The position numbers were made by a program, and so were the translations under genes. A stretch of 64,000 nucleotides of DNA from Haematobia irritans (taxonomy: Eukaryota > Arthropoda > Insecta > Diptera > Muscidae): NCBI RefSeq assembly GCF_050003625.1, contig NC_134400.1:48287096-48351095 (forward strand), read 5' to 3'. Positions 1 through 64,000 of this stretch are shown here, piece after piece (the first letter of the stretch is position 1; every line of letters starts with the position of its first letter). The notes beneath the pieces were generated by a model that was not told where the DNA came from, made no database searches, and worked only from the letters and a program-made list of their open reading frames with translations.

Positions 1-5
1 TACAT

Positions 6-19
6 TGGTGTCCCCGACG
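6..19 (+). promoter_or_regulatory. LTR-retrotransposon primer-binding site, tRNA-Trp type
   Basis: The 14 bases TGGTGTCCCCGACG match, with one mismatch (T instead of A at position 11), the complement of the CCA-tailed 3' end of tRNA-Trp. A site like this lies just inside the 5' LTR of CsRn1-type Ty3/gypsy elements and primes minus-strand DNA synthesis. Here it is 33 bp upstream of a gag-like ATG, which is the expected position, so the 5' LTR should lie immediately left of the window. The match to tRNA-Trp is from memory. Confidence 0.55.
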
Positions 20-52
20 AAAACTGTTGTTATATCAATTTAAATTTGCAAA

Positions 53-745
53 ATGCCTGGCGACAACAACCATTTAGAAATATCTCGTGTTGCGGTAAAG
101 GTTCCACCATTCTGGCGACAAAATCCTCGATTATGGTTCCGGCAATTGGAGTCACCATTTATTACATCTGGAATTATTGCTGATGATAGCAAGTTCCAGG
201 CTCAATCAAGAGCAACATTCTAAACCTCGTAAGCCATATTGTAGAAAATCCCCCAGAGGAAAATATGTACAGGACTCTTAAGGATGCATTATTGAATGAA
301 TTTGTGGAATCTGAAAAAAACGTTTATGACAACTTTTGGAAAATGGAAGTATTGGTGACAAAAAACCTTCGGCATTGCTAAGAGAAATGCGTGAATTGTC
401 TTGCGGTAAGATATCTGAAGAATTGCTAAGAACATTATGGATTCAACGTCTTCCCTCAACAACAAAAGCCATACTTTCGGTAAGTGAAGACAGAATTGAG
501 AAACTTGCTTTGATGGCGGATAAAATTTACGACCAGTCAGATTCTGTTGCCTCAGTTAGCGTTAGTACGTTTGTCTTGTCTTGAAAAACAAATACAAGAA
601 ATTGTCTCCAAAATTGGTTTCCTTTCAACTAACCGCCAGCGACGAGCTTAAAGATATTCCCGCAGCTCCTCACGAAACCGCAACAAATCCTTTACATCAT
701 CGGCCTTTTGTTGGTATCATAAGAAATTCGGCGCACAAACGTTTT
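53..745 (+). pseudogene. Broken gag of a CsRn1-like Ty3/gypsy retrotransposon
   Basis: A reading frame opens at ATG 53 and runs 56 codons to a stop at 221. It contains VPPFW and LWFRQLES, the hallmark of the N-terminal gag domain of arthropod gypsy elements (DUF7041-like). Homology continues in other frames: VESEKNVYDN (about 306-335), then GDKKPSALLREMRELSCG and LWIQRLPSTTKAILS (about 354-480), then CWYHKKFG at 709-732. The last is the C-x2-H half of the CHCC zinc motif typical of CsRn1 gag, and its cysteine partners are lost after a poly-T run near 741. At least three frameshifts or deletions break the gene, so it cannot encode a working capsid protein. No protease, RT or integrase follows, so the element is 3'-truncated or rearranged. 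Family assignment rests on the primer site, the FW/LWF motif and the CWYH motif together. Confidence 0.72.
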
Positions 746-1776
746 TTTTGCTGGGCCAACATAGCGTTTAATCCTAAAGTCAAAATTTCTCAAATATGTT
801 ATTCATCCGAAAAATATGACCTTAAGGACAGAATTGTCCTCTTTAACCATTGGTTGATGTTTTTCTTGCCTCCCTGCCATAGTTTTTATTTGAAACGGGA
901 TATTTTGCTAATTCCCCACAACACTCCGTTGTTAGAATGCATAGCCAGCACATATGCTCCAAGAATTAGTTGAGCTATACTGGGCAGCTTGTCATTGTGA
1001 CAATCAACATAAACCGGGCCACTGCAGGCCCTGGGGATCCTTGGTCCCTGTTTCTGGGGATTGTAGTTTAGTTTGTAACCAAATATTTATTTGACTAAAA
1101 GAACTTGTTTGCTTGATGGCAAAAGTTAAATTGATGTTTTAGTTGCTCCGCTTTGTTGGTAGCCTCGAACTTCATGGTCATTTGACCATTGGTCCTTTCG
1201 GTCATTTTCGTTTGTGGCATAGTAGCATTCACTGACGTTGCTATACCACGATTTTTTCATTCCTTTATGGCGGAAAGTTTGCCTTTGAATATAAATTTTG
1301 GTTGTTAACAAAACGACTAACTGCAGTATGCAGTGAATGAGCTGCCACCAATTTTTGGGGTTTTCTCAGTTTTGCTTACAAAACCAAGCAATTTTCCACA
1401 AATGCGTATGTGGTTGTATGGTTGGGTGTAGATAGAGTGGCCTTTTTATTTAACTTTTGTCGAATATATGGTATAAACCAAGCGAGAATGACAATATATT
1501 CGGTTGCGGTGAAGCTCATATGCGCACCCAGAGAATGAATCTGATCACCACAAATATCTTTCAAGACAAAAAAAAAAATATATAAATGGCGAATCTATAT
1601 ATTTAAAATCCAAGTTATGTTTGGTTTTTCTTTGTTAATTTGTTCCAGATAAGCTCGAAAACGGCTGAAGCGATTTGTTTGACAGTTTCTGAGAACGTAG
1701 AGGGTTGTCACGTGGTTTGATATCTGATCGGTCAGGGGGACCTACACCTTGCCCGACCAAAGACCCGCTACTTTAT
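746..1776. other. No recognisable gene; possible decayed retroelement body
   Basis: About 1 kb between the broken gag and the first Helentron-like element. Open stretches of 61-130 codons occur on both strands, but none shows a motif I recognise. It may be gypsy remnant or host DNA. A GC-richer stretch (about 1690-1760) with a short inverted GATCGGTC-like motif lies just before element A1. Confidence 0.4.
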
Positions 1777-2095
1777 TATACCCTCCATCATAGGATGGGG
1801 GTATATTAACTTTGTCATTCCGTTTGTAACACATCGAAATATTGCTCTAAGACCCCATAAAGTATATATATTCTGGGTCGTGGTGAAATTCTGAGTCGAT
1901 CTAAGCATGTCCGTCCGTCCGTCCGTCCGTCTGTTGAAATCACGCTAACTTCCGAACGAAACAAGCTATCGACTTGAAACTTGGCACAAGTAGTTGTTAT
2001 CGATGTAGGTCGGATGGTATTGAAAATGGGCCATATCGGTCCACTTTTACGTATAGCCCCCACATAAAGGGACCCTCAGATTTGGCTTGTGGAGC

Positions 2096-3240
2096 CTCTA
2101 ACAGAAGCATATTTCATCCGATCCGGCTGAAATTTGGTATATGGTGTTGGTATATGGTCTCTAACAACCATGCAAAAATTGGTCCAAATCGGTCAATAAT
2201 TATATATAGCCCCCATATAAACCGATCCCCAGATTTGGCTTGCGGAGCCTAAAAGAGAACAAATTTCATCCGATCCGCCTGAAATTCAGTACATGATATT
2301 GGTATATGGTCTCTAACAACCATGCAAAAATTGGTCCACATCGGTTCATAATCATATATAGCTCCCATATAAACCGATCCCCAGATTTGGCTTGCGGAGC
2401 CTCAAAAAGAAGCAAATTTTATTCGATCTGCTTGAAATTTGGTACATGGTGTTGGTATATGGTCTCTAACAATCATGCAAAAATTGGTCTACATCGGTCC
2501 ATAATTATATATAGCCCCCATATAAACCGATCCCCAGATTTGGCTTGCGGAGCCTCAAAGAGAAGCAAATTTCATCCGATCCGGCTGAAATTTGGTACAT
2601 GATGTTGGTATATGGTCTCTAACAACCATGCAAAAATTGGTCCACATCGGTCCATAATTATATATAGCCCCCATATAAACCGATCCCCAGATTTGGCTTG
2701 CGGAGCCTCAAAGAAAAGCAAATTTCATCCGATCCGGCTGAAATTTGGTATATGGTCTCTAACAACCATGCAAAAATTGGTTCACATCGGTCCATAATTA
2801 TATATAGACCCCATATAAACAGATCTCCAGATTTGGCTTGCGAAGCCTCAAAGAGAAGCAAATTGCATCCGATCCGGCTGAAATTTGGTACATGGTATTG
2901 GTATATGGTCTTTAACAACCGTGCAAAAATTGGTCCACATCGGTCTATAATTATATATAGCGCCCATATAAACCGATCCCCAGATTTGGGTTGCGGAGCC
3001 TCAAAAAGAAGCAAATTTCATCCGATCCGCCTGAAATTTGGTACATGATATTGGTATATGGTCTCTAACAACCATGCAAAAATTGGTCCACATCGGTTCA
3101 TAATTATATATAGCCCCTATATAAACCGATTCCAGATTTGGCTTGCGAAGTCTCCAAGAGAAGCAAATTTCATCCAATCCGGTTGTAATTTGGAACATGG
3201 TGTTAGTATATGATCTTTAACAACCGTGCCAGAATTGGTC
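2096..3240 (+). repeat. 153-bp tandem array of element A1
   Basis: The landmark CCGATC(C/T)CCAGATTTGG recurs at spacings of 152, 153, 153, 140 and 153 bp. Each unit contains a word of the form CGGTCCATAATTATATATAG followed by CCCCCATATAAACC. Because 153 is 51 codons, units without indels stay open in several frames and yield 50-120-codon ORFs on both strands. I regard these as by-products of unit length. Confidence 0.85.
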
Positions 3241-3299
3241 CAATCACACAAAAATTGGTCCATATTGGTTCATAATCAAGGTTGCCACTAGAGCCACAA

Positions 3300-3770
3300 A
3301 TAATCTACCAAAATTTTATTTATATAGAAAATTTTGTCAAAATGTTATTTCTATAGAAAATTTTGTCAAAATTTTATTCGGTTCATAATAAAATTTTCAT
3401 CATTGTCAAAATTTTATTTCTATAGAAAATTTTGTCAAAATTTTATTTCTATAGAAAATTTGTTCAAATTTTATTCGGTTCATAATCATGGTTGCCACTC
3501 GAGCCAAAAATAATCTACCAAGATTTTATTTCTATAGAATATTTTGTCAAAAGTTTATTTCTATAGAAAATTTTGTTAAAATTTTATTTCTGTAGAAATT
3601 TTTGTCAAAATTTTCTTTCTATAGAAAATTTTGTCAAAATTTTTATTTCTATAGAAAATTTTGTGAAAATTTTATTTCTATAGAAAATTTTGTTAGAATT
3701 TTATTTCTGTAGAAAATTTTGTTAAAATTTTATTTCTGTAGAAAATTTTGTCAAAATTTTATGTCTACTT
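3300..3770 (+). repeat. 29-bp palindromic AT-rich minisatellite in A1
   Basis: Tandem copies of a 29-bp unit centred on the dyad ATTTCTATAGAAAT with the linker TTTTGTCAAAA. The array is interrupted by GGTTCATAAT and by GGTTGCCACTCGAGCC with AATAATCTACCA, which recurs beside this array in nearly every family A copy. The strict period is best seen in the A3 copy, where CTATAG recurs every 29 bp at 17242, 17271 and 17300. Confidence 0.85.
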
Positions 3771-3958
3771 TGTCAAACTGAATTATATACGTATTGGATC
3801 GATCTTTTTTGATTTAATATATACCACGTATGGACTTACATACAATTTAGAAGATGGTGTTAGGAGGTTTTAATATACCTTGCCATCGGCAAGCGTTACC
3901 GCAACTTAGGTAATTCGATTGTGGACGGCAGTGTTTAGAAGAAGTTTCTAAGCAATCC

Positions 3959-4016
3959 ATGATGGAGGGTACATAAGCTTCGGCCTGGCCGAACTTACGG
4001 CCGTATATACTTGTTT
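3959..4016 (+). other. Tail terminus of A1: subterminal inverted repeat plus hairpins
   Basis: ATGATGGAGGGTA (3959-3971) is the reverse complement of the head tip. The 15-bp hairpin TTCGGCCTGGCCGAA (3979-3993), the palindrome ACGGCCGT (3997-4004) and the terminal TATATACTTGTTTT follow. A 3' hairpin a few bases before a T-rich end is the expected Helentron terminator of strand transfer. Confidence 0.65.
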
Positions 4017-4419
4017 TACTTTTTTTTGTCGGGGCCTCTCCTCTACCGGACTTTATTTAAAGTCTAGTGAAAAATGAAACTTCTCCGATTTACAGAGGAC
4101 GTGACAGGAGGGTATGAAATTAATATGGGGTAACTGATTTTTTTAATATTTGGACGGGGTAGGGACACCCCTTTGCAGTAGTGTTTTTTAAGAACAGAAA
4201 AAATGAACTTCTCCGATTTACTTGAAATTTACAGAGGATGTAGGGGAGGTTATGAAGTTAATATGTGGTACATAATTTTTTAACCTAACCTAACTCAGTT
4301 GTCCGATTTTTTTGCAATGAAAAAAGCTACATTTCTCCGATTTAATTTAAATTTACAGAGGTCGTGAGGGAGATTATGAAATTAAAAACAATTATGAAAT
4401 TAATGGGGTAACTAATTTT
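4017..4419 (+). repeat. Tandem repeat of about 125-128 bp, interrupted by B1
   Basis: Three units share TTCTCCGATTTA, ATTTACAGAGG and TATGAAATTAATATGGGGTAAC, with CTCCGATTT at 4083, 4211 and 4336. The first unit contains a T-run followed by AATATTTGGACGGGGT. The matching part of the last unit lies beyond element B1 at 6597-6620 (AATATTTGGGCGGGGT), so B1 inserted into this array. No coding potential is seen. Confidence 0.6.
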
Positions 4420-6595
4420 TATACCCACCACCATAGAATGGTGACGGGGGTATAATAAGTTTGTCATTCCGTTTGTAACACATCGAAGTATCGATTTCCG
4501 ACTATACAAAGTATATATATTCTTGATCAGGGAGAAATTCTAAGACGATATAACGATGTCCGTCTGTCTGTCTGTCTGTCTGTTGTAATCACGCTACAGT
4601 CTTCAATACTGAAGCACTCGTGCTGAAATTTTGCACAAGCTCGTCTTTTGTCTGCAGGCAGGTCAAGTTCGAAGATGGGCTATATCGGTCCAGGTTTTGA
4701 TATAGTCCCCATATAAACCGACCTTCCGATTTGGGGTCTTGGGCTTATAGAAATCGTAGTTTTTATCCAATTTGCCTGAAATTTGAAATCTGGAGGTATT
4801 TTATGACCATAAAGAGGTGTGCCAAAAATGGTGAGTATCGGTTCACGTTTTGGTATATCCCCCATATAGACCGATCTCCCGATTTTACTTCTTGGGCTTA
4901 TAGAAACCGCAGTTTTTATTCAATTTACCTGAAATTGGAAATCTAGAGGTATTGTAGGACCACAAATACGTGTGCCAAAAATTGTGAGTATCGGTCCATA
5001 TTTTGGTATAGCCCCCATATAGACCGATCTCCCGATTTTACTTCTTGGGCTTATAGAAAACGCAGTTTTTATTCAATTTACCTGAAATTGGAAATCTAGA
5101 GGTATTGTAGGACCACAAACACGTGTGCCAAAAATTGTGAGTATCGGTCCATATTTTGGTATAGCCCCCATATAGACCGATCTCCCGATTTTACTTCTTG
5201 GGCTTATAGAAACCGCAGTTTTTATTCAATTTACCTGAAATTGGAAATCTAGAGGTATTGTAGGACCACAAACACGAGTGCCAAAAATTGTGAGTATCGG
5301 TCCATATTTTGGTATAGCCCCCATATAGACCGATCTCCCGATTTTACTTCTTGGGCTTATAGAAACCGCAGTTTTTATTCAATTTACCTGAAATTAGAAA
5401 TCTAGAGGTATTGTAGGACCACAAATACGTGCGCCAAAAATTGTGAGTATCGGTCCATATTTTGGTATAGCCCCCATATAGACCTATCTCCCGATTTTAC
5501 TTCTTGGGCTTATAGAAACCGCAGTTTTTATTCAATTTGTCTGAAATTGGAAATCTTGAGGTATTGTAGGACCACAAATATGTGTGCCAAAAATTGTGAG
5601 TATCAGTCCATATTTTGGTATAGCCCCCATATAGACCGATCTCCCGATTTTACTTCTTGGGTTTATAGAAACCGCAGTTTTTATTCAATTTACCTGAAGT
5701 GGGAAATCTAGAGATATTACAGGACCACAAATACGTGTGCCAAAAATTGTGAGTATCGGTCCATGGTTTGGTATAGCCCCCATATAGACCGATCTCCCGA
5801 TTTGGGGTCTTGGGCTTATAGAAACCGTAGTTTTTATCCAATTTGTCTGAAATTGGAAATCTAGAGGTATTTTAGGACCATAAAGAGATGTGCCGAAAAC
5901 GGTGAGTATCGGTCCATATTTTGGTATAGCCCCCATATAGACCGATTTCCCAATTTTATTTCTTGGGCTTCTAGAATCCGAAGTTTTTATTCTATTTGCC
6001 TGAAATTGGAAATCTAGAGGTATTTTCGGGTCACAAAGAGGTGTGCCGAAAATGGTGAGTATCGGTCCATATTTTAGTATAGCCCCCATAAAAACGATCT
6101 CCCGATTTAACTCCTTGGGTTTCTAGAAACCGTAGTTTTTATCTGATATGCCTGAAATTGTAAATATTCTGGTATTTTAGGCTCACAAAAACGTGTATCG
6201 GATTAAGTTTTTATCGGTCCATTTGGTAATGCCTCCATATAGACCGACTTCACTTCTTGAGGGCATAGAAGGCGCACTGATCATGAAAATTGCTTGAAAC
6301 TCAATGTAAAATTTCCAGATTTTACTTCTACAGATTTAAGATTTCAAATCAAGACGTTATTGTATAATTTTCTTGCACACTTACAAGAGATGTTAATGAT
6401 TCCTCTAAACCTTAAACAAAAACGGTTCTTATAAATCCAGAATCTGATATAGTCCTCATAGGTGAAATCTTTAAATTTATCTTCGGGTAGTGTCCTCAAG
6501 CCCTCCTGAAATTTCAAAGGAAACCCTAATATTTGGTTCATGGTGGTGGGTATTTAAGATTCGGCCCGGCCGAACTTACTGCTGTATATACTTGT
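4420..6595 (+). mobile_element. Helentron/DINE-1-like element B1, complete
   Basis: Family B has the same plan as A but different sequence. The head starts TATACCCACCACCATAGAAT and has a GTCTGTCT run. Positions 4509-4528 read AAGTATATATATTCTTGATC, a word I remember from Drosophila DINE-1/INE-1. The body is an array of exactly 153-bp units. The tail ends with the hairpin TTCGGCCCGGCCGAA and CTTGTTT. The head repeat ATACCCACCACCAT (4421-4434) is perfectly complementary to 6540-6553. There is no 29-bp array. ORFs of up to 134 codons within the array are explained by the 51-codon period. Confidence 0.8.
4690..6110 (+). repeat. Exact 153-bp tandem array of element B1
   Basis: The landmark GACCGATCTCCCGATTTT (variants included) lies at 5022, 5175, 5328, 5481, 5634, 5787 and 5940, so six successive spacings are exactly 153 bp. 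Flanking units are more diverged, which suggests that the middle units were homogenised or amplified more recently. Confidence 0.9.
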
Positions 6596-6929
6596 TTAAT
6601 ATTTGGGCGGGGTGAGGAGATCCTCTTTTTCACCAAAGTTCTTTGTTTTGCTTCAAATTTTCAAAGAAGGTGGCGTCTAGAGAAATATTCGCTACTTTAT
6701 TTTTCGAAGCAAGAGTTTTACCCTAATTTGCTTCAAATTTTGCACAAGGAGTACAATTGATAGTGTCGACTACTGTCACAAATTTTGTTGAACTCGGCAC
6801 AGATTTAGATATAGCTTTATTCTATTCAACCGTCGAACTGAACGGACGTGTTTTTTAATAGCGGATTATTTCATCGTAATAAGTACTTATTACGAATTTC
6901 ACGTGTGGTGGAAAATTAAACCACCATGC
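6596..6929 (+). repeat. Resumption of the 125-bp repeat, then a family C unit fragment
   Basis: 6597-6650 continues the repeat interrupted by B1. 6712-6815 resembles one diverged family C unit: GAGTTTTACCCTAATTTGCT, then AATTTTGCACAAGGAGTAC, then AGATTTAGATATAGC. The remaining bases up to the hAT-like element show nothing recognisable. Confidence 0.45.
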
Positions 6930-7657
6930 CAGTGTTGCCAGGTGATTTTTGATTCTTCCCCCCCCCAAATCTTAAGAAAAAACCCCTAAATTGGTCTAAG
7001 CTTTTTTCAAAAACACCCAAAAAATTTCAGAATATAAAAGTACAAAAAGTGGTCCCAAAATTACGTGAAAAAAATCCTGTAGTGATACACTTTAAAAATT
7101 AAATTTAATACAAATATATATCCTGAAAGAAGAGTTCTTTCCTGAGAAACGAAATTTAAATTCGTTTGAAGTAAATAAAAAATAAAATTTGCTATTTAAG
7201 AAAATACTTTAAAACAAAAGAGATTTTCGTTTGTTTAAAATTTCATCCCTGAGGAAATTATTTTTTCTATGGATGTAATAATACAATATGTATATCAATT
7301 TAAAAAGCGGGCTTACTCTTAAAAAGCTTTCAGCTGCTAAGTTAAAATACGATTGTGTTTAATTTTGTCAAATATTAAAAATGCCCTTTAAACAGAAGAG
7401 TTTAAAACAGATAATGAAAATAATGCTATTGGATACTTGTTTGTATTTAGGATCTTCTTGTTGACTTTCCGCATCTTTTTTCTCATAACTTATGCTAGAA
7501 TTGTTCCGAATTTGCTTGAGAATTACTCCACTTTATAAGATCTGAAATAACTGTTTACCCCCAAAAATCCCCCCAAATAAATTTTCCCCTAAAAATCCAC
7601 CTAAACGTGAACAAAAACCCCTAAATTTGGGGGGAAACCCCTAACCAGGCAACACTG
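6930..7657. mobile_element. hAT-like MITE, 728 bp, with perfect 8-bp TSD
   Basis: The element starts CAGTGTTGCCAGGTGATTTT and ends with CCAGGCAACACTG, giving an inverted terminal CAGTGTTGCC(A/T)GG. It is flanked on both sides by CACCATGC (6922-6929 and 7658-7665), an exact 8-bp duplication as made by hAT transposases. The interior is AT-rich with runs of CCCCTAAAT and no transposase, so it is non-autonomous. A partial relative lies at 33339-33497. Confidence 0.85.
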
Positions 7658-7665
7658 CACCATGC

Positions 7666-8727
7666 AGCGAAATTCTAAGTCATCCACTGGGTAGCTAACT
7701 TCAGTGCCCAGTGGACGGGTATCGACTGAAGTTATAAATATGGGCAGTGACCAAGTGTCAGGCCCAATTAGTCGACAATAGACGGGACGACAGGTGGCGA
7801 CACTTTGGCAAGTCGAACCTTTTCTTAGGTGACGACAACAAACAGAGGTAATCCCTCACGAAAGTGATTCAAAGAACGCAGAAATGCTTTGTTCATCCTA
7901 AAGAAATTAGGATCTGTCGACCCAAGCACGTTGTCGGCTAAGCAAAGCGATTCATTAAAATGGGCGCAAGGAATTCTTGAAGCTGGCAAAAGGGAGCGAT
8001 CACCGGATGAACTACCATCCTCTAAACGGGATCAAAGATCGTTTGCTTCAGTTGCAAAAGACAGCCTTGTGATGGCTATCATTAATAAAGGAGCATTGGA
8101 CGGTATGGTTCCAAAGCAAAAATGGGGGAAATTGAGAACGCAATGTCTAGTGTCTACTCAGAGGTGCGAAAAAAGTTTCCTGGACCAAGTCCTCGACGGC
8201 AAGATGCTGGATGGTATCAAGGACGATATAAGTTAATAGCAGTTGCGGACCAGAGGTCTATGGATTGCTTTAAAGCTGCTTTGATGCTAATTGGTGAAGT
8301 TTGGGAAGGAGCCGCTTTGGAGTTAGTCGATAAAAAGACATGCGGTGTTTATATTGAACATTGAGTCGCTGCCACATCTAGCCCAACCGAAGCACGTGTA
8401 TGTTATGGCTTTCATGATATCCATATAAAGGTATACAATAGCGATCATCCAAAGGATTCGGAAACGGACAAGCCTCCGGTAGAGTCAGAAGAAGAAAAAT
8501 CTTGCGAAGCCGAAGGAGACATAAAAATTACAGACATTGATGAACATCGTATGCAGGAAGTCCCTACAGGCTCAAACCTCACCAAAGCTGATTCGCGGAT
8601 TGTTGCGAGAGTCACCGAGATCTGTGAAGAGGAAGCCCTTGATGACTCAATTGAAGCGGCTGATGTGACGGTGGTTGAAAATTTGGATGGTTCTACGGTT
8701 CCTCCAGATAAATCTTCACCATTGTAA
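7666..8727 (+). pseudogene. LINE ORF1 relic with DUF4780-like domain
   Basis: The start of a non-LTR retrotransposon: a leader (about 7666-7880), then a decayed ORF1 in two frames. 7889-8236 reads through a Lys/Arg-rich segment (SPDELPSSKRDQRS). From 8122 another frame holds GWYQGRYKLIAVADQRSMDC and VWEGAALELVDKK, resembling the DUF4780 domain found in ORF1 of many fly LINEs. It meets a TGA at 8362, then continues open and acidic (ESEEEKSCEAEGD) to TAA 8725. At least one frameshift and one stop make it non-functional. No zinc knuckles are visible. The endonuclease relic follows directly, so both belong to one LINE, probably in the I/LOA/R1 group. Clade is inferred from motifs only. Confidence 0.6.
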
Positions 8728-8850
8728 GGCCGCTTGTGCTGCCTTAAAAGTTCTCCTGATGAAAGGAGACAAAGATCTAGTTCTTATTCAAGAACCATAT
8801 ATTTCAAACTTTTGCATAATACCGGTAAAGATATAAATCGAGCATGTGTA

Positions 8851-10150
8851 AAGGGTGATACGGTCAAAATTTGGTCAATATAAACTTGACGTATTTCTTT
8901 TAATTTTGCATTTAAAAAACCTGAACATCCCTCATTTTGAAGGTGTGTGTGTGTAGAATGTTTCTCCTATTTTGATTTTGGAATTTATTCTTCAGTTGTC
9001 AAAATGCCGTCCAAGCAAGAAGAGCAGCGTACAAAAAAATTTTGTTCGCGCATCGCGAAAATCCGAGCTACTCGCACGCAAAGCTGGCAAAATCGCTAAA
9101 AGTTGCCAAATCAACCGTTACAAATATAATTAAAGTGTTTGGGGAACGTTTGTCGACAGTCTGGATCGGGGGAAAATCGAAAACCGGAAGCCGCTGAGAC
9201 GACAAAGAGAGTTGCCGGTAGTTTCAAGCGAAACCCTACTCTCTCTCCGAGATGTCGCAAATAAGATGGGCGTATCGTCTACAACCGTGCATCGATCCAA
9301 AAAACGAGCCGGACTATCGACTTACAAGAAGGTAGTGACTCCAAATCGCGATGATAAACAAAATACGACGGCCAAAGCGCGATCCCGGAGGCTGTACACG
9401 ACGATGCTGACGAAGTTTGACTGCGTGGTAATGGACGACGAAACCTACGTCAAAGCCAAAGTCAAAGACTACAAGCAGCTTCCGGGACAGGAGTTTTATA
9501 CGGAAAAAGGAAGGGGAAAGGTAGCAGATATTTTCAAGCAAATAAAACTGTCAAAGTTCGCAAAGAAATATCTGGTTTGGCAAGCCATCTGTACCTGTGG
9601 CTTGAAAAGCAGCATTTTCATAGCTTCCGGGACTGTCAACCAAGAAATTTACGTGAAAGAGTATTTGAATAAACGTCTGCTGCTTTTCCTGAAGAAACAC
9701 GGTTGTTCCGTACTGTTTTGGCCGGATTTGGCATCTTGCCATTACGGTAAAAAGGCCATGGAGTGGTACGTCGCCAACAACGTGCAGGTGGTTCCCAAGG
9801 ACAAGAACCCTCCCAACTCGCCAGAACTCCGCCCAATTGAGAAAACTGGGCTATTGTCAAGCGGAACCTAAAGAAGACCAAAAAAACTGCTAAGGACGAG
9901 CAGCAGTTCAAGGCAAACTGGCTTTCTGCGGCGAAGAAGGTGGACAAGGTGGCTGGACAAAATCTGATGGCAGGTGTCAAGCGTGAGGCCCGGCAATTCG
10001 GATTTGGAAAAGCGAAAGCCTAACTGAATATTTTTCCTGAATTTCATACTAATTGATCTTGAAAAAGAAATTTACTTTGATGCTTTATATAAACGATTTC
10101 ACCGATTTACACGCGTTTTCCCTTGACCAAATTTTGACCGTATCACCCTT
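8851..10150 (+). mobile_element. Tc1/mariner-superfamily element, DD37E type, 1300 bp
   Basis: Perfect 28-bp terminal inverted repeats begin AAGGGTGATACGGTCAAAAT and continue TTGGTCAA at both ends. TA dinucleotides at 8849-8850 and 10151-10152 are the target-site duplication. The element lies inside the endonuclease region of a LINE relic and is clearly younger than it. Its single gene is a broken transposase (separate entry). The intact repeats mean it could in principle still be moved by an enzyme made elsewhere. Confidence 0.93.
9004..10023 (+). pseudogene. DD37E mariner-type transposase, frameshifted
   Basis: The frame starts at ATG 9004. A 340-residue-scale enzyme can be followed in pieces: helix-turn-helix region HAKLAKSLKVAKSTVTN (about 9060-9126), second HTH near VSSTTVHRSKKRAG (9269-9310), then the catalytic core. 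VVMDDETY carries the first Asp (9437-9439), FWPDLASCHYGKKAMEWY the second Asp (9725-9727), and ELRPIE the Glu (9839-9841). The last two are 38 codons apart, leaving 37 residues between, which defines DD37E as in mosquito ITmD37E elements. Frameshifts occur near 9031-9045, near 9160-9170 (small deletion), near 9226-9236 and just after the catalytic Glu at 9842-9846. The C-terminal WAIVKRNLKKTKK block is kept to TAA 10021. All three acidic residues survive, so inactivation is by indels. Confidence 0.9.
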
Positions 10151-10905
10151 TAATTGTTAAAAACGAACTAAACTTGTTTCTGCTTCCTTCATTGAGCAAT
10201 GCAGACACTGTCGTAGCCAGTCTAGAGATATCCAAATGCAAATACTGGGTATCTTCGGTCTACATGGGACATGATAGGGAGATGCCTCCATGTGCCGTTA
10301 AGACCTTCGTTGAGGAGTCACTGAAAACAAAGACAAAACTCATTATGGGATACGATGTAAATGTACATCATAATATTTGGGAAAGTAGTGATACTTATGC
10401 AAGGGGAGAGTCGCTAATAGGGTTTATTTTGCGTACTAACCTGGTAGTTTGCGTACTAACCTGGTAAGGCAGATGTACTAACCTTCGTCACTAAAAACTG
10501 GCAAGAGGTTTTGGCCCTGGCCTCGCAAAAACTGAATGAAATGATATCTGAGTGGCATGTTGTGATACCGGAGACAAATATTAGCACTGTGCAAGATATC
10601 GAACAGGCAGTGGAGCGTATTACTAAGGCCTTCAACATCTCACTGAAAGCTGCATGCCCTAGAAGGAAGCCAAGGGGGAAAAATCGACCACCTTGGTGGT
10701 CTACGGAGTTAAGTAATATGAGGAAAGCCTGCAGGAAGCTCTTTAAAAAAGCAAAGTCCACCAGATCTCCTGAGGATTGGGACGCTTACAAGAAGAATCT
10801 GAGATGATGCCAGCGAAAACTGAGAAAGGCTCAGCATAACTCTTGGAATGTTTACTGCAGCAGTATTGAGAATAACTACGAGGCTTCCAGACTACGGAAG
10901 GTTCT

Positions 10906-11146
10906 TTGTTTTTTTTTTTTTTTTTTTGGTACGAGGACGAACGCTATTGAATTTAAAAAAAACGGATCAAATTTAGATATAGCTCCCATATATATGTATC
11001 GCCCGATTTCGATAAATGGGGTCAGATTGCGATCATTTACTAATATTTACTAATATTACCGATCGGCGTCAAATTTGCCACAAAGAATTAGATATAGCTC
11101 CCATATACAGTGCTGTTCAAAACATTTGCAACCACATTCAATGTTA
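10906..11146 (+). repeat. Poly-T run and two family C/D unit fragments
   Basis: A T-run at about 10908-10927 ends the LINE relic. Then CAAATTTAGATATAGCTCCC (about 10963) and AGATATAGCTCCCATATA (about 11092) mark two diverged units of the C/D type. 11108-11146 (CAGTGCTGTTCAAAACATTT onward) resembles the terminal sequence of a Tc1-like element but has no partner I can place. Confidence 0.45.
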
Positions 11147-13409
11147 ACAAGTATATACGGCCGTAAGTTCGGCCAGCTATGTACCCTCCATCATGGATTG
11201 CGTAGAAACTTCATCTAAACATTGCCATCCACAATCGAATTACTTAAGTTGCGGTAACGCTTGCCGATGGCAAGGTATCTTAAAACCTCCTAACACCATC
11301 TTCTAAATTGTATGTAAGTCCATACGTGGTATATATTAAATCAAAAAAGATCGATCCAATACGTATATAATTCAGTTTGACAAAGTAGACATAAAATGTT
11401 GACAAAATTTTCTACAGAAATAAAATTTTAACAAAATTTTCTATAGAAATAAAATTTTCACACAATTTTCTGTAGAAATAAAAATTATCTACCAACATTT
11501 TATTTCTAAAGAAAATTTTGTCAAAATTTTATTTCTATAGAAAATTTTGTCAAAATTTTATTTCTAGAGAAAATTTTGTTAAAATTTTATTCGGTTCATA
11601 ATAAAATTTTCATCATTGTCAAAATTTTATTTCTATATAAATTTTTGTCAAAATTTTGACAAAAATTTCTACAGAAATAAAATTTTAACAAAATTTTCTA
11701 TAGAAATTAACTTTTGACAAAATTTTCTATAGAAATAAAATCTTGGTAGATTATTTTTGGCTCGAGTGGCAACCATGATTATGAACCGAATAAAATTTGA
11801 ACAAAATTTTCTATAGAAATACAATTTTGACAAAATTTTCTATAGAAATAAAATTTTGACAAAATTCTCTATAGAAATAAAATTTTGACAATGATGAAAG
11901 TTTTATTATGAACCGAATAAAATTTTAACAAAATTTTCTCTAGAAATAAAATTTTGACAAAATTTTCTATAGAAATAAAATTTTGACAAAATTTTCTATA
12001 GAAATAAAATGTTGGTAGATTATTTTTGACTCTAGTGGCAACCATGATTATGAACCGATATGGACCAATTTTTGTGTGATTGGACCAATATTTGTATGGT
12101 TGTTAGCGACCATATACTACACCACGTTCCTAATTTGAACCGGATCGGATGAATTTTGCTCCTCCAAGAGGATCCGGAGGTTAAATCTGGAGAATGTTTT
12201 ATATGGCGGCTATATATAGTTATGGACCGATATGGACCAATTCTGGCACGGTTGTTAAAGATCATATACTAACACCATGTTCCAAATTACAACCGGATTG
12301 GATGAAATTTGCTTCTCTTGGAGACCTCGCAAGCCAAATCTGGGGATCGGTTTATATGGGGCTATATATAATTATGAACCGATGTGGACCAATTTTTGCA
12401 TGGTTGTTAGAGACCATATACCAATATCATGTACGAAATTTCAGGCGGATCGGATGAAATTTGTTTCTCTTTGAGGCTCCGCAACCAAAATCTGGGGATC
12501 GGTTTATATGGGCGCTATATATAATTATGGACCGATGTGGATCAATTTTTGCACGGTTGTTAGAGACCATATACCAATACCATGTACCATATATCAGCCG
12601 GATCGGATGAAATTTGCTCCTCTTTGAGGCTTCGCAAGCCAAATCTGGAGATCGGTTTATATGGGGTCTATATATAATTATGTACCGATGTGGACCAATT
12701 TTTGCATGGTTATTAGAGACCATATACCAACACCATGTACCAAATTTCAGCCGGATCGGATGAAATATGCTTCTGTTAGAGGCTCCACAAGCCAAATCTG
12801 GGGATCGGTTTATATGGGGGCTATATATAATTATGGACCGATGTGGACCAATTTTTGCATGGTTGTTAGAGCCCATATACCAACACCATATACCAAATTT
12901 CAGCCGGATCGGATGAAATATGCTTCTCTTTTAGGCTCCGCAAGCCAAATCTGGGGATCGGTTTATATGGGGGCTATATATAATTATGGACCGATGTGGA
13001 CCAATTTTTGCATGGTTGTTAGAGACCATATACATACACCATATACCAAATTTCAGCCGGATCGGATGAAATATGCTTCTGTTAGAGGCTCCACAAGCCA
13101 AATCTGAGGGTCCCTTTATATGGGGGCTATACGTAAAAGTGGACCGATATGGCCCATTTGCAATACCATCCGACCTACATCGAAAACAACTACTTGTGCC
13201 AAGTTTCAAGTCGATAGCTTGTTTCGTTCGGAAGTTAGCGTGATTTCAACAGACGGACGGACGGACGGACGGACGGACATGCTTAGATCGACTCAGAATT
13301 TCACCACGACCCAGAATATATATACTTTATGGGGTCTTAGAGCAATATTTCGATGTGTTACAAACGGAATGACAAAGTTAATATACCCCCATCCTATGAT
13401 GGAGGGTAT
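11147..13409 (-). mobile_element. Helentron/DINE-1-like element A2, complete
   Basis: Family A copy with its tail at the left (ACAAGTATATACGGCCGTAA) and its head at the right (CCTATGATGGAGGGTAT). Order along the element: head with (GTCC)n, six to seven 153-bp units (12180-13110), a 29-bp array (about 11395-12015), tail. The tail hairpin is damaged: TTCGGCCAGC joins directly to TATGTACCC, so half the palindrome is missing. The subterminal repeats still match (CCATCAT / ATGATGG). Confidence 0.8.
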
Positions 13410-13503
13410 GAAAATAAATGGAACTAACGGTCAAGATTTTTTGATAATTTATATTTTTTTTTTAAATTAGAGTTTTCGCCTGTTCATTTGCAACTAATAT
13501 TAA

Positions 13504-13731
13504 CCCCCATTTTCATGAAGCTCCGTTAGTGCTACGTTAGCTAACGAACTTTTAAACCGTGATATCTACAAATCTGTCATCTTGCATATATATTCCATAT
13601 GCCAGTTAGAAACTTAACTGCTGAAAATTTTTCAATTAAAGTTAACCGGAGAGAAGATATTTGCAATTTACTTTCTGTTAACTGGCAGTTAAAGCCTAAC
13701 GGAGCTACAAGAAAATGGCCGTAAGTGTTAC
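13504..13731. mobile_element. 228-bp MITE with TAA duplication, PIF/Harbinger-like
   Basis: Imperfect terminal inverted repeats of about 25 bp share CCATTTTC(A/T)TG(A/T)AGCTCCGTTAG. TAA flanks both ends (13501-13503, 13732-13734), the 3-bp target typical of PIF/Harbinger. There is no coding capacity. The interior contains further inverted GTTAACTG-like words. Superfamily is inferred only from the 3-bp target. Confidence 0.6.
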
Positions 13732-13859
13732 AAATTTTTAAAAATAATTAATTAACTTTTAACGATAAATGTTAATAGTTGATAATAAAGCCATGTCGTT
13801 TGATTACTTCTGCCATAGGTTAGGATTAAATGGTCAATGATAACCTATGGTTCAGGTTC

Positions 13860-14600
13860 AAATGGATTTCGTAAGCCTTTTGCAAAAATTTCGTACCAAT
13901 TTTTCGGTTTACATTTTCCAAAGGTTGTTTTATGACTTTTACTTCAGGCGACTGAACAAGCTAGTCAAGCACCCGTCATTTTTCATCGGAAATCCATTGT
14001 TTTACCACGTTATATTTACGTGTACTAGAGGTCATGATCGCGCTGAGTAATCCATGCGGACGGGACAAAATGTTTTTGTAGACTTCCGACAGCATAATAC
14101 CGCCGACTCTATAAATCGGGCCAATAACTTATCCAGAAAAATACCCCCAGACCATAATATTGGTCCCACCATGATTGACGAAACTTTTTGCATTTCTTGG
14201 ATTAAGGCTTTCCTGGCAGCCTTCGTACTAAATTTCTACCATTCGACCCATACAAGTTAAATTTTGAGTCGTAGGAAAATATAGCACATATCCACTGCTC
14301 CTGAGGCCATTTAAGGTATTTTTGTGAAAATTGAAGGCGCGCTAACCTAGTTTTCTTTGAAATCGGTAATTTTTGACATTCTTGTACTCGTATAATGGCA
14401 CTCCGACTTATAATGCTCTACCTCGTTACCGTTATGGTAGATATACCCAGTTGAATTTAATTTTTGACTTCTTTAGATGATATTTGATTGAATTGTTGCA
14501 TAGTTCGTTTGATTATATGATATCCTTTTGGCGTAATCTTAGGCTTTCTTCTACACCAGTGTACAGTTTTGGTGCATCCACTGTTTATAACTCGAGACGC
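13860..14600 (-). pseudogene. Tc1-like transposase relic
   Basis: Read on the minus strand, the enzyme order is clear although split over frames. GCTKTVHWCRRKPKITPKG (about 14525-14590) lies in the DNA-binding domain. RLARLQFSQKYLKWPQEQW (14292-14347) is followed by FSYDSKFNLYGSNGRNLVRR (about 14225-14280), the first catalytic block, normally FSDESKF. HGGTNIMVWGYFSG (14132-14173) is the Tc1 hallmark. QWISDEK and QSPEVKVIKQPLENV (13905-13999) replace the usual SPDLNPIENLW, so the catalytic Glu block is lost. Stops and frameshifts are frequent. It is an old, dead copy. I could not place its terminal repeats. Confidence 0.75.
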
Positions 14601-14699
14601 AGTTGGTTTTTGCATATTGTACTCTTCCGAAATTCATTTTTGTGATAACACTCCTTAATGGTTTTAAATATGGAAATGCGGGTGGTCCCCAAACCATTG

Positions 14700-14782
14700 A
14701 TACCCCACAAACAATGTCTACTAATCCAGGGTTAGGGTATGATATAGTCGGCCCCGCCCGACTTTCTGTTTTACTCACTTGT
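14700..14782 (+). mobile_element. Tail fragment of a family E Helentron-like element
   Basis: AGGGTATGATATAGTCGGCC followed by CCGCCCGACTTTCTG and TTTTACTCACTTGT is a GGGTAT subterminal repeat, a GTCGG/CCGAC hairpin and a CTTGT end. Matching minus-strand tails lie at 20564 and 39314. Element A3 begins at the next base. Confidence 0.55.
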
Positions 14783-17665
14783 TATACCCTCCATCATAGG
14801 ATGGGGGTATATTAACTTTGTCATTCCGTTTGTAACACATCGAAATATTGCTCTAAGACCCCATAAAGTATATATTCTGGGTCGTGGTGAAATTCTGAGT
14901 CGATCTAAGCATGTCCGTCCGTCCGTCCGTCCGTCTGTTGAAATCACGCTAACTTCCGAACGAAACAAGCTATCGACTTGAAACTTGGCACAAGTAGTTG
15001 TTATCGATGTAGGTCGGATGGTATTGAAAATGGGCCATATCGGTCCACTTTTACGTATAGCCCCCATATAAAGGGACCCTCAGATTTGGCTTGTAGAGCC
15101 TCTAACAGAAGCATATTTCATCCGATCCGGCTGAAATTTGGTATATGGTGTTGGTATATGGTCTCTAACAACCATGCGAAAATTGGTCCACATCGGTCCA
15201 TAATTATATATAGCTCCCATATAAACCGATCCCCAGATTTGTCTTGCGGAGCCTAAAAGAGAAGCAAATTTCATCCGATACGGCTAAAATTTGGTACATG
15301 ATGTTGGTATATGGTTTCTAACAACCATGCGAAAATTGGTCCATATCGGTCCACTTTTACGTATAGCCCCCATATAAACGGACCCCCAAATTTGGCTTGC
15401 GATTGCTCTAAAAGAAGCAAATTTCATCCGATCAGGCTGAAATTTCGTACATGGTGTTGGTATATGGTCTCTAACAACCATGCGAAAATTGGTCCATATC
15501 GGTCCACTCTTACGTATAGCCCCCATATAAACGGACCCCCAAATTTGGCTTGCGATTGCTCTAAGAGAAGCAAATTTCACCCGATCCGGCTGAAATTTGG
15601 TACATGCTGTTATTATATGGTCTCTACCAACCATGCACAAATTGGTCCACATCGGTCCATAATTATATATAGCCCTCATATAAACCGATCCCCAGATTTG
15701 GCTTGCGGAGCCTAAAAGAGAAGCAAATTTCATCCGATACGGCTAAAATTTGGTACGTGATGTTGGTATATGGTCTCTAACAACCATGCAAAAATTGGTC
15801 CATATCGGTCCATATCGGTCCTTAATTATATATAGCCCCCATATAAACCGATCCCCAGATTTGGCTTGTAGAGCCTCTAACAGAAGCATATTTCATCCGA
15901 TCCGGCTGAAATTTGGTATGTGGTGTTGGTATATGTTCTCTACCAACCATGCAAAAATTGGTCCACATCGGCCCATAATTATATATAGCCCCCATATAAA
16001 CCGATCCCCAGATTTGGCTTGCGTAGCCTAAAAGAGAAGCCAATTTCATCCGATCCGGCTGAAATTTGGTACATGATGTTGGTATATGGTCTTTAACAAC
16101 CATGCAAAAATTGGTCCATATCGGTCTTTAATTATATATAGCCCCCATATAAACCGATCCCCAGATTTGGCTAGTGGAGCCTCTAAGAGAAGCATATTTC
16201 ATCCGATCCGGCTGAAATTTGGTACATTGTGTTGGTATATGGTCTCTAACAACCGTGCAAAAATTGGTTCATATCGGTCCATAATTATATATAGCGCCCA
16301 TATAAACCGATCCCTAGATTTGGGTTGTGGAGCCTCTAAGATAAGCATATTTCATCCGATCCGGCTGAAATTTGGTACATAATGTTGGTATATGGTATCT
16401 AACAACCGTGCAAAAATTGGTCCACATCGGTCCATAATTATATATAGCCCCCATATAAACCGATCTCCAGATTTGGCTTGCAAAGCCTCAAAGAGAAGCA
16501 AATTGCATCCGATCCGGCTGAAATTTGGTACATGGTATTGGTATATGGTCTATAACAACCATACAAAAATTGGTCCTTATCGGTCCATAATTATATAAAG
16601 CGCCCATATAAAACGATCCCCAGATTTGGGTTGCGGAGCCTCAAAGAGAAGCAAATTTCATCCGATCCGCCTGAAATTTGGTACATGATATTGGTATATG
16701 GTCTCTAACAACCATGCAAAAATTGGTCCACATCGGTTCATAATTATATATAGCCCCCATATAAAACGATCCCCAGATTTGGCTTGCGAAGTCTCCAAGA
16801 GAAGCAAATTTCATCCAATCCGGTTGTAATTTGGAACATGGTGTTAGTATATGATCTTTAACAACCGTGCCAGAATTGGTCCATATCGGTCCATAATTAT
16901 ATATAGCCCCCATATAAAACGTTCTCCAGATTTGACCTCCGGAGCCTCTTGGAGGTGCAAAATTCATCCGATCCGGTTCAAATTAAGAACGTGGTGTTAG
17001 TATATGGTCGCTAACAACCATACCAAAATTGGTCCAATCACACAAAAATTGGTCCATATCGGTCCATAATCATGGTTGCCACTAGAGCCAAAAATAATCT
17101 ACCAAAATTTTTTTCTATAGAAAATGTTGTCAAAATTTTATTTCTATAGAAAATTTTGTCAAAATTTTATTTCTAGAGAAAATTTTGTTAAAATATTATT
17201 CGGTTCATAATAAAATTTTCATCATTGTCAAAATTTTATTTCTATAGAAAATTTTGTCAAAATTTTATTTCTATAGAAAATTTTGTCAAAATTTTATTTC
17301 TATAGAAAATTTTGTTCAAATTTTATTCGGTTCATAATCATGGTTGCCACTCGAGCCAAAAAAAATCTTCCAAGATTTTATTTCTATAGAAAATTTTGTC
17401 AAAAGTTTATTTCTATAGAAAATTTTGTTAAAATTTTATTTCTGTAGAAATTTTTGTCAAAATTTTCTTTCTATAGATAATTTTGTCATACAATTTAGAA
17501 GATGGTGTTAGGATGTTATAAGATGCCTTGCCATCGGCAAGCGTTACCGCAACTTAAGTAATTCGATTGTGGATGGCAGTGTTTAGAAGAAGTTTCTACG
17601 CAATCCATGATGGAGGGTACATAAGCTTCGGCCTGGCCGAACTTACGGCCGTATATACTTGTTTT
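14783..17665 (+). mobile_element. Helentron/DINE-1-like element A3, complete
   Basis: At 2.9 kb the longest family A copy without nested insertions. The head (TATACCCTCCATCAT) and (GTCC)n run are followed by about 13 units near 153 bp (15080-17030), a 29-bp array (17090-17485) and a tail that lacks the segment normally before ATACAATTTAGAAGATGG. It ends in the hairpin and CTTGTTTTTT. Some units carry GCGATTGCTC instead of GCGGAGCCTC, so unit subtypes exist inside one array. The head abuts the CTTGT end of a family E tail. Confidence 0.82.
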
Positions 17666-18517
17666 TTTTTTGCAATGAATTTTCGACTGCGAAAAATACT
17701 AAACTGTAGCAGTTTATTTAGAAAACCACAGACTTATTACCTCCAGAGTTCCAGTGATAAACTATCACAATTTTGATATGCAGTATGAATTTGAAATTTA
17801 ATAACCCAATCACATATTTAACTTCGCAAATAGCTGTAATAAAACACAATGAAATCTCACTTGAGCAGAATGGATAAATGCAATGGTGGATGCACGGCAA
17901 GTGCAAGAAGTAAAATGGGTTCAACAATTATTTATTACTCCAAGCATCACAAAATATACGTGTCACATACACGGAATAGGAACTATAGTGACACCGGATG
18001 GTAATGGAATATGCTAGGGGGAGGTGATGCCCCCGCTTCCCCACTTGTTTTAGTCAATGTTCATGCATTTTCAAACACGTAAATACATAAAATTCCTTGA
18101 AATATTGTCTCTCACAGCTAAAAAGCAACACCAGTACGGGTGAAATGTGTTGATGACATGCAATGGCAAGATAAGCCATATAATTGAATATTTATGGTTT
18201 CTCAAAGCACGAGCTCTCAATTTGTCTAGGGGGGCGCACTAAGCAATGAGTGGCGATAGCGCGCATTTGGCCTAAAACTGCAATCAAAGAAAGGATTGAA
18301 ATGTTGACATTTCTATAAGGCAAAATAAATAGCGCGTTCGTTTTTCATCATTACCACAAGACACGAAAGTTTGTATTTAGTTTAGTGAAATAGATTTAAG
18401 AAAGCAAATAAGAAAGAGCTACCCTAGATCAACCACACTGAATTAAAGAGCGATATTGACAAAAAAAGTCCACAGACCAAAGACTTTATGTCCTTAAAAT
18501 ACGAATGCGAATTTTTG
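17666..18517. other. Unassigned, possibly single-copy DNA
   Basis: About 850 bp with no repeat or gene I can recognise. ORFs are short (up to 69 codons) and lack motifs. It contains slightly GC-richer stretches such as 17990-18060 and 18225-18290. Confidence 0.4.
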
Positions 18518-18552
18518 TACAGTGAAAAAGTGAACCCTCTTTTTCACTAAAG

Positions 18553-18614
18553 GGTTCACAATGGACTGAAATGTCTAAGTGAGCCTGAATCTTAATCGGG
18601 CTGCCACTTTAACC
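18553..18614 (+). mobile_element. 62-bp SINE tail insertion with TSD
   Basis: The insert GGTTCACAATGGACTGAAAT to TTTAACC matches only the 3' end of the SINE at 38597-38925. It is flanked by TTCACTAAAG at left (18543-18552). At right, TTCACTA (18615-18621) is cut by F1 and completed by AAG at 19140-19142. With F1 and one TA removed, the right copy is TTCACTAAAG. This is a target duplication typical of LINE-driven retroposition. Confidence 0.75.
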
Positions 18615-18621
18615 TTCACTA

Positions 18622-19137
18622 CACTCAAAAAAAAGTGAACTCTCTATTTCACTAAAGCCAATTTAACTTTATTTTAGTTCATGGAATTATTATGTTTGGA
18701 GAAAGTTTCATTTACTCTAATAATTTTTTGCGTACGTTAGTTAATTGAACTAAAAAACGGGAAAAAATTATCCTCAAATTAAGCAAAATGATTTACTAAA
18801 TTCACGCTTCCCACAAAATAGTTAATTATTTCTTTAAATTTGTAAATTTTACCAAAAATGCGTTCATCATGAACTTCGTATATCACTAAAGACATTCTTG
18901 CATTTTTTAACTCCAAGTTTTTCCTTCAAACTACAAAATTTTCTTTGACAATTGAAAAAAATTAATTATGCCTAATAAATTTTCTTGCATTTGTCGAAAA
19001 ATATTTACTTATTTTTGTGATATCGGCGACATGTCAGCGTTTGTAATACTGTTTAGTTAAAATTTTCTAAAAATATTCAAAATTTTCTAAAATTAACCAA
19101 AAATTATCTTCCTGGTGGGTTCACTGTTTTTTCAGTG
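18622..19137 (+). mobile_element. F1: 516-bp TA-flanked MITE
   Basis: It starts CACTCAAAAAAAAGTGAACT and ends with GGGTTCACTGTTTTTTCAGTG, giving an inverted repeat of about 21 bp. TA lies at 18620-18621 and 19138-19139. Copy F4 (46973-47488) has the same length and similar sequence; F3 is shorter. It is non-coding and a Tc1/mariner-type MITE by target site. Confidence 0.82.
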
Positions 19138-19515
19138 TAAAGCCAATTTAACTTTATTTTAGTTCGTGGATTTATTATGTTTGGAGAAAGTTGCCTTTAA
19201 TCTAATAATATTTTGTGTATGTTAGTTAAATGAACCAAAAAATGGGAAAAAATAATATACAAAGGAAGCATTAAGATTTACTAAATTCGTACTTCTCACA
19301 AAATAGTCCATTATTTCTTAAAATTTGTAACTTTTACTACAAAAGCGCCCCTCCTGAACTTAGTGTGACACTAAAGACATTCTTACAATTTTGAACTCCA
19401 ATTTTTACCAAAATTACAAAATTTTCTTTAACAAGTGAAAAAAATTAATTGTGTCTAATATTTATTGAACTTTATTAACAAATAATATGAAATTATTAGT
19501 TAATTAATGTTAGCT

Positions 19516-19845
19516 ACACGCAAAGAAAAAAATACGTTTGGAAAACGTGTACCAAAAACGTTTTTCTTTTGTTAGAGTTTTTTGAATTGCTTCGAAAAGT
19601 ATACACTTTTATCACCAAAAAATTTCGTTTGTTACAAAATTTTTATTTTTTCAATAAAAAAAAGTTATTTTTGAACCAACAACACAGTCCATTTCGTTTA
19701 TATCAAACACTGTTCTTTTCTGACTTTAGGTTTTTAATAAGACACATTTTACAGTTCATAGTAAAAATTTAATATAGTAGAATGTAATGTTGAAAATTTT
19801 TTCGGAATCTTCCGACCCTATCTGGAATATATGTAAAAAAACTTT
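19516..19845 (+). repeat. AT-rich left arm of the paired tRNA-like repeat
   Basis: Words such as CATTTCGTTTATATCAA and TTTAATAA(G/C)(A/G)CACATTT recur at 62220-62460 beside the second paired tRNA-like module, so this is part of one composite repeat. The left end near 19516 (CACGCAAAGAAAAAAATACG) looks like a terminal repeat but has no partner here. Confidence 0.45.
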
Positions 19846-19918
19846 GGGCGAAGCAGGGATCGAACCCACGACCCTTGGCATGCAAGTCGGACGTAGCAAC
19901 CACTGCTCCACGGTGCCC
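19846..19918 (-). repeat. tRNA-like module (SINE head), minus strand
   Basis: The 73-nt minus-strand sequence has an A-box-like TGGAGCAGTGG and a perfect B box GGTTCGATCCC, with GGGC and GCCC able to pair at the ends. The acceptor stem beyond four pairs and the D arm fold poorly, and a similar diverged copy exists at 62497-62570. I therefore call it a tRNA-derived repeat rather than a tRNA gene. Pol III could start leftward from it. Confidence 0.6.
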
Positions 19919-20032
19919 AACTAAATGTATTTTTCTATTAAATAAACTTTGTTTAATCGGCTCGTGGGCGCCTCAAACTATGCTATATAAATATAACTTA
20001 TATGGGTAAATGTCTATTGATGACAATGACGG

Positions 20033-20085
20033 CTACATAGCTCAGTGGATAGTGTGTTGGCTTACAAATTGCATGGTCCGCGGAA
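20033..20085 (+). repeat. Second tRNA-like module, plus strand, truncated
   Basis: CTACATAGCTCAGTGGATAG has a good A box. The homologous module at 62684-62754 continues to a B box, but here the sequence jumps at GGTCCGCGG into GACTCC repeats. It lies 114 bp from the minus-strand module and diverges from it. Confidence 0.55.
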
Positions 20086-20190
20086 GGGCTGCTGGAGTCG
20101 GAGTCGAGCAAAATTGGCTCGACTCCGACTCCAGCAGTTTCCATCAGCTCGACTCCGACTCCGGAGTCGACTCCGGGTAATATAACTAAA
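20086..20190. repeat. GACTCC/GGAGTC repeat block
   Basis: It begins AAGGGCTGCTGGAGTCGGAG and contains GAGTCGAGC and CGACTCCGACTCC in inverted order, able to form long hairpins. A mirror block at 24444-24534 ends CCGGCTCCACAGCCCTGG. Ends of the form AGGGCTG..GGAGTCGGAG suggest one transposon family. Confidence 0.55.
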
Positions 20191-20563
20191 TCTCATTTAA
20201 ATACCACTAATTTGTAGTTCTATTGTGGGGTTACCGTAAGTAGATCGATATAAAGTATTCGTAATTTCACATTAGATGCCAATTGAACTCTATATTTCAA
20301 ATTAAGGGCAATGTGTAATAAATAAAATAATGATATAAATACCCATCATAATATGGTATCTTCTCATGGTCCACAAATACAGTATATGTATTTGTGGACC
20401 AAAATTATTGATACTATCTCAAATCCTTTAAATTTGTTACGAGCTTTGAATCTGAATCGATTTAGACAAAATTGTATATACTTCTACAAAATCTATGTAC
20501 TTAAAATTTTAATCTAACGTTATGGGACGTAACACAATTTTAACAAAAAAATAATAATGCAAG
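20191..20563. other. AT-rich, with a short perfect hairpin
   Basis: No gene is seen. GTCCACAAATACA at 20370-20382 and TGTATTTGTGGAC at 20387-20399 form a perfect 13-bp hairpin, suggesting two abutting inverted repeat ends. Confidence 0.4.
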
Positions 20564-20620
20564 GAAAGTCTAAAGTCGGGCGGGCCGATTATAATATACT
20601 CTGCACAACTTTGTATTTAG
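20564..20620 (-). mobile_element. Family E/C Helentron-like tail fragment
   Basis: AAGTCTAAAGTCGGGCGGGC and CGATTATAATATACTCTGC form the minus-strand version of a GTCGG hairpin tail. Only the tail is recognisable. Confidence 0.45.
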
Positions 20621-20814
20621 ATCTACATTTTGATAAAATCTCAAATCAGACTTCTACAAAATCTCGGGCAATATTTGGGAAATATTTATAATTGTTTAGA
20701 AAATTTCGCAAAAGTGCATTTATGATTCATTCATTGAGAAATTTGAAAATTTGAGTCATTTCTACAAGTTTTCGACATGGCAGTGAGTATCAGTGAGCAT
20801 ACAATTTTGGAAAC

Positions 20815-21770
20815 ATTTTCTACAGAAACAAAATTTTGGCTAAATTTTCTATAGAAATAAAATTTTGGCAAAATTTTCTATAGAAATCAAATTTTGACCA
20901 AATATATAGAAATAAAATTTTGAATAAATTTTTTATATTTATTTGGAAATAAAATTTGGCAAATTTTTTTATAGAAATATAAGTTTGAAAAAATTATCAA
21001 TATAAATATAATTTAAAAAAAAATTGTGTAGCAAACAAAATTTTGCAAAATTTTCTATAGAAATAAAATTTTGCAAAATATTCTATAGAAACAAAATTTT
21101 GACTAAATTTTCTATAGAAATAAAATTTTGACTAAATCTTATATAGAACAAAATGTTTCTATAGTAATAAAATTTTGAATATATTTTTTATAGCAGTGAG
21201 TATCAGTGAGCATCAGTAAGAAAAAAAATTTTGAGAAAATTTGCAATAGAAATAAATTTTGACAATTTTTTCTTATATAAATAAAATTTTGAAAAAAATA
21301 TCAATAAAAATACAATTTTAGAAAAAATTTTGTGTAGTAAATAAAATTCTGCAAAATATTCTACAGAAACAAAATTTTGACTAAATTTTCTATAGAAATA
21401 AAATGTTGACAAAAATTTCTATAAAAATAAAATTTTGACCAAATTTTCTATAGAAATAAAATTTTGACTTAAATTTTTATAGAAATAAAATTATCAATAG
21501 AAATAAAATTTTGAAAAAATTTTTGTGTAACAAACAAAATTTTGCAAAATTTTCTATAGAAACAAAATTTTGACTCAATTTTCCATAGAAATAAAATTTT
21601 GACTAAATTTTCTATAGAAAAACATATTTCTATAGTAATAAAATTTTGAATAAATTTTTTATAGAAATAAAATTTTGACAAAATTTGCTATAGAAATAAA
21701 ATTTTGACAAAACTTTTTATAGAAATAATATTTTGACAAAATTTTTTATAAAAAGCAACTTTGAAAAAAA
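20815..21770 (-). repeat. Degenerate 29-bp-type AT array
   Basis: About 950 bp of (T)TTTTCTATAGAAATAAAATTTTG-type units with many indels. CAGTGAGTATCAGTGAGCAT appears at both 20781 and 21195, so part of the array is duplicated. It ends just before element A4. Confidence 0.75.
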
Positions 21771-21817
21771 TTTCTGTCAATATTCCACATATGTATATGG
21801 CCTTAAAATAAAATTAA

Positions 21818-24210
21818 AACAAGTATATACGGCCGTAAGTTCGGCCAGGCCGAATCTTATGTACCCTCCACCATGGATTGCGTAGGAACTTCTACTAAAG
21901 GCTGTCATCCACAATCGAATTACTTGGGTTGCGATAACACTTGCCGATGGCAAGGTATCGTAAAACTTTTTAACACTGTCTTCTAAATTGTAAGTTAGCC
22001 CATACGGGGTATATATTAAACAAAACAAGTATATACGGCCGTAAGTTCGGCCAGGCCGAATCTTATGTACCCTCCACCATGGATTGCGTAGGAACTTCTA
22101 CTAAAGGCTGTCATCCACAATCGAAATACTTGGGTTGCGATAACACTTGCCGATGGCAAGGTATAGTAAAACTTTTTAACACTGTCTTCTAAATTGTAAG
22201 TTAGCCCATACGGGGTATATATTAAACAAAAAAAAGGCCGATTAAATACGTATATAATCTAGTTTGACAAAATTTTCTATAGAAATAAAATTTTGACAAA
22301 ATTTTCTATAGAAATGAAACCTTGACAAAATTTTCTATAGAATTAAAATTTTGACAAAATTTTCTATAGAAATAAAAATTTGACAAAATTTTCTGTAGAA
22401 ATAAAAACTTGACAAAATTTTCTATAGAAATAAAATGTTGACAAAGTTTTCTATGGAAGTAAAATGTTGACAAAATTTTCTATAGCAATACAATTTTGAC
22501 AAAAATTTCTATAGAAATAAAATTTTGACAAAATTTTGTATAGAAATAAAATTTTGACAAAATTTTGTATAGAAATAAAATGTTGACAAAATTTTCTACA
22601 GAAATAAATTTTTTACAAAATTTTCTATAGAAATAAAATTTTGACAAACATTTCTATAGAAATAAACTTTTGACGAAACTTTCTATAGAAATGAAATTTT
22701 AACAAAACTTTCTATAGTAATAAAATTTGACAAAATTTTCTATGGAAATAAAGTTTTGGTAGATTACAAAATTTTCTATAGAAATAAAATTTTGACAAAA
22801 TTTTCTATGGAAATAAAATTTTGACAAACATTTGTATAGAAATAAAGTTTTGACAAAACTTTCTATAGAAATGAAATTTTGACAAGACTTTCTATAGTAA
22901 TAAAATTTGACAAAATTATCTATGGAAATAAAGTTTTGGTAGATTATTTTTGGCGATATGGACCAATTTTTGTGTAATAAGTCATCGGCTATATATAACT
23001 AAAGACCGATATGGACCAATTTTTACATGGCTGTTAGAGGCCATATATTGACAAAATGTACCGAATTTCAACCGTATCGGATGACTTTTGCTCCTCCAAG
23101 AGGTTCCGGACGTCAAATCTGGGGACGGTTTATATGGGAACTATATATAATTATGGACCGATATGGACCAATTTTTGCATGGTTGTATACTAACACCATG
23201 TACCAAATTTCAACTGGATCGGATGAATTTTGCTCTTCCAAGAGGCTCCGGAGGTCAAATCTGGGGATCGGTTTATATGGGGGCTCTATATAATTATGGA
23301 CCGATATGGACCAATTTTTGCATGGTTGTTAAAAACCGTATACTAAGACCACGTACTAAATTTCAACCGGATCGGATGAATTTTGCTCCTCCAAGAGGCT
23401 CCGGTGGTCAAATCTGGGGATCGGTTTATATGGGGGCTATACATAATTATGGACCGATATGGACCAATTTTTGCATGGTTGTTAGAGACCATATACTAAC
23501 ATCATGTACCAAATTTCAATCGGATCGGATGAATTTTGCCCCTCCCAGAGGCTCCGGAGGTCAAATCTGGGGATCGGTTTATATGGGGGCTATATATAAT
23601 TATGGACCGATATGGACCAATTTTTGCATGGTTGTTAGAGACCATATACTAACATCATGTACCAAATTTCAATCGGATCGGATGAATTTTGCCCCTCCAA
23701 GAGGCTCCGGAGGTCAAATCTGGGGATCGGTTTATATGGGGGCTATATATAATTATGGACCGATATGGACCAATTTTTGCATGGTTGTTAGAGACCGTAT
23801 ACTAAGACCACGTACCAAATTTCAACCGGATCGGATGAATTTTGCTGCTCCGGGAGGCTCCCCAAGCCAAATTTGGGGATCGGTTTATATGGGGGCTATA
23901 CGTAAACGTGGTCCGATATGGCCCATTTGCAATACCATCCGACCTACATCAATAACAACTACTTGTGCCAAGTTTCAAGTCGATAGCTTGTTTCGTTCGG
24001 AAGTTAGCGTGATTTCCACAGACGGACGGACAGCCGGACAGACGGACAGACGGACGGACAGACGGACGGACGGACGGACATGCTTAGATCGACTCAGAAT
24101 TTCACCACGACCCAGAATATATATACTTTATGGGGTCTTAGAGCAATATTTCGATGTGTTACAAACGGAATGACAAAGTTAATATACCCCCATCCTATGG
24201 TGGAGGGTAT
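21818..24210 (-). mobile_element. Helentron/DINE-1-like element A4, with duplicated tail
   Basis: Two nearly identical tails of about 206 bp lie in direct tandem (21818-22023, 22024-22230). A 29-bp array (22262-22950), about six 153-bp units (22990-23890) and the head with a long (GACG/GACA)n run follow, ending CCTATGGTGGAGGGTAT. Subterminal repeats match in the CCACCAT/ATGGTGG form. The units stay in register for over 1 kb, leaving one open frame of 336 codons (23163-24173, plus strand) made of a 51-residue repeat. I treat this as fortuitous. Confidence 0.8.
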
Positions 24211-24443
24211 AAAAAAAAATAACTTCGATTGTTCGAAATATTTCAAATAAATTGATATGAGCATTAAAATGGATCGATCCAGCCCATCTGCCAGTCTAAC
24301 ATTCTAGGAAACATGAAAAGATAGCCGTAATTGGAAGTTGATTTTCATTTACAATCATTGATCGAATGAATAACGCAATGAAAACTAATTTGCGTAAAAA
24401 CTTGCTTAGTTACAAAAATGTGAAGTGTTTTTAAAAATTTGGT

Positions 24444-24534
24444 TTAGCCGGAGTCGGAGTCGAGCAAAATTTTTACGACTCCGACTCCAGCAAAATCTTC
24501 AGACTCCGAGTCCGACTCCGGCTCCACAGCCCTG
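24444..24534. repeat. GACTCC repeat block, partner of 20086-20190
   Basis: GCCGGAGTCGGAGTCGAGC, ACGACTCCGACTCCAGC and CTCCGACTCCGGCTCC words end at CACAGCCCTGG. In inverted orientation to the 20.1-kb block, it could be the far end of a 4.4-kb element holding A4, but no flanking duplication is visible. Confidence 0.45.
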
Positions 24535-24746
24535 GTTTTAACTACGGACCTTTTCGGTCCCAGGGCTTACAATATTTGCCATCGGCCAAATTCGGTAAAT
24601 GGCGACTTTCGTGCAAGTTGAGCAATTCCTGGGCTTTTTTCCAGTTTTTTTTTTTACACAGAAAAAGGCATGACCGGTTCCACAGACTTTGTCTTTACAC
24701 GAATGATTTTGGTACTTTCGATGTTAGTTTGTGCTTGCTAACAAGC

Positions 24747-24880
24747 ATGCAAAAATTGGTTCTTATCGAACCATAATCATATAGAGTACCAATATAAATC
24801 GATCCCTAGATGCGACTTCCGGAACCTCTTAGAAGTGCAAATTTCATCCGATCCGTTTAAAATTTGGTACGTGATGTAAC
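24747..24880 (+). repeat. Solitary diverged family A 153-bp unit
   Basis: GCAAAAATTGGTTCTTATCG, ATCGATCCCTAGATG and TTTCATCCGATCCG align with family A units at about 80% by eye. No head, tail or neighbouring unit remains. Confidence 0.6.
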
Positions 24881-25934
24881 TATGTTCCCTCAATTAGGCC
24901 AAATTGACAAGGCATCGGTGCATAATTATAAACAAATAAAGCCCCTTAAGGTTAAAGGTAATGAGCATTGGTACGAGAAACAAAAGATATATTAGATAGA
25001 AATGCTGGATGGCTTTAACGATAGCCATTCGTAATTTTCCAGCGAAATATTAAGCAATCACACTATAACCAATGTTGCCAGGTTGGGAGTTTCCCAATGA
25101 AGATGAATGAAGGGGTTGTTATTCTGTTGGCGGTTTCTTTCTTTATACACCATCACGAACATGATTTTTCCTCACTAATTTAAATTAACAAATATTTTAT
25201 AGATTTTATTTGTTATTTATTATATTATTTTACTATATTATTTTTAACAATCTCTCCGTGTACCATAACAACGCGATTCCAACTAAAAAAACAACCCACG
25301 CGCAAACATATCGATTACATCGATGACCGGTATCGACTACAGGTAGATAAAAGAAATATAGGAAAATTTCCTATATTCTAACAAGTGTGTCTCCTTAAGT
25401 TTTAAAAGGATTGAATAATTCTTAGTACGAATGAACTAAAATATTTTTCTATGCCAAGTATTATTGGTATGTATGATAATCTTTCTATAATAAAGGAAGT
25501 CAGAATTATCATTTTATAAGAAATTTTAGTAAATTTGAGGAAACTTGGTTTTAGTTCAGATTTTGTTTATTTTTACGAATGCTTTGTTATCAGTGAATAA
25601 AATTTTCTTGTTCAGTACTAAATTCTTATACCCAACGAAGAAAACAGTATTAGTAAAATTCCATGCCTTATTCTAGTTAATGAACTATTCCTAACTGCTT
25701 TCAGTTTAGAATTTTTTTTACTAATGCAAGTAAATTTTATAATTTTAAACAAAAATGTAACTTAATTGAAAAAAATGGCTAAACTAAATTGATTAACATT
25801 TTTTCCTTTAGTTCCGAAGGCACTTTTTTCTGGGTGAACAAATACCTAACTAAAATCAAATATGCATTAGCATTACTGTAGCTGCCCTTTTCACATGCTT
25901 CTGTTGAAAGGACATTTTCAATGTTCGACATAGT
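24881..25934. other. Unassigned AT-rich DNA
   Basis: No gene motif is seen. AATGTTGCCAGGTTGGGAG (about 25070) resembles a hAT-like terminus without a partner. 25629-25836 has weak opposed ends (ACCCAACGAAGAAAACAG and CACTTTTTTCTGGGTG) that may mark a small MITE. Confidence 0.35.
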
Positions 25935-25936
25935 TA

Positions 25937-26369
25937 CACTAAAAAAGATAACCCTCTATTTCACTAAAGCCAATTTAACTTTATTTTTGTTCAGGGAATT
26001 ATTATGTGTGGAGAATGTTTCCTTTACTCTGAAAATTGTTTGCGTACGTTAGTTAAATGAACTAAAAAAAGGGGAAACAATTATTCATAAATGAAACAGA
26101 AATATTTACAAATGCGCCGATATTGAACGTAGTGAAGACGTTCTTGCAATTTTTTCCTTCAAGCTACAAAACTTCCTTTAACAAGTGACAAAAAAATTAG
26201 TTATGTCTAATAAATTTTCTTGGATTTGTCGAAAAATATTTACTTATTTTTGTGATATCGGCGTGATGTCAGCGTTTGTAATACTGTTTAGTGAAAGTTT
26301 TCTAAAGATAATCTAAATTTTCCCAAAATTAGCCATAATCTTCCTGGTGGGTTCATTGTTTTTTCAGTG
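25937..26369 (+). mobile_element. F3: TA-flanked MITE, 433 bp
   Basis: It starts CACTAAAAAAGATAACCC and ends TTCATTGTTTTTTCAGTG, with TA on both sides (25935-25936, 26370-26371). It is the same family as F1/F4 with internal deletions and is more diverged. Confidence 0.75.
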
Positions 26370-26614
26370 TACAAACAAATTAAGAAATCGTTTGCTAACT
26401 TCAATAGTTGAAAGCTTTTTTATAGTTAAATATTCCTTAAATGATAAGTGTCATAATTTTACTTCTACGAATTAAATGATTAAATTATTTATTTCCAACA
26501 ATTAGGACGCTGCCAATGCAGGGAATTAAGAAATTTTGGACTATTTCGCATATTTTTACTAAATTTTATTTTTTTGCTTTACTACATTATAAACCGAATT
26601 TTCACTTCTACATT

Positions 26615-28104
26615 TATACCCTTCACCACTACTGTGGTACAGGGTATAATAAGTTTGTGAATTTGTATGTAACGCCAAGAAATAGTGGTCATAGACCCAT
26701 CTTTTAGTATACCGATCGGCTTTAGTATACCGATCGGCTTAAATTCTGAGTCGATTTAGCGATGTCCGTCTGTCTGTCTGTCCGTCCGTCTGTCTGTATA
26801 TGTAATTTTGTGCACAAAGTACAGCTCGCAATTTAAGTCCGATCGTCCTCAATTTTGGCACAGGGCCGTTTCTTGGGACAGAGACAATCGCTATTGGTTT
26901 TGGAAAAAATCGGTTCAGATTTAGATATAACTGCCATATATATTTATCCCCGATTTGGTCATAGTTAACGTGTTTATCAACCGATTTTCTTGAAATACCG
27001 TACATCCAAATATTTTATGAATCTCGCAAATCTTGCAAAATATCAGCCAAATCGGTTTAGATTTAGATATAGCTCCCATATATATCTTTCGTCCGATTTA
27101 GACTCATATGACCACAGAGGCCAAAGTTTACTACCGATCTTCGTGAAATTTTGCACAGAGGGTAGAATTGACATTCTACCTATGCTTGGTAAATTTGATT
27201 GAAATCGGTTCAAATTTAGATATAGCTCCCATATATATCTTTCGTCCGATTTGAACTTATATGGCCACAAAAGCCAGAATTTTGCCATGATTTGCTTCAA
27301 ATTTTGCACAAGGGGTACGTTTGATAGTATCGTTAAGTGTTTGTTAAAATCGGTTCAGATTTAGATATAGCTCACATATATATCTTTCGCCCGATTTGGA
27401 CTTATATGGTCTCAAAAGCCAGAGTTTTACCCTGACTTACTTCAAATTTTGCACAAGCGGTACTTTTAACGATACTATTGAATGTGCCAAATATGGTCAA
27501 AATCGATTCAGATTTAGATATAGCTCCCATATATATCTTTCGTCCGATTTGAACTTATATGACCTTAAAATCTAGGGTTTTGCCGTGATTTGCTTCAAAC
27601 TTCGCACAAGGAGTACGTTTGGTAGTATCGGTAATTATGCCAAATTTGGTTGAAATCGGTTCAGATTTAGATATGGCTCCCATATATATCTTCCGTCCGA
27701 TTTGCACTCATATGACCATGGTGCTAAAGTTATACTGTCATTTACGTGAAATTTTGCAGAGGTAGCAGAATTATTATTCTAACTATACATGTCAAATTTA
27801 GTCAAAATCGGTTCAGATTATATATAGCTCCCATATATACGTACACCAGAGTTGGGGAAATATGTTAGACTGTTACACATTTTAGACCCATTTTCAATGG
27901 AAGTGTCCTCCAATTAACTGGATAGCGTAAGGCGATTTAAATTTTAATTCTAGAGATTTTGTAGAAGTAAAAAAATTGTCCCCTTTATGTTATATAGCTT
28001 CCAGCAAATGTGAAGTAGTTGAGATGGTAACACAAATTTTGGCCTACATAGGGGTGAAGGGTATAATATATTGGGCACCGCCCGACTTTAGACTTTACTT
28101 ACTT
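26615..28104 (+). mobile_element. Helentron/DINE-1-like element C1, complete
   Basis: Family C copy. The head is TATACCCTTCACCACTACTG with a (GTCT/GTCC)n run at 26764-26797. Seven units near 153 bp follow, with TAGATATAGCTCCCATATAT landmarks at 27071, 27224, 27369, 27522, 27675 and 27826. The tail has GGGCACCGCCC and CTTTACTTAC. Head TATACCCTTCACC (26615-26627) is perfectly complementary to 28053-28065. There is no 29-bp array and no coding capacity. Confidence 0.78.
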
Positions 28105-30980
28105 CACTGAAAAAACAGTGAACCCTTTTCCTTTGCAAAATGAACTAAACTGTAGTAATATTGACCATGATTTAGCCCTTAAGATTTTTTTCAACTTGTC
28201 TAGTTTATAATTCTCTTAAATTTTAGTTAATCTATAACATTGTATTTTAGTTCATTTTTACAACACCATAAGATTTATATACCCCTACCAAGTTAAAAAG
28301 TCAGTATTATTTTGGTTTACCTGCTTATTTTTTGGGAAACCCGATAATAAAAAGTGGTTAACAGTCTCTTTAAAATGTCGACGACTAAACTATTTTTAAA
28401 TCAATCATTCCACAGTACAGAGAAATTAAATAATTAAAGGAACAACAACCCGTTTTACTATTATGAAAATTTTCATACATAAAAATTCAACTTTCTTTAA
28501 GCAAACGTACTTTATTATAACAACTCATGATGAAAGTTCTTAATACAATGTTTTTGTGAATAAAAATTATGACCACGTGTAACAAGTAGTTTATTTTAAC
28601 TCGCTAAATTAGCTTGTAACTTACCATATTTGGGGGCATTTTATTAAATGGTGTAAGGAATTCAACTTTTCTTAGATAAACGTACCTCATAAAGTTTTTA
28701 CCTGAAACAATTAGAGAAATAATGAATTAAGTAATATATTAACTCATAAAACTGTGAAGGACATAAGACAATAAATATTCTTGCCAAATGAAAGCCAAAG
28801 TTTTAATATAAAACTTACCAATTCTCTATTAAATTGAACGCTGAGGTTAAAAAGTTATCGAAATTCATTTAGGTATACTCTGAAATTAAATATTTATTTT
28901 TTACATTAAATAGAAAACATTAAATTGGTTTCCAAAACATCTAATTAAAGAAATAATATGCATAAAAAAACTAAATATTCTGGTTAAAAGAATGTTAAAG
29001 AAAGCTTACCAATTCATAAAAATGTTTCCAAATTGTTATTCTGAAATTAAATATTTTTTGTTTACAATAAAAATATTATATTGGTTTCCAAAAATATTTG
29101 ATTAATGTAATACTAAAATAAGGTATTAAAAACATGTAATTTTGATAATAAAAAGGTCATAAAAATGTAAATGTGAAAAGAAAGCAAAATTTTAAAAGAA
29201 AACTTACCATTTCTCTATTAAATTATACGCTGAGGAGGAATATAAAAATATGCCCGAATCCATCTTGGAGTTGCTCTGAAATGAAATATTTATTTTACAA
29301 CAAAGAAAAACATTAAGCTAGTTTAAAAAAAAAAAATAATAATAATAATAATTAGCAAATAATGATAAAAATAAAAAATATCCCTTTTAAAAGAAAACCA
29401 CATTTTAAAAAGAATACTTACCAATTTATGATTAAACTATATGCTGAGGTGTAACAAAAATTTTCCAAAAATATTTGATGAAAGTAATACTAAAATAAGG
29501 TATTGAAAACCTATAATTTTTGACAATAAAAATGTCATTAAAACGTAAATATTCTAGTGAGAAGAAAGCCAATTTTTAAAAGAAAACTTACCACTTCTCT
29601 ATTAAATTATACGCTGAGGAGAAATATAAAAATTTGCCCGAAACTTGTTAAAAGAAAATAATAATAATAATTAGCAAATAATAATATACATAAAGAATTT
29701 TAATTTTTAAAAGAAAACCACATTGAAAAAGAACTCTTACCTATTTATCATTAAACTATACGTTGAGGTGTAACAAACAATTTTCCAAATTCATTTGGAG
29801 TTACTCTGAAATTGAATATTTATTTTTTACATTGAATAATAAAAATTAAATTAGATAAAACAATTTCAATATACTTTCCATTTCAGCATTTTTTTTCCTA
29901 AATATTGAACATTCTTAATAACTTTTTTCTAAGCTACCGATCATCACTTCGTCATCGTACATCTCATCGCTAAAATATTAATAACTTTAATTTCAAAGTT
30001 TTAATAAACAAACACCAATATATGTCTAAAAAACCAAAATATTCCATACCTTTATATTCCCTTGTTACATACTTGCTAAAAAGATGCAACAGCCCACGCC
30101 AACGCCAACTATACAACTGAAGCATGCCAAACAAAACCAAGCAAAACCAAAACATTCCTACAACAACAAAAACACATGTGCCTTCATTGAAAACAACACC
30201 TCATCCAGACAAATAAACCATTCGCGAACAATAAACACACACACAAACCACTGAAAGAACAAAAACAACCCCACGCTCAGATATACACAACATCCCCATC
30301 ACTCGCTACCATTTCTCATTATTGGATTGCATGCTCTCACTCTCAAAAAAATTTCAAGTAACATCATCTTTACATTAAACACATTCCACTTTGACGAGAA
30401 AGATCTCTGTACTATGCATTAGTTCATCGCATCTGTCTAAAAACAATACTCTTAAATGCATATCACAGTATAAGAACGATTAAACGTTTAACTTAAAATT
30501 AGCAAAAACTTCATGAAATGATATCTACCCATTTTTGACGAAAATGTCTATAAATTTAATTACATGTGAACTAAAAATATTATAGGGAAATTTTTTACCA
30601 ACAATTATTAACTATAGGAATTGTCAGTAAGAAATTGCTATCCACTTTCAAGTTCATTTTTCGTAAAAAAATATTTTCTCACACAAAAAAATCTTATGGT
30701 AAATTGCACTTATTATTTAGAAAATACTTTACATTTCACAAGTAGTTTTATAGCATGACAAACGAATTTTTAACTACCAGTTAAGAAATTTTTTAAGGAA
30801 ATTTCCATCGTATTTTGTAGACCATGAACTAAACGATTGCTACTTAGAATTTGTAAAATTTCCTTTCGAGTAGTTAATTTTCGTTGAAGATACGAAAAAT
30901 GAACTAAAATTCTGGAAAATTCTTGTAATAAATTATTGTAAAAATCTTCTTAAATTTACGAGACACTTTTTTTTTCTGTG
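28105..30980 (+). mobile_element. Possible 2.9-kb non-coding TIR element
   Basis: The left end CACTGAAAAAACAGTGAACC matches F-family termini. The right end CACTTTTTTTTTCTGTG is a weak inverted match. Between them lies AT-rich DNA without coding potential, holding about six degenerate units (28800-29860) and a C/A-rich stretch (30080-30310) that looks like captured foreign sequence. The low identity of the right end keeps this tentative. Confidence 0.35.
28800..29860 (+). repeat. Degenerate tandem repeat, 150-210 bp unit
   Basis: Units share CTTACCAATT, TCTATTAAATTATACGCTGA and ACTCTGAAATTAAATATTTA. The CTTACC landmark recurs near 28813, 29014, 29209, 29417, 29588 and 29736. Uneven spacing points to old amplification with indels. 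Confidence 0.6.
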
Positions 30981-30993
30981 TTGTTTTAATTAT

Positions 30994-33334
30994 TATACCC
31001 TCCATCATAGGATGGGGGTATATTAACTTTGTCATTCCGTTTGTAACACATCGAAATATTGCTCTAAGACCCCATAAAGTATGTATATTCTGGGTCGTGG
31101 TGAAATTCTGAGTCGATCTAAGCATGTCCGTCCGTCCGTCCGTCCGTCCGTCCGTCCGTCCGTCCGTCTGTTGAAATCACGCTAACTTCCGAACGAAACA
31201 AGCTATCGACTTGAAACTTGGCACAAGTAGTTGTTATCGATGTAGGTCGGATGGTATTGAAAATGGGCCATATCGGTCCACTTTTATGTATAGCCCCCAT
31301 ATAAAGGGACCCTCAGATTTGGCTTGTGGAGCCTCTAACAGAAGCATATTTCATCCGATCGGGCTGAAATTTGGTATATGGTGTTGGTATATGGTCTCTA
31401 ACAACCATGCAAAAATTGGTCCACATCGGTCCATAAATATATATAGCCCCCATATAAACCGATCCCCAGATTTGGCTTGTGGAGCCTCTAAGAGAAGCAT
31501 ATTTCATCCGATCCGGCTGAAATTTGGTACATGGTGTTGGTAGATGGTCTCTAAAAATCACGCAAAAATTGGTCCACATCGGTCCATAATTATATATAGC
31601 CCCCATTTAAACCGATCCCCAGATTTGGCTTGTGGAGCCTCTAAGAGAAGCATATTTCATCCGATCCAGCTGAAATTTGGTACATGGTGTTGGTAGATGG
31701 TATCTAACAATCGTGCGAAAATTGGTCCACATCGGTCCATAATTATATATAGCCCCCATATAAACCGATCCCCATATTTGGCTTGCGGAGCCTCAAAGAG
31801 AAGCAAATTTCATCCGATCCGGCTGAAATTTGGTACATGGTGTTGGTAGATGGTCTCTAACAATCATGCAAAAATTGGTCCACATCGGTCCATAATTATA
31901 TATAGCCCCCATATAAACCGATCCCCAGATTTGGCTTGCGGAGCCTCAAAGAGAAGCAAATTGCATCCGATGCGGCTGAAATTTGGTACATGATGTTGGT
32001 ATATGGTCTCTAAGAACCATGCAAAAATTGGTCCACATCGGTCCAAAATTATATATGGACCCCATATAAACCGATCTCCAGATTTGGCTTGTGAAGCCTC
32101 AAAGAGAAGCAAATTGCATCCGATCCGGCTGAAATTTGGTACATGGTATTGGTATATGGTCTCTAACAACTGTGCAAAAATTGTTCCACATCGGTTCATA
32201 ATTATATATAGCCCCCATATAAGCCGATCCCCAGATTTGGCTTGCGAAGTCTCCAAGAGAAGCAAATTTCATCCAATCCGGTTGTATGGTGTTAGTGTAT
32301 GATCTTTAACAACCGTGCCAGAATTGGTCCATATCGGTCCATAATTATATATAGCCCCCATATAAAACGTTCTCCAGATTTGACCTCCGGAGCCTCTTGG
32401 AGGAGCAAAATTCATCCGATCCGGTTCAAATTATGAACGTGGTGTTAGTATATGGTCGCTAACAACCATACAACAATTGGTCCAATCACACAAAAATTGG
32501 TCCATATCGGTTCATAATCATGGTTGCCACTAGAGCCAAAAATAATCTACCAAAATTTTATTATATAGAAAATTTTGTCAAAATTTTATTTCTATAGAAA
32601 ATTTTGTCAAAATTTTATTTCTAGAGAAAATTTTGTTAAAATTTTATTCGGTTCATAATAAAATTTTCATCGTTGTCAAAATTTTATTTCTATAGAAAAT
32701 TTTGTTCAAATTTTATTCGCTTCATAATCATGGTTGCCACTCGAACCAAAAATAATCTACCAAGATTTTATTTCTATAGAATATTTTGTCAAAAGTCTAT
32801 TTCTATAGAAAATTTTGTTAAAATTTTATTTCTGTAGAAAATTTTTGTCAAAATTTTCTTTCTATAGAAAATTTTGTCAAAATTTTTATTTCTATAGAAA
32901 ATTTTATTTCTATAGAAAATTTTGTTAAAATTTTATTTCTGTAGAAAATTTTGTCAAAATTTTATTTCTGTAGAAAATTTTGTCAAAATTTTATGTCTAC
33001 TTTGTCAAACTGAATTATATACGTATTGGATCGATCTTTTTATACCCTCCATCATAGGATGGGGGTATATTAACTTTGTCATTTCGTTTGTAACCTGGCC
33101 TGGCCGAACTTACGGCCGTATATACTTGTTTGATTTAATATATACCACGTATGGACTTACATACAATTTAGAAGATGGTGTTAGGAGGTTTTAAGATACC
33201 TTGCCATCGGCAAGCGTTACCGCAACTTAAGTAATTCGATTGTGGATGGCAGTGTTTAGAAGAAGTTTCTACGCAATCCATGATGGAGGGTACATAAGCT
33301 TCGGCCTGGCCGAACTTACGGCCGTATATACTTC
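30994..33334 (+). mobile_element. Helentron/DINE-1-like element A5, with a nested mini-element
   Basis: The head (TATACCCTCCATCAT) is followed by eleven GTCC repeats (31126-31170), eight to nine 153-bp units (31290-32500), a 29-bp array (32540-32998) and a tail ending in the GGCCTGGCCGAA hairpin and CTTCTTTTT. The tail is interrupted by an 89-bp mini-copy at 33041. Head and tail subterminal repeats match in the CCATCAT/ATGATGG form. Confidence 0.82.
33041..33129 (+). mobile_element. 89-bp minimal family A element nested in A5
   Basis: The first 54 bp of a family A head (TATACCCTCCATCATAGGAT to GTTTGTAAC) join directly to the last 35 bp of a tail (GGCCTGGCCGAAC to TATACTTGT). In uninterrupted copies the same place reads GATC-TTTTTT-GATTTAA. 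Here the T-run is split, with two extra T and no duplicated flank. Everything internal is gone, so the ends suffice for mobility, if this is a true insertion. Confidence 0.75.
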
Positions 33335-33338
33335 TTTT

Positions 33339-33497
33339 TGATTTAAAAAATTTATAAATTGATATACATATTGTGTGTAAGTGTACGATATCAGTACAGG
33401 ATTTTTCTCTCAAATTTTGGAACGGTATTAAAAACAACTCTAGAACAATTTAGGGGTTTTTTTCCTTAAAATTTGGGGGTAAGGTTCACAAATCACC
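33339..33497 (-). mobile_element. Partial hAT-like MITE, relative of 6930-7657
   Basis: On the minus strand it reads CCAGGTGATTTGTGAACC, then CCCCCAAATTTTAAGG and AACCCCTAAATTG, and further in CAATATGTATATCAATTTA, all found in order in the 6930 element. It has an internal deletion, and its outer CAGTGTTG tip is lost. Confidence 0.65.
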
Positions 33498-33882
33498 TGG
33501 TAATGCGTGATGGAATTACGAATAACTTTATTTTTTAATGCAATAGCTCAAAAAGCTTTTGAATGTTTGTAAACAATAAAATAAACTGTCAGCGGTTAGA
33601 TGAGCGGTTTAGAAATGATAGCAAACTGAAGTCGATTGTAATACATATCAGCCACTTTGTATGTATAATTAAATTGTAATAAGTAACTCTCCACTTAGTG
33701 GGATTTGGGGCATATAAAGCGTTTTTGGTTTCACTGTAGCAAACATAGGAACAATTCCTTTTTCAAGGAAGTTTGAAGAGAGAGAGAGAGTCATTTCAAA
33801 TTCTATAAAAATATAAAACATCACCGTGGATATTGAATCATTATGAAATATCATTTGAGATAATTATTCGAGAAGCAGCATA

Positions 33883-33981
33883 ATGAAGATTAATTTAATA
33901 ATTCTGTTTGCTATATGTACTCTAAGTCTACCAGAGACAGCCAAACAATTGTCTTATGGTGGGTGGGGGTGGAGAGGCTAA
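33883..33981 (+). CDS. Candidate short secreted peptide or first exon, 32 codons
   Basis: ATG 33883 opens MKINLIILFAICTLSLPETA and ends GGWGWRG before TAA. The basic start, hydrophobic stretch (residues 4-16) and small polar residues look like a signal peptide with cleavage near residue 20. The mature part would be only about 12 residues (QLSYGGWGWRG). The ATG|GTGGGT at 33955-33963 could instead be a splice donor, making this exon 1 of a longer gene. A TATAAAA box near 33805 and TCATTA about 30 bp later (33838-33843) fit an insect core promoter. No family is recognised. It could be chance in AT-rich DNA, but it sits in one of the few stretches free of known repeats. Confidence 0.3.
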   Translation: MKINLIILFAICTLSLPETAKQLSYGGWGWRG

Positions 33982-34835
33982 TACCTAATGATGGATATTA
34001 AAAATAATTTGGCCGTAATTGAATATTCCAAAATCAATATGAACCCTGCATTAGACTACGGAGCAACCACAACAATTGTATTCCTCGATTGGCATAGAAA
34101 ACAACAGAGCACCAATTGATTGCTGGAAGAACCATAGACAAGCCCACAATTCGAGTATCTATAGGTAAACCATCGTGGAGTGAAGGGAATGGAATGTAGA
34201 CAAAGAACGACATCTCCGTCACATTTGCGGTCACAATTAAAGTTAACGATAATTGTCGAAGAAAACCATCATTATCATTATTTTTAAATGCATTAAATTG
34301 CTTCTGACACGGAAGGTGGAATCTTTGTCGGATGAAAACAACCAACAGGAGCCGTATTGACAGTCAGTGCCTGTCAGACCACCTTAAGAACGTGTGCCTG
34401 TCATTATACCATCCCCCGTTTTCAAACTTTCATCTGTTGTATATCCAATGAAAGTGCTACCGCAATTCTTTGCTCCAAAATATTGTTTCCATTAAGGTTG
34501 AAAAGTGAATGGGAATGAAAGGTTGCCATAAAGATTGTGACGCGTCGTTATGTCTCTTGAAGGTGAGCATTCATTTATCTATTTTTTCTAGGGGTTTTCT
34601 TTCCCTTCCCTATCCACTCGCCCGCCAACTCGTTACTTGATATAGGATGGTGGGAGCTGGATGTAATTAGTTGTGTCGATGATGATAGCACAGAGATGAT
34701 AAATAGCATAGTCGCAACGGTTCTACTAAATCAGCTTAGAAAATGTACCTTTCTAATTTAGAAGGACCTTTTTTGAAATTAATGTTTTTTCAAGCTCGAT
34801 GTCTTTTCTTAATATTTTATTTATTTTTCTCGATA
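33982..34835. other. Unassigned, likely single-copy DNA
   Basis: More balanced in composition than the surroundings. A 103-codon minus-strand ORF (34034-34345) has no recognisable motif. Plus-strand frames are broken by stops. Downstream exons of the short secreted ORF could lie here but I cannot place them. Confidence 0.35.
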
Positions 34836-34839
34836 TTTC

Positions 34840-34960
34840 GCGATTACCATATTGAATCGCTTCCTCAGGGAGCTATAATAGATTAATAGAAATTATATTT
34901 CATGTATATCACAGTATTAATCATTTTTATAATCAAAATAAGTCTAAGTACTAATTTACT
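34840..34960 (-). repeat. Left arm of an inverted repeat flanking A6; hammerhead-like core
   Basis: The arm matches the inverse of 36372-36490 over about 115 bp (GCTTCCTCAGGGAGCTA, AATAGATT.ATAGAAATTA, TATCACA.TATTAAT). On the minus strand it reads CTGAGGA, A, GCGATT, a 9-nt loop, AATCGC, GAAA, TATCGAG (34831-34868). CUGANGA, a perfect 6-bp stem and GAAA are the conserved core of hammerhead ribozymes, which occur in Penelope-like elements. One extra A after CTGAGGA is atypical. Stem I could be GAG pairing with CTC of GAGCTCC's neighbour. Confidence 0.45.
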
Positions 34961-35046
34961 ACTAATTTTAATGAATTATTTATAATAGTATTATAAATAT
35001 TATCCAATAATATTGGTTTATAATACTATTATAAATTATTAACTAA

Positions 35047-36370
35047 AACAAGTATATACGGCCGTAAGTTCGGCCAGGCCGAAGCTTATGTACCCTACAC
35101 CATGGATTGCGTAGAAACTTCTACTGAAGACTGTCATTCACAATCGAATTACATGGGTTGCGGTAACACTTGCCGATGGCAAGGTATCTTAAAACTTCCT
35201 CACACCGTAATATATACCACATAGTGCATACGTGGTATATATTAAACTAAAAAAGACCGATTAAATACGTATATAATTAAGTTTAAAGTTTCTATAGAAG
35301 TAAAATTTGGAAAAAAAATTTCTATAGAAATAAAATTTTAACAAAATTTTCTATAGAAATAAAATTTTAACAAAATTTTCTATAGCAATAAAATTTTGAC
35401 AAAATTTTCTATAGAAATAAAATTTTTGAAAATTTTTTATAGAAATAAAATTTTGACAAAATTTTCTATAGAAATAAAATTTTGACAAAATTTTCTATAG
35501 AAATAAAATTTTGACAAAATTTTCTATAGAAATAAAATTTTGACAAAATTTTCTATAGAAATAAAATTTTGACAAGTTTTTCTACAGAAATAACATTTTT
35601 ACAAAATTTTCTATAAAAACAAAATTTTGGTAGATTATTTTTGGCTCGAGTGGCAACCATGAATTTGAACCGATATGGACCAATTTTTGTGTGATTGGGG
35701 ATCGGCTATATATAACTATAGACCGATATAGACCAATTTTGGCATTGTTATCAGCGGCCTTATACTAACACCACGTTGCAAATTTCAACCGGATCGGATG
35801 AATTTTGCTACTCCAAGAGTCTCCGGAGATCAAATCTGGGAATCGATTTATATGGGGGCTATATATGATTATGGACCGATATCTACCAATTCTTGCATGG
35901 TTGTTAGCGACCTTATACTAACACCAAGTACCAAATTTCAACCGGATCGGATGAATTTTGCTCCTCTAAAAGGCTCCGGAGGTCAAATCTGGGGATCGGT
36001 TTATATGGGGTTTATATTTAATTATGGACCGATATGGACCAATTTTTGCATGGTTGTTAGAGACCATATACTTACACCATGTGCTAAATTTCAGCCGGAT
36101 CGGATGAAATATGCTACTCTTATAGGCTCCGCAAGCTAAATCTGGGGGTCTGTTCATATGGGAGCTATACGTAAAAGTGGACCGATATGGCCCATTTGCA
36201 ATGCCATCCGACCTACATCAATAACAACTACTTGTGCCAAGTTTGAAGTCGATAGCTTGTTTCGTTCGGAAGTTAGAGTGATTTCAACAGACGGACGGAC
36301 ATGCTTAGATCGACTCAGAATTTCACCACGACCCAGAATATATACTTTATGGGGTCTTAGAGCAATATTG
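35047..36370 (-). mobile_element. Helentron/DINE-1-like element A6, head truncated
   Basis: The tail at left has an intact hairpin (ACGGCCGTAAGTTCGGCCAG). A 29-bp array (35290-35635), three 153-bp units and a head follow. The head breaks at GAGCAATATT, losing the TATACCC tip. The (GACG)n run is short. It is flanked by inverted arms (34840-34960, 36372-36490). A perfect 19-bp inverted repeat TTTATAATA(G)TATTATAAA lies just outside the tail at about 34980-35037. Confidence 0.72.
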
Positions 36371-36371
36371 A

Positions 36372-36490
36372 CAAACTTGGACTTATTTAAATTGTAAAAT
36401 AATTAATATTGTGATATTTATGAAATGTAATTTCTATAAATCTATTGTAGCTCCCTGAGGAAGCTACAAATGTATCAAAATGGTCGATTA
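36372..36490 (+). repeat. Right arm of the inverted repeat flanking A6
   Basis: Inverse match of 34840-34960 with about 80% identity by eye. The ribozyme-like core is degraded here: CTGAGGA is kept (36456-36462) and a weak stem follows, but GAAA reads AAAA. Confidence 0.5.
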
Positions 36491-37359
36491 ATTTGCCCAA
36501 ACAATGGAATGTCTCTTCTTATACAATGTATTTTGATAGTCTGTGTTGCATCAAAGGAGAGCCATTTTCATATTGAAATATTTTGTGTTTATACTAATGA
36601 TTTGGGTATTGATTCCGAGTCAAAGGCGCGGAGAGTTGTGAAAAGATACATTTAATTCACAATTCTCTTTTAAATTTATGATTTGCGTACTTGATTCTAG
36701 AAAACATATTTGTTTTTATTCATATTTTCAGCTTTTTCTTCATGTACTATCAAGGTCCTTTACAAACGTGTTAACGACAACTTAATTTTCAAGATTCAAC
36801 GTAGTAATTTCGCTATGTTTCAAGTAAAACACGCCTTTGAAAAAAGTATTGAAAAAATCTCTTATTTGTGAACGATTTTTTACTTTGTTGTCAAGATCCA
36901 AAAAGTAAACAAATGTAAAGACGTTTTCATTTATTTTGAAGATTTTTTTCAGAATTAATAAATAAAAATATATTTTAGTCAAGTTTTAAGTCGAATCACT
37001 TAACTATAAGGACAAAACGACTTTATTGACATGTTTATCGTTTTTTTTGACAAGGAAAAAAATGAATGTCCAAGAAATGCGTCTTCTATGCTATGCGAAA
37101 TTTACATTCGTTTTATAAGGTCACTCAAGAGTAATTGTGAAATATTTGAATAATTATTGCAACGACGTTTTTATGAAATATGAAAATGACATCCTTTGTG
37201 ATGACATCTATTATTAAATTCAATTTCAATGATTTTGAGTAATACGATGGTTGTCTTTTATATTTCGGGATTGACCAACCCTAGTGTGACAATTTGCCAA
37301 CTGACAACTATCGTAAGCTTGACTTGTTTGATGTTTTCAAGTTGAAATATTAGCAATAG
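36491..37359. other. Unassigned AT-rich DNA
   Basis: No gene, terminal repeat or tandem structure recognised. ORFs do not exceed 66 codons. Confidence 0.4.
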
Positions 37360-37925
37360 AGAAGTAATGTTCCAACAAATGTTGGCATTAATATATACTC
37401 AGACAGTCAACGTGCAATAAAATACTTGGATTCTGTGTTCCTTAAGGTTGAGTTACATTTCATGCGTTAATCCGTGCGTTGATGGAAGGGTTTATATTTT
37501 TCAGTTTGAAGCACTCTAACAAAACTATTGCTTTCAAAGAGAAAATCAACTCTTCAATCAACGGACGCATTAGCGCATGGTATGTAACTAAACCTCTAAG
37601 TTCGAAACGGCCATCGACTGCCGCAAATCTCTCAACGAAATGGGTGAGCAGTACAATATTCACCTAATATGGGTGCCTGGCCAAAGGAACATACCGGAGA
37701 AGCAGATGAGTTAGCAAGGCTGGGAACTACCTTACATATTCCACGAGAATCTGTTGGTATGCCTCTGGCTACCTGTAAGCTTGCAACGACACCAAGAAAA
37801 TATAGCCCCATTTAAAACTAAACCGCACTCTAGATATGCTAGAGCTCTCAAGACGACAGACATCACTCCTGATAGCTGCTACTGTATGAGCTGTCATGAT
37901 GCGGAGGAAAGTATTTTCGATAATT
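37360..37925 (+). pseudogene. LINE RNase H domain relic, interrupted by a MITE
   Basis: VPTNVGINIYSDSQRAIKYL (about 37369-37428) carries the YSDSQ catalytic block of a non-LTR RNase H domain. After a 151-bp insertion, AIDCRKSLNEMGEQYNIHLI and WVPGQRNIPE follow (about 37610-37704). A one-base shift later comes GEADELARLGTTLHIPRES (normally GN.KADELAR) at about 37697-37755. CMSCHDAEES near 37890 resembles the C-terminal cysteine motif. The G for H change in WVPG(H) and the frameshift show decay. It belongs to the I/LOA/R1-like LINEs with RNase H, perhaps the same family as 7666-10905. No RT is present nearby. Confidence 0.7.
37446..37596. mobile_element. 151-bp MITE with TAA duplication inside the LINE relic
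   Basis: Inverted ends share GTTACAT(T/A)(T/C)CATGCG(T/C)TAAT, then CGT.CGTTGAT.GAAG over roughly 40 bp. TAA flanks both sides (37443-37445, 37597-37599). Removing the element and one TAA restores continuous LINE sequence across the junction, which supports the boundaries. Confidence 0.75.
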
Positions 37926-38552
37926 AATATTTGTTTTTGTTTTCCAATTCCGAAATAAAAGATGAAAAGTCCATATACTCCAGGTATTCAGACATGCCCT
38001 TAGTATAGGCATGTGGATAAATACGCATATACTTCACTCAACAGTGAAATGCAAAAGCTTATCTCGAATGTAAATGGAAATATGCTTGGCCTACATTTTT
38101 TTTTAATATTTGCCCATACTAACCATTGGCATCGCTTACTTCAAATTCTCGCGTAATTTAAATTTACCAAAAAGAAAATTATAATTAGAATCCTCACCCT
38201 TAACACAATTTCTGCCACAGGAAACTCATTCCGCATCCGTATGGTGTCATCCCTCATCCAATCCAAATGATAAATAAGAATAGCAACAGCATATTTCTTA
38301 TCGCTACAGTATTTGTTTAACTTCGACTTAAGCTACCGTCAAATCAAATTTCGAAAACTTAGGGATTTTCCACTGGCGATAAAAAGAAAGAACGCGACAA
38401 AAAAAATAATCACAACTTCACTAATTTTCCATCATAAATTAAGAAAAAGATCTGAGAAAAGCCCAATGAAAATGTTAAGGAAAAATATTCCCTTCCAGCA
38501 GATTATCGCACAGTGCGTCGATGACATTTAATTTCAATTTTATTAGTTAAAA
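37926..38552. other. Unassigned AT-rich DNA
   Basis: No recognisable feature. A 72-codon Lys-rich ORF (38313-38531) has no motif and is probably chance. Confidence 0.4.
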
Positions 38553-38597
38553 TTGGTGGAGGGTACATAAGACCGAAGCTTATGTACCCTCCACCAA
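38553..38597. repeat. Perfect 19-bp hairpin from inverted family A tail ends
   Basis: TTGGTGGAGGGTACATAAG (38553-38571) and its exact complement (38579-38597) flank a 7-base loop ACCGAAG. Both arms are family A subterminal repeats, so two tail tips are joined in inverted orientation. Confidence 0.7.
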
Positions 38598-39313
38598 GTT
38601 GGTGCAATGGTTAGCATGCCCGCCTTGCATACACAAGGTCGTAGGATTGGTTCCTGCTTCCACCGAACACTAAAAAGTTTTTCAGCGGTGGATTATCCCA
38701 CCTCAGTAATGCTGGTGACATTTCTGAGTATTTCAAAGCTTCTCTAAGTGGTTTCACTGCAATGTGGAACGCCGCTCGGACTCCGCTATAAAAAGGAGGT
38801 CCCTTGTCATTGAGCTTAACATGGAATCGGGCAGCACTCAGTGATAAGAGAGAAGTTCACCACTGTGGTATCACAATGGACTGAATAGTCTAAGTGAGCC
38901 TGATATATCGGGCTGCTACCTAACCTACCCTCCACCATGGATTGCATAGAAACTTAGAAATAACGGTTTGTATGGGGTCTATGTATAATTATGGACCGAT
39001 ATGATATGGACCAATTTTTGCATGGTTGCTAGAACCATATACTAACACCACGTACCAAATTTCTACAGGATCGGATAAAATTTGCTTCTCTAAGAGGCTC
39101 CGCAAGGGTCGGTTTATATTGGGGCTATGCGTAAAAGTGGTCCACTATGGCCCATTTGCAATATCATCCGACCTACATCAATAACAACTACTTATAGTTT
39201 ATAGCTTGTTTAGTTCGGAAGTTAGCGTGATTTCAACAGACGGACGGACGGACTTGCTTAGATCGAGTCAGAATTTCACCAGGATCCAGAATATCCTATG
39301 GTGGAGAGTATAA
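38572..39313 (-). mobile_element. Helentron/DINE-1-like element A7, short, holding a SINE
   Basis: The truncated tail (CCGAAGCTTATGTACCC) is split by a SINE, resumes at 38938 with TGGATTGCATAGAAACTT, then has one 153-bp unit and a head with a (GACG) run. It ends CCTATGGTGGAGAGTATAAC, abutting a family E tail. The terminal palindrome of the tail is missing. Confidence 0.68.
38597..38925 (+). mobile_element. tRNA-derived SINE, 329 bp, with perfect 12-bp TSD
   Basis: TACCCTCCACCA flanks both sides (38585-38596 and 38926-38937). The 5' part GGTGCAATGGTTAGCATGCC carries an A box, and ATTGGTTCCTGCTTCCACC holds a decayed B box, so the head derives from a tRNA. The body includes CAGCGGTGGATTATCCCACC and TATAAAAAGGAGGTCCCTTG. 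The 3' end is CACAATGGACTGAATAGTCT through CGGGCTGC to CCTAACC. Amplification would use an LTR-less partner's RT. This is a complete, fairly young copy. Confidence 0.88.
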
Positions 39314-39880
39314 CAAGTAAGTAAGTCTGAAGTCGTGCGGGTCCGACTATATTATACTCTTTTTGTTTGTTTTTTTTTTCACCACTATGTAGACCATAAT
39401 TTTTGATACTATCTCAACTCCTTCATTTGTTGGGTGATATATATAGGCGAGATAAGTATTTTGGAGCTATATCTGACTCTGATTTTATCTCAACCAAATG
39501 TGGCTTACTTGACGATACCATAAATTGTACTCTTTGTGCAAAACGAGAAGCAAATCAAGGTGAAACTCTGGCCTCTGAGGCCAATTATATACTTATCGGG
39601 CTCACGATTCATTGACTCACCATTGAGTTATATGGTACAATGGACTGAATAGACTAAGTGAGTCTGAAACTAAATCGGGCTGCCACTTTAACCTAAACTT
39701 ATATGGTACGTTTGAGATTTACTTTTGATAATGAGAGCTAATAAGAGAATCTTCATCGAGGAGAATTATTTGGTAGTCGTCTATGGATGCAGGGACCATC
39801 CTGGAATTGTATGCTTAATTTACCTGGGAGTCCTGATTGAAAATGTGAGCAGTATTAATTTCAAGAACGTTATCTCTTTT
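39314..39880 (-). mobile_element. Family E Helentron-like fragment
   Basis: It starts with the tail AACAAGTAAGTAAGTCTGAA and GTCGTGCGGGTCCGAC, and continues through TTTTGATACTATCTCAACTC. No head is seen. A 60-bp SINE tail is inserted at 39639. The right limit is uncertain because element A8 begins at 39890. Confidence 0.45.
39639..39698 (+). mobile_element. 60-bp SINE tail insertion with 11-bp TSD
   Basis: TTATATGGTAC lies at 39628-39638 and again at 39699-39709. Between them is only the SINE 3' end (AATGGACTGAATAGACTAAG to TTTAACCTAAAC). Its 5' end nearly coincides with that of the copy at 18553. Confidence 0.8.
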
Positions 39881-39889
39881 ATACCCTCC

Positions 39890-40633
39890 ACCATAGAATG
39901 GGGGGGAGGGGGATATTAACTTTGTCATTCCGTTTGTAACACATCGAAATATTGCTCTAAGACCCTATAAAGTACATATGTTATATTCTGGATCGTGCTG
40001 AAATTCTGAGTCGATCTAAGCATGTCCGTCCGTCCGTGTTCATCCGATCCGGCTGAAATTTGGTACATGGTGTTGGTATATGGTCTCTAACATCCGTGTC
40101 AGAATTGGTCCATATCGGTCCATAATTATACATAGCCCCCATATATGTTAAACCATTCTCCAGATTTGACCTCCGGAGCCTCTTGGAGGAGCAAAATTCA
40201 TCCGATCCGGTTAAAATTTGGAACGTGGTGTTAGTATATGGGCGCTAACAACCATACCAAAATTGGTCCATATCGGTCTATAGTTATATATAGCCGATCC
40301 CCAATCATACAAAAATTGGTCCATATCGGTTCATAATCATGGTTGCCACTCGAGCCAAAAATAATCTACCAAAATTTTATTTCTATAGAAAATGTTGTCA
40401 AAATTTTATTTCTATAGAAAATTTTGTTAATTTAATATATACCACGTAAGGACTTACTTGCAATTTAGAAGACGGTGTTAGGAGGTTTTAAGATACCTTG
40501 CCATCGGCAAGCGTTCCCGCAACCCAAGTAATTTGATTGTGGATGGCAGTGTTTAGAAGAAGTTTCTACGCAATCCATGGTGAAGGGTACATAAGCTTCG
40601 GCCTGGCCGAACTTACGGCCGTATATACTTGTT
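39890..40633 (+). mobile_element. Helentron/DINE-1-like element A8, compact
   Basis: A 744-bp family A copy with both ends. The head is TATACCCTCCACCATAGAAT with a short GTCC run; an internal deletion at GTCCGTGTTCATCC leads to under two 153-bp units, about two 29-bp units and a full tail ending CTTCGGCCTGGCCGAAC and CTTGTT. Tail subterminal repeat ATGGTGAAGGGTA has one mismatch to the head. Confidence 0.78.
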
Positions 40634-40858
40634 ATGTATTTATATATTTTACTTCAAATATGTTAATCATACAATAAAATACAATTTACAAACAGTTTTC
40701 AATAACATATTTTTTGAGAAAAAAGAAAGTTTTAATTTAAATAATCAAAATAAATTTAAATAAATTAAGAATTCTATTATATATATATTAAACATTCATC
40801 TATTTTTTTGTAAATAATTCTACAAATTCACTTTGAACTCGTCATACACTAAATTTAT
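40634..40858. other. AT-rich spacer
   Basis: Very AT-rich with a short (TA)n at about 40778. No feature recognised. Confidence 0.4.
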
Positions 40859-42336
40859 TGGCCGAATCTTAAATACCCACTACCATGAATCAAATATCAT
40901 AGTTTCCTTTGAAAATTTCAGGGGGGTTTGATGACAGATATTCTCCCAAGTACACTTCCCGAATATACATTTAAAGATTTTACCTATGAAGACTATATCA
41001 GATTCTGGATTTGTAAGAACCATTTTTGTTTGAGTTTTAGAAAATTCATTAACATCTCTTGTAAGTAAGGAAATGATGAAATAACGCCTTGATTTGAAAT
41101 CTAAAATCTGCAGATTTTTACCCAAATTATTTAAATGATTACGAGAAGTAAAATCCGTAAATTTTACATTCAGTTTCAGGCAATTTTCATGATCAGTGCG
41201 CCTTTGATTCTAGTTATGCGCCTCAAGAAGTGAAATCGGCCTATATGGAGGCCTTACCGATAAAAACTAAATCCTATACCCTATACTAAAACATGGACCG
41301 ATACTCACCGTTTTCGGCACACCTCTTTATGGTCCTAAAATACTTCCAGATTTAAAATTTCAAGCAAATTGGATAAAAACTACGGTTTCTACAATCCCAA
41401 AACAATAAAATCATTTCTTGCACACCTATTTATAGTCCTAAAAACCTATTCAATTTCAGGCAAATTGAACAACAACTGCGCTTTCTACAAGCCCAAAAAG
41501 GAAAGTCGGGAGATCGGTCTAAATGGGGGCAAACATGGACCGGTACTCACCATTTTTGGCACACCTCTTTGTGGTCGTAAAATACCTCTAGATTTCCAAT
41601 GTCAGACAAATTGGATAAAACCTACGCATTCTATAAGTCCAAGAAGTAAATTCGGGAGATCGGTCTATATGGAGACTATACCAAAACATGAACCGATACT
41701 CACCATTTTTGGCACACCTCTTTATGGTTCTTAAATAATTCTATATTTCTAATTTCAGGGAAATTGGATAAAAACTACGGTTTCTATAAGCCCAAGAAAT
41801 AAAATCGGGAGATCGATCTATATGGGGGCTATACCAAAACTTGGACCGATACTCCCCATTTTTGGCACACCACTTTTTGGTCATAAAGTACCTTTAGATT
41901 TCTAATTTCTGGCAAATTGGATAAAAACTACGGATTCTAGAAGAGCAAGAAATAAAATCGGGAGATTGGTTTCTATGGGAGCTATACCAAAACATGGGCC
42001 GATACTCACTTTTTTGGCACACCTCTTTGTGGTCCTAAAATACCTCCAGATTTCCAATTTCAGGCAAATTGGATAGAAACTACGGTTTCTATAAGCCCAG
42101 GACCTCAAAGCAATCGTGCTGAAATTTGCAAAATTTCAGCGATTGCTTCATTATTGAAGACTGTAGCGTGATTACAACAGACAGACAGCCAAACGGACAT
42201 GGCTATATCGTCTTAGAATTTCTCCCTGAACAAGAATATATATACTTTATATAGTCGGAAATCGATATTTCGATGTGTTACAAACGGAATGACAAACTTA
42301 TTAAACCCCCGTCACCATTCTATGGTGGTGGGTATA
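40859..42336 (-). mobile_element. Helentron/DINE-1-like element B2
   Basis: Second family B copy. The tail at left (GGCCGAATCTTAAATACCCA) has lost the outer hairpin half. Diverged 153-bp units follow, then the head ending TTCTATGGTGGTGGGTATA, with only a remnant of the GACA run (42180-42200). The subterminal repeat has one mismatch (ACCCACTACCAT). It is older than B1. Confidence 0.72.
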
Positions 42337-42379
42337 AAAATTATTATTGTTGTTTTGATTTCAGCTTAAAACCATGCGT

Positions 42380-42690
42380 TGATTAAACTACAAGAGTAGC
42401 TCGAATCGGATAAAAGTTGCTCTGATAGGAGGTTCAAGAAGTCATATCTGGGTCGGGTTTATATTTGGGAACTTTCATGATTATTAGAACACATATACTT
42501 ACATCATCTACCAAATTTCAACCATATCGGATTGTATGATCTGATCTATATCAATAAGAATGAATTGTGCCAATTTTCAAGCCAAAAACTTTTTTCATTC
42601 GGAAGTTAGGAATTCAAGACCAATATTTCGATATGTTACAAACGGAATGACAAAGTTGGCATAGCTCCATACTAAATTTGTTAGAATTGT
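42380..42690 (-). mobile_element. Old, degraded family A copy
   Basis: Weakly matching words in family A order: TCTGGGTCGGGTTTATAT, CCAAATTTCAACCATATCGG, CATTCGGAAGTTAG, TTTCGATATGTTACAAACGG and AATGACAAAG. The GACG run and both tips are gone. Confidence 0.55.
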
Positions 42691-44185
42691 CTTAAATTAT
42701 GCTAGATTATTTGTGGCTCCAGTAGCAAACCCTGATCCTGACTCTAAACACTGTGCCTTAAAAGATGAATAAAAGAATTTTTTAAATATCGGGGGAATAA
42801 TGCAAACACTACTACACGGATACCAGCCCCAAATACTCAAGCCCACACTTACATGGGTATTAAACTAAACATATCCTTGCCATTCATTTACGATTTAATA
42901 GAGCCGACAGGAACCAATGGCTGAATGCTTGGTTGGTTGGATGGCCTTTGTGACTGAAGCATTGGCTGAATTGCGAGCAATTCATCATCGAGCCAAAAAC
43001 GAAGACAAGTGCCACCGTGTGGATCTATAGGATGCTGGTCTAGTTTCTATGACCATCACATCTACATATTTATCTATTTAGCATTTTAACCATCGCCCGT
43101 GCCAATGGCTGCCTCGACATTAACTCCCCCTGGCGTCACACAACTTTTTCACGACATTTGCTGTTGCATTGCTCCAACTCCCAAGTCTCAACTCAGACAA
43201 TGTCACTCAATACTGGCGGTATGGGTCGTGCTGTATAAGGATGGTAAAAGGGACGTCCATGTAATCATGGTCAGATTGAATATTAATGAGTTCACTTAAG
43301 TGAAAAAAGATTATTGAAGTAAACGAAAAATAAGAAAGAAATGAAAAAAAATCAAGGGAAATTGAGGAAAAAAATATTCTAACACAAAAAAGAGGACCTT
43401 ATGAAATAATACTCCCCAATCCTAGATACGTAACAAATTTATGTGTGTGTGTGTGTTCGAATGTGTGTGTTCTTGCTCCCCATCCTGAAGTGAGCCCTGT
43501 AAAGCAAAAAAAAAAAATAATAAGTAAACATCGGTTGTAAGGAAAAGAAATGAAGATGAAAACAAAACAATCCACAAGAAGTAATGAAGAAAATAATAAC
43601 GTCCTACGTGACGTTACATTTTTTATGTATCATGACTTTAATCTCACCCTCAGCTTAATATTGATGAAATTCCATGGAAAAAATGTGGGAATTTCCATTC
43701 AACCCTCACCCTTCGGATGGTTGGAGGGGTCAAGCCAAGGTAAATCTCAGCGTAGAAACAATTAGAATATTTATTTTCTTTCAAGACATTTTCATTTCAT
43801 TCTTTTCTTTTTTTTACTTCTCGAAGAGGGGAAAGACCTAAGGTTTATGCTTTGAATAGCAAGGATTAAAATTAAAATGCAAAGATTTTTTCACGGTGAA
43901 TTAAATACCTACAGCAAGGGAAACTTTGCCTTTTTTGGTCAAATGCGTTTATTAAAATCTATTAACGATTTTTCACAGGTTTCATTCAATTTTATACAGA
44001 GACTAGAATAAAAAAAATAGATGTCGAAGATTATAGGTTATCTCCTAATATCGGCCTAGAGATTCCAATTAGAATTAAAAAGTTGTCCTTTAAATTTTTT
44101 TTTCAAAATTTGGGAAAATTACACTTTTGAGTCTCTAATTTTTTCTAATTTGGAAAAGCTTATTTTTCAATTTATTTTCCACAGG
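42691..44185. other. Unassigned, possibly single-copy DNA
   Basis: About 1.5 kb with more balanced composition (42900-43280) and a (TG)n run at 43442-43455. A 66-codon ORF (43099-43299) and a 71-codon ORF (43550-43765) show no motif. It could be intronic or intergenic host DNA. Confidence 0.35.
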
Positions 44186-44250
44186 GTATTGTCATTCCGT
44201 TGGTAACATACCAAACTATTGGTCTTAGACCCCTTAAAATCGATCTAGGA
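44186..44250 (+). mobile_element. Solitary degraded Helentron-like head
   Basis: GGGTATTGTCATTCCGTTGG, TAACATACCAAACTATTGGT and CTTAGACCCCTTAAAATCGA align with the family A head but lack the GTCC run. Confidence 0.5.
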
Positions 44251-44301
44251 AATTTGAAAATCTAACGACAACTTAGTTTTTTAAATTCAGAATCGACTTC
44301 A

Positions 44302-45406
44302 CCCGCACAGAAAAAATATGTTTGGACATGGTTGCCGCATACATTTAATGCTTATCTAGAGTATGTAATTGTCGCGAAAGCCATGTATTTTGTTTTTATA
44401 AAAAACGAGCGGAGACAAATATACGTTGGCAAAAAGCATTTAAATGGTTCTCAAATGCCGCAAACATGTTATATTATTTAAATGATAGAATTTGAGACCA
44501 TTACATGGTCGGGAAAATCATGTACCTGACCATTCAATTTTTTTACTTTTTTGCAGAGAAAAAAGTATTTTTATAGGTTATAGCCATGTCTAGAACCATT
44601 ACATGGCCACAAAGACCATGTATATTATATTTTTTCGTGACCATTTAATTTTTGCAGAGAAAATAATTTTATAAAAACATTGAGTAGGTACACACGATTT
44701 TCATTTTGCGCGTCAGTCGCGTGTTGATTGTTGCTTGTAATGGACGGAAATACGGAATTAATGTGTTTTGTGTTAATTTATTTATTCAGAAGAGGCACGT
44801 GGATTTATGTGAACACAAAAAAGGAAAGTGTAATTGAAAAAAATTTACCTGGTTTTTGTTCTGCATTTTGCTTATGGTATAATTTATTTTTATTTGCAGT
44901 TACATGTTGCCTGCATTTTTAAATTTGATGGGCACGAAGTAAATATGGAACGATTACTTATTGTTGAAATTGAACCAAAATAGAGTGTGTAAAAATATGC
45001 GATGTTTGCTTGCACGACATTATAAATACAAATAAACAATGAATTAGTTTATAAATAATTAAAACAAAAAAAAAAACTGGCGTCATTTTTTCGACGACGA
45101 AAAAAGTTTTTTCATAAATATCAAAACATTTTAGGTCGTGACCATGTTCTTTTAACTAGAAGAAAAACATTTTTGACGAATGCCATAACATTTTAGATCG
45201 TGACCATCGTCTTTTGATTCAAACAAAATTATTTTTATCAATATAATAACATTTTAGATGAGGACAGTTTTATTTTTCTTAGAACCATGTTCACTGCGCC
45301 AACATGGTTGCAGGTGAAAATGTTACATGGTCGCGCAAAAATAGCTCCTATCATCTTATTTTGCTCTTCGAATATTATTGTGACAATCATGTTTCTTCTC
45401 TGCGTG
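44302..45406 (+). mobile_element. H1: 1.1-kb TIR element, copy 1
   Basis: The left end CCCGCACAGAAAAAATATGT and right end CATGTTTCTTCTCTGCGTG are inverted, imperfect matches. CA lies on both sides. It aligns throughout with H2 (50142-51293). The interior is rich in GACCATGT/ACATGGTC palindromes, and no transposase is visible; the longest ORF is 64 codons. Confidence 0.72.
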
Positions 45407-45408
45407 CA

Positions 45409-46203
45409 AGTAGAAATTAAGTTTTGAAAAATATTTTGAACAATATTTTCCGCTGTCATCAAATTTTGCGCATAGTAAACTTTTAAGTCTGCAAAATTTC
45501 ATCGAAATCGGTTCAGATTTAGATATAGCTCCCATATATATGTATCGCCCGATTTTCCCCAATTTGGCCATAAAAACTTTATTTATTAAGCGATCTTACT
45601 CAAACTTGGCTTACTCTAATCTTTTATGGTACTGACAATATGTGCTAAAAATAATCGAAATCGGTTCAGATTTACATATAGCTCCCATATATATGTATCG
45701 CCCGATTTTGCCAAATTTGGCCGTAAAACCCTTATTTATCAACCGATAGTACTCAAGGTTGGCTAAATGTAATCTTCTATACCTCTAACTGTATGTGCGC
45801 AATTTCATCGAAATCGGTTCAAATTTAGATATAGCTCCCATATATATGTATCGATTGTGAAAAATTTGCCCCTAATAACCTTATTTTTGACCATAGTGGC
45901 ATCATTTATTAACTAATCGTACTCAAATTTTGCACAAGGTAACCTTCTGTGGTATCAATCATACCTGCAAAATATTATACAAATTGGTTCAGATTTAGAT
46001 ATAGGTCCCATATATATGCATCGTTCGATTTTATCATATTTGGCCATAATACTCTTATTTATTAACCTATGTTATTCATATTTAAAATTTTGATGTACTA
46101 GCTGATCGTATTTAGACTTACATGTAGCTCTTACATAATAATATTGCCCGATTTTTACAAATTTGGATTTATTACCCACAACTAATTGACCGATTTCCTC
46201 TTT
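45409..46203 (+). mobile_element. Family D Helentron-like array fragment
   Basis: Units contain TTAGATATAGCTCCCATATA and TATCGCCCGATTTT. The AGCTCC landmark lies at 45527, 45680, 45833 and 46013, so spacings are 153, 153 and 180. No head or tail is attached to this piece. Confidence 0.65.
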
Positions 46204-46960
46204 TTATACCCTAAACCACATAGTGGTCAGGGTATAATAAGTTCGATCTGTCAAAAAATGTGCCTACACACAAAAAAAATTTTCTGATTCAATCACGAAA
46301 TTAATTGATCCAATTAATTTTTAATTGAAATGTCTTCAATCACAGAAATGATAGTATCAATTAAAAAATTAATTGAAGGTCAATTAAAAAGTTAATTGAT
46401 TCAATTAAAAAAGTAATTAATAATAATATTTTTGTGATTGATTTTTGTTTCAATTAAAAAATTTGTTGAATCAATTAATTTTTTAATTGAATATTTTTTA
46501 AAACTCAATTAAAATTTTAATTGGAAAAATTTTCGTGAAATTTTTTTGTGTGTACCAGAAATATTGATTTTAGACCCCATAAAATATATACCGGTAGACT
46601 CAGAATCACCTCCTGAGTCGATCTAGCGCTTGGTGTCCGTCCGTCTGTACATGTATTTGTTGTTCACAGGATTCCGATCGCAATTATTAACCGATTTTGA
46701 TGAAATTGGGTACAGCAAGTTTTTTGGGCATATATCGGCCGATTTTCCCAAATTTGGCCATAAAAACCTAAGCGACTTAGTCAAACTTGGCTTACTCTAA
46801 TCTTTTATGGTACTGACAATATGTGCTAAAAATAATCGAAATCGGTTCAGATTTAGATATAGCTACCATATATATGTATCGCCCGATTTTGCCAAATTTG
46901 GCCGTAAAACTCTTATTTATCAACCAATTGGAATTCCAATTCCATACGTTTTATAATTTC
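46204..46960 (+). mobile_element. Family D Helentron-like head, interrupted by a MITE
   Basis: TATACCCTAAACCACATAGT with the inverted GTGGTCAGGGTATA forms a head hairpin. After the MITE at 46267 come GACCCCATAAAATATATACC, GAGTCGATCTAGCGCTTGG and GTCCGTCCGTCTG, then one unit. The F4 element follows. Confidence 0.65.
46267..46552. mobile_element. 286-bp TA-flanked MITE
   Basis: The ends CACACAAAAAAAATTTTC and GAAATTTTTTTGTGTG are inverted, with TA on both sides (46265-46266, 46553-46554). The interior consists of repeated TTAATTGA / TCAATTAA words in both orientations. It splits the family D head between its hairpin and its GACCCC motif. Confidence 0.8.
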
Positions 46961-46972
46961 CATTGCTGTGTA

Positions 46973-47488
46973 CACTCAAAAAAAAGTGAACTCACTATTT
47001 CACTAAAGCCAAATTAACTTTATTTTAGTTCATGAACTTATTATATTTGGTGAAAATTTCATTTACTCTAATAATTTTTTGCGTACGTTAGTTAAATGAA
47101 CTAAAAGACGGGAAAAAATTATACACAAGTTAAGGACAGAGATTTACTAAATTCGTATTTGTCATAAAATAGTTCATTATTTCCTCAAATTTGTAAATTT
47201 TACTACAAAAGCGTCCATTGTGAACTTCGTATATCACTAAAGACATTCTTGCAATTTTGAACTCCAATTTTTTCCTTCAAACTACAAAATTTTCTTTAAA
47301 AAGTGAAAAAAATTATTTATGCCTAATAAATTTTCTTGAATTTGTTGAAAAATATTTACTTATTTTTGTGATATCGGCGCGATGCCAGCGCTTGTAATAC
47401 TGTTTAGTTAAAAATTTCTAAAAATATTCAAAATTTTCTAAAATGAATCAAAAGTTTTCTTCCTGGTGGGTTCACTGTTTTTTCAGTG
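46973..47488 (+). mobile_element. F4: 516-bp TA-flanked MITE
   Basis: Same length and ends as F1 (CACTCAAAAAAAAGTGAACT / TTCACTGTTTTTTCAGTG) with TA at 46971-46972 and 47489-47490. Internal words such as TTGTGATATCGGCG are shared with F1 and F3. Confidence 0.85.
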
Positions 47489-47564
47489 TAGATGAAGTAT
47501 TTCGTTCTCTCAACTATAAGAGTATGCTACACACACTCCATTCCTATTTTGTTTGTTGTTGGCA

Positions 47565-48607
47565 CGGTTGCCAGATTTTTTCGAGAGAGATCCCCAAAAT
47601 TTCGAAATTATATCCCCAAAAAATCCCCAACTGAAATATGTGTCCCCATGAAATATCCCCAAAGGAAAATTCATATAATTATATAATAATAATCTACCAA
47701 AAATTGAAGAAAATCCAAACAACAATTATTTTGTCAAAATTTTATTTATAGGAAATTTTGTCAAAATTTTATTTCTTTAGAAAATTTTCTTAAAATTTTA
47801 TTTCTATAGAAAATTTTGACAAAATTTCATTTCATTGTTGTTGTTTTTTTTTTCTATAGAAAAATTTAATTTTATAGTAAATGTTGTCAAAATTCTATTT
47901 CTATAGAAAATTTTCTCATATATATATTCTCGCAAATATTACCAATATTTTATTTCTATAAAAAATATTAAAAAATGTATTTCTATTGTAAATGTTTTGA
48001 AAATTTTATTTCTATAGAAAACTGTATCAAAATTTTATTTTTATATAATATTTTGTAAAAATTTTATTTCTATAGAAAATTTTGTCACTATTTTATTCCT
48101 ATAGAAAATGTAGTCAACATTTTATTTCTATAGGAGCAAATGTTGTCAAAATTACATTTCTATAAAAAATTTTGTCAAAATTTTATACGTTTAAAAAATG
48201 TTGTCAAAATTTTACTTCCATAGAAAATGGTGTCAAAATTTTATTTCTATAGCTAATATTGTCAAATTTTTATTTCTATAGAAAATTAAAAAAAAATTAC
48301 AGCAAATGTTATCAAAATTTTGTTTCTATAGAAAATTTTGGCAAAATTTTATTTCTATAGAAAGTTTGTGAATTACCTCCTAGTTGGAGAGGAATATTTT
48401 GAAAAATCTACCAAAGCCCATAAACGTTATTGTACTTCGCTATTCTACTTTCTATAACAAATTTAATACTGTGATTGAAAGTGGAAATATCCCTAGAAAA
48501 ATCCCCAAATCACGACTTTATCCCCAGATCCCCAAAGTGCAAAAATATCCCCAACCACGAGAAAAAATCCCCAGTTTGGGGAAAAATTCCCTAATCTGAC
48601 AACACTG
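47565..48607. mobile_element. hAT-like MITE carrying a 29-bp minisatellite
   Basis: The left end (C)GGTTGCCAGATTTTTT and right end AATCTGACAACACTG resemble the CAGTGTTGCCAGATT ends of fly hAT elements; the left tip has lost about 3 bases. TGTTGGCA occurs before the left end (47557-47564) and near the right end (48610-48617), offset 2 bp, so the TSD is probable but not exact. ATCCCCAAA words border a 29-bp-type array at 47735-48365 that starts with AATAATCTACCAAAA. Confidence 0.68.
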
Positions 48608-48670
48608 TTTGTTGGCACATACAATAAAAAGCACAGACCCGCTCACTGCCTGCATTCACTGACTTCTGCC

Positions 48671-49028
48671 CAAAGACAATAAACTTGAGGAAGATAGGAA
48701 ATTGGCTTGCGTCATACCAAATGTTGCATTTACCATGTTAGTTCCATACATGTTCGTAATTTTTTTATTTGTTTTTCTTTTTTTATATTTTAAATGAAAA
48801 ACTTAATTTTCTTAATGAAACAATGTTAAATTTTAGGCAACAACAAAAAAAATACATTTTCCCGTTTAAGGAAATTTATTTCGTGCACTTAATTTCTTTT
48901 TATTTGCATTTTAATGCTATGTCAATACTTGTCGTATACGCGTTTGGTTCGAGTATGAAACTAACACGGTAAATGGTTTGATCTCCTCAGTAGCCAATTT
49001 CCTATCTTCCTAGAGTTTATTGTCTTTG
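48671..49028 (+). mobile_element. K1: 358-bp hAT-like MITE, perfect 8-bp TSD
   Basis: Terminal inverted repeats of about 37 bp start CAAAGACAATAAACT and continue AGGAAGATAGGAAATTGGCT, with two mismatches. CTTCTGCC flanks both sides (48663-48670, 49029-49036). There is no transposase. The sequence is nearly identical to K2 in opposite orientation. Confidence 0.88.
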
Positions 49029-49178
49029 CTTCTGCCAATCAACTGATTGACGATTGTGTTTATTTTTCGGTTGATAGTTACTTCGTGTCGCATACGAAGT
49101 TTCATCTGTGCTAGAGCAAAGTATTCTACTCGTATCTTCACTAAAAATGTTATGTTTTACTCATATCGTCACGATTAC

Positions 49179-49536
49179 CAAAGACAATAAACTCTAGGAA
49201 GATAGGAAATTGGCTACTGAGGAGATCAAACCATTTACCGTGTTAGTTTCATACTCGAACCAAACGCGTATACGACAAGTATTGACATAGCATTAAAATG
49301 CAAATAAAAAGAAATTAAGTGCACGAAATAAATTTCCTTAAACGGGAAAATGTATTTTTTTTGTTGTTGCCTAAAATTTAACATTGTTTCATTAAGAAAA
49401 TTAAGTTTTTCATTTAAAATATAAAAAAAGAAAAACAAATAAAAAAATTACGAACATGTATGGAACTAACATGGTAAATGCAACATTTGGTATGACGCAA
49501 GCCAATTTCCTATCTTCCTCAAGTTTATTGTCTTTG
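49179..49536 (-). mobile_element. K2: 358-bp hAT-like MITE, inverted copy of K1
   Basis: Same length as K1, reverse-complemented, with its own perfect 8-bp duplication ACGATTAC (49171-49178, 49537-49544). A 67-codon open frame present in both is identical, so at least 204 bp are unchanged. The different target duplications show two separate insertions. Confidence 0.88.
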
Positions 49537-49544
49537 ACGATTAC

Positions 49545-49889
49545 AACAGAACCAAAATATTGAAAAGAACTGTACAACGATTCCTTTAGAATGTGATGGC
49601 CCTGCAATGATTGACACTGTAATCGCTTTACAGTGTTTCTGTTCTAGTCATTAATTGAAGTATTCGTGGAGTGTATTGCATTCACTAGAACATCGATTAC
49701 TTCGAATAGACTTGTGCAGGCCTTTGATATGTACTAGAAAATGTTCCAAATAACACCGGTATAGAAAAGTGCAAAATTGAGTACATGTGAGTTTTTTTGT
49801 TATGTTTATTTATCTCTCTGAATTCTTTAATATTTGTTTTGAGTTTTTTGTTGTTTAACGAAAAATAATTATGTGCTCATTTCTGCACG
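49545..49889. other. Unassigned AT-rich DNA before the LINE RT piece
   Basis: No recognisable feature. ORFs are short and lack motifs. Part may be LINE sequence too diverged to read. Confidence 0.35.
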
Positions 49890-50090
49890 CCACTGTATGC
49901 CCAGTTTTCCCAGATATCGTCAGCGTACAATCCCACACGTATATTTAATTCGTCCACCACTATTCCTCCATCGAAACAATCGCACATGTCATTGATGTAG
50001 AGAGTAAATAGTAGCGGCGATAATAAGCATCCTTGCCTAACCCCCGTATATAGGGATGCCAGATTTTGAAGAGGCAAAAAGATCACACAT
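49890..50090 (-). pseudogene. LINE reverse transcriptase relic, downstream half
   Basis: The minus strand encodes TGVRQGCLLSPLLFTLYIND, then LNIRVGLYADDI. These are RT blocks with the metal-binding YADD (49916-49927). Sequence after YADD is lost within a few residues. The piece continues logically from the block at 53011-53405, which ends just before the expected GVRQG. The two are separated by element A9 and other repeats. It belongs to a Jockey/RTE-like non-LTR group by motif; clade uncertain. Confidence 0.72.
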
Positions 50091-50099
50091 TCAGTTTAT

Positions 50100-52700
50100 A
50101 ACAAGTATATACGGCCGTAAGTTCGGCCAGGCCGAAGCTTACACGCACAGAAAAAACATGTTTGGACATGGTTGCCGCATCCATTTAATGCTTATTTAGA
50201 ATATGTAATTGTCCCGAAAACCATGTATTTTGTCTTTGTAAAAATAATTTTCGAGCGGAGAAAAATATATGTTGGCAATAAGCTTTTAAATGGTTCTCAA
50301 ATGCCGCAAACATGTTCTATTATTTAAATGATAGAATTTGAGACCATTATATGGTCAGGAAAATCATGTACCTGACCATTCAATTGTTTTTACTTTTTTG
50401 CAGAGAAAAAAGTATTTTTATAGTTTACGTATAGACATGTCTACAACTATTACATGGCCATAAAGACCATGTACATTGTTTTCGTGACCATTTATTTTTT
50501 TAATTTTTTTGCAGCGACAAGAATTTTATAAAAACATTGAGCAGGTACACACGATTTTCATTTTGCGCGTCAGTCGTGTGTTGATTGTTTCTTGGAATGG
50601 ACGGAGAATATGGAATTATTGTGTTTTGTGTTAATTTATTTATTCAGAAATGGCACGTGGTTTTATGTGAATACAAAAAAGGAAAGCGTAATTGAAAAAA
50701 ATGTACCTGGTTTTTGTTCTGCATTTTGATATATGGTATAATTTATTTTTATTTGCAGTTACATGATGTCTGCGTTTGTACATTTGATGGGCACGAACTA
50801 AATATGGAATGATTACTTATTGTTGAAATTGAACCAAACTAGAGTGTGTAAAAATATGTGATGTTTGTGTGCACGACATTATAAATACAAATAAACAATG
50901 AATTAGTTTATAAATATATAAAAACAAATAAACAAAGTTGATTTTGTGTTTTCTTTTCTCAAGTGGCGTCCTTTTTTCGACGACGAAAAAAGTTTTTTCA
51001 TAAAAATCAAAACATTTTAGGTTGTGACCATGTTCTTTTAACTAGAAGAAAATCATTTTTGACGAATAACATAACATTTTAGATCGTGACCATTGTCTTT
51101 TAATGGAAACAAAATTCTTTTTATCAATATAATAACATTTTAGATGAGGACAATAGTATTTTTCTTAGAACCATGTTCACTGAGCCAACATGGTTGCAGG
51201 TTAAAATGTTACATGGTCGCCGCAAAAATAGCTGCTATCATATTATTTTGCTCTTCGAATATGATTGTGACAATCATGTTTCTTCTCTGCGTGTATGTAC
51301 CCTCCATCATGGATTGCGTAGAAACTTCTTCTAAACACTGCCATCCACAATCGAATTACTTAAGTTGCGGTAACGCTTGCCGATGGCAAGGTATCTTAAA
51401 ACCTCCTAACACCATCTTCTAAATTGTATGTAAGTCCATACGTGGTATATATTAAATCAAAAAAGATCGATCCAATACGTATATAATTCAGTTTGACAAA
51501 GTAGACATAACATTTTGACAAAATTTTCTACAGAAATAAAATTTTGGTAGATTATTTTTGGCTCTAGTGGCAACCATGATTATGAACCGATATGGACCAA
51601 TTTTTGTGTGATTGGACCAATTTTGGTATAGTTGTTAGCGTCCATATACTAACACCACGTTCCTAATTTGAACCGGATCGGATGAATTTTGCTCCTCCAA
51701 GAGGCTCCGGAGGTCAAATCTGGAGAACGTTTTATATGGGGGCTATATATAATTATGGACCGATATGGACCAATTCTGGCACGGTTGTTAAAGATCATAT
51801 ACTAACACCATGTTCCAAATTACAACCGGCTTGGATGAAATTTGCTTCTCTTGGAGACTTCGCAAGCCAAATCTGGGGATCGGTTTATATGGGGGCTATA
51901 TATAATTATGAAGCGATGTGGACCAATTTTTGCATGGTTGTTAGAGACCATATACCAACACCATGTACCAAATTTCAGCCGGATCGGATGAAATTTGCTT
52001 CTCTTTGAGGCTCCGCAAGCCAAATCTGGGGATCGGTTTATATGGGGGTTATATATAATTATGGACCGATGTGGACCAATTTTTGCATGATTGTTAGAGA
52101 CCATATACCAACACCATGTACCAAATTTCAGCAGGATCGGATGAAATTTGCTTCTCTTTTAGGCTCCGCAAGCCAAATCTGGGGATCGGTTTATATGGGG
52201 GCTGTATATAATTATGGACCGATGTGGACCAATTTTTACATGGTTGTTAGAGACCATATACCAACACCATGTACCAAATTTCAGCCGGATCGGATGAAAT
52301 TTGCTCCTCTTTTAGGCTCCGCAAGCCAAATCTGGGGATCGGTTTATATGGGGGCTATATATAATTATGGACCGATGTGAACCAATTTTTGCATGGTTGT
52401 TAGAGACCATATACCAGCACCATGTACCAAATTTCAGCCGGATCGGATGAAATATGCTTCTGTTAGAGGCTCCATAAGCCAAATCTGAGGGCCCCTTTAT
52501 ATGGGGGCTATACGTAAAAGTGGACCGATATGGCCCATTTTCAATACCATCCGACCTACATCGATAACAACTACTTATGCCAAGTTTCAAGTCGATAGCT
52601 TGTTTCGTTCGGAAGTTAGCGTGATTTCAACAGACGGACGGACGGACGGACGGACATGCTTAGATCGACTCAGAATTTCACCACGACCCAGAATATATAT

Positions 52701-52704
<4 letters not shown>
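50100..52704 (-). mobile_element. Helentron/DINE-1-like element A9, interrupted and head-truncated
   Basis: The tail starts AACAAGTATATACGGCCGTA and is split at AGCTTA|TGTACCC by element H2. The rest of the tail (51296-51500), one 29-bp unit, about six 153-bp units (51660-52500) and the head with a (GACG)n run follow. The head stops at CCCAGAATATATATAC, running into a (TA)n tract, so the TATACCC tip is lost. Confidence 0.8.
50142..51293 (+). mobile_element. H2: 1152-bp TIR element in the A9 tail, TA duplication
   Basis: Ends CACGCACAGAAAAAACATGT and CATGTTTCTTCTCTGCGTG are inverted over about 25 bp. Uninterrupted family A tails read AAGCTTATGTACCC. Here the sequence is AAGCTTA, element, TATGTACCC, so exactly TA was duplicated. 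That points to the Tc1/mariner superfamily. No transposase ORF; the homologue is H1. Confidence 0.85.
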
Positions 52705-52766
<62 letters not shown>

Positions 52767-52770
52767 CAAA
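52705..52770. repeat. (TA)n microsatellite
   Basis: About 60 bp of nearly pure TA, grown from the TATATATA of the A9 head. Confidence 0.95.
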
Positions 52771-53010
52771 GTGAAGAAGCAACATTGGTGTGCTCTTCTT
52801 AGACTCTGATATATAAAGTAAAACACTATTTAATTAGAAAATAACGGCGTAGGAAAATCTCGTAGTGTGACATGTACGTATGTTCAGTTTACTTTTACCA
52901 TTTATTGAATCGCGTTGGAGTAATATTTGTTGTGATTCATACAAAGAGCACAAAAAGAGTACTTAACTAAAAATAGAGCACTTTTACGTGCTCTTTTGGC
53001 CTTTCTTGTT
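52771..53010. other. Spacer, possibly a small TIR element
   Basis: GTGTGCTCTTCTTAGACTCT (52787) and TTTTAAGAGCACAC (53012-53025) form a weak inverted pair, with repeated AGAGCAC words between them. No flanking duplication was found. Confidence 0.35.
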
Positions 53011-53405
53011 TTAAGAGCACACTTTGAAATGTTCGGACATTTCTTCTCCTGTCCACAACACTGATTTGGCCTTCTCATATAAAGATCTGATTAGATTCAA
53101 TTTCTTTGTAGACACTCCCAAGGTATGTAATTTGTACATAAGTAGATTTCGTGATATCATATCAATGACCGCCGAAAAATCCACGAAAAATGCGTATACT
53201 TTTTTCATTTCATTCAATTTGATATTGACACTTGCTGGGAGGTTATATATATTATCCACAGTAGACTATCCTGCTCTGAAACCAGCTTGACATTCATTAA
53301 GAATCTGTTTTTCATTCACCCACTTGGTCAACCTAGAGTTAATTATTCGCATTTGAACTTTTGCCATCGAGTTCATGAACGATATGCTATATAAACTAGT
53401 ATTAT
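53011..53405 (-). pseudogene. LINE reverse transcriptase relic, upstream half
   Basis: Read on the minus strand: ISFMNSMAKVQMRIINSRLT and KWVNEKQILNECQAGFRAG (53270-53380), a stop, then DNIYNLPASVNIKLNEMKKV and YAFFVDFSAVIDMISRNLLM, ending with RSLYEKAKSVLWTGEEMSEH. FVDFSAVIDM is RT block A, normally FVDFxxAFD, so the first catalytic Asp is kept while AFD reads VID. The next expected block (GVRQG..LSP..F..YIND) is found at 49890-50090, so one gene has been split. Confidence 0.72.
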
Positions 53406-53654
53406 GTAATGCCGAACATATTTTCGAAACCTTGCGAACATTTTCGGAATATATGTAAAATTACATTATTTCCGTTTGCAAAAGTTGTATTTTTAAAAAA
53501 GTTGCTGACTAAAGGTTATGTTTCTGTTCAACAAAGTTTCTTTACATTGATTCGTGGACGCCTAAAACTATGCTCTATAAATAAAATTGCTTGACTGTGT
53601 GCGTTGCTTGTGCGTTGAAGGCTCTAGCGATAATTATCTGTTGACGACAATAAC

Positions 53655-53722
53655 AGCTATGTAGCCCATTGGCTTATGAACTTTTTAGTCCGCTGTTCGA
53701 TTCTCCATCCGGGCGAAAGGTT
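53655..53722 (+). repeat. tRNA-like module, internally deleted
   Basis: AGCTATGTAGCCCATTGGCT and CTGTTCGATTCTCCATCC match the plus-strand module at 62684-62754 with about 14 bp missing after AGCCCA. The upstream spacer (GACGCCTAAAACTATGCTCT) is shared with the other two composite copies. Confidence 0.5.
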
Positions 53723-55417
53723 ACAAAATTTGAAAAATGTAATAATTTCTTCAACATTGTTTTCATTGCAGAAAAAGATGCTAAGAACTAAATAAACCTC
53801 GTGGAAGTGAGAAAGATGTGTGATGCAATTAGCTAGAAAAATAAAAAAAAATATTGAGTTAGGGCGTTTTCGTTTCGCATAAAATAGGTTTCCTTAGTGT
53901 TACATTACTTTTTCCCTCATTGTTTTTTCACCCAAATGGTAGTGTCTTTCCAAAGTTATTGTTAATTTATAATATTGAGAAGGTTGCAGGATCCAAAATC
54001 TAGGAAAATGCCCCTCATATTTAGCAATCAATTTCGAGAATGTTGCACATTTTTTCCCAATCGAAGTCGACATTAATCTTTATGAAATTACATAATGTAA
54101 AAAATAAACGTTTGTTACAAAATGTATATACTTTTCTTCCAAACAAACTTTCTTAAAGGTAAAAGCAAATGGTGAACAATGGTTGTTTGTCTGAAACTTC
54201 GTTTAACAGGAAAGAATTATTTTTTTTGCGCATTGAATCCTCAATTTGCATTCGATTTGCTTAATATTTGAAGCCACAAACAGATGTGGCAAATGTGGTT
54301 ATGGTAGCGGTCCATATTATGATATAGGCCCGTCTATCCCTATCTCCCGTGTTTATGGGCATTGAAACAGCAATATCCCTGTATATTTAGAAATGCTTAA
54401 AGAATATATGGGTGACATCAATGTGTTTTATTCCAAGTCATTTAAAAAAGCGCTGAACTTCGATGTTTTTAAGGTCCTTTTAGGTTCTTTATCTTCGTGT
54501 CCAGGATACAAAATAGCAAGCTTCACCATTTAGCCTCGAACCATTTTAATCAATCTTAAGTGCTCAATTTAATTTCTGATATCTTCAATATTCGAGGTTT
54601 TTGAATTATTTCCAACACAAAACTTTTACATCGAAAACCCTCTAATAAAATGTTGACATGTCCTGCTTCGATAAAAAGGACAAAAGTGCAGTAAATATTC
54701 GTTTGTATCCAATTACTGGAAACCCTTTTCAACTGGTCTATTAACAAAGAGTCTTAATGCATGAAAACGAAATGCTTCAATAATCTCATGTGTGAGTATG
54801 AGTGTGTGTGTGTGTTAAATTGACAACATTCAGCAGGTCTATTATTGCTCTCCATTCAAATGCAGCAAATAAATCTTCAGAAGAGAAAGAAAAAGTTTCT
54901 CCTCAAGACGTTTTATGAGATGGGTACAAAAGCAAATACCCATATGTTTTGACTTAAAGGATTTTCTTTAAAAGAATATGGGTCTATAAAATTACAAAAA
55001 TACACATACCCACACACACACATCGATACATAATAGGGAAACTCTTTCCGTTAGTAGATGGTCATGTCCTTAAGATGAAAAATTAAGAGCATGAATATTT
55101 CAATGGATTTTGCAAAAAAAAAAAAAACAACAGAATGAGATATAGAGGGTTGGGGTGAAAAATGGGTAACATAAAATGAAAACTAAGCGTAAGGGATTTA
55201 CCACACGTTGCGAAAATCCCTCTTTTGTGAATACGTTGGCATGTGTCAATGCCAAGGTTTACAATGGTTTGATTAAGCCATGGTCGAAAAGAGTTGGAAG
55301 ATACACTTTCTTCTTTGGACAGGTTTTTGTCCCAGCAATGTTTGTCTATACATGGGGTAAAATTTGTGTTTGTGCTTTGCCTTAAATCATTATATGGTCA
55401 GCGTGAAAAGGTGGCTG
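53723..55417. other. Unassigned, possibly single-copy DNA
   Basis: About 1.7 kb without recognised repeats apart from (TG)n at 54800-54815 and (CA)n near 55012. ORFs of up to 69 codons lack motifs. Confidence 0.35.
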
Positions 55418-55690
55418 CTACAAATATTGGGTAGACGAAAAAGTCTATTTAAATTTTACCAATAGATAGAGTTGCGAACGACTGTCTATAGTAACACCAA
55501 TCACATTGGTACACTGTTACAGGACGGTCCTTGGGGCGCTTGACCTATCGAAGGCATTCGATACGGACAGCTATCACGAATGCAAATCGTGCCAAAGTGA
55601 ACTACCAGAATTATTCTGATAATTGGTTGATAGTTTTGCTGCAAGTAAAGGATGCTGATGTGGAATATGGACGTGCGTCTATCCAAATAA
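55418..55690 (+). repeat. TTGGGTAGACGAAAAAGTC repeat, copy 1, with RT-like relic
   Basis: Begins ACAAATATTGGGTAGACGAA. Bases 55513-55590 read HCYRTVLGALDLSKAFDTD, which resembles RT block A of LINEs. Copies 2 and 3 lie at 56020-56230 and 58018-58210. Confidence 0.55.
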
Positions 55691-55804
55691 ATTTGACAAA
55701 CATTATTTTCCTCTGTTGTAGTTTAGTCAATGCATGGTTTTAAGCTGAAATCAAAAACAACAATAATGATTGAAGAATAAACCAACAGCAACAAAACAAA
55801 ACTA

Positions 55805-56015
55805 AAAATTTTATTTCTATAGAAAATTGTCTTTACATTTTACTTCTGTAGAAAAATTTCTCAAAATTTAATTTCTATAGAAAATTTTGTCAAAGTCTAA
55901 TTTCTATATAAAATTTTATCTAAATTTTATTTCTATAGAAAATTTTGTCAAAATTTTATTTCTATAGACAATATTCTAATAATTTTTTCAATAGAAAGTT
56001 TTCTCAAAATTTTAT
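55805..56015 (+). repeat. 29-bp minisatellite block
   Basis: About seven units of TTTTATTTCTATAGAAAATT type, with no Helentron head or tail attached, leading directly into repeat copy 2. Confidence 0.75.
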
Positions 56016-56019
56016 TTAT

Positions 56020-56230
56020 ACAAATATTGGGTAGACGAAAAAGTATATTTAAATTTTAGCAATAGATAGCGATGGGGACGACTGTCTATACCGCCACCAA
56101 TCACATTGATACACTGTTACAGGTCGCTCCTAGTGGAGCTTGACATATCGAAGGCATTCGAAATGGACAGCCATCACGGATGCCACCCGTGCCAAAAAAA
56201 ATTGACCAGAATTTCAAGAAAATTTTTCCA
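56020..56230 (+). repeat. TTGGGTAGACGAAAAAGT repeat, copy 2
   Basis: The same 190-bp unit, with LVELDISKAFEMD in the RT-like stretch (about 56130-56168). Confidence 0.55.
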
Positions 56231-56279
56231 AAAGAAAAACGACAAATTTTTTTTGCAAAAAACGACAATTTTTCAAACA

Positions 56280-57767
56280 AACAAGTATACACGGCCGTAA
56301 GTTCGGCCAGACCGAAGCTTATGTACCCTCCACCATGGATTGCGTAGCAACTTCTACTGAAGCCGATGGCAAGGTATCTCAAAACTTCCTAACACCGTAA
56401 TATATACCACATAGTCCATACGTGGTACATATAAAACTAAAAAAGGCAGATTAAATACGTATATAATTAAGTTTAAAGTTTCTATAGAAATAAAATTTAA
56501 AAAAAATAAAATTTTGATAACATTTTCTATATAAGTAAAATTTTGACAAAATTTACTATAGAAATAAAATTTGGAAAAAATTTTGTATAGAAATAAAATT
56601 TTGACAAAATTTTCTATAGAAATAACATTTTGTCAATGTTTTCTATAAAAATAACATTTTGGTAGATTATTTTTGGCTCGAGTGGCAACCATGATTATGA
56701 ACCGATTGTATGATTGGGGATCGGCTATATATAACTATAGACCGATATGGACCAATTTTGGCATTGTTATTAGCGGCCTTATACTAACAACATGTTCCAA
56801 ATTTCAACCGGATCGGATGAATTTTGCTCCTCCAAGAGGCTCCGGAGGACAAATCTGGGGACCGATTTATATGGGGGCTATATATAATTATGGACCGATA
56901 TGGACCAATTCTTGCATGGTTGTTAGAGACCATATACTAACACCACGTACCAAATTTCAACCGGATCGGATGAATTTTGCTCCTCTAAGAGGCTCCGGAG
57001 GTCAAATCTGGGGATCGGCTTACATGGGAGCTATATATAATTATTGGTCGATGTGGACCAATTTTTGCATGGTCATTAGAGAACATATACCAACATCATG
57101 TACCAAATTTCAGCTAGATCGGATGAAATTTGCTTCTCTTAGAGGCTCCGCAAGCCAAATCGGGGGATCGGTTTATATGGGGGCTATATATAATTATTGA
57201 CCGATGTGGACCAATTTTTGCGTGGTTGTTAGAGACCATATACTAACACCATGTACCAAATTTCATCCGGATCGGATGAAATTTGCTTCTCTTAGAGCAA
57301 TCGCAAGCCAAATTTGGGGGCCGTTTATATGGGGGCTATACGTAAAAGTGAGCCGATATGGTTATTGCATGGTTGTTAGAGACTATATACTAACACCATG
57401 TACCAAATTTCAGCCGGATCGGATGAAATTTGCTTCTTTTAGAGCAATCGCAAGCCAAATTTGGGGGTCCGTTTATATTGGGGCTATACGTAAAAGTGGA
57501 CCGATATGGCCCATTTGCAATACCATCCGACCTACATCAATAACAACTACTTGTGCCAAGTTGCAAGTCGATAGCTTGTTTCGTTCGGAAGTTAGCGTGA
57601 TTTCAACAGACGAACGGACGGACGGACGGACATGCTCAGATCGACTCAGAATTTCACCACGACCCAAAATATATATACTTTATGGGGTCTTAGAGCAATA
57701 TTTCGATGTGTTACAGACGGAATGACAAAGTCAATATACATACCCCCATCCTATGGTGGAGGGTATA
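56280..57767 (-). mobile_element. Helentron/DINE-1-like element A10, complete
   Basis: The tail (AACAAGTATACACGGCCGTA) is shortened by deletion after CTTCTACTGAAG. A 29-bp array (56470-56665), about six units (56700-57500) and a head ending CCTATGGTGGAGGGTATA follow. Subterminal repeats match (CCACCAT/ATGGTGG). Two open frames of about 175 codons run through the units on the plus strand. Confidence 0.82.
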
Positions 57768-58015
57768 AAAAAAATATTTTATTTCTATAGAAAATTTCGT
57801 CAAAATTTTATTTCTATAGATAATTTTATCAACATTTTATTTCTAAAGAAAATTTTGTAAAAATTTTATGTCTATAGAAAATTTTGTCAAAATTTTATTT
57901 CTATAGAAAATTTTGTCAAAATTTTATTTCTATAGAAAATTTTGTCAACATTTTATTTCTATAGACAATATTCTCATAATTTTTTCTAAACAAAATTTTC
58001 TAAAAATTTTATTTC
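57768..58015 (+). repeat. 29-bp minisatellite block
   Basis: Directly outside the A10 head. About eight units of the same 29-bp type precede repeat copy 3. Confidence 0.75.
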
Positions 58016-58017
58016 TA

Positions 58018-58210
58018 CAAATATTGGGTAGACAAAAGAGTCTATTTAAGTTTTAGCAATAGATAGTGATGGGGACGACTGTCTATACTGCCTTCAATCA
58101 CATTGGCACACTGTTACAGGACGGTCCTTGTGGAGCTTGACATATCGAAGGCGTTCGATGCGGACAGACATGACGGGTGCCACTCGTGCCAAAAATCGAC
58201 CAAAATTTTA
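58018..58210 (+). repeat. TTGGGTAGAC repeat, copy 3
   Basis: The same unit as copies 1 and 2, with HCYRTVLVELDISKAFDAD in the RT-like stretch (about 58096-58155). Confidence 0.55.
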
Positions 58211-58244
58211 AGAAAATTTTTCCAAAAACGACCAAACAAAAATA

Positions 58245-58630
58245 TTTTATTTTGAAAAAAATTTTTTTATAGAAAATTTCGTCAAAATTTTATTTCTATA
58301 GATAATTTTATCAACATTTTATTTCTATAGATAATTTTATCCACATTTTATTTCTATAGAAAATTTTGTCAAAAATTTTATTTCTATAGAAAGTTTTGCC
58401 AAAATTTTATTTCTATAGAAAATTTTGTCAAAAATGTATTTCTAAAGAAAATTTTGTCAAACTTTTATTACTATAGAAAATTTTGTCAAACTTTAATTTC
58501 TATAGAAATTTTTCTCAAAATTTTATTTCTATAAAACTTTTGTTAAGTTTTTATTTCTATAGAAAATTTTGTCAAAATTTTATTTCTATAGAAAAATTTG
58601 TCAGACTTTAATTTCTATAGAAAATTTTGT
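58245..58630 (+). repeat. 29-bp minisatellite block
   Basis: About thirteen units with the CTATAG core, some with TATCAACATTTT variants, ending in a T-run. Confidence 0.75.
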
Positions 58631-58639
58631 TTTTTTGCT

Positions 58640-58870
58640 TTATTACAAAACATAATATGTTTGTAGAAATCAGATACATATTATCCTAGAAAATAACATG
58701 GTTGCGACAAATATAGTACATGTTCACCGTCCAAAAATATCATTGTGCTCTAGGAGATGATCGTATCCCTTCCTTGAGTGCATGAGCACATCGAAAACTG
58801 GTCCCTACCGGCAGGAAGCAAACCTTGGGTTCTCAATTATACGAGCGCCAGTCGTAAATGGAATTCACAA
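58640..58870 (-). mobile_element. Possible tRNA-derived SINE, minus strand
   Basis: The minus strand reads CTGGCGCTCGTATAATTGAG, AACCCAAGGTTTGCTTCC and TGCCGGTAGGGACC. GGTTTGCTTCC resembles a decayed B box. The A box is poor and no target duplication was found. Confidence 0.3.
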
Positions 58871-58929
58871 CATCTCGTAGTGTGAAACTGGGAATTCCCA
58901 AAGGTTGGGTGGCAGATTTATAATAGAGC

Positions 58930-59391
58930 TAAACCAAATTACAAGCCGATCAGATGAAATGTGTTCAAGCATGAAATCTGAGTATCGGTTTATATGGGGC
59001 ATGTATGTAAGTATGAACCATTATGGACAAATTTATGCATGGGTGTTATAAGACGTATACTAATATTACGTACCAAATCGGACGAAAATTGCTCTTCCTG
59101 CGGGCTCCAGAAATCAAATCTGGGAATAGGTGTACATCAAGGCTATACCTTAGGGGTCCGTTAGAGCCCATTTGCAATGCCATCGGATATACATCAATAT
59201 CAACTACTTGTGCTAACTATCAAGCCGATATCTTGATTCGTTCGGAAGTTAGCGTGATTTCAACAGACGTACGGATCGAATGACATCACTAGATCGACCC
59301 TGAATTTCACCACAGTCAAAGGCCAATATTTGTATGCATTACAAACGGAATAGCATACTTATTAGTCCTCCATTCTTTGGTGGAGGGTATA
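58930..59391 (-). mobile_element. Old, head-only family A fragment
   Basis: Diverged units (ATCGGTTTATATGGGGCAT), the head words TTCGGAAGTTAGCGTGATTT and CAACAGACG, and the tip TTTGGTGGAGGGTATA are kept. The GACG run has almost gone and the tail is absent. Confidence 0.65.
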
Positions 59392-60298
59392 AAAATTAAA
59401 AAAAAAAAAAAAAATTAAGAACAACTTCAATTTTTTTCACCTGGTATGTGTCGGCCTATGTAAATTCTTATTTTAAATTTCAACCCTCACCAATACACAT
59501 CCCGCATTGAAGCACATATTTAAATCTGTTTCAATACCTTCAATAAGGGTGAAAACATGTACAAAAAAATGTGCCAGTGTCCATCGTATTCCAATATCTT
59601 CTAGGTAATGTGTTTAACTCTGTGGGCTCGAAGACCAAATTTAAAGGGTGCGTATGATGATGCTACCAAGTGTATCCATATCATCACCCCATGGTGAATG
59701 AAGCCTGCTGTGGTGAACCATAATTCATATGAATCATGATAAATGGATACGATTTATTCCGTTTTGCCGGACTCAGCATTTCCATCTATGAAATGAGAGA
59801 ACGGAACAAAGCGACAATGGACCAATACCAACATAAGCAATGGCTACAAAGAAGGAATTGACAGTTAGCCAAGTCAGCTGATTTCATGCAACTTCTTATC
59901 CAATGGGGGGTTATATGTGTGCATATGGTGATGGATACTAGAGGGTTGATCAGCCGGGATTTGGAGGCGTGTAAAAAGGATTAAATTTGTTCTTATAAAA
60001 ACCCATCATTTTCGTTATTCTTTAGTGAACTAAGCTAATTTTTTGAGTAGGAATAGATTTTTCAAATTAAATAGCATTAATAAATTTCTATTCGGTTATT
60101 CCATCAATTGGAAAATTCATAGCAAACATTTTTGTTTTTGCAAATAGTTTGAGGTTTGCATTGAGGTCTTAAAACTGACATAAAAAGTATACTAAAAACG
60201 CCTTCCATTTTTTCTTTTGAACAGGATTAGAAAAAAATGTGCCCGACAATTTGAAAGTTCTCTGATTTCCTTGAAATTTTCAGTTTGAGGTCGATCTC
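59392..60298. other. Unassigned, possibly single-copy DNA
   Basis: No repeat or gene motif recognised. Slightly more balanced composition at 59450-59960. Confidence 0.35.
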
Positions 60299-60300
60299 TA

Positions 60301-61092
60301 CACTGTTAGAAAAATATGTTTTTCATATGTTCCGATATAAAAAAATGTGTTTCGGGCACAATTTTTAAACACAATATATTTAAGTGCAAACATGTAATGT
60401 TCCTAAATTAACACAAAATGTTTGGGACACATATGTTAATATGTTAGAATATATTATGTTTGGGGCATGAATGTTTCATAAAAATAATATGTGTGAATGT
60501 ATACATATATAAATTTACAAATTTCGAGTAAACATATATATGTTGTGATACTTTATTCAGAAAGCGACAGAGATAGAGAGAGTTAGTATAGAGAAAGAAA
60601 TAGAGATGGAAACCGGGAGGGTTGAATAAAAAGATATCAACATAACACAGCGAGAATGAAATGAGAGCAATTTCTGTGAAACCGCTTGTATGTAGTTTCT
60701 GAAAACTGTTTCATGATAAGGCCAAAAATGTAATATGCTTAAGTCTAAATATTATTTAATTTGAATATTAGAATGAGTATTCGGAATAAAGAGAATAGAC
60801 ATCCGGAACCAAGAGAATAGACATTTGAAAAAACAGTATATTTGTATTACAGAAAAAGATGCGGAGAACTCAAAAATTTCGTGGAAGTGAAAATTATCTG
60901 AGGAAATGAGCACAATCTTCTTTGAGGAATTCTTCCAAGCATATACTATTTTTGGATTCAAAATGCTTCCAAACATATAATATGCTCACATAAAACAAAC
61001 ATATTAATGTTTCGGCAGTATCCAATAATATATGTGCTTCCTGCAAAATATGTTTGGAACATATGTTAGAGAAGCGATTTTTTTTGAGGGTG
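60301..61092 (+). mobile_element. P1: 792-bp TA-flanked element
   Basis: It starts CACTGTTAGAAAAATATGTT and ends GATTTTTTTTGAGGGTG, with TA at 60299-60300 and 61093-61094. Inverted CATATGTTCC/GGAACATATG words lie inside both ends. It is a shortened relative of P2, lacking the tRNA-like pair. Non-coding. Confidence 0.75.
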
Positions 61093-62496
61093 TAGGAAAA
61101 CAATCCATATTCTACTGTTAAATAAAATATCCCTTAATAAAGGAATATATCAAAGTCCAAACTTCTATATACAGTATATACGGGAAAGGTTAATAAATAT
61201 GGGACTCGTGATTTACTTGGAATTTATAGCGAACGTGGAAAATGTACGTGATTTTTCGTCATCTGCACACTGTTAGAAAAATATGTTTTTCATATGTTCC
61301 GATATAAACAAAATGTGTTTCGGGCACGATTTTAAACCACAATATATTTAAGTGCGAACATGTAATTTTCCTAAACTAACACTAAATGTTTGGGACATCT
61401 ATGTTAATATGTTAGAATATATAATGTTTGGGGCATGAATGTTTCAAAAAATTAAATGTGTGAATACAAACATATATAAATTTACAAATTTCAACTAAAC
61501 ATACATATGTTGTGATATTTTATTCAAAGCGACAGAGAGAGTATAGAGAGAAATAGAGATGGAAACCGGGAGAGTTGACTAAAGATTTCAATATAACACA
61601 GCAAAAGAGTCAAAAGAGAACAATTTCTGTGAAACCGCTTGTATGTTGTTTCGGAAAACTGTTTTATGATAAGGCCAAAAATTTGATATGTTTAAGTCTA
61701 AATATTATTTAATTTGAATAAAGAGAATATACATTCTGAACCAAGAGAATAGACATTTGAAAAACAAACAGCTTATGTTTTCGCTTTGAGAGCAGCATTT
61801 TATGTATGTGTGGACATGTGTTTTGTTTATCATTTTGGCATTATTTTTTTCTTGGTTCGTTAAAAGAAATCAGGGGTCTTCATAAAACAAACGAAAGGGC
61901 ACTATACTCTTTTTAGAGTTGGGACGGTAAAATGAAATAAGGAGGAAATAGTGAAAAATTACACAGTAAAATGTAAAAAAACAAAGTTTAGTTTCTCTTT
62001 ATTAAAAAGTAGTCCACGAGGAGTTGACGGACACCATCAAATATAAAAGCGGGCATTAAGTTCGAGTTTTACAGCTAAAACAATTTAAAAAGTTTATTTT
62101 CTTTAAAATGAATTATTAAAGAAAAATAAAAGGAATTTTAGAGCGATGGTGTTAAATGCTAGTAAAAAACTGTTCACTCCTAAATAAATTTATGTTTATA
62201 TTATAAAATTATGTATGTATGTTTATACTCGACTCCACGTTCTTCTTTTGTTAGTTTTTGAATTCCTTCCAAATTTTAAAGTTTTGTACAAAAACAGTTT
62301 TTTATTACAAGATTGTTATTTTTGCAATAAAAAATAATATTTTATCCAAAAATCATTCAATTTCGTTTATATCAAGCACTGTTACTGACTATAAATCTTT
62401 AATAACGCACATTTCGATGTTTCATTTAAAAAAATTAATATAGTATAAATATAAATGTGTAAATTAAAAAAAAAAAAAAAAACAAAAAAAAATGTT

Positions 62497-62570
62497 CGGT
62501 CGGAGCAGGGATTGAACCCACGACCCTTTGCATGCAAGGCAGACATGCTAACCACTGCTCCACGTGGCAA
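62497..62570 (-). repeat. tRNA-like module in P2, minus strand
   Basis: The minus strand has TGGAGCAGTGGTTAGCATG (A box) and GGTTCAATCCCTGC (B box, one change). A poly-A tract lies just outside it (62467-62491). It matches the module at 19846-19918. Confidence 0.6.
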
Positions 62571-62683
62571 ACAAATGTATGTTTCTGTTAAATAATGTTA
62601 TGTTTGCATGGGCTCGTGGGCGCTGCAAACTATGCTATATAAATGTAACTTAAAACGATAATTATCTACTGGTGACTATAACA

Positions 62684-62754
62684 GCTACGTAGCCCAGTGG
62701 ATAGTGTGTTGGCTTACAAACTGTATGGTCCTCGGTTCGATTCTCCGTGCAGGC
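62684..62754 (+). repeat. tRNA-like module in P2, plus strand
   Basis: GCTACGTAGCCCAGTGGATA (A box) and CGGTTCGATTCTCCGTGC (B box GGTTCGATTCT) span 71 nt, the length of a tRNA. It diverges from the module at 62497 with a 113-bp spacer. Ends pair only partly, so it is probably a tRNA-derived repeat. Confidence 0.6.
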
Positions 62755-63055
62755 GAAAGGTAAAATTTATAAAAGTGAATAATTTCTTCAACATTATTTG
62801 TATTACAGAGAAAGGTGCCAATAACTAAAAAATTTCGTGGAAGTGAAAATTACGAGTATGTTAGGGAATGAGCACAATCGTGTTTGGGAAAAATTCTTCC
62901 AAGCACATAATATTTTTGGCTCAAAATGCTTCCAAACATATAATATGTTCACATAAAACAAACATATTAATGTTTCGGCAGTATGCAATAATATATGTGC
63001 TTCCTGCAAAATATGTTTGGAACATATGTTAAAGAAGCGATTTTTTTTGAGGGTG

Positions 63056-63739
63056 CACTGTTTTTCATATGTTCCGATATAAACAAAATGTGTTTCGGGC
63101 ACAATTTTTAAACACAATATATTTAAGTGCAAACATGTAATGTTCATAAACTAACAATAAATGTTTGGGACACATATGTTAATATGTTAGAATATATTAT
63201 GTTTGGGGCATGAATGTTTAATAAAAATAATATGTGTGAATGTCAAATTTATATATTTATATATATAAATTTACAAATTTCGAGTAAACATATATATGTT
63301 GTGATATGTTATTCAGAGAGCGACAGAGAGAGAGAGTATAGATAATGAAATAGAGATGGAAACCGGGAGGGTTGACGAAAGATATCAACATAACACAGCG
63401 AGAGAATGAAAAGGAATAATATCTGTGAAGCCGCTTGTATGTTGTTTCGGAAAACTGCTTTATAATAAGGCCAAACATTTTATATGCTTAAGTCTAAATA
63501 TTATTTAATTTGAATATTAGAATGAGTATTCGGAGTAAAGAGATTAGACATTCGGAACCAAGAGAAGAATAGACATTTGAAAAAAACAGCATGTGTTTTC
63601 GCCTTGAGAGCAGCATTTTATGTATGTGTGGACATGTGTTTTGTTTATCATTTTGGCATTATGGGCAAAATTTTTTTCTTGGTTCGTTAAAATAAATCGG
63701 AACGTACGTAAGTCAAAATATTCAGGCAAAGGAAATTAA
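63056..63739 (+). mobile_element. P3: truncated copy abutting P2
   Basis: It starts CACTGTTTTTCATATGTTCC (13 bp missing after CACTG) immediately at the end of P2. It aligns with P1/P2 up to CTTGGTTCGTTAAAATAAAT and is cut by element A11. Confidence 0.65.
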
Positions 63740-63905
63740 AACAAGTATACACGGCCGTAAGTTCGGCCAGGCCGAAGCTTATGTACCCTCCATCATGGAT
63801 TGCGTAGAAACTTCTACTGAAGACTGTCATCCACAATCGAATTACTTGGGTTGCGGTAACACTTGCCGATGGCAAGGTATCTTAAAACTTCCTAACACCG
63901 TAATA
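63740..63905 (-). mobile_element. Helentron/DINE-1-like element A11, tail only
   Basis: AACAAGTATACACGGCCGTA, the full hairpin and GTACCCTCCATCATGG are present. The tail is interrupted at CACCGTAATA by another element; the rest lies beyond the window. Confidence 0.75.
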
Positions 63906-64000
63906 AAGGGTGATTTGTTAAGAGCTTGATAACTGTTTTTTAAAAAAAACGCATAAAATTTGCAAAATCTCATCGGTTCTTTATTTGAAACGTTAGATTG
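63906..64000 (+). mobile_element. Tc1/mariner-type element, left end only
   Basis: After TA (63904-63905) it starts AAGGGTGATTTGTTAAGAGC. The first nine bases equal the terminus of the DD37E element at 8851. It splits the A11 tail where other copies read CGTAATATATACCAC. Confidence 0.6.

Follow-up and report, generated by a model that had tools for sequence, protein, structure and literature searches.

The 64,000-nucleotide stretch of Haematobia irritans DNA analysed here (the window) carries HINE/DINE-1-like non-autonomous Helentrons, a group of rolling-circle transposons, whose two ends bear short repeats that are complementary to one another and whose sequence differs from family to family. 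The "head tip" and the "site inside the tail hairpin" of the preliminary description are the published subterminal inverted repeats (subTIRs, alias ATIRs) of these elements. Their pairing is a known hallmark, so that the idea of coupled ends is not new: the retention of pairing while the subTIR sequence changes was described in 2008 for several Drosophila species (PMC2374699), and compensatory changes followed in 2013, along with a proposal that the 5′ hairpin is opened when the two ends pair (PMC3627910); PMC4067079 is a further published precedent. The best explanation, to which we assign a probability of about 0.6, is that the subTIRs pair end-to-end when transfer terminates and that matched change preserves this pairing as families diverge.

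Identity and Anatomy of the Elements

Published HINEs have subTIRs of 11–15 bp, lying 0–4 nt inside the 5′ end on one side and tens of bp short of the 3′ end on the other. In the window, the subTIRs are 13–14 bp long and, in copy 1777, the 3′ subTIR ends 44 bp upstream of position 4015, near the terminus. Families A, B and C all have a palindrome close to the 3′ end, following the 3′ subTIR; in copies 13410 and 57767 it has decayed. GTCC or GTCY microsatellite runs are present in the heads of families A and B, which also contain central tandem repeats of 153-bp units. The GTCC microsatellite, the central tandem repeats and insertion into a T run without duplication all agree with published HINEs. 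The features are compiled in Table 1.

Table 1. HINE copies and related fragments in the window, with their end repeats.
Feature	Position	Strand	Repeat at the ends	Components
Copy 1777, family A (CATCAT)	1777–4016	+	TACCCTCCATCAT at both ends	5′ subTIR 1779–1791 within 5′ hairpin 1777–1805; 3′ subTIR 3959–3971; 3′ hairpin 3979–3993
Copy 4420, family B	4420–6596	+	ATACCCACCACCAT at both ends	5′ subTIR 4421–4434; 5′ hairpin 4420–4454; 3′ subTIR 6540–6553, then 3′ hairpin
Copy 13410, family A (CATCAT)	11146–13410	-	TACCCTCCATCAT at both ends	5′ subTIR 13396–13408; 3′ subTIR 11182–11194; 3′ hairpin partly deleted
Copy 14783, family A (CATCAT)	14783–17663	+	TACCCTCCATCAT at both ends	5′ subTIR 14785–14797; 3′ subTIR 17607–17619
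Copy 24211, family A (CACCAT)	22024–24211	-	TACCCTCCACCAT at both ends	5′ subTIR 24197–24209; 3′ subTIR 22068–22080
Second tail of copy 24211	21818–21874			subTIR identical to that of tail 22024
Copy 26615, family C	26615–28100 (3′ end approximate)	+	TATACCCTTCACC at both ends	5′ subTIR 26615–26627 in hairpin 26615–26648; 3′ subTIR 28053–28065, then short 3′ hairpin
Copy 30994, family A (CATCAT)	30994–33336	+	TACCCTCCATCAT at both ends	5′ subTIR 30996–31008; 3′ subTIR 33280–33292; contains nested mini-copy
Mini-copy, ~90 bp	33041–33130	+		5′ hairpin fused to 3′ hairpin and terminus; without 3′ subTIR
Copy 39880, family A	39880–40633	+	head TACCCTCCACCAT, tail TACCCTTCACCAT, one mismatch	5′ subTIR 39882–39894; 3′ subTIR 40577–40589, TACCCTTCACCAT when read on the opposite strand
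Copy 42336, family B	40872–42336	-	head ATACCCACCACCAT, tail ATACCCACTACCAT, one mismatch	5′ subTIR 42322–42335; 3′ subTIR 40873–40886; 3′ hairpin cut off
Lone head hairpin, further family	46205–46236	+	TATACCCTAAACCAC...GTGGTCAGGGTATA	
Copy 57767, family A (CACCAT)	56280–57767	-	TACCCTCCACCAT at both ends	5′ subTIR 57753–57765; 3′ subTIR 56324–56336
Lone tail	63740–63905	-	CATCAT allele on background closest to a CACCAT tail	3′ subTIR 63784–63796; head beyond window

Two other element classes were considered and rejected. Canonical Helitrons (Helitron1), which have 5′-TC and CTRR-3′ ends, no inverted repeats and an A/T target, are ruled out by the TATACCC...CTTGTT ends, the subTIRs and the T-run target. 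A cut-and-paste MITE, defined by terminal inverted repeats on either side plus a target-site duplication, does not agree with the internal position of the 3′ repeat or with the single empty site, which shows no duplication, though within a T run a TT duplication with other boundaries could be hidden. A Pfam scan of 10 chosen frames, drawn from the 70 stop-to-stop frames in the window that span 85 codons or more, revealed no Rep or helicase; frame 9134–9868 we take to be Tc1/mariner. Neither the head and tail patterns nor the DINE-1-like core had a match in viral contigs. A search of genome contigs with the tail hairpin hit 7 places in records titled bacterial, and a 16-base head piece hit 23 places in viral contigs; since the exact head hairpin pattern occurs at none of these 30 loci, both sets were taken as chance and dropped.

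Complementarity of the Two Ends

The complementarity of head tip and tail-hairpin site, with a sequence that differs by family, holds as the preliminary description had it, and all the alleles that it named are present. The family repeat (13–14 bp) pairs perfectly in eight of the ten copies with both ends, and head equals tail at 127 of 130 positions (ten copies, 13 fixed columns, positions 3–15). The single-mismatch copies that had been announced are two, 39880 and 42336, each with one mismatch. Matched head and tail differences among the alleles fall at columns 8, 9, 12 and 15. TATACCC forms a constant half of the subTIR, common to the families found, the other half being family-specific. 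Past the repeat, agreement drops to 0–3 of the ten copies at columns 16, 18, 19, 22 and 24 and is still 7–8 of ten at columns 17, 20, 21 and 23, so that the edge of the repeat is clear, albeit not absolute. The distance from head to tail, previously put at 1.5–2.9 kb, was measured as 712–2839 bases.

The set of ten omits the mini-copy, the fragment pair 39312/38924, the tails 35089, 51296 and 63782 (no head found in the window), the palindromic tails 38567/38583, and the heads 46205 and 59391 (no tail found; for 46205, no match within 5 kb downstream); copy 24211 was scored with tail 22024, not with its second tail 21818. The excluded pair 39312(-)/38924 is decayed, with 12 of 13 matches over positions 3–15 and its tail hairpin lost.

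Predicted Structures and Their Energies

The 5′ repeat has two alternative partners according to secondary structure prediction. With its own neighbour it forms a 5′ hairpin of -6.1 to -10.0 kcal/mol, a value equalled by 0–3 of 200 shuffles per copy; the family hairpin is found in nine of ten copies and is partial in 42336, and for head 39880 the best fold is another pairing. The exact arrangement TATACCC...GGGTATA occurs at 8 places, compared with 0 in 100 shuffles. With the 3′ repeat, the predicted duplexes reach -17.4 to -19.8 kcal/mol in the eight matched copies and -11.9 and -15.0 kcal/mol in the two mismatched ones, thus exceeding the 5′ hairpin in ten of ten copies. With one copy standing for each allele, the four cognate combinations are stronger than all 12 non-cognate pairings of head and tail (-7.9 to -15.0). 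For head 39880, however, the tails of copies 24211 and 57767 are better predicted partners (-17.1) than its own (-11.9). The CACCAT copies 24211 and 57767 have weaker 5′ hairpins (-6.4 and -6.1), which indicates that the 5′ inverted-repeat arm, as third partner, has not changed along with the allele. These weaker hairpins, like the divergent fold of head 39880 and its preference for other tails, count against the pairing model.

These structures bear on an alternative in which both repeats are double-stranded sites for one Rep/helicase whose dimer bridges the ends, each end being tuned separately and no single-strand pairing taking place. A constant half, TATACCC, joined to a family-specific half would suit a protein site made of a core plus a portion that confers specificity, and the inverted placement fits a symmetric dimer. 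However, the 5′ repeat also lies within a predicted hairpin formed with a neighbouring arm (families A, B and C and the lone head 46205), which would be superfluous for a plain binding site, and an HUH-type Rep would be expected to work on single strands, in which form the two ends are complements of each other and not one and the same sequence. We regard separately tuned binding sites as unlikely. The functional coupling of the ends proposed in the preliminary description is favoured by the pairing, by the energetic preference for the cognate partner among four alleles and by one lineage with an apparent double change; as to how they are coupled, a duplex and a dimeric Rep are indistinguishable here.

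A Lineage with Both Ends Apparently Changed

Head 24211 and the CATCAT head 1777 align over 221 positions and disagree at 2. One of the 2 is subTIR position 12 (C in 24211, T in 1777), where head 24211 matches the copy's own diverged tail; this tail, also carrying C, is identical to T tails at 96–98 of 115 positions (~15% different). Tail 40591 is identical to the T tail 33294 at 110 of 115 positions, and it carries C, as does its head. Both ends of the T lineage thus have near relatives with C, and from these alignments there appears to be one lineage in which both ends have changed while their surroundings remained nearly the same. Copy 24211, with its near-identical head and ~15% different tail, would be compatible with the end exchange of the preliminary description, and also with a head block that evolves more slowly.

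The same lineage invites the suggestion of templated conversion, whereby a mismatch in the end duplex would be repaired during transposition and a mutation copied across without selection. The C-to-T change at both ends, each of which has a near-identical relative that kept C, is of the expected form, as is the fall in head/tail agreement beyond the repeat. It is, however, a single event that selection for compensation explains equally well, and the two mismatched copies imply that conversion, if real, misses some copies; we hold it to be highly improbable. Very doubtful, too, is the broader proposition that the ends are held identical by heteroduplex repair rather than by selection alone, a new allele being written to the other end in one step; if such copying were true, a new end specificity could arise without an inactive intermediate.

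Shared Descent and Statistical Strength

Agreement between the ends would say nothing about present selection if a few founders had matched ends by chance and these were simply inherited. The explanation by a few founders, which the preliminary description had named as damaging to its own proposal, comes close to what is seen in the window: apart from the single mismatches, the ten complete copies hold only four alleles, and near-identical heads underlie all four of the CATCAT pairs. Shuffling at the level of copies equals 127/130 in 1 of 20000 trials, a figure that was rejected as a probability and as strong independent covariation because relatives are counted repeatedly. When the four distinct alleles are permuted instead, 1 of the 24 arrangements does as well, so that there is little independent evidence inside the window; here, as in the energy comparison, the alleles were represented by copies 1777, 24211, 4420 and 26615, which was the analyst's choice. 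Against shared descent alone stand heads 24211 and 1777, in which one of only two differences is the subTIR base that follows the diverged tail—a placement of about 1 in 330 for two random substitutions, by our own post hoc arithmetic—and the differing subTIRs with matching ends of several Drosophila species (PMC2374699). Shared descent alone is judged quite unlikely.

A search for inverted 13-mers irrespective of position was discarded as a test. Of 400 13-mers drawn at random from the window, 20 find a perfect inverted partner 100–5000 bases downstream and 41 find one if up to one mismatch is allowed, because inverted copies fill the window. The subTIR matches gain their meaning from their constant place next to the 3′ hairpin.

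The Mini-Copy and the Need for Pairing

Pairing had been claimed for every copy with both ends. This is true of the ten copies, but the mini-copy at 33041–33130 has a head and a tail hairpin and no 3′ subTIR. Its flanks correspond to an uninterrupted site with six T's in 3 related copies (3811+, 11342- and 51458-); of the similar sites listed, the remaining two (40429+ and 35248-) are of different sequence. This one insertion thus went into a T run without target-site duplication. Being clean in its target, the mini-copy counts against a strict need for pairing, although its 3′ subTIR may have been lost after insertion. In the blowfly Calliphora vicina, Helitron3_Cv, with 40 copies, is described as devoid of a 3′ subTIR (PMC3630058), so that pairing is not always needed. 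Also counting against the pairing model, subTIRs with one mismatch predominate in most elements of oyster HINEs (PMC7492417).

End Pairing as a Proposed Switch, and Related Systems

Following Bao and Jurka, ATIR pairing may be pictured as a strand-exchange switch that closes rolling-circle transfer. The 5′ repeat would first be held by its own neighbour in the short 5′ hairpin; once the displaced single strand reaches the 3′ end, the 3′ repeat would invade this hairpin and pair with the 5′ repeat in the longer, stronger duplex. The duplex would join the ends and, together with the 3′ hairpin, signal that transfer is complete. Movement would then fall after a change at one end and recover only once a matching change arises at the other, so that sequences diverge while pairing is kept. 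Such pairing would form in vivo, act at termination and be maintained by selection.

The nearest known systems are the HINE/DINE-1 elements, non-autonomous Helentrons of Drosophila, mite and oyster (PMC2374699, PMC4067079, PMC7492417). These share with the window subTIRs of 11–15 bp, one close to the 5′ end and one on the inner side of the 3′ hairpin, central tandem repeats, a 3′ stem-loop, a T-rich target, and subTIRs that vary by species or type with pairing kept; the window differs in having its own subTIR sequences and a 153-bp central repeat, and no autonomous partner was seen in it. Helitron2 elements with asymmetric terminal inverted repeats (PMC3627910; FoHeli of Fusarium, PMC5148889) likewise have a 5′ ATIR in a 5′ hairpin, a 3′ ATIR directly upstream of the 3′ hairpin, compensatory changes and a model in which the ATIRs pair as replication ends; that class, however, is defined by RepHel phylogeny, and the 10 frames scanned here contain no RepHel. 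The DINE1-like Helitron2_Cv and Helitron3_Cv of C. vicina, a calyptrate fly (PMC3630058), have in common with the window the 5′ subTIR, a 5′ partial inverted repeat, a GTCY repeat and a 3′ hairpin, yet they are shorter (consensus 395–750 bp), the comparison being one of published descriptions.

For this fly, the analysis confirms a Helentron hallmark and adds one recent lineage in which both ends appear to have changed in nearly unchanged surroundings.

Element Anatomy

Numerous copies of short, repeat-rich elements, named here by the start of their heads, are present in the window and show the features of HINEs, i.e., non-autonomous Helentrons including Drosophila DINE-1. The published hallmarks of this group are subTIRs, a 5′ inverted repeat, GTCY microsatellites, tandem repeats in the centre, a stem-loop at the 3′ end, and insertion in T-rich DNA with no target duplication (PMC2374699, PMC4067079, PMC7492417). 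Here, the subTIRs are 13–14 bp repeats at the head and just inside the 3′ hairpin of the tail. Elements described from Calliphora are built in a similar way (PMC3630058), which, together with the DINE-1-like ends, suggests a calyptrate fly. Copies of families A and B begin with TATACCC (CATACCC in one); after the hairpin of the head come a conserved block containing a microsatellite of the GTCC type, a series of 153-bp units in tandem, and a tail block that includes the 3′ hairpin and terminates near CTTGTT. Family C, compared at its two ends, has a distinct head and tail built to the same plan. Neither a Rep nor a helicase was found among the 10 frames scanned with Pfam, out of 70 frames of at least 85 codons in the window; the scan returned one endonuclease-reverse transcriptase family match and one weak match under its cut-off.

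Nested, rearranged and unrelated features in the window
Position	Feature	Sequence or family
3979-4002 and equivalents	Two overlapping, mutually exclusive hairpins in family A tails; the second is the predicted fold of copies 13410 and 57767	TTCGGCC...GGCCGAA; GGCCGAACTTACGGCC
9134-9868	Frame resembling a Tc1/mariner transposase, with no Pfam match over the cut-off; presumably a remnant of another mobile gene	
10138-10464	Endonuclease-reverse transcriptase fragment, remnant of another mobile gene	Pfam PF14529
14729-14783; 39312-39370	Family A head abutting the CTTGT end of a different type of tail, resembling tandem insertion of elements at one another's 3′ end	
21818-22080	Pair of tails spaced about 206 bp apart, lying downstream of head 24211; tail 22024 is fused to block B sequence from its partner at a T-rich site, the same as that of the mini-copy	TTTAATATATACC
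33041-33130	Mini-copy of about 90 bp, in which the 5′ and 3′ hairpins are joined, lying in a T run within a different copy	
38550-38600	Two 3′ subTIRs facing across a short spacer; near-perfect palindrome of tail sequence	GGTGGAGGGTACATAAG...CTTATGTACCCTCCACC
50140-51296	About 1.15 kb between a 3′ hairpin and its subTIR, bordered by imperfect inverted repeats; probably another transposon inserted between the two	TACACGCACAGAAAAAACATG / TACACGCAGAGAAGAAACATG

Pairing of Heads and Tails

Each of ten two-ended copies carries, just inside the 3′ hairpin, the complement of its head repeat. Pairing is perfect over the family's own 13–14 bp in eight of them, with one mismatch each in 39880 (family A) and 42336 (family B). 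Within a fixed 13-column block, heads and tails agree at 127 of 130 positions, the third miss being column 14 of copy 26615 (family C), just outside that copy's own 13-bp repeat; beyond the repeat (columns 16–24), agreement is 0–3 of 10 at five columns and 7–8 of 10 at the remaining four. The preliminary description gave the sequence letters correctly. Its claim of pairing in every copy with both ends stands for these ten and fails for the mini-copy, which has no 3′ subTIR, and its end-to-end span of about 1.5–2.9 kb is replaced by measured values of 712–2839 bases.

Yang and Barbash describe subTIRs that vary by species and type with ends that still match, apart from a single mismatch at the 3′ end in D. 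mojavensis, and they take structure kept despite sequence change as a sign of function (PMC2374699); Thomas and colleagues use subTIR identity to define Helentron families (PMC4067079). Since changing subTIRs with matching ends are already published, the pairing seen here is a known hallmark, well rediscovered from raw sequence. A phylogeny-corrected covariation test was not found among the open-licence literature matches listed.

Covariation and Founder Descent

Single mismatches aside, the ten copies carry four alleles (CATCAT and CACCAT in family A, and those of B and C), and 1 of the 24 possible head-to-tail permutations does as well as the real one. The four CATCAT heads (1777, 13410, 14783, 30994) are identical or differ once over the 94–96 positions compared after the subTIR and are, therefore, counted as one founder. 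Descent from a few founders, which the preliminary description had named as the explanation contrary to its own, thus nearly suffices for the covariation in the window; one datum, the head of the CACCAT copy 24211, goes beyond it.

With microsatellite length differences set aside, this head differs from that of 1777 at 2 of 221 aligned positions, namely by a C at subTIR position 12 and by one base at the microsatellite edge; from heads 13410, 14783 and 30994 it differs at 3/225, 2/219 and 5/241 positions, position 12 included each time. Its tail has the C too, with differences from each of the four CATCAT tails at 17–19 of 115 positions. Tail 40591 is identical to CATCAT tail 33294 at 110 of 115 positions, yet has C at position 12, as does its head. 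Because each end has a near relative retaining C, a C-to-T change seems to have occurred at both ends of the CATCAT burst lineage. This argument draws on one lineage and a few relatives within a single window, and the direction is taken from the nearest relatives. The tail subTIR at 63784–63796, whose head lies beyond the window, carries T in a background 93.0% identical to C tail 35089 and 82.6–86.1% identical to other T tails, as if T had arisen a second time.

Alternative Pairings and Possible Mechanism

By calculation with DNA parameters for isolated short strands under default conditions, the 5′ end of each of the ten copies is predicted to form a hairpin (−6.1 to −10.0 kcal/mol; equalled by 0–3 of 200 shuffles per copy), the fold being the family hairpin in nine and a different pairing in 39880. 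The head:tail duplex is predicted to be stronger than the hairpin throughout (−11.9 to −19.8). When each allele is represented by one copy, the four cognate duplexes (−17.4 to −19.8) exceed in strength all 12 of the non-cognate combinations (−7.9 to −15.0); counting against cognate preference, head 39880 is predicted to pair better with other family A tails (−17.1) than with its own. At the base of the hairpin, TATACCC, the constant half, pairs with GGGTATA; the top is made by the variable half, which the arm matches in families B and C as well as in the lone head 46205. Copies 24211 and 57767, both CACCAT, have an arm that fits less closely (−6.4, −6.1), but head and tail still agree; possibly, the arm changed first, and head and tail later.

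The best supported mechanism is the already published strand-exchange model, in which end-to-end pairing would compete with the 5′ hairpin and close the rolling-circle reaction, and selection would restore pairing after a change at one end. A possible alternative, a Rep dimer bridging two copies of one site, predicts an almost identical pattern. Against a strict need for pairing in the strand-exchange model stand the mini-copy, the 40 copies of Calliphora Helitron3_Cv, which lacks the 3′ subTIR (PMC3630058), and the one-mismatch subTIRs which predominate in most oyster elements (PMC7492417). Put together, the flanks of the mini-copy reproduce exactly the uninterrupted sequence found in three related copies, giving an empty site of six T's without duplication. 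If the mini-copy moved in its present form, the 3′ subTIR would be dispensable.
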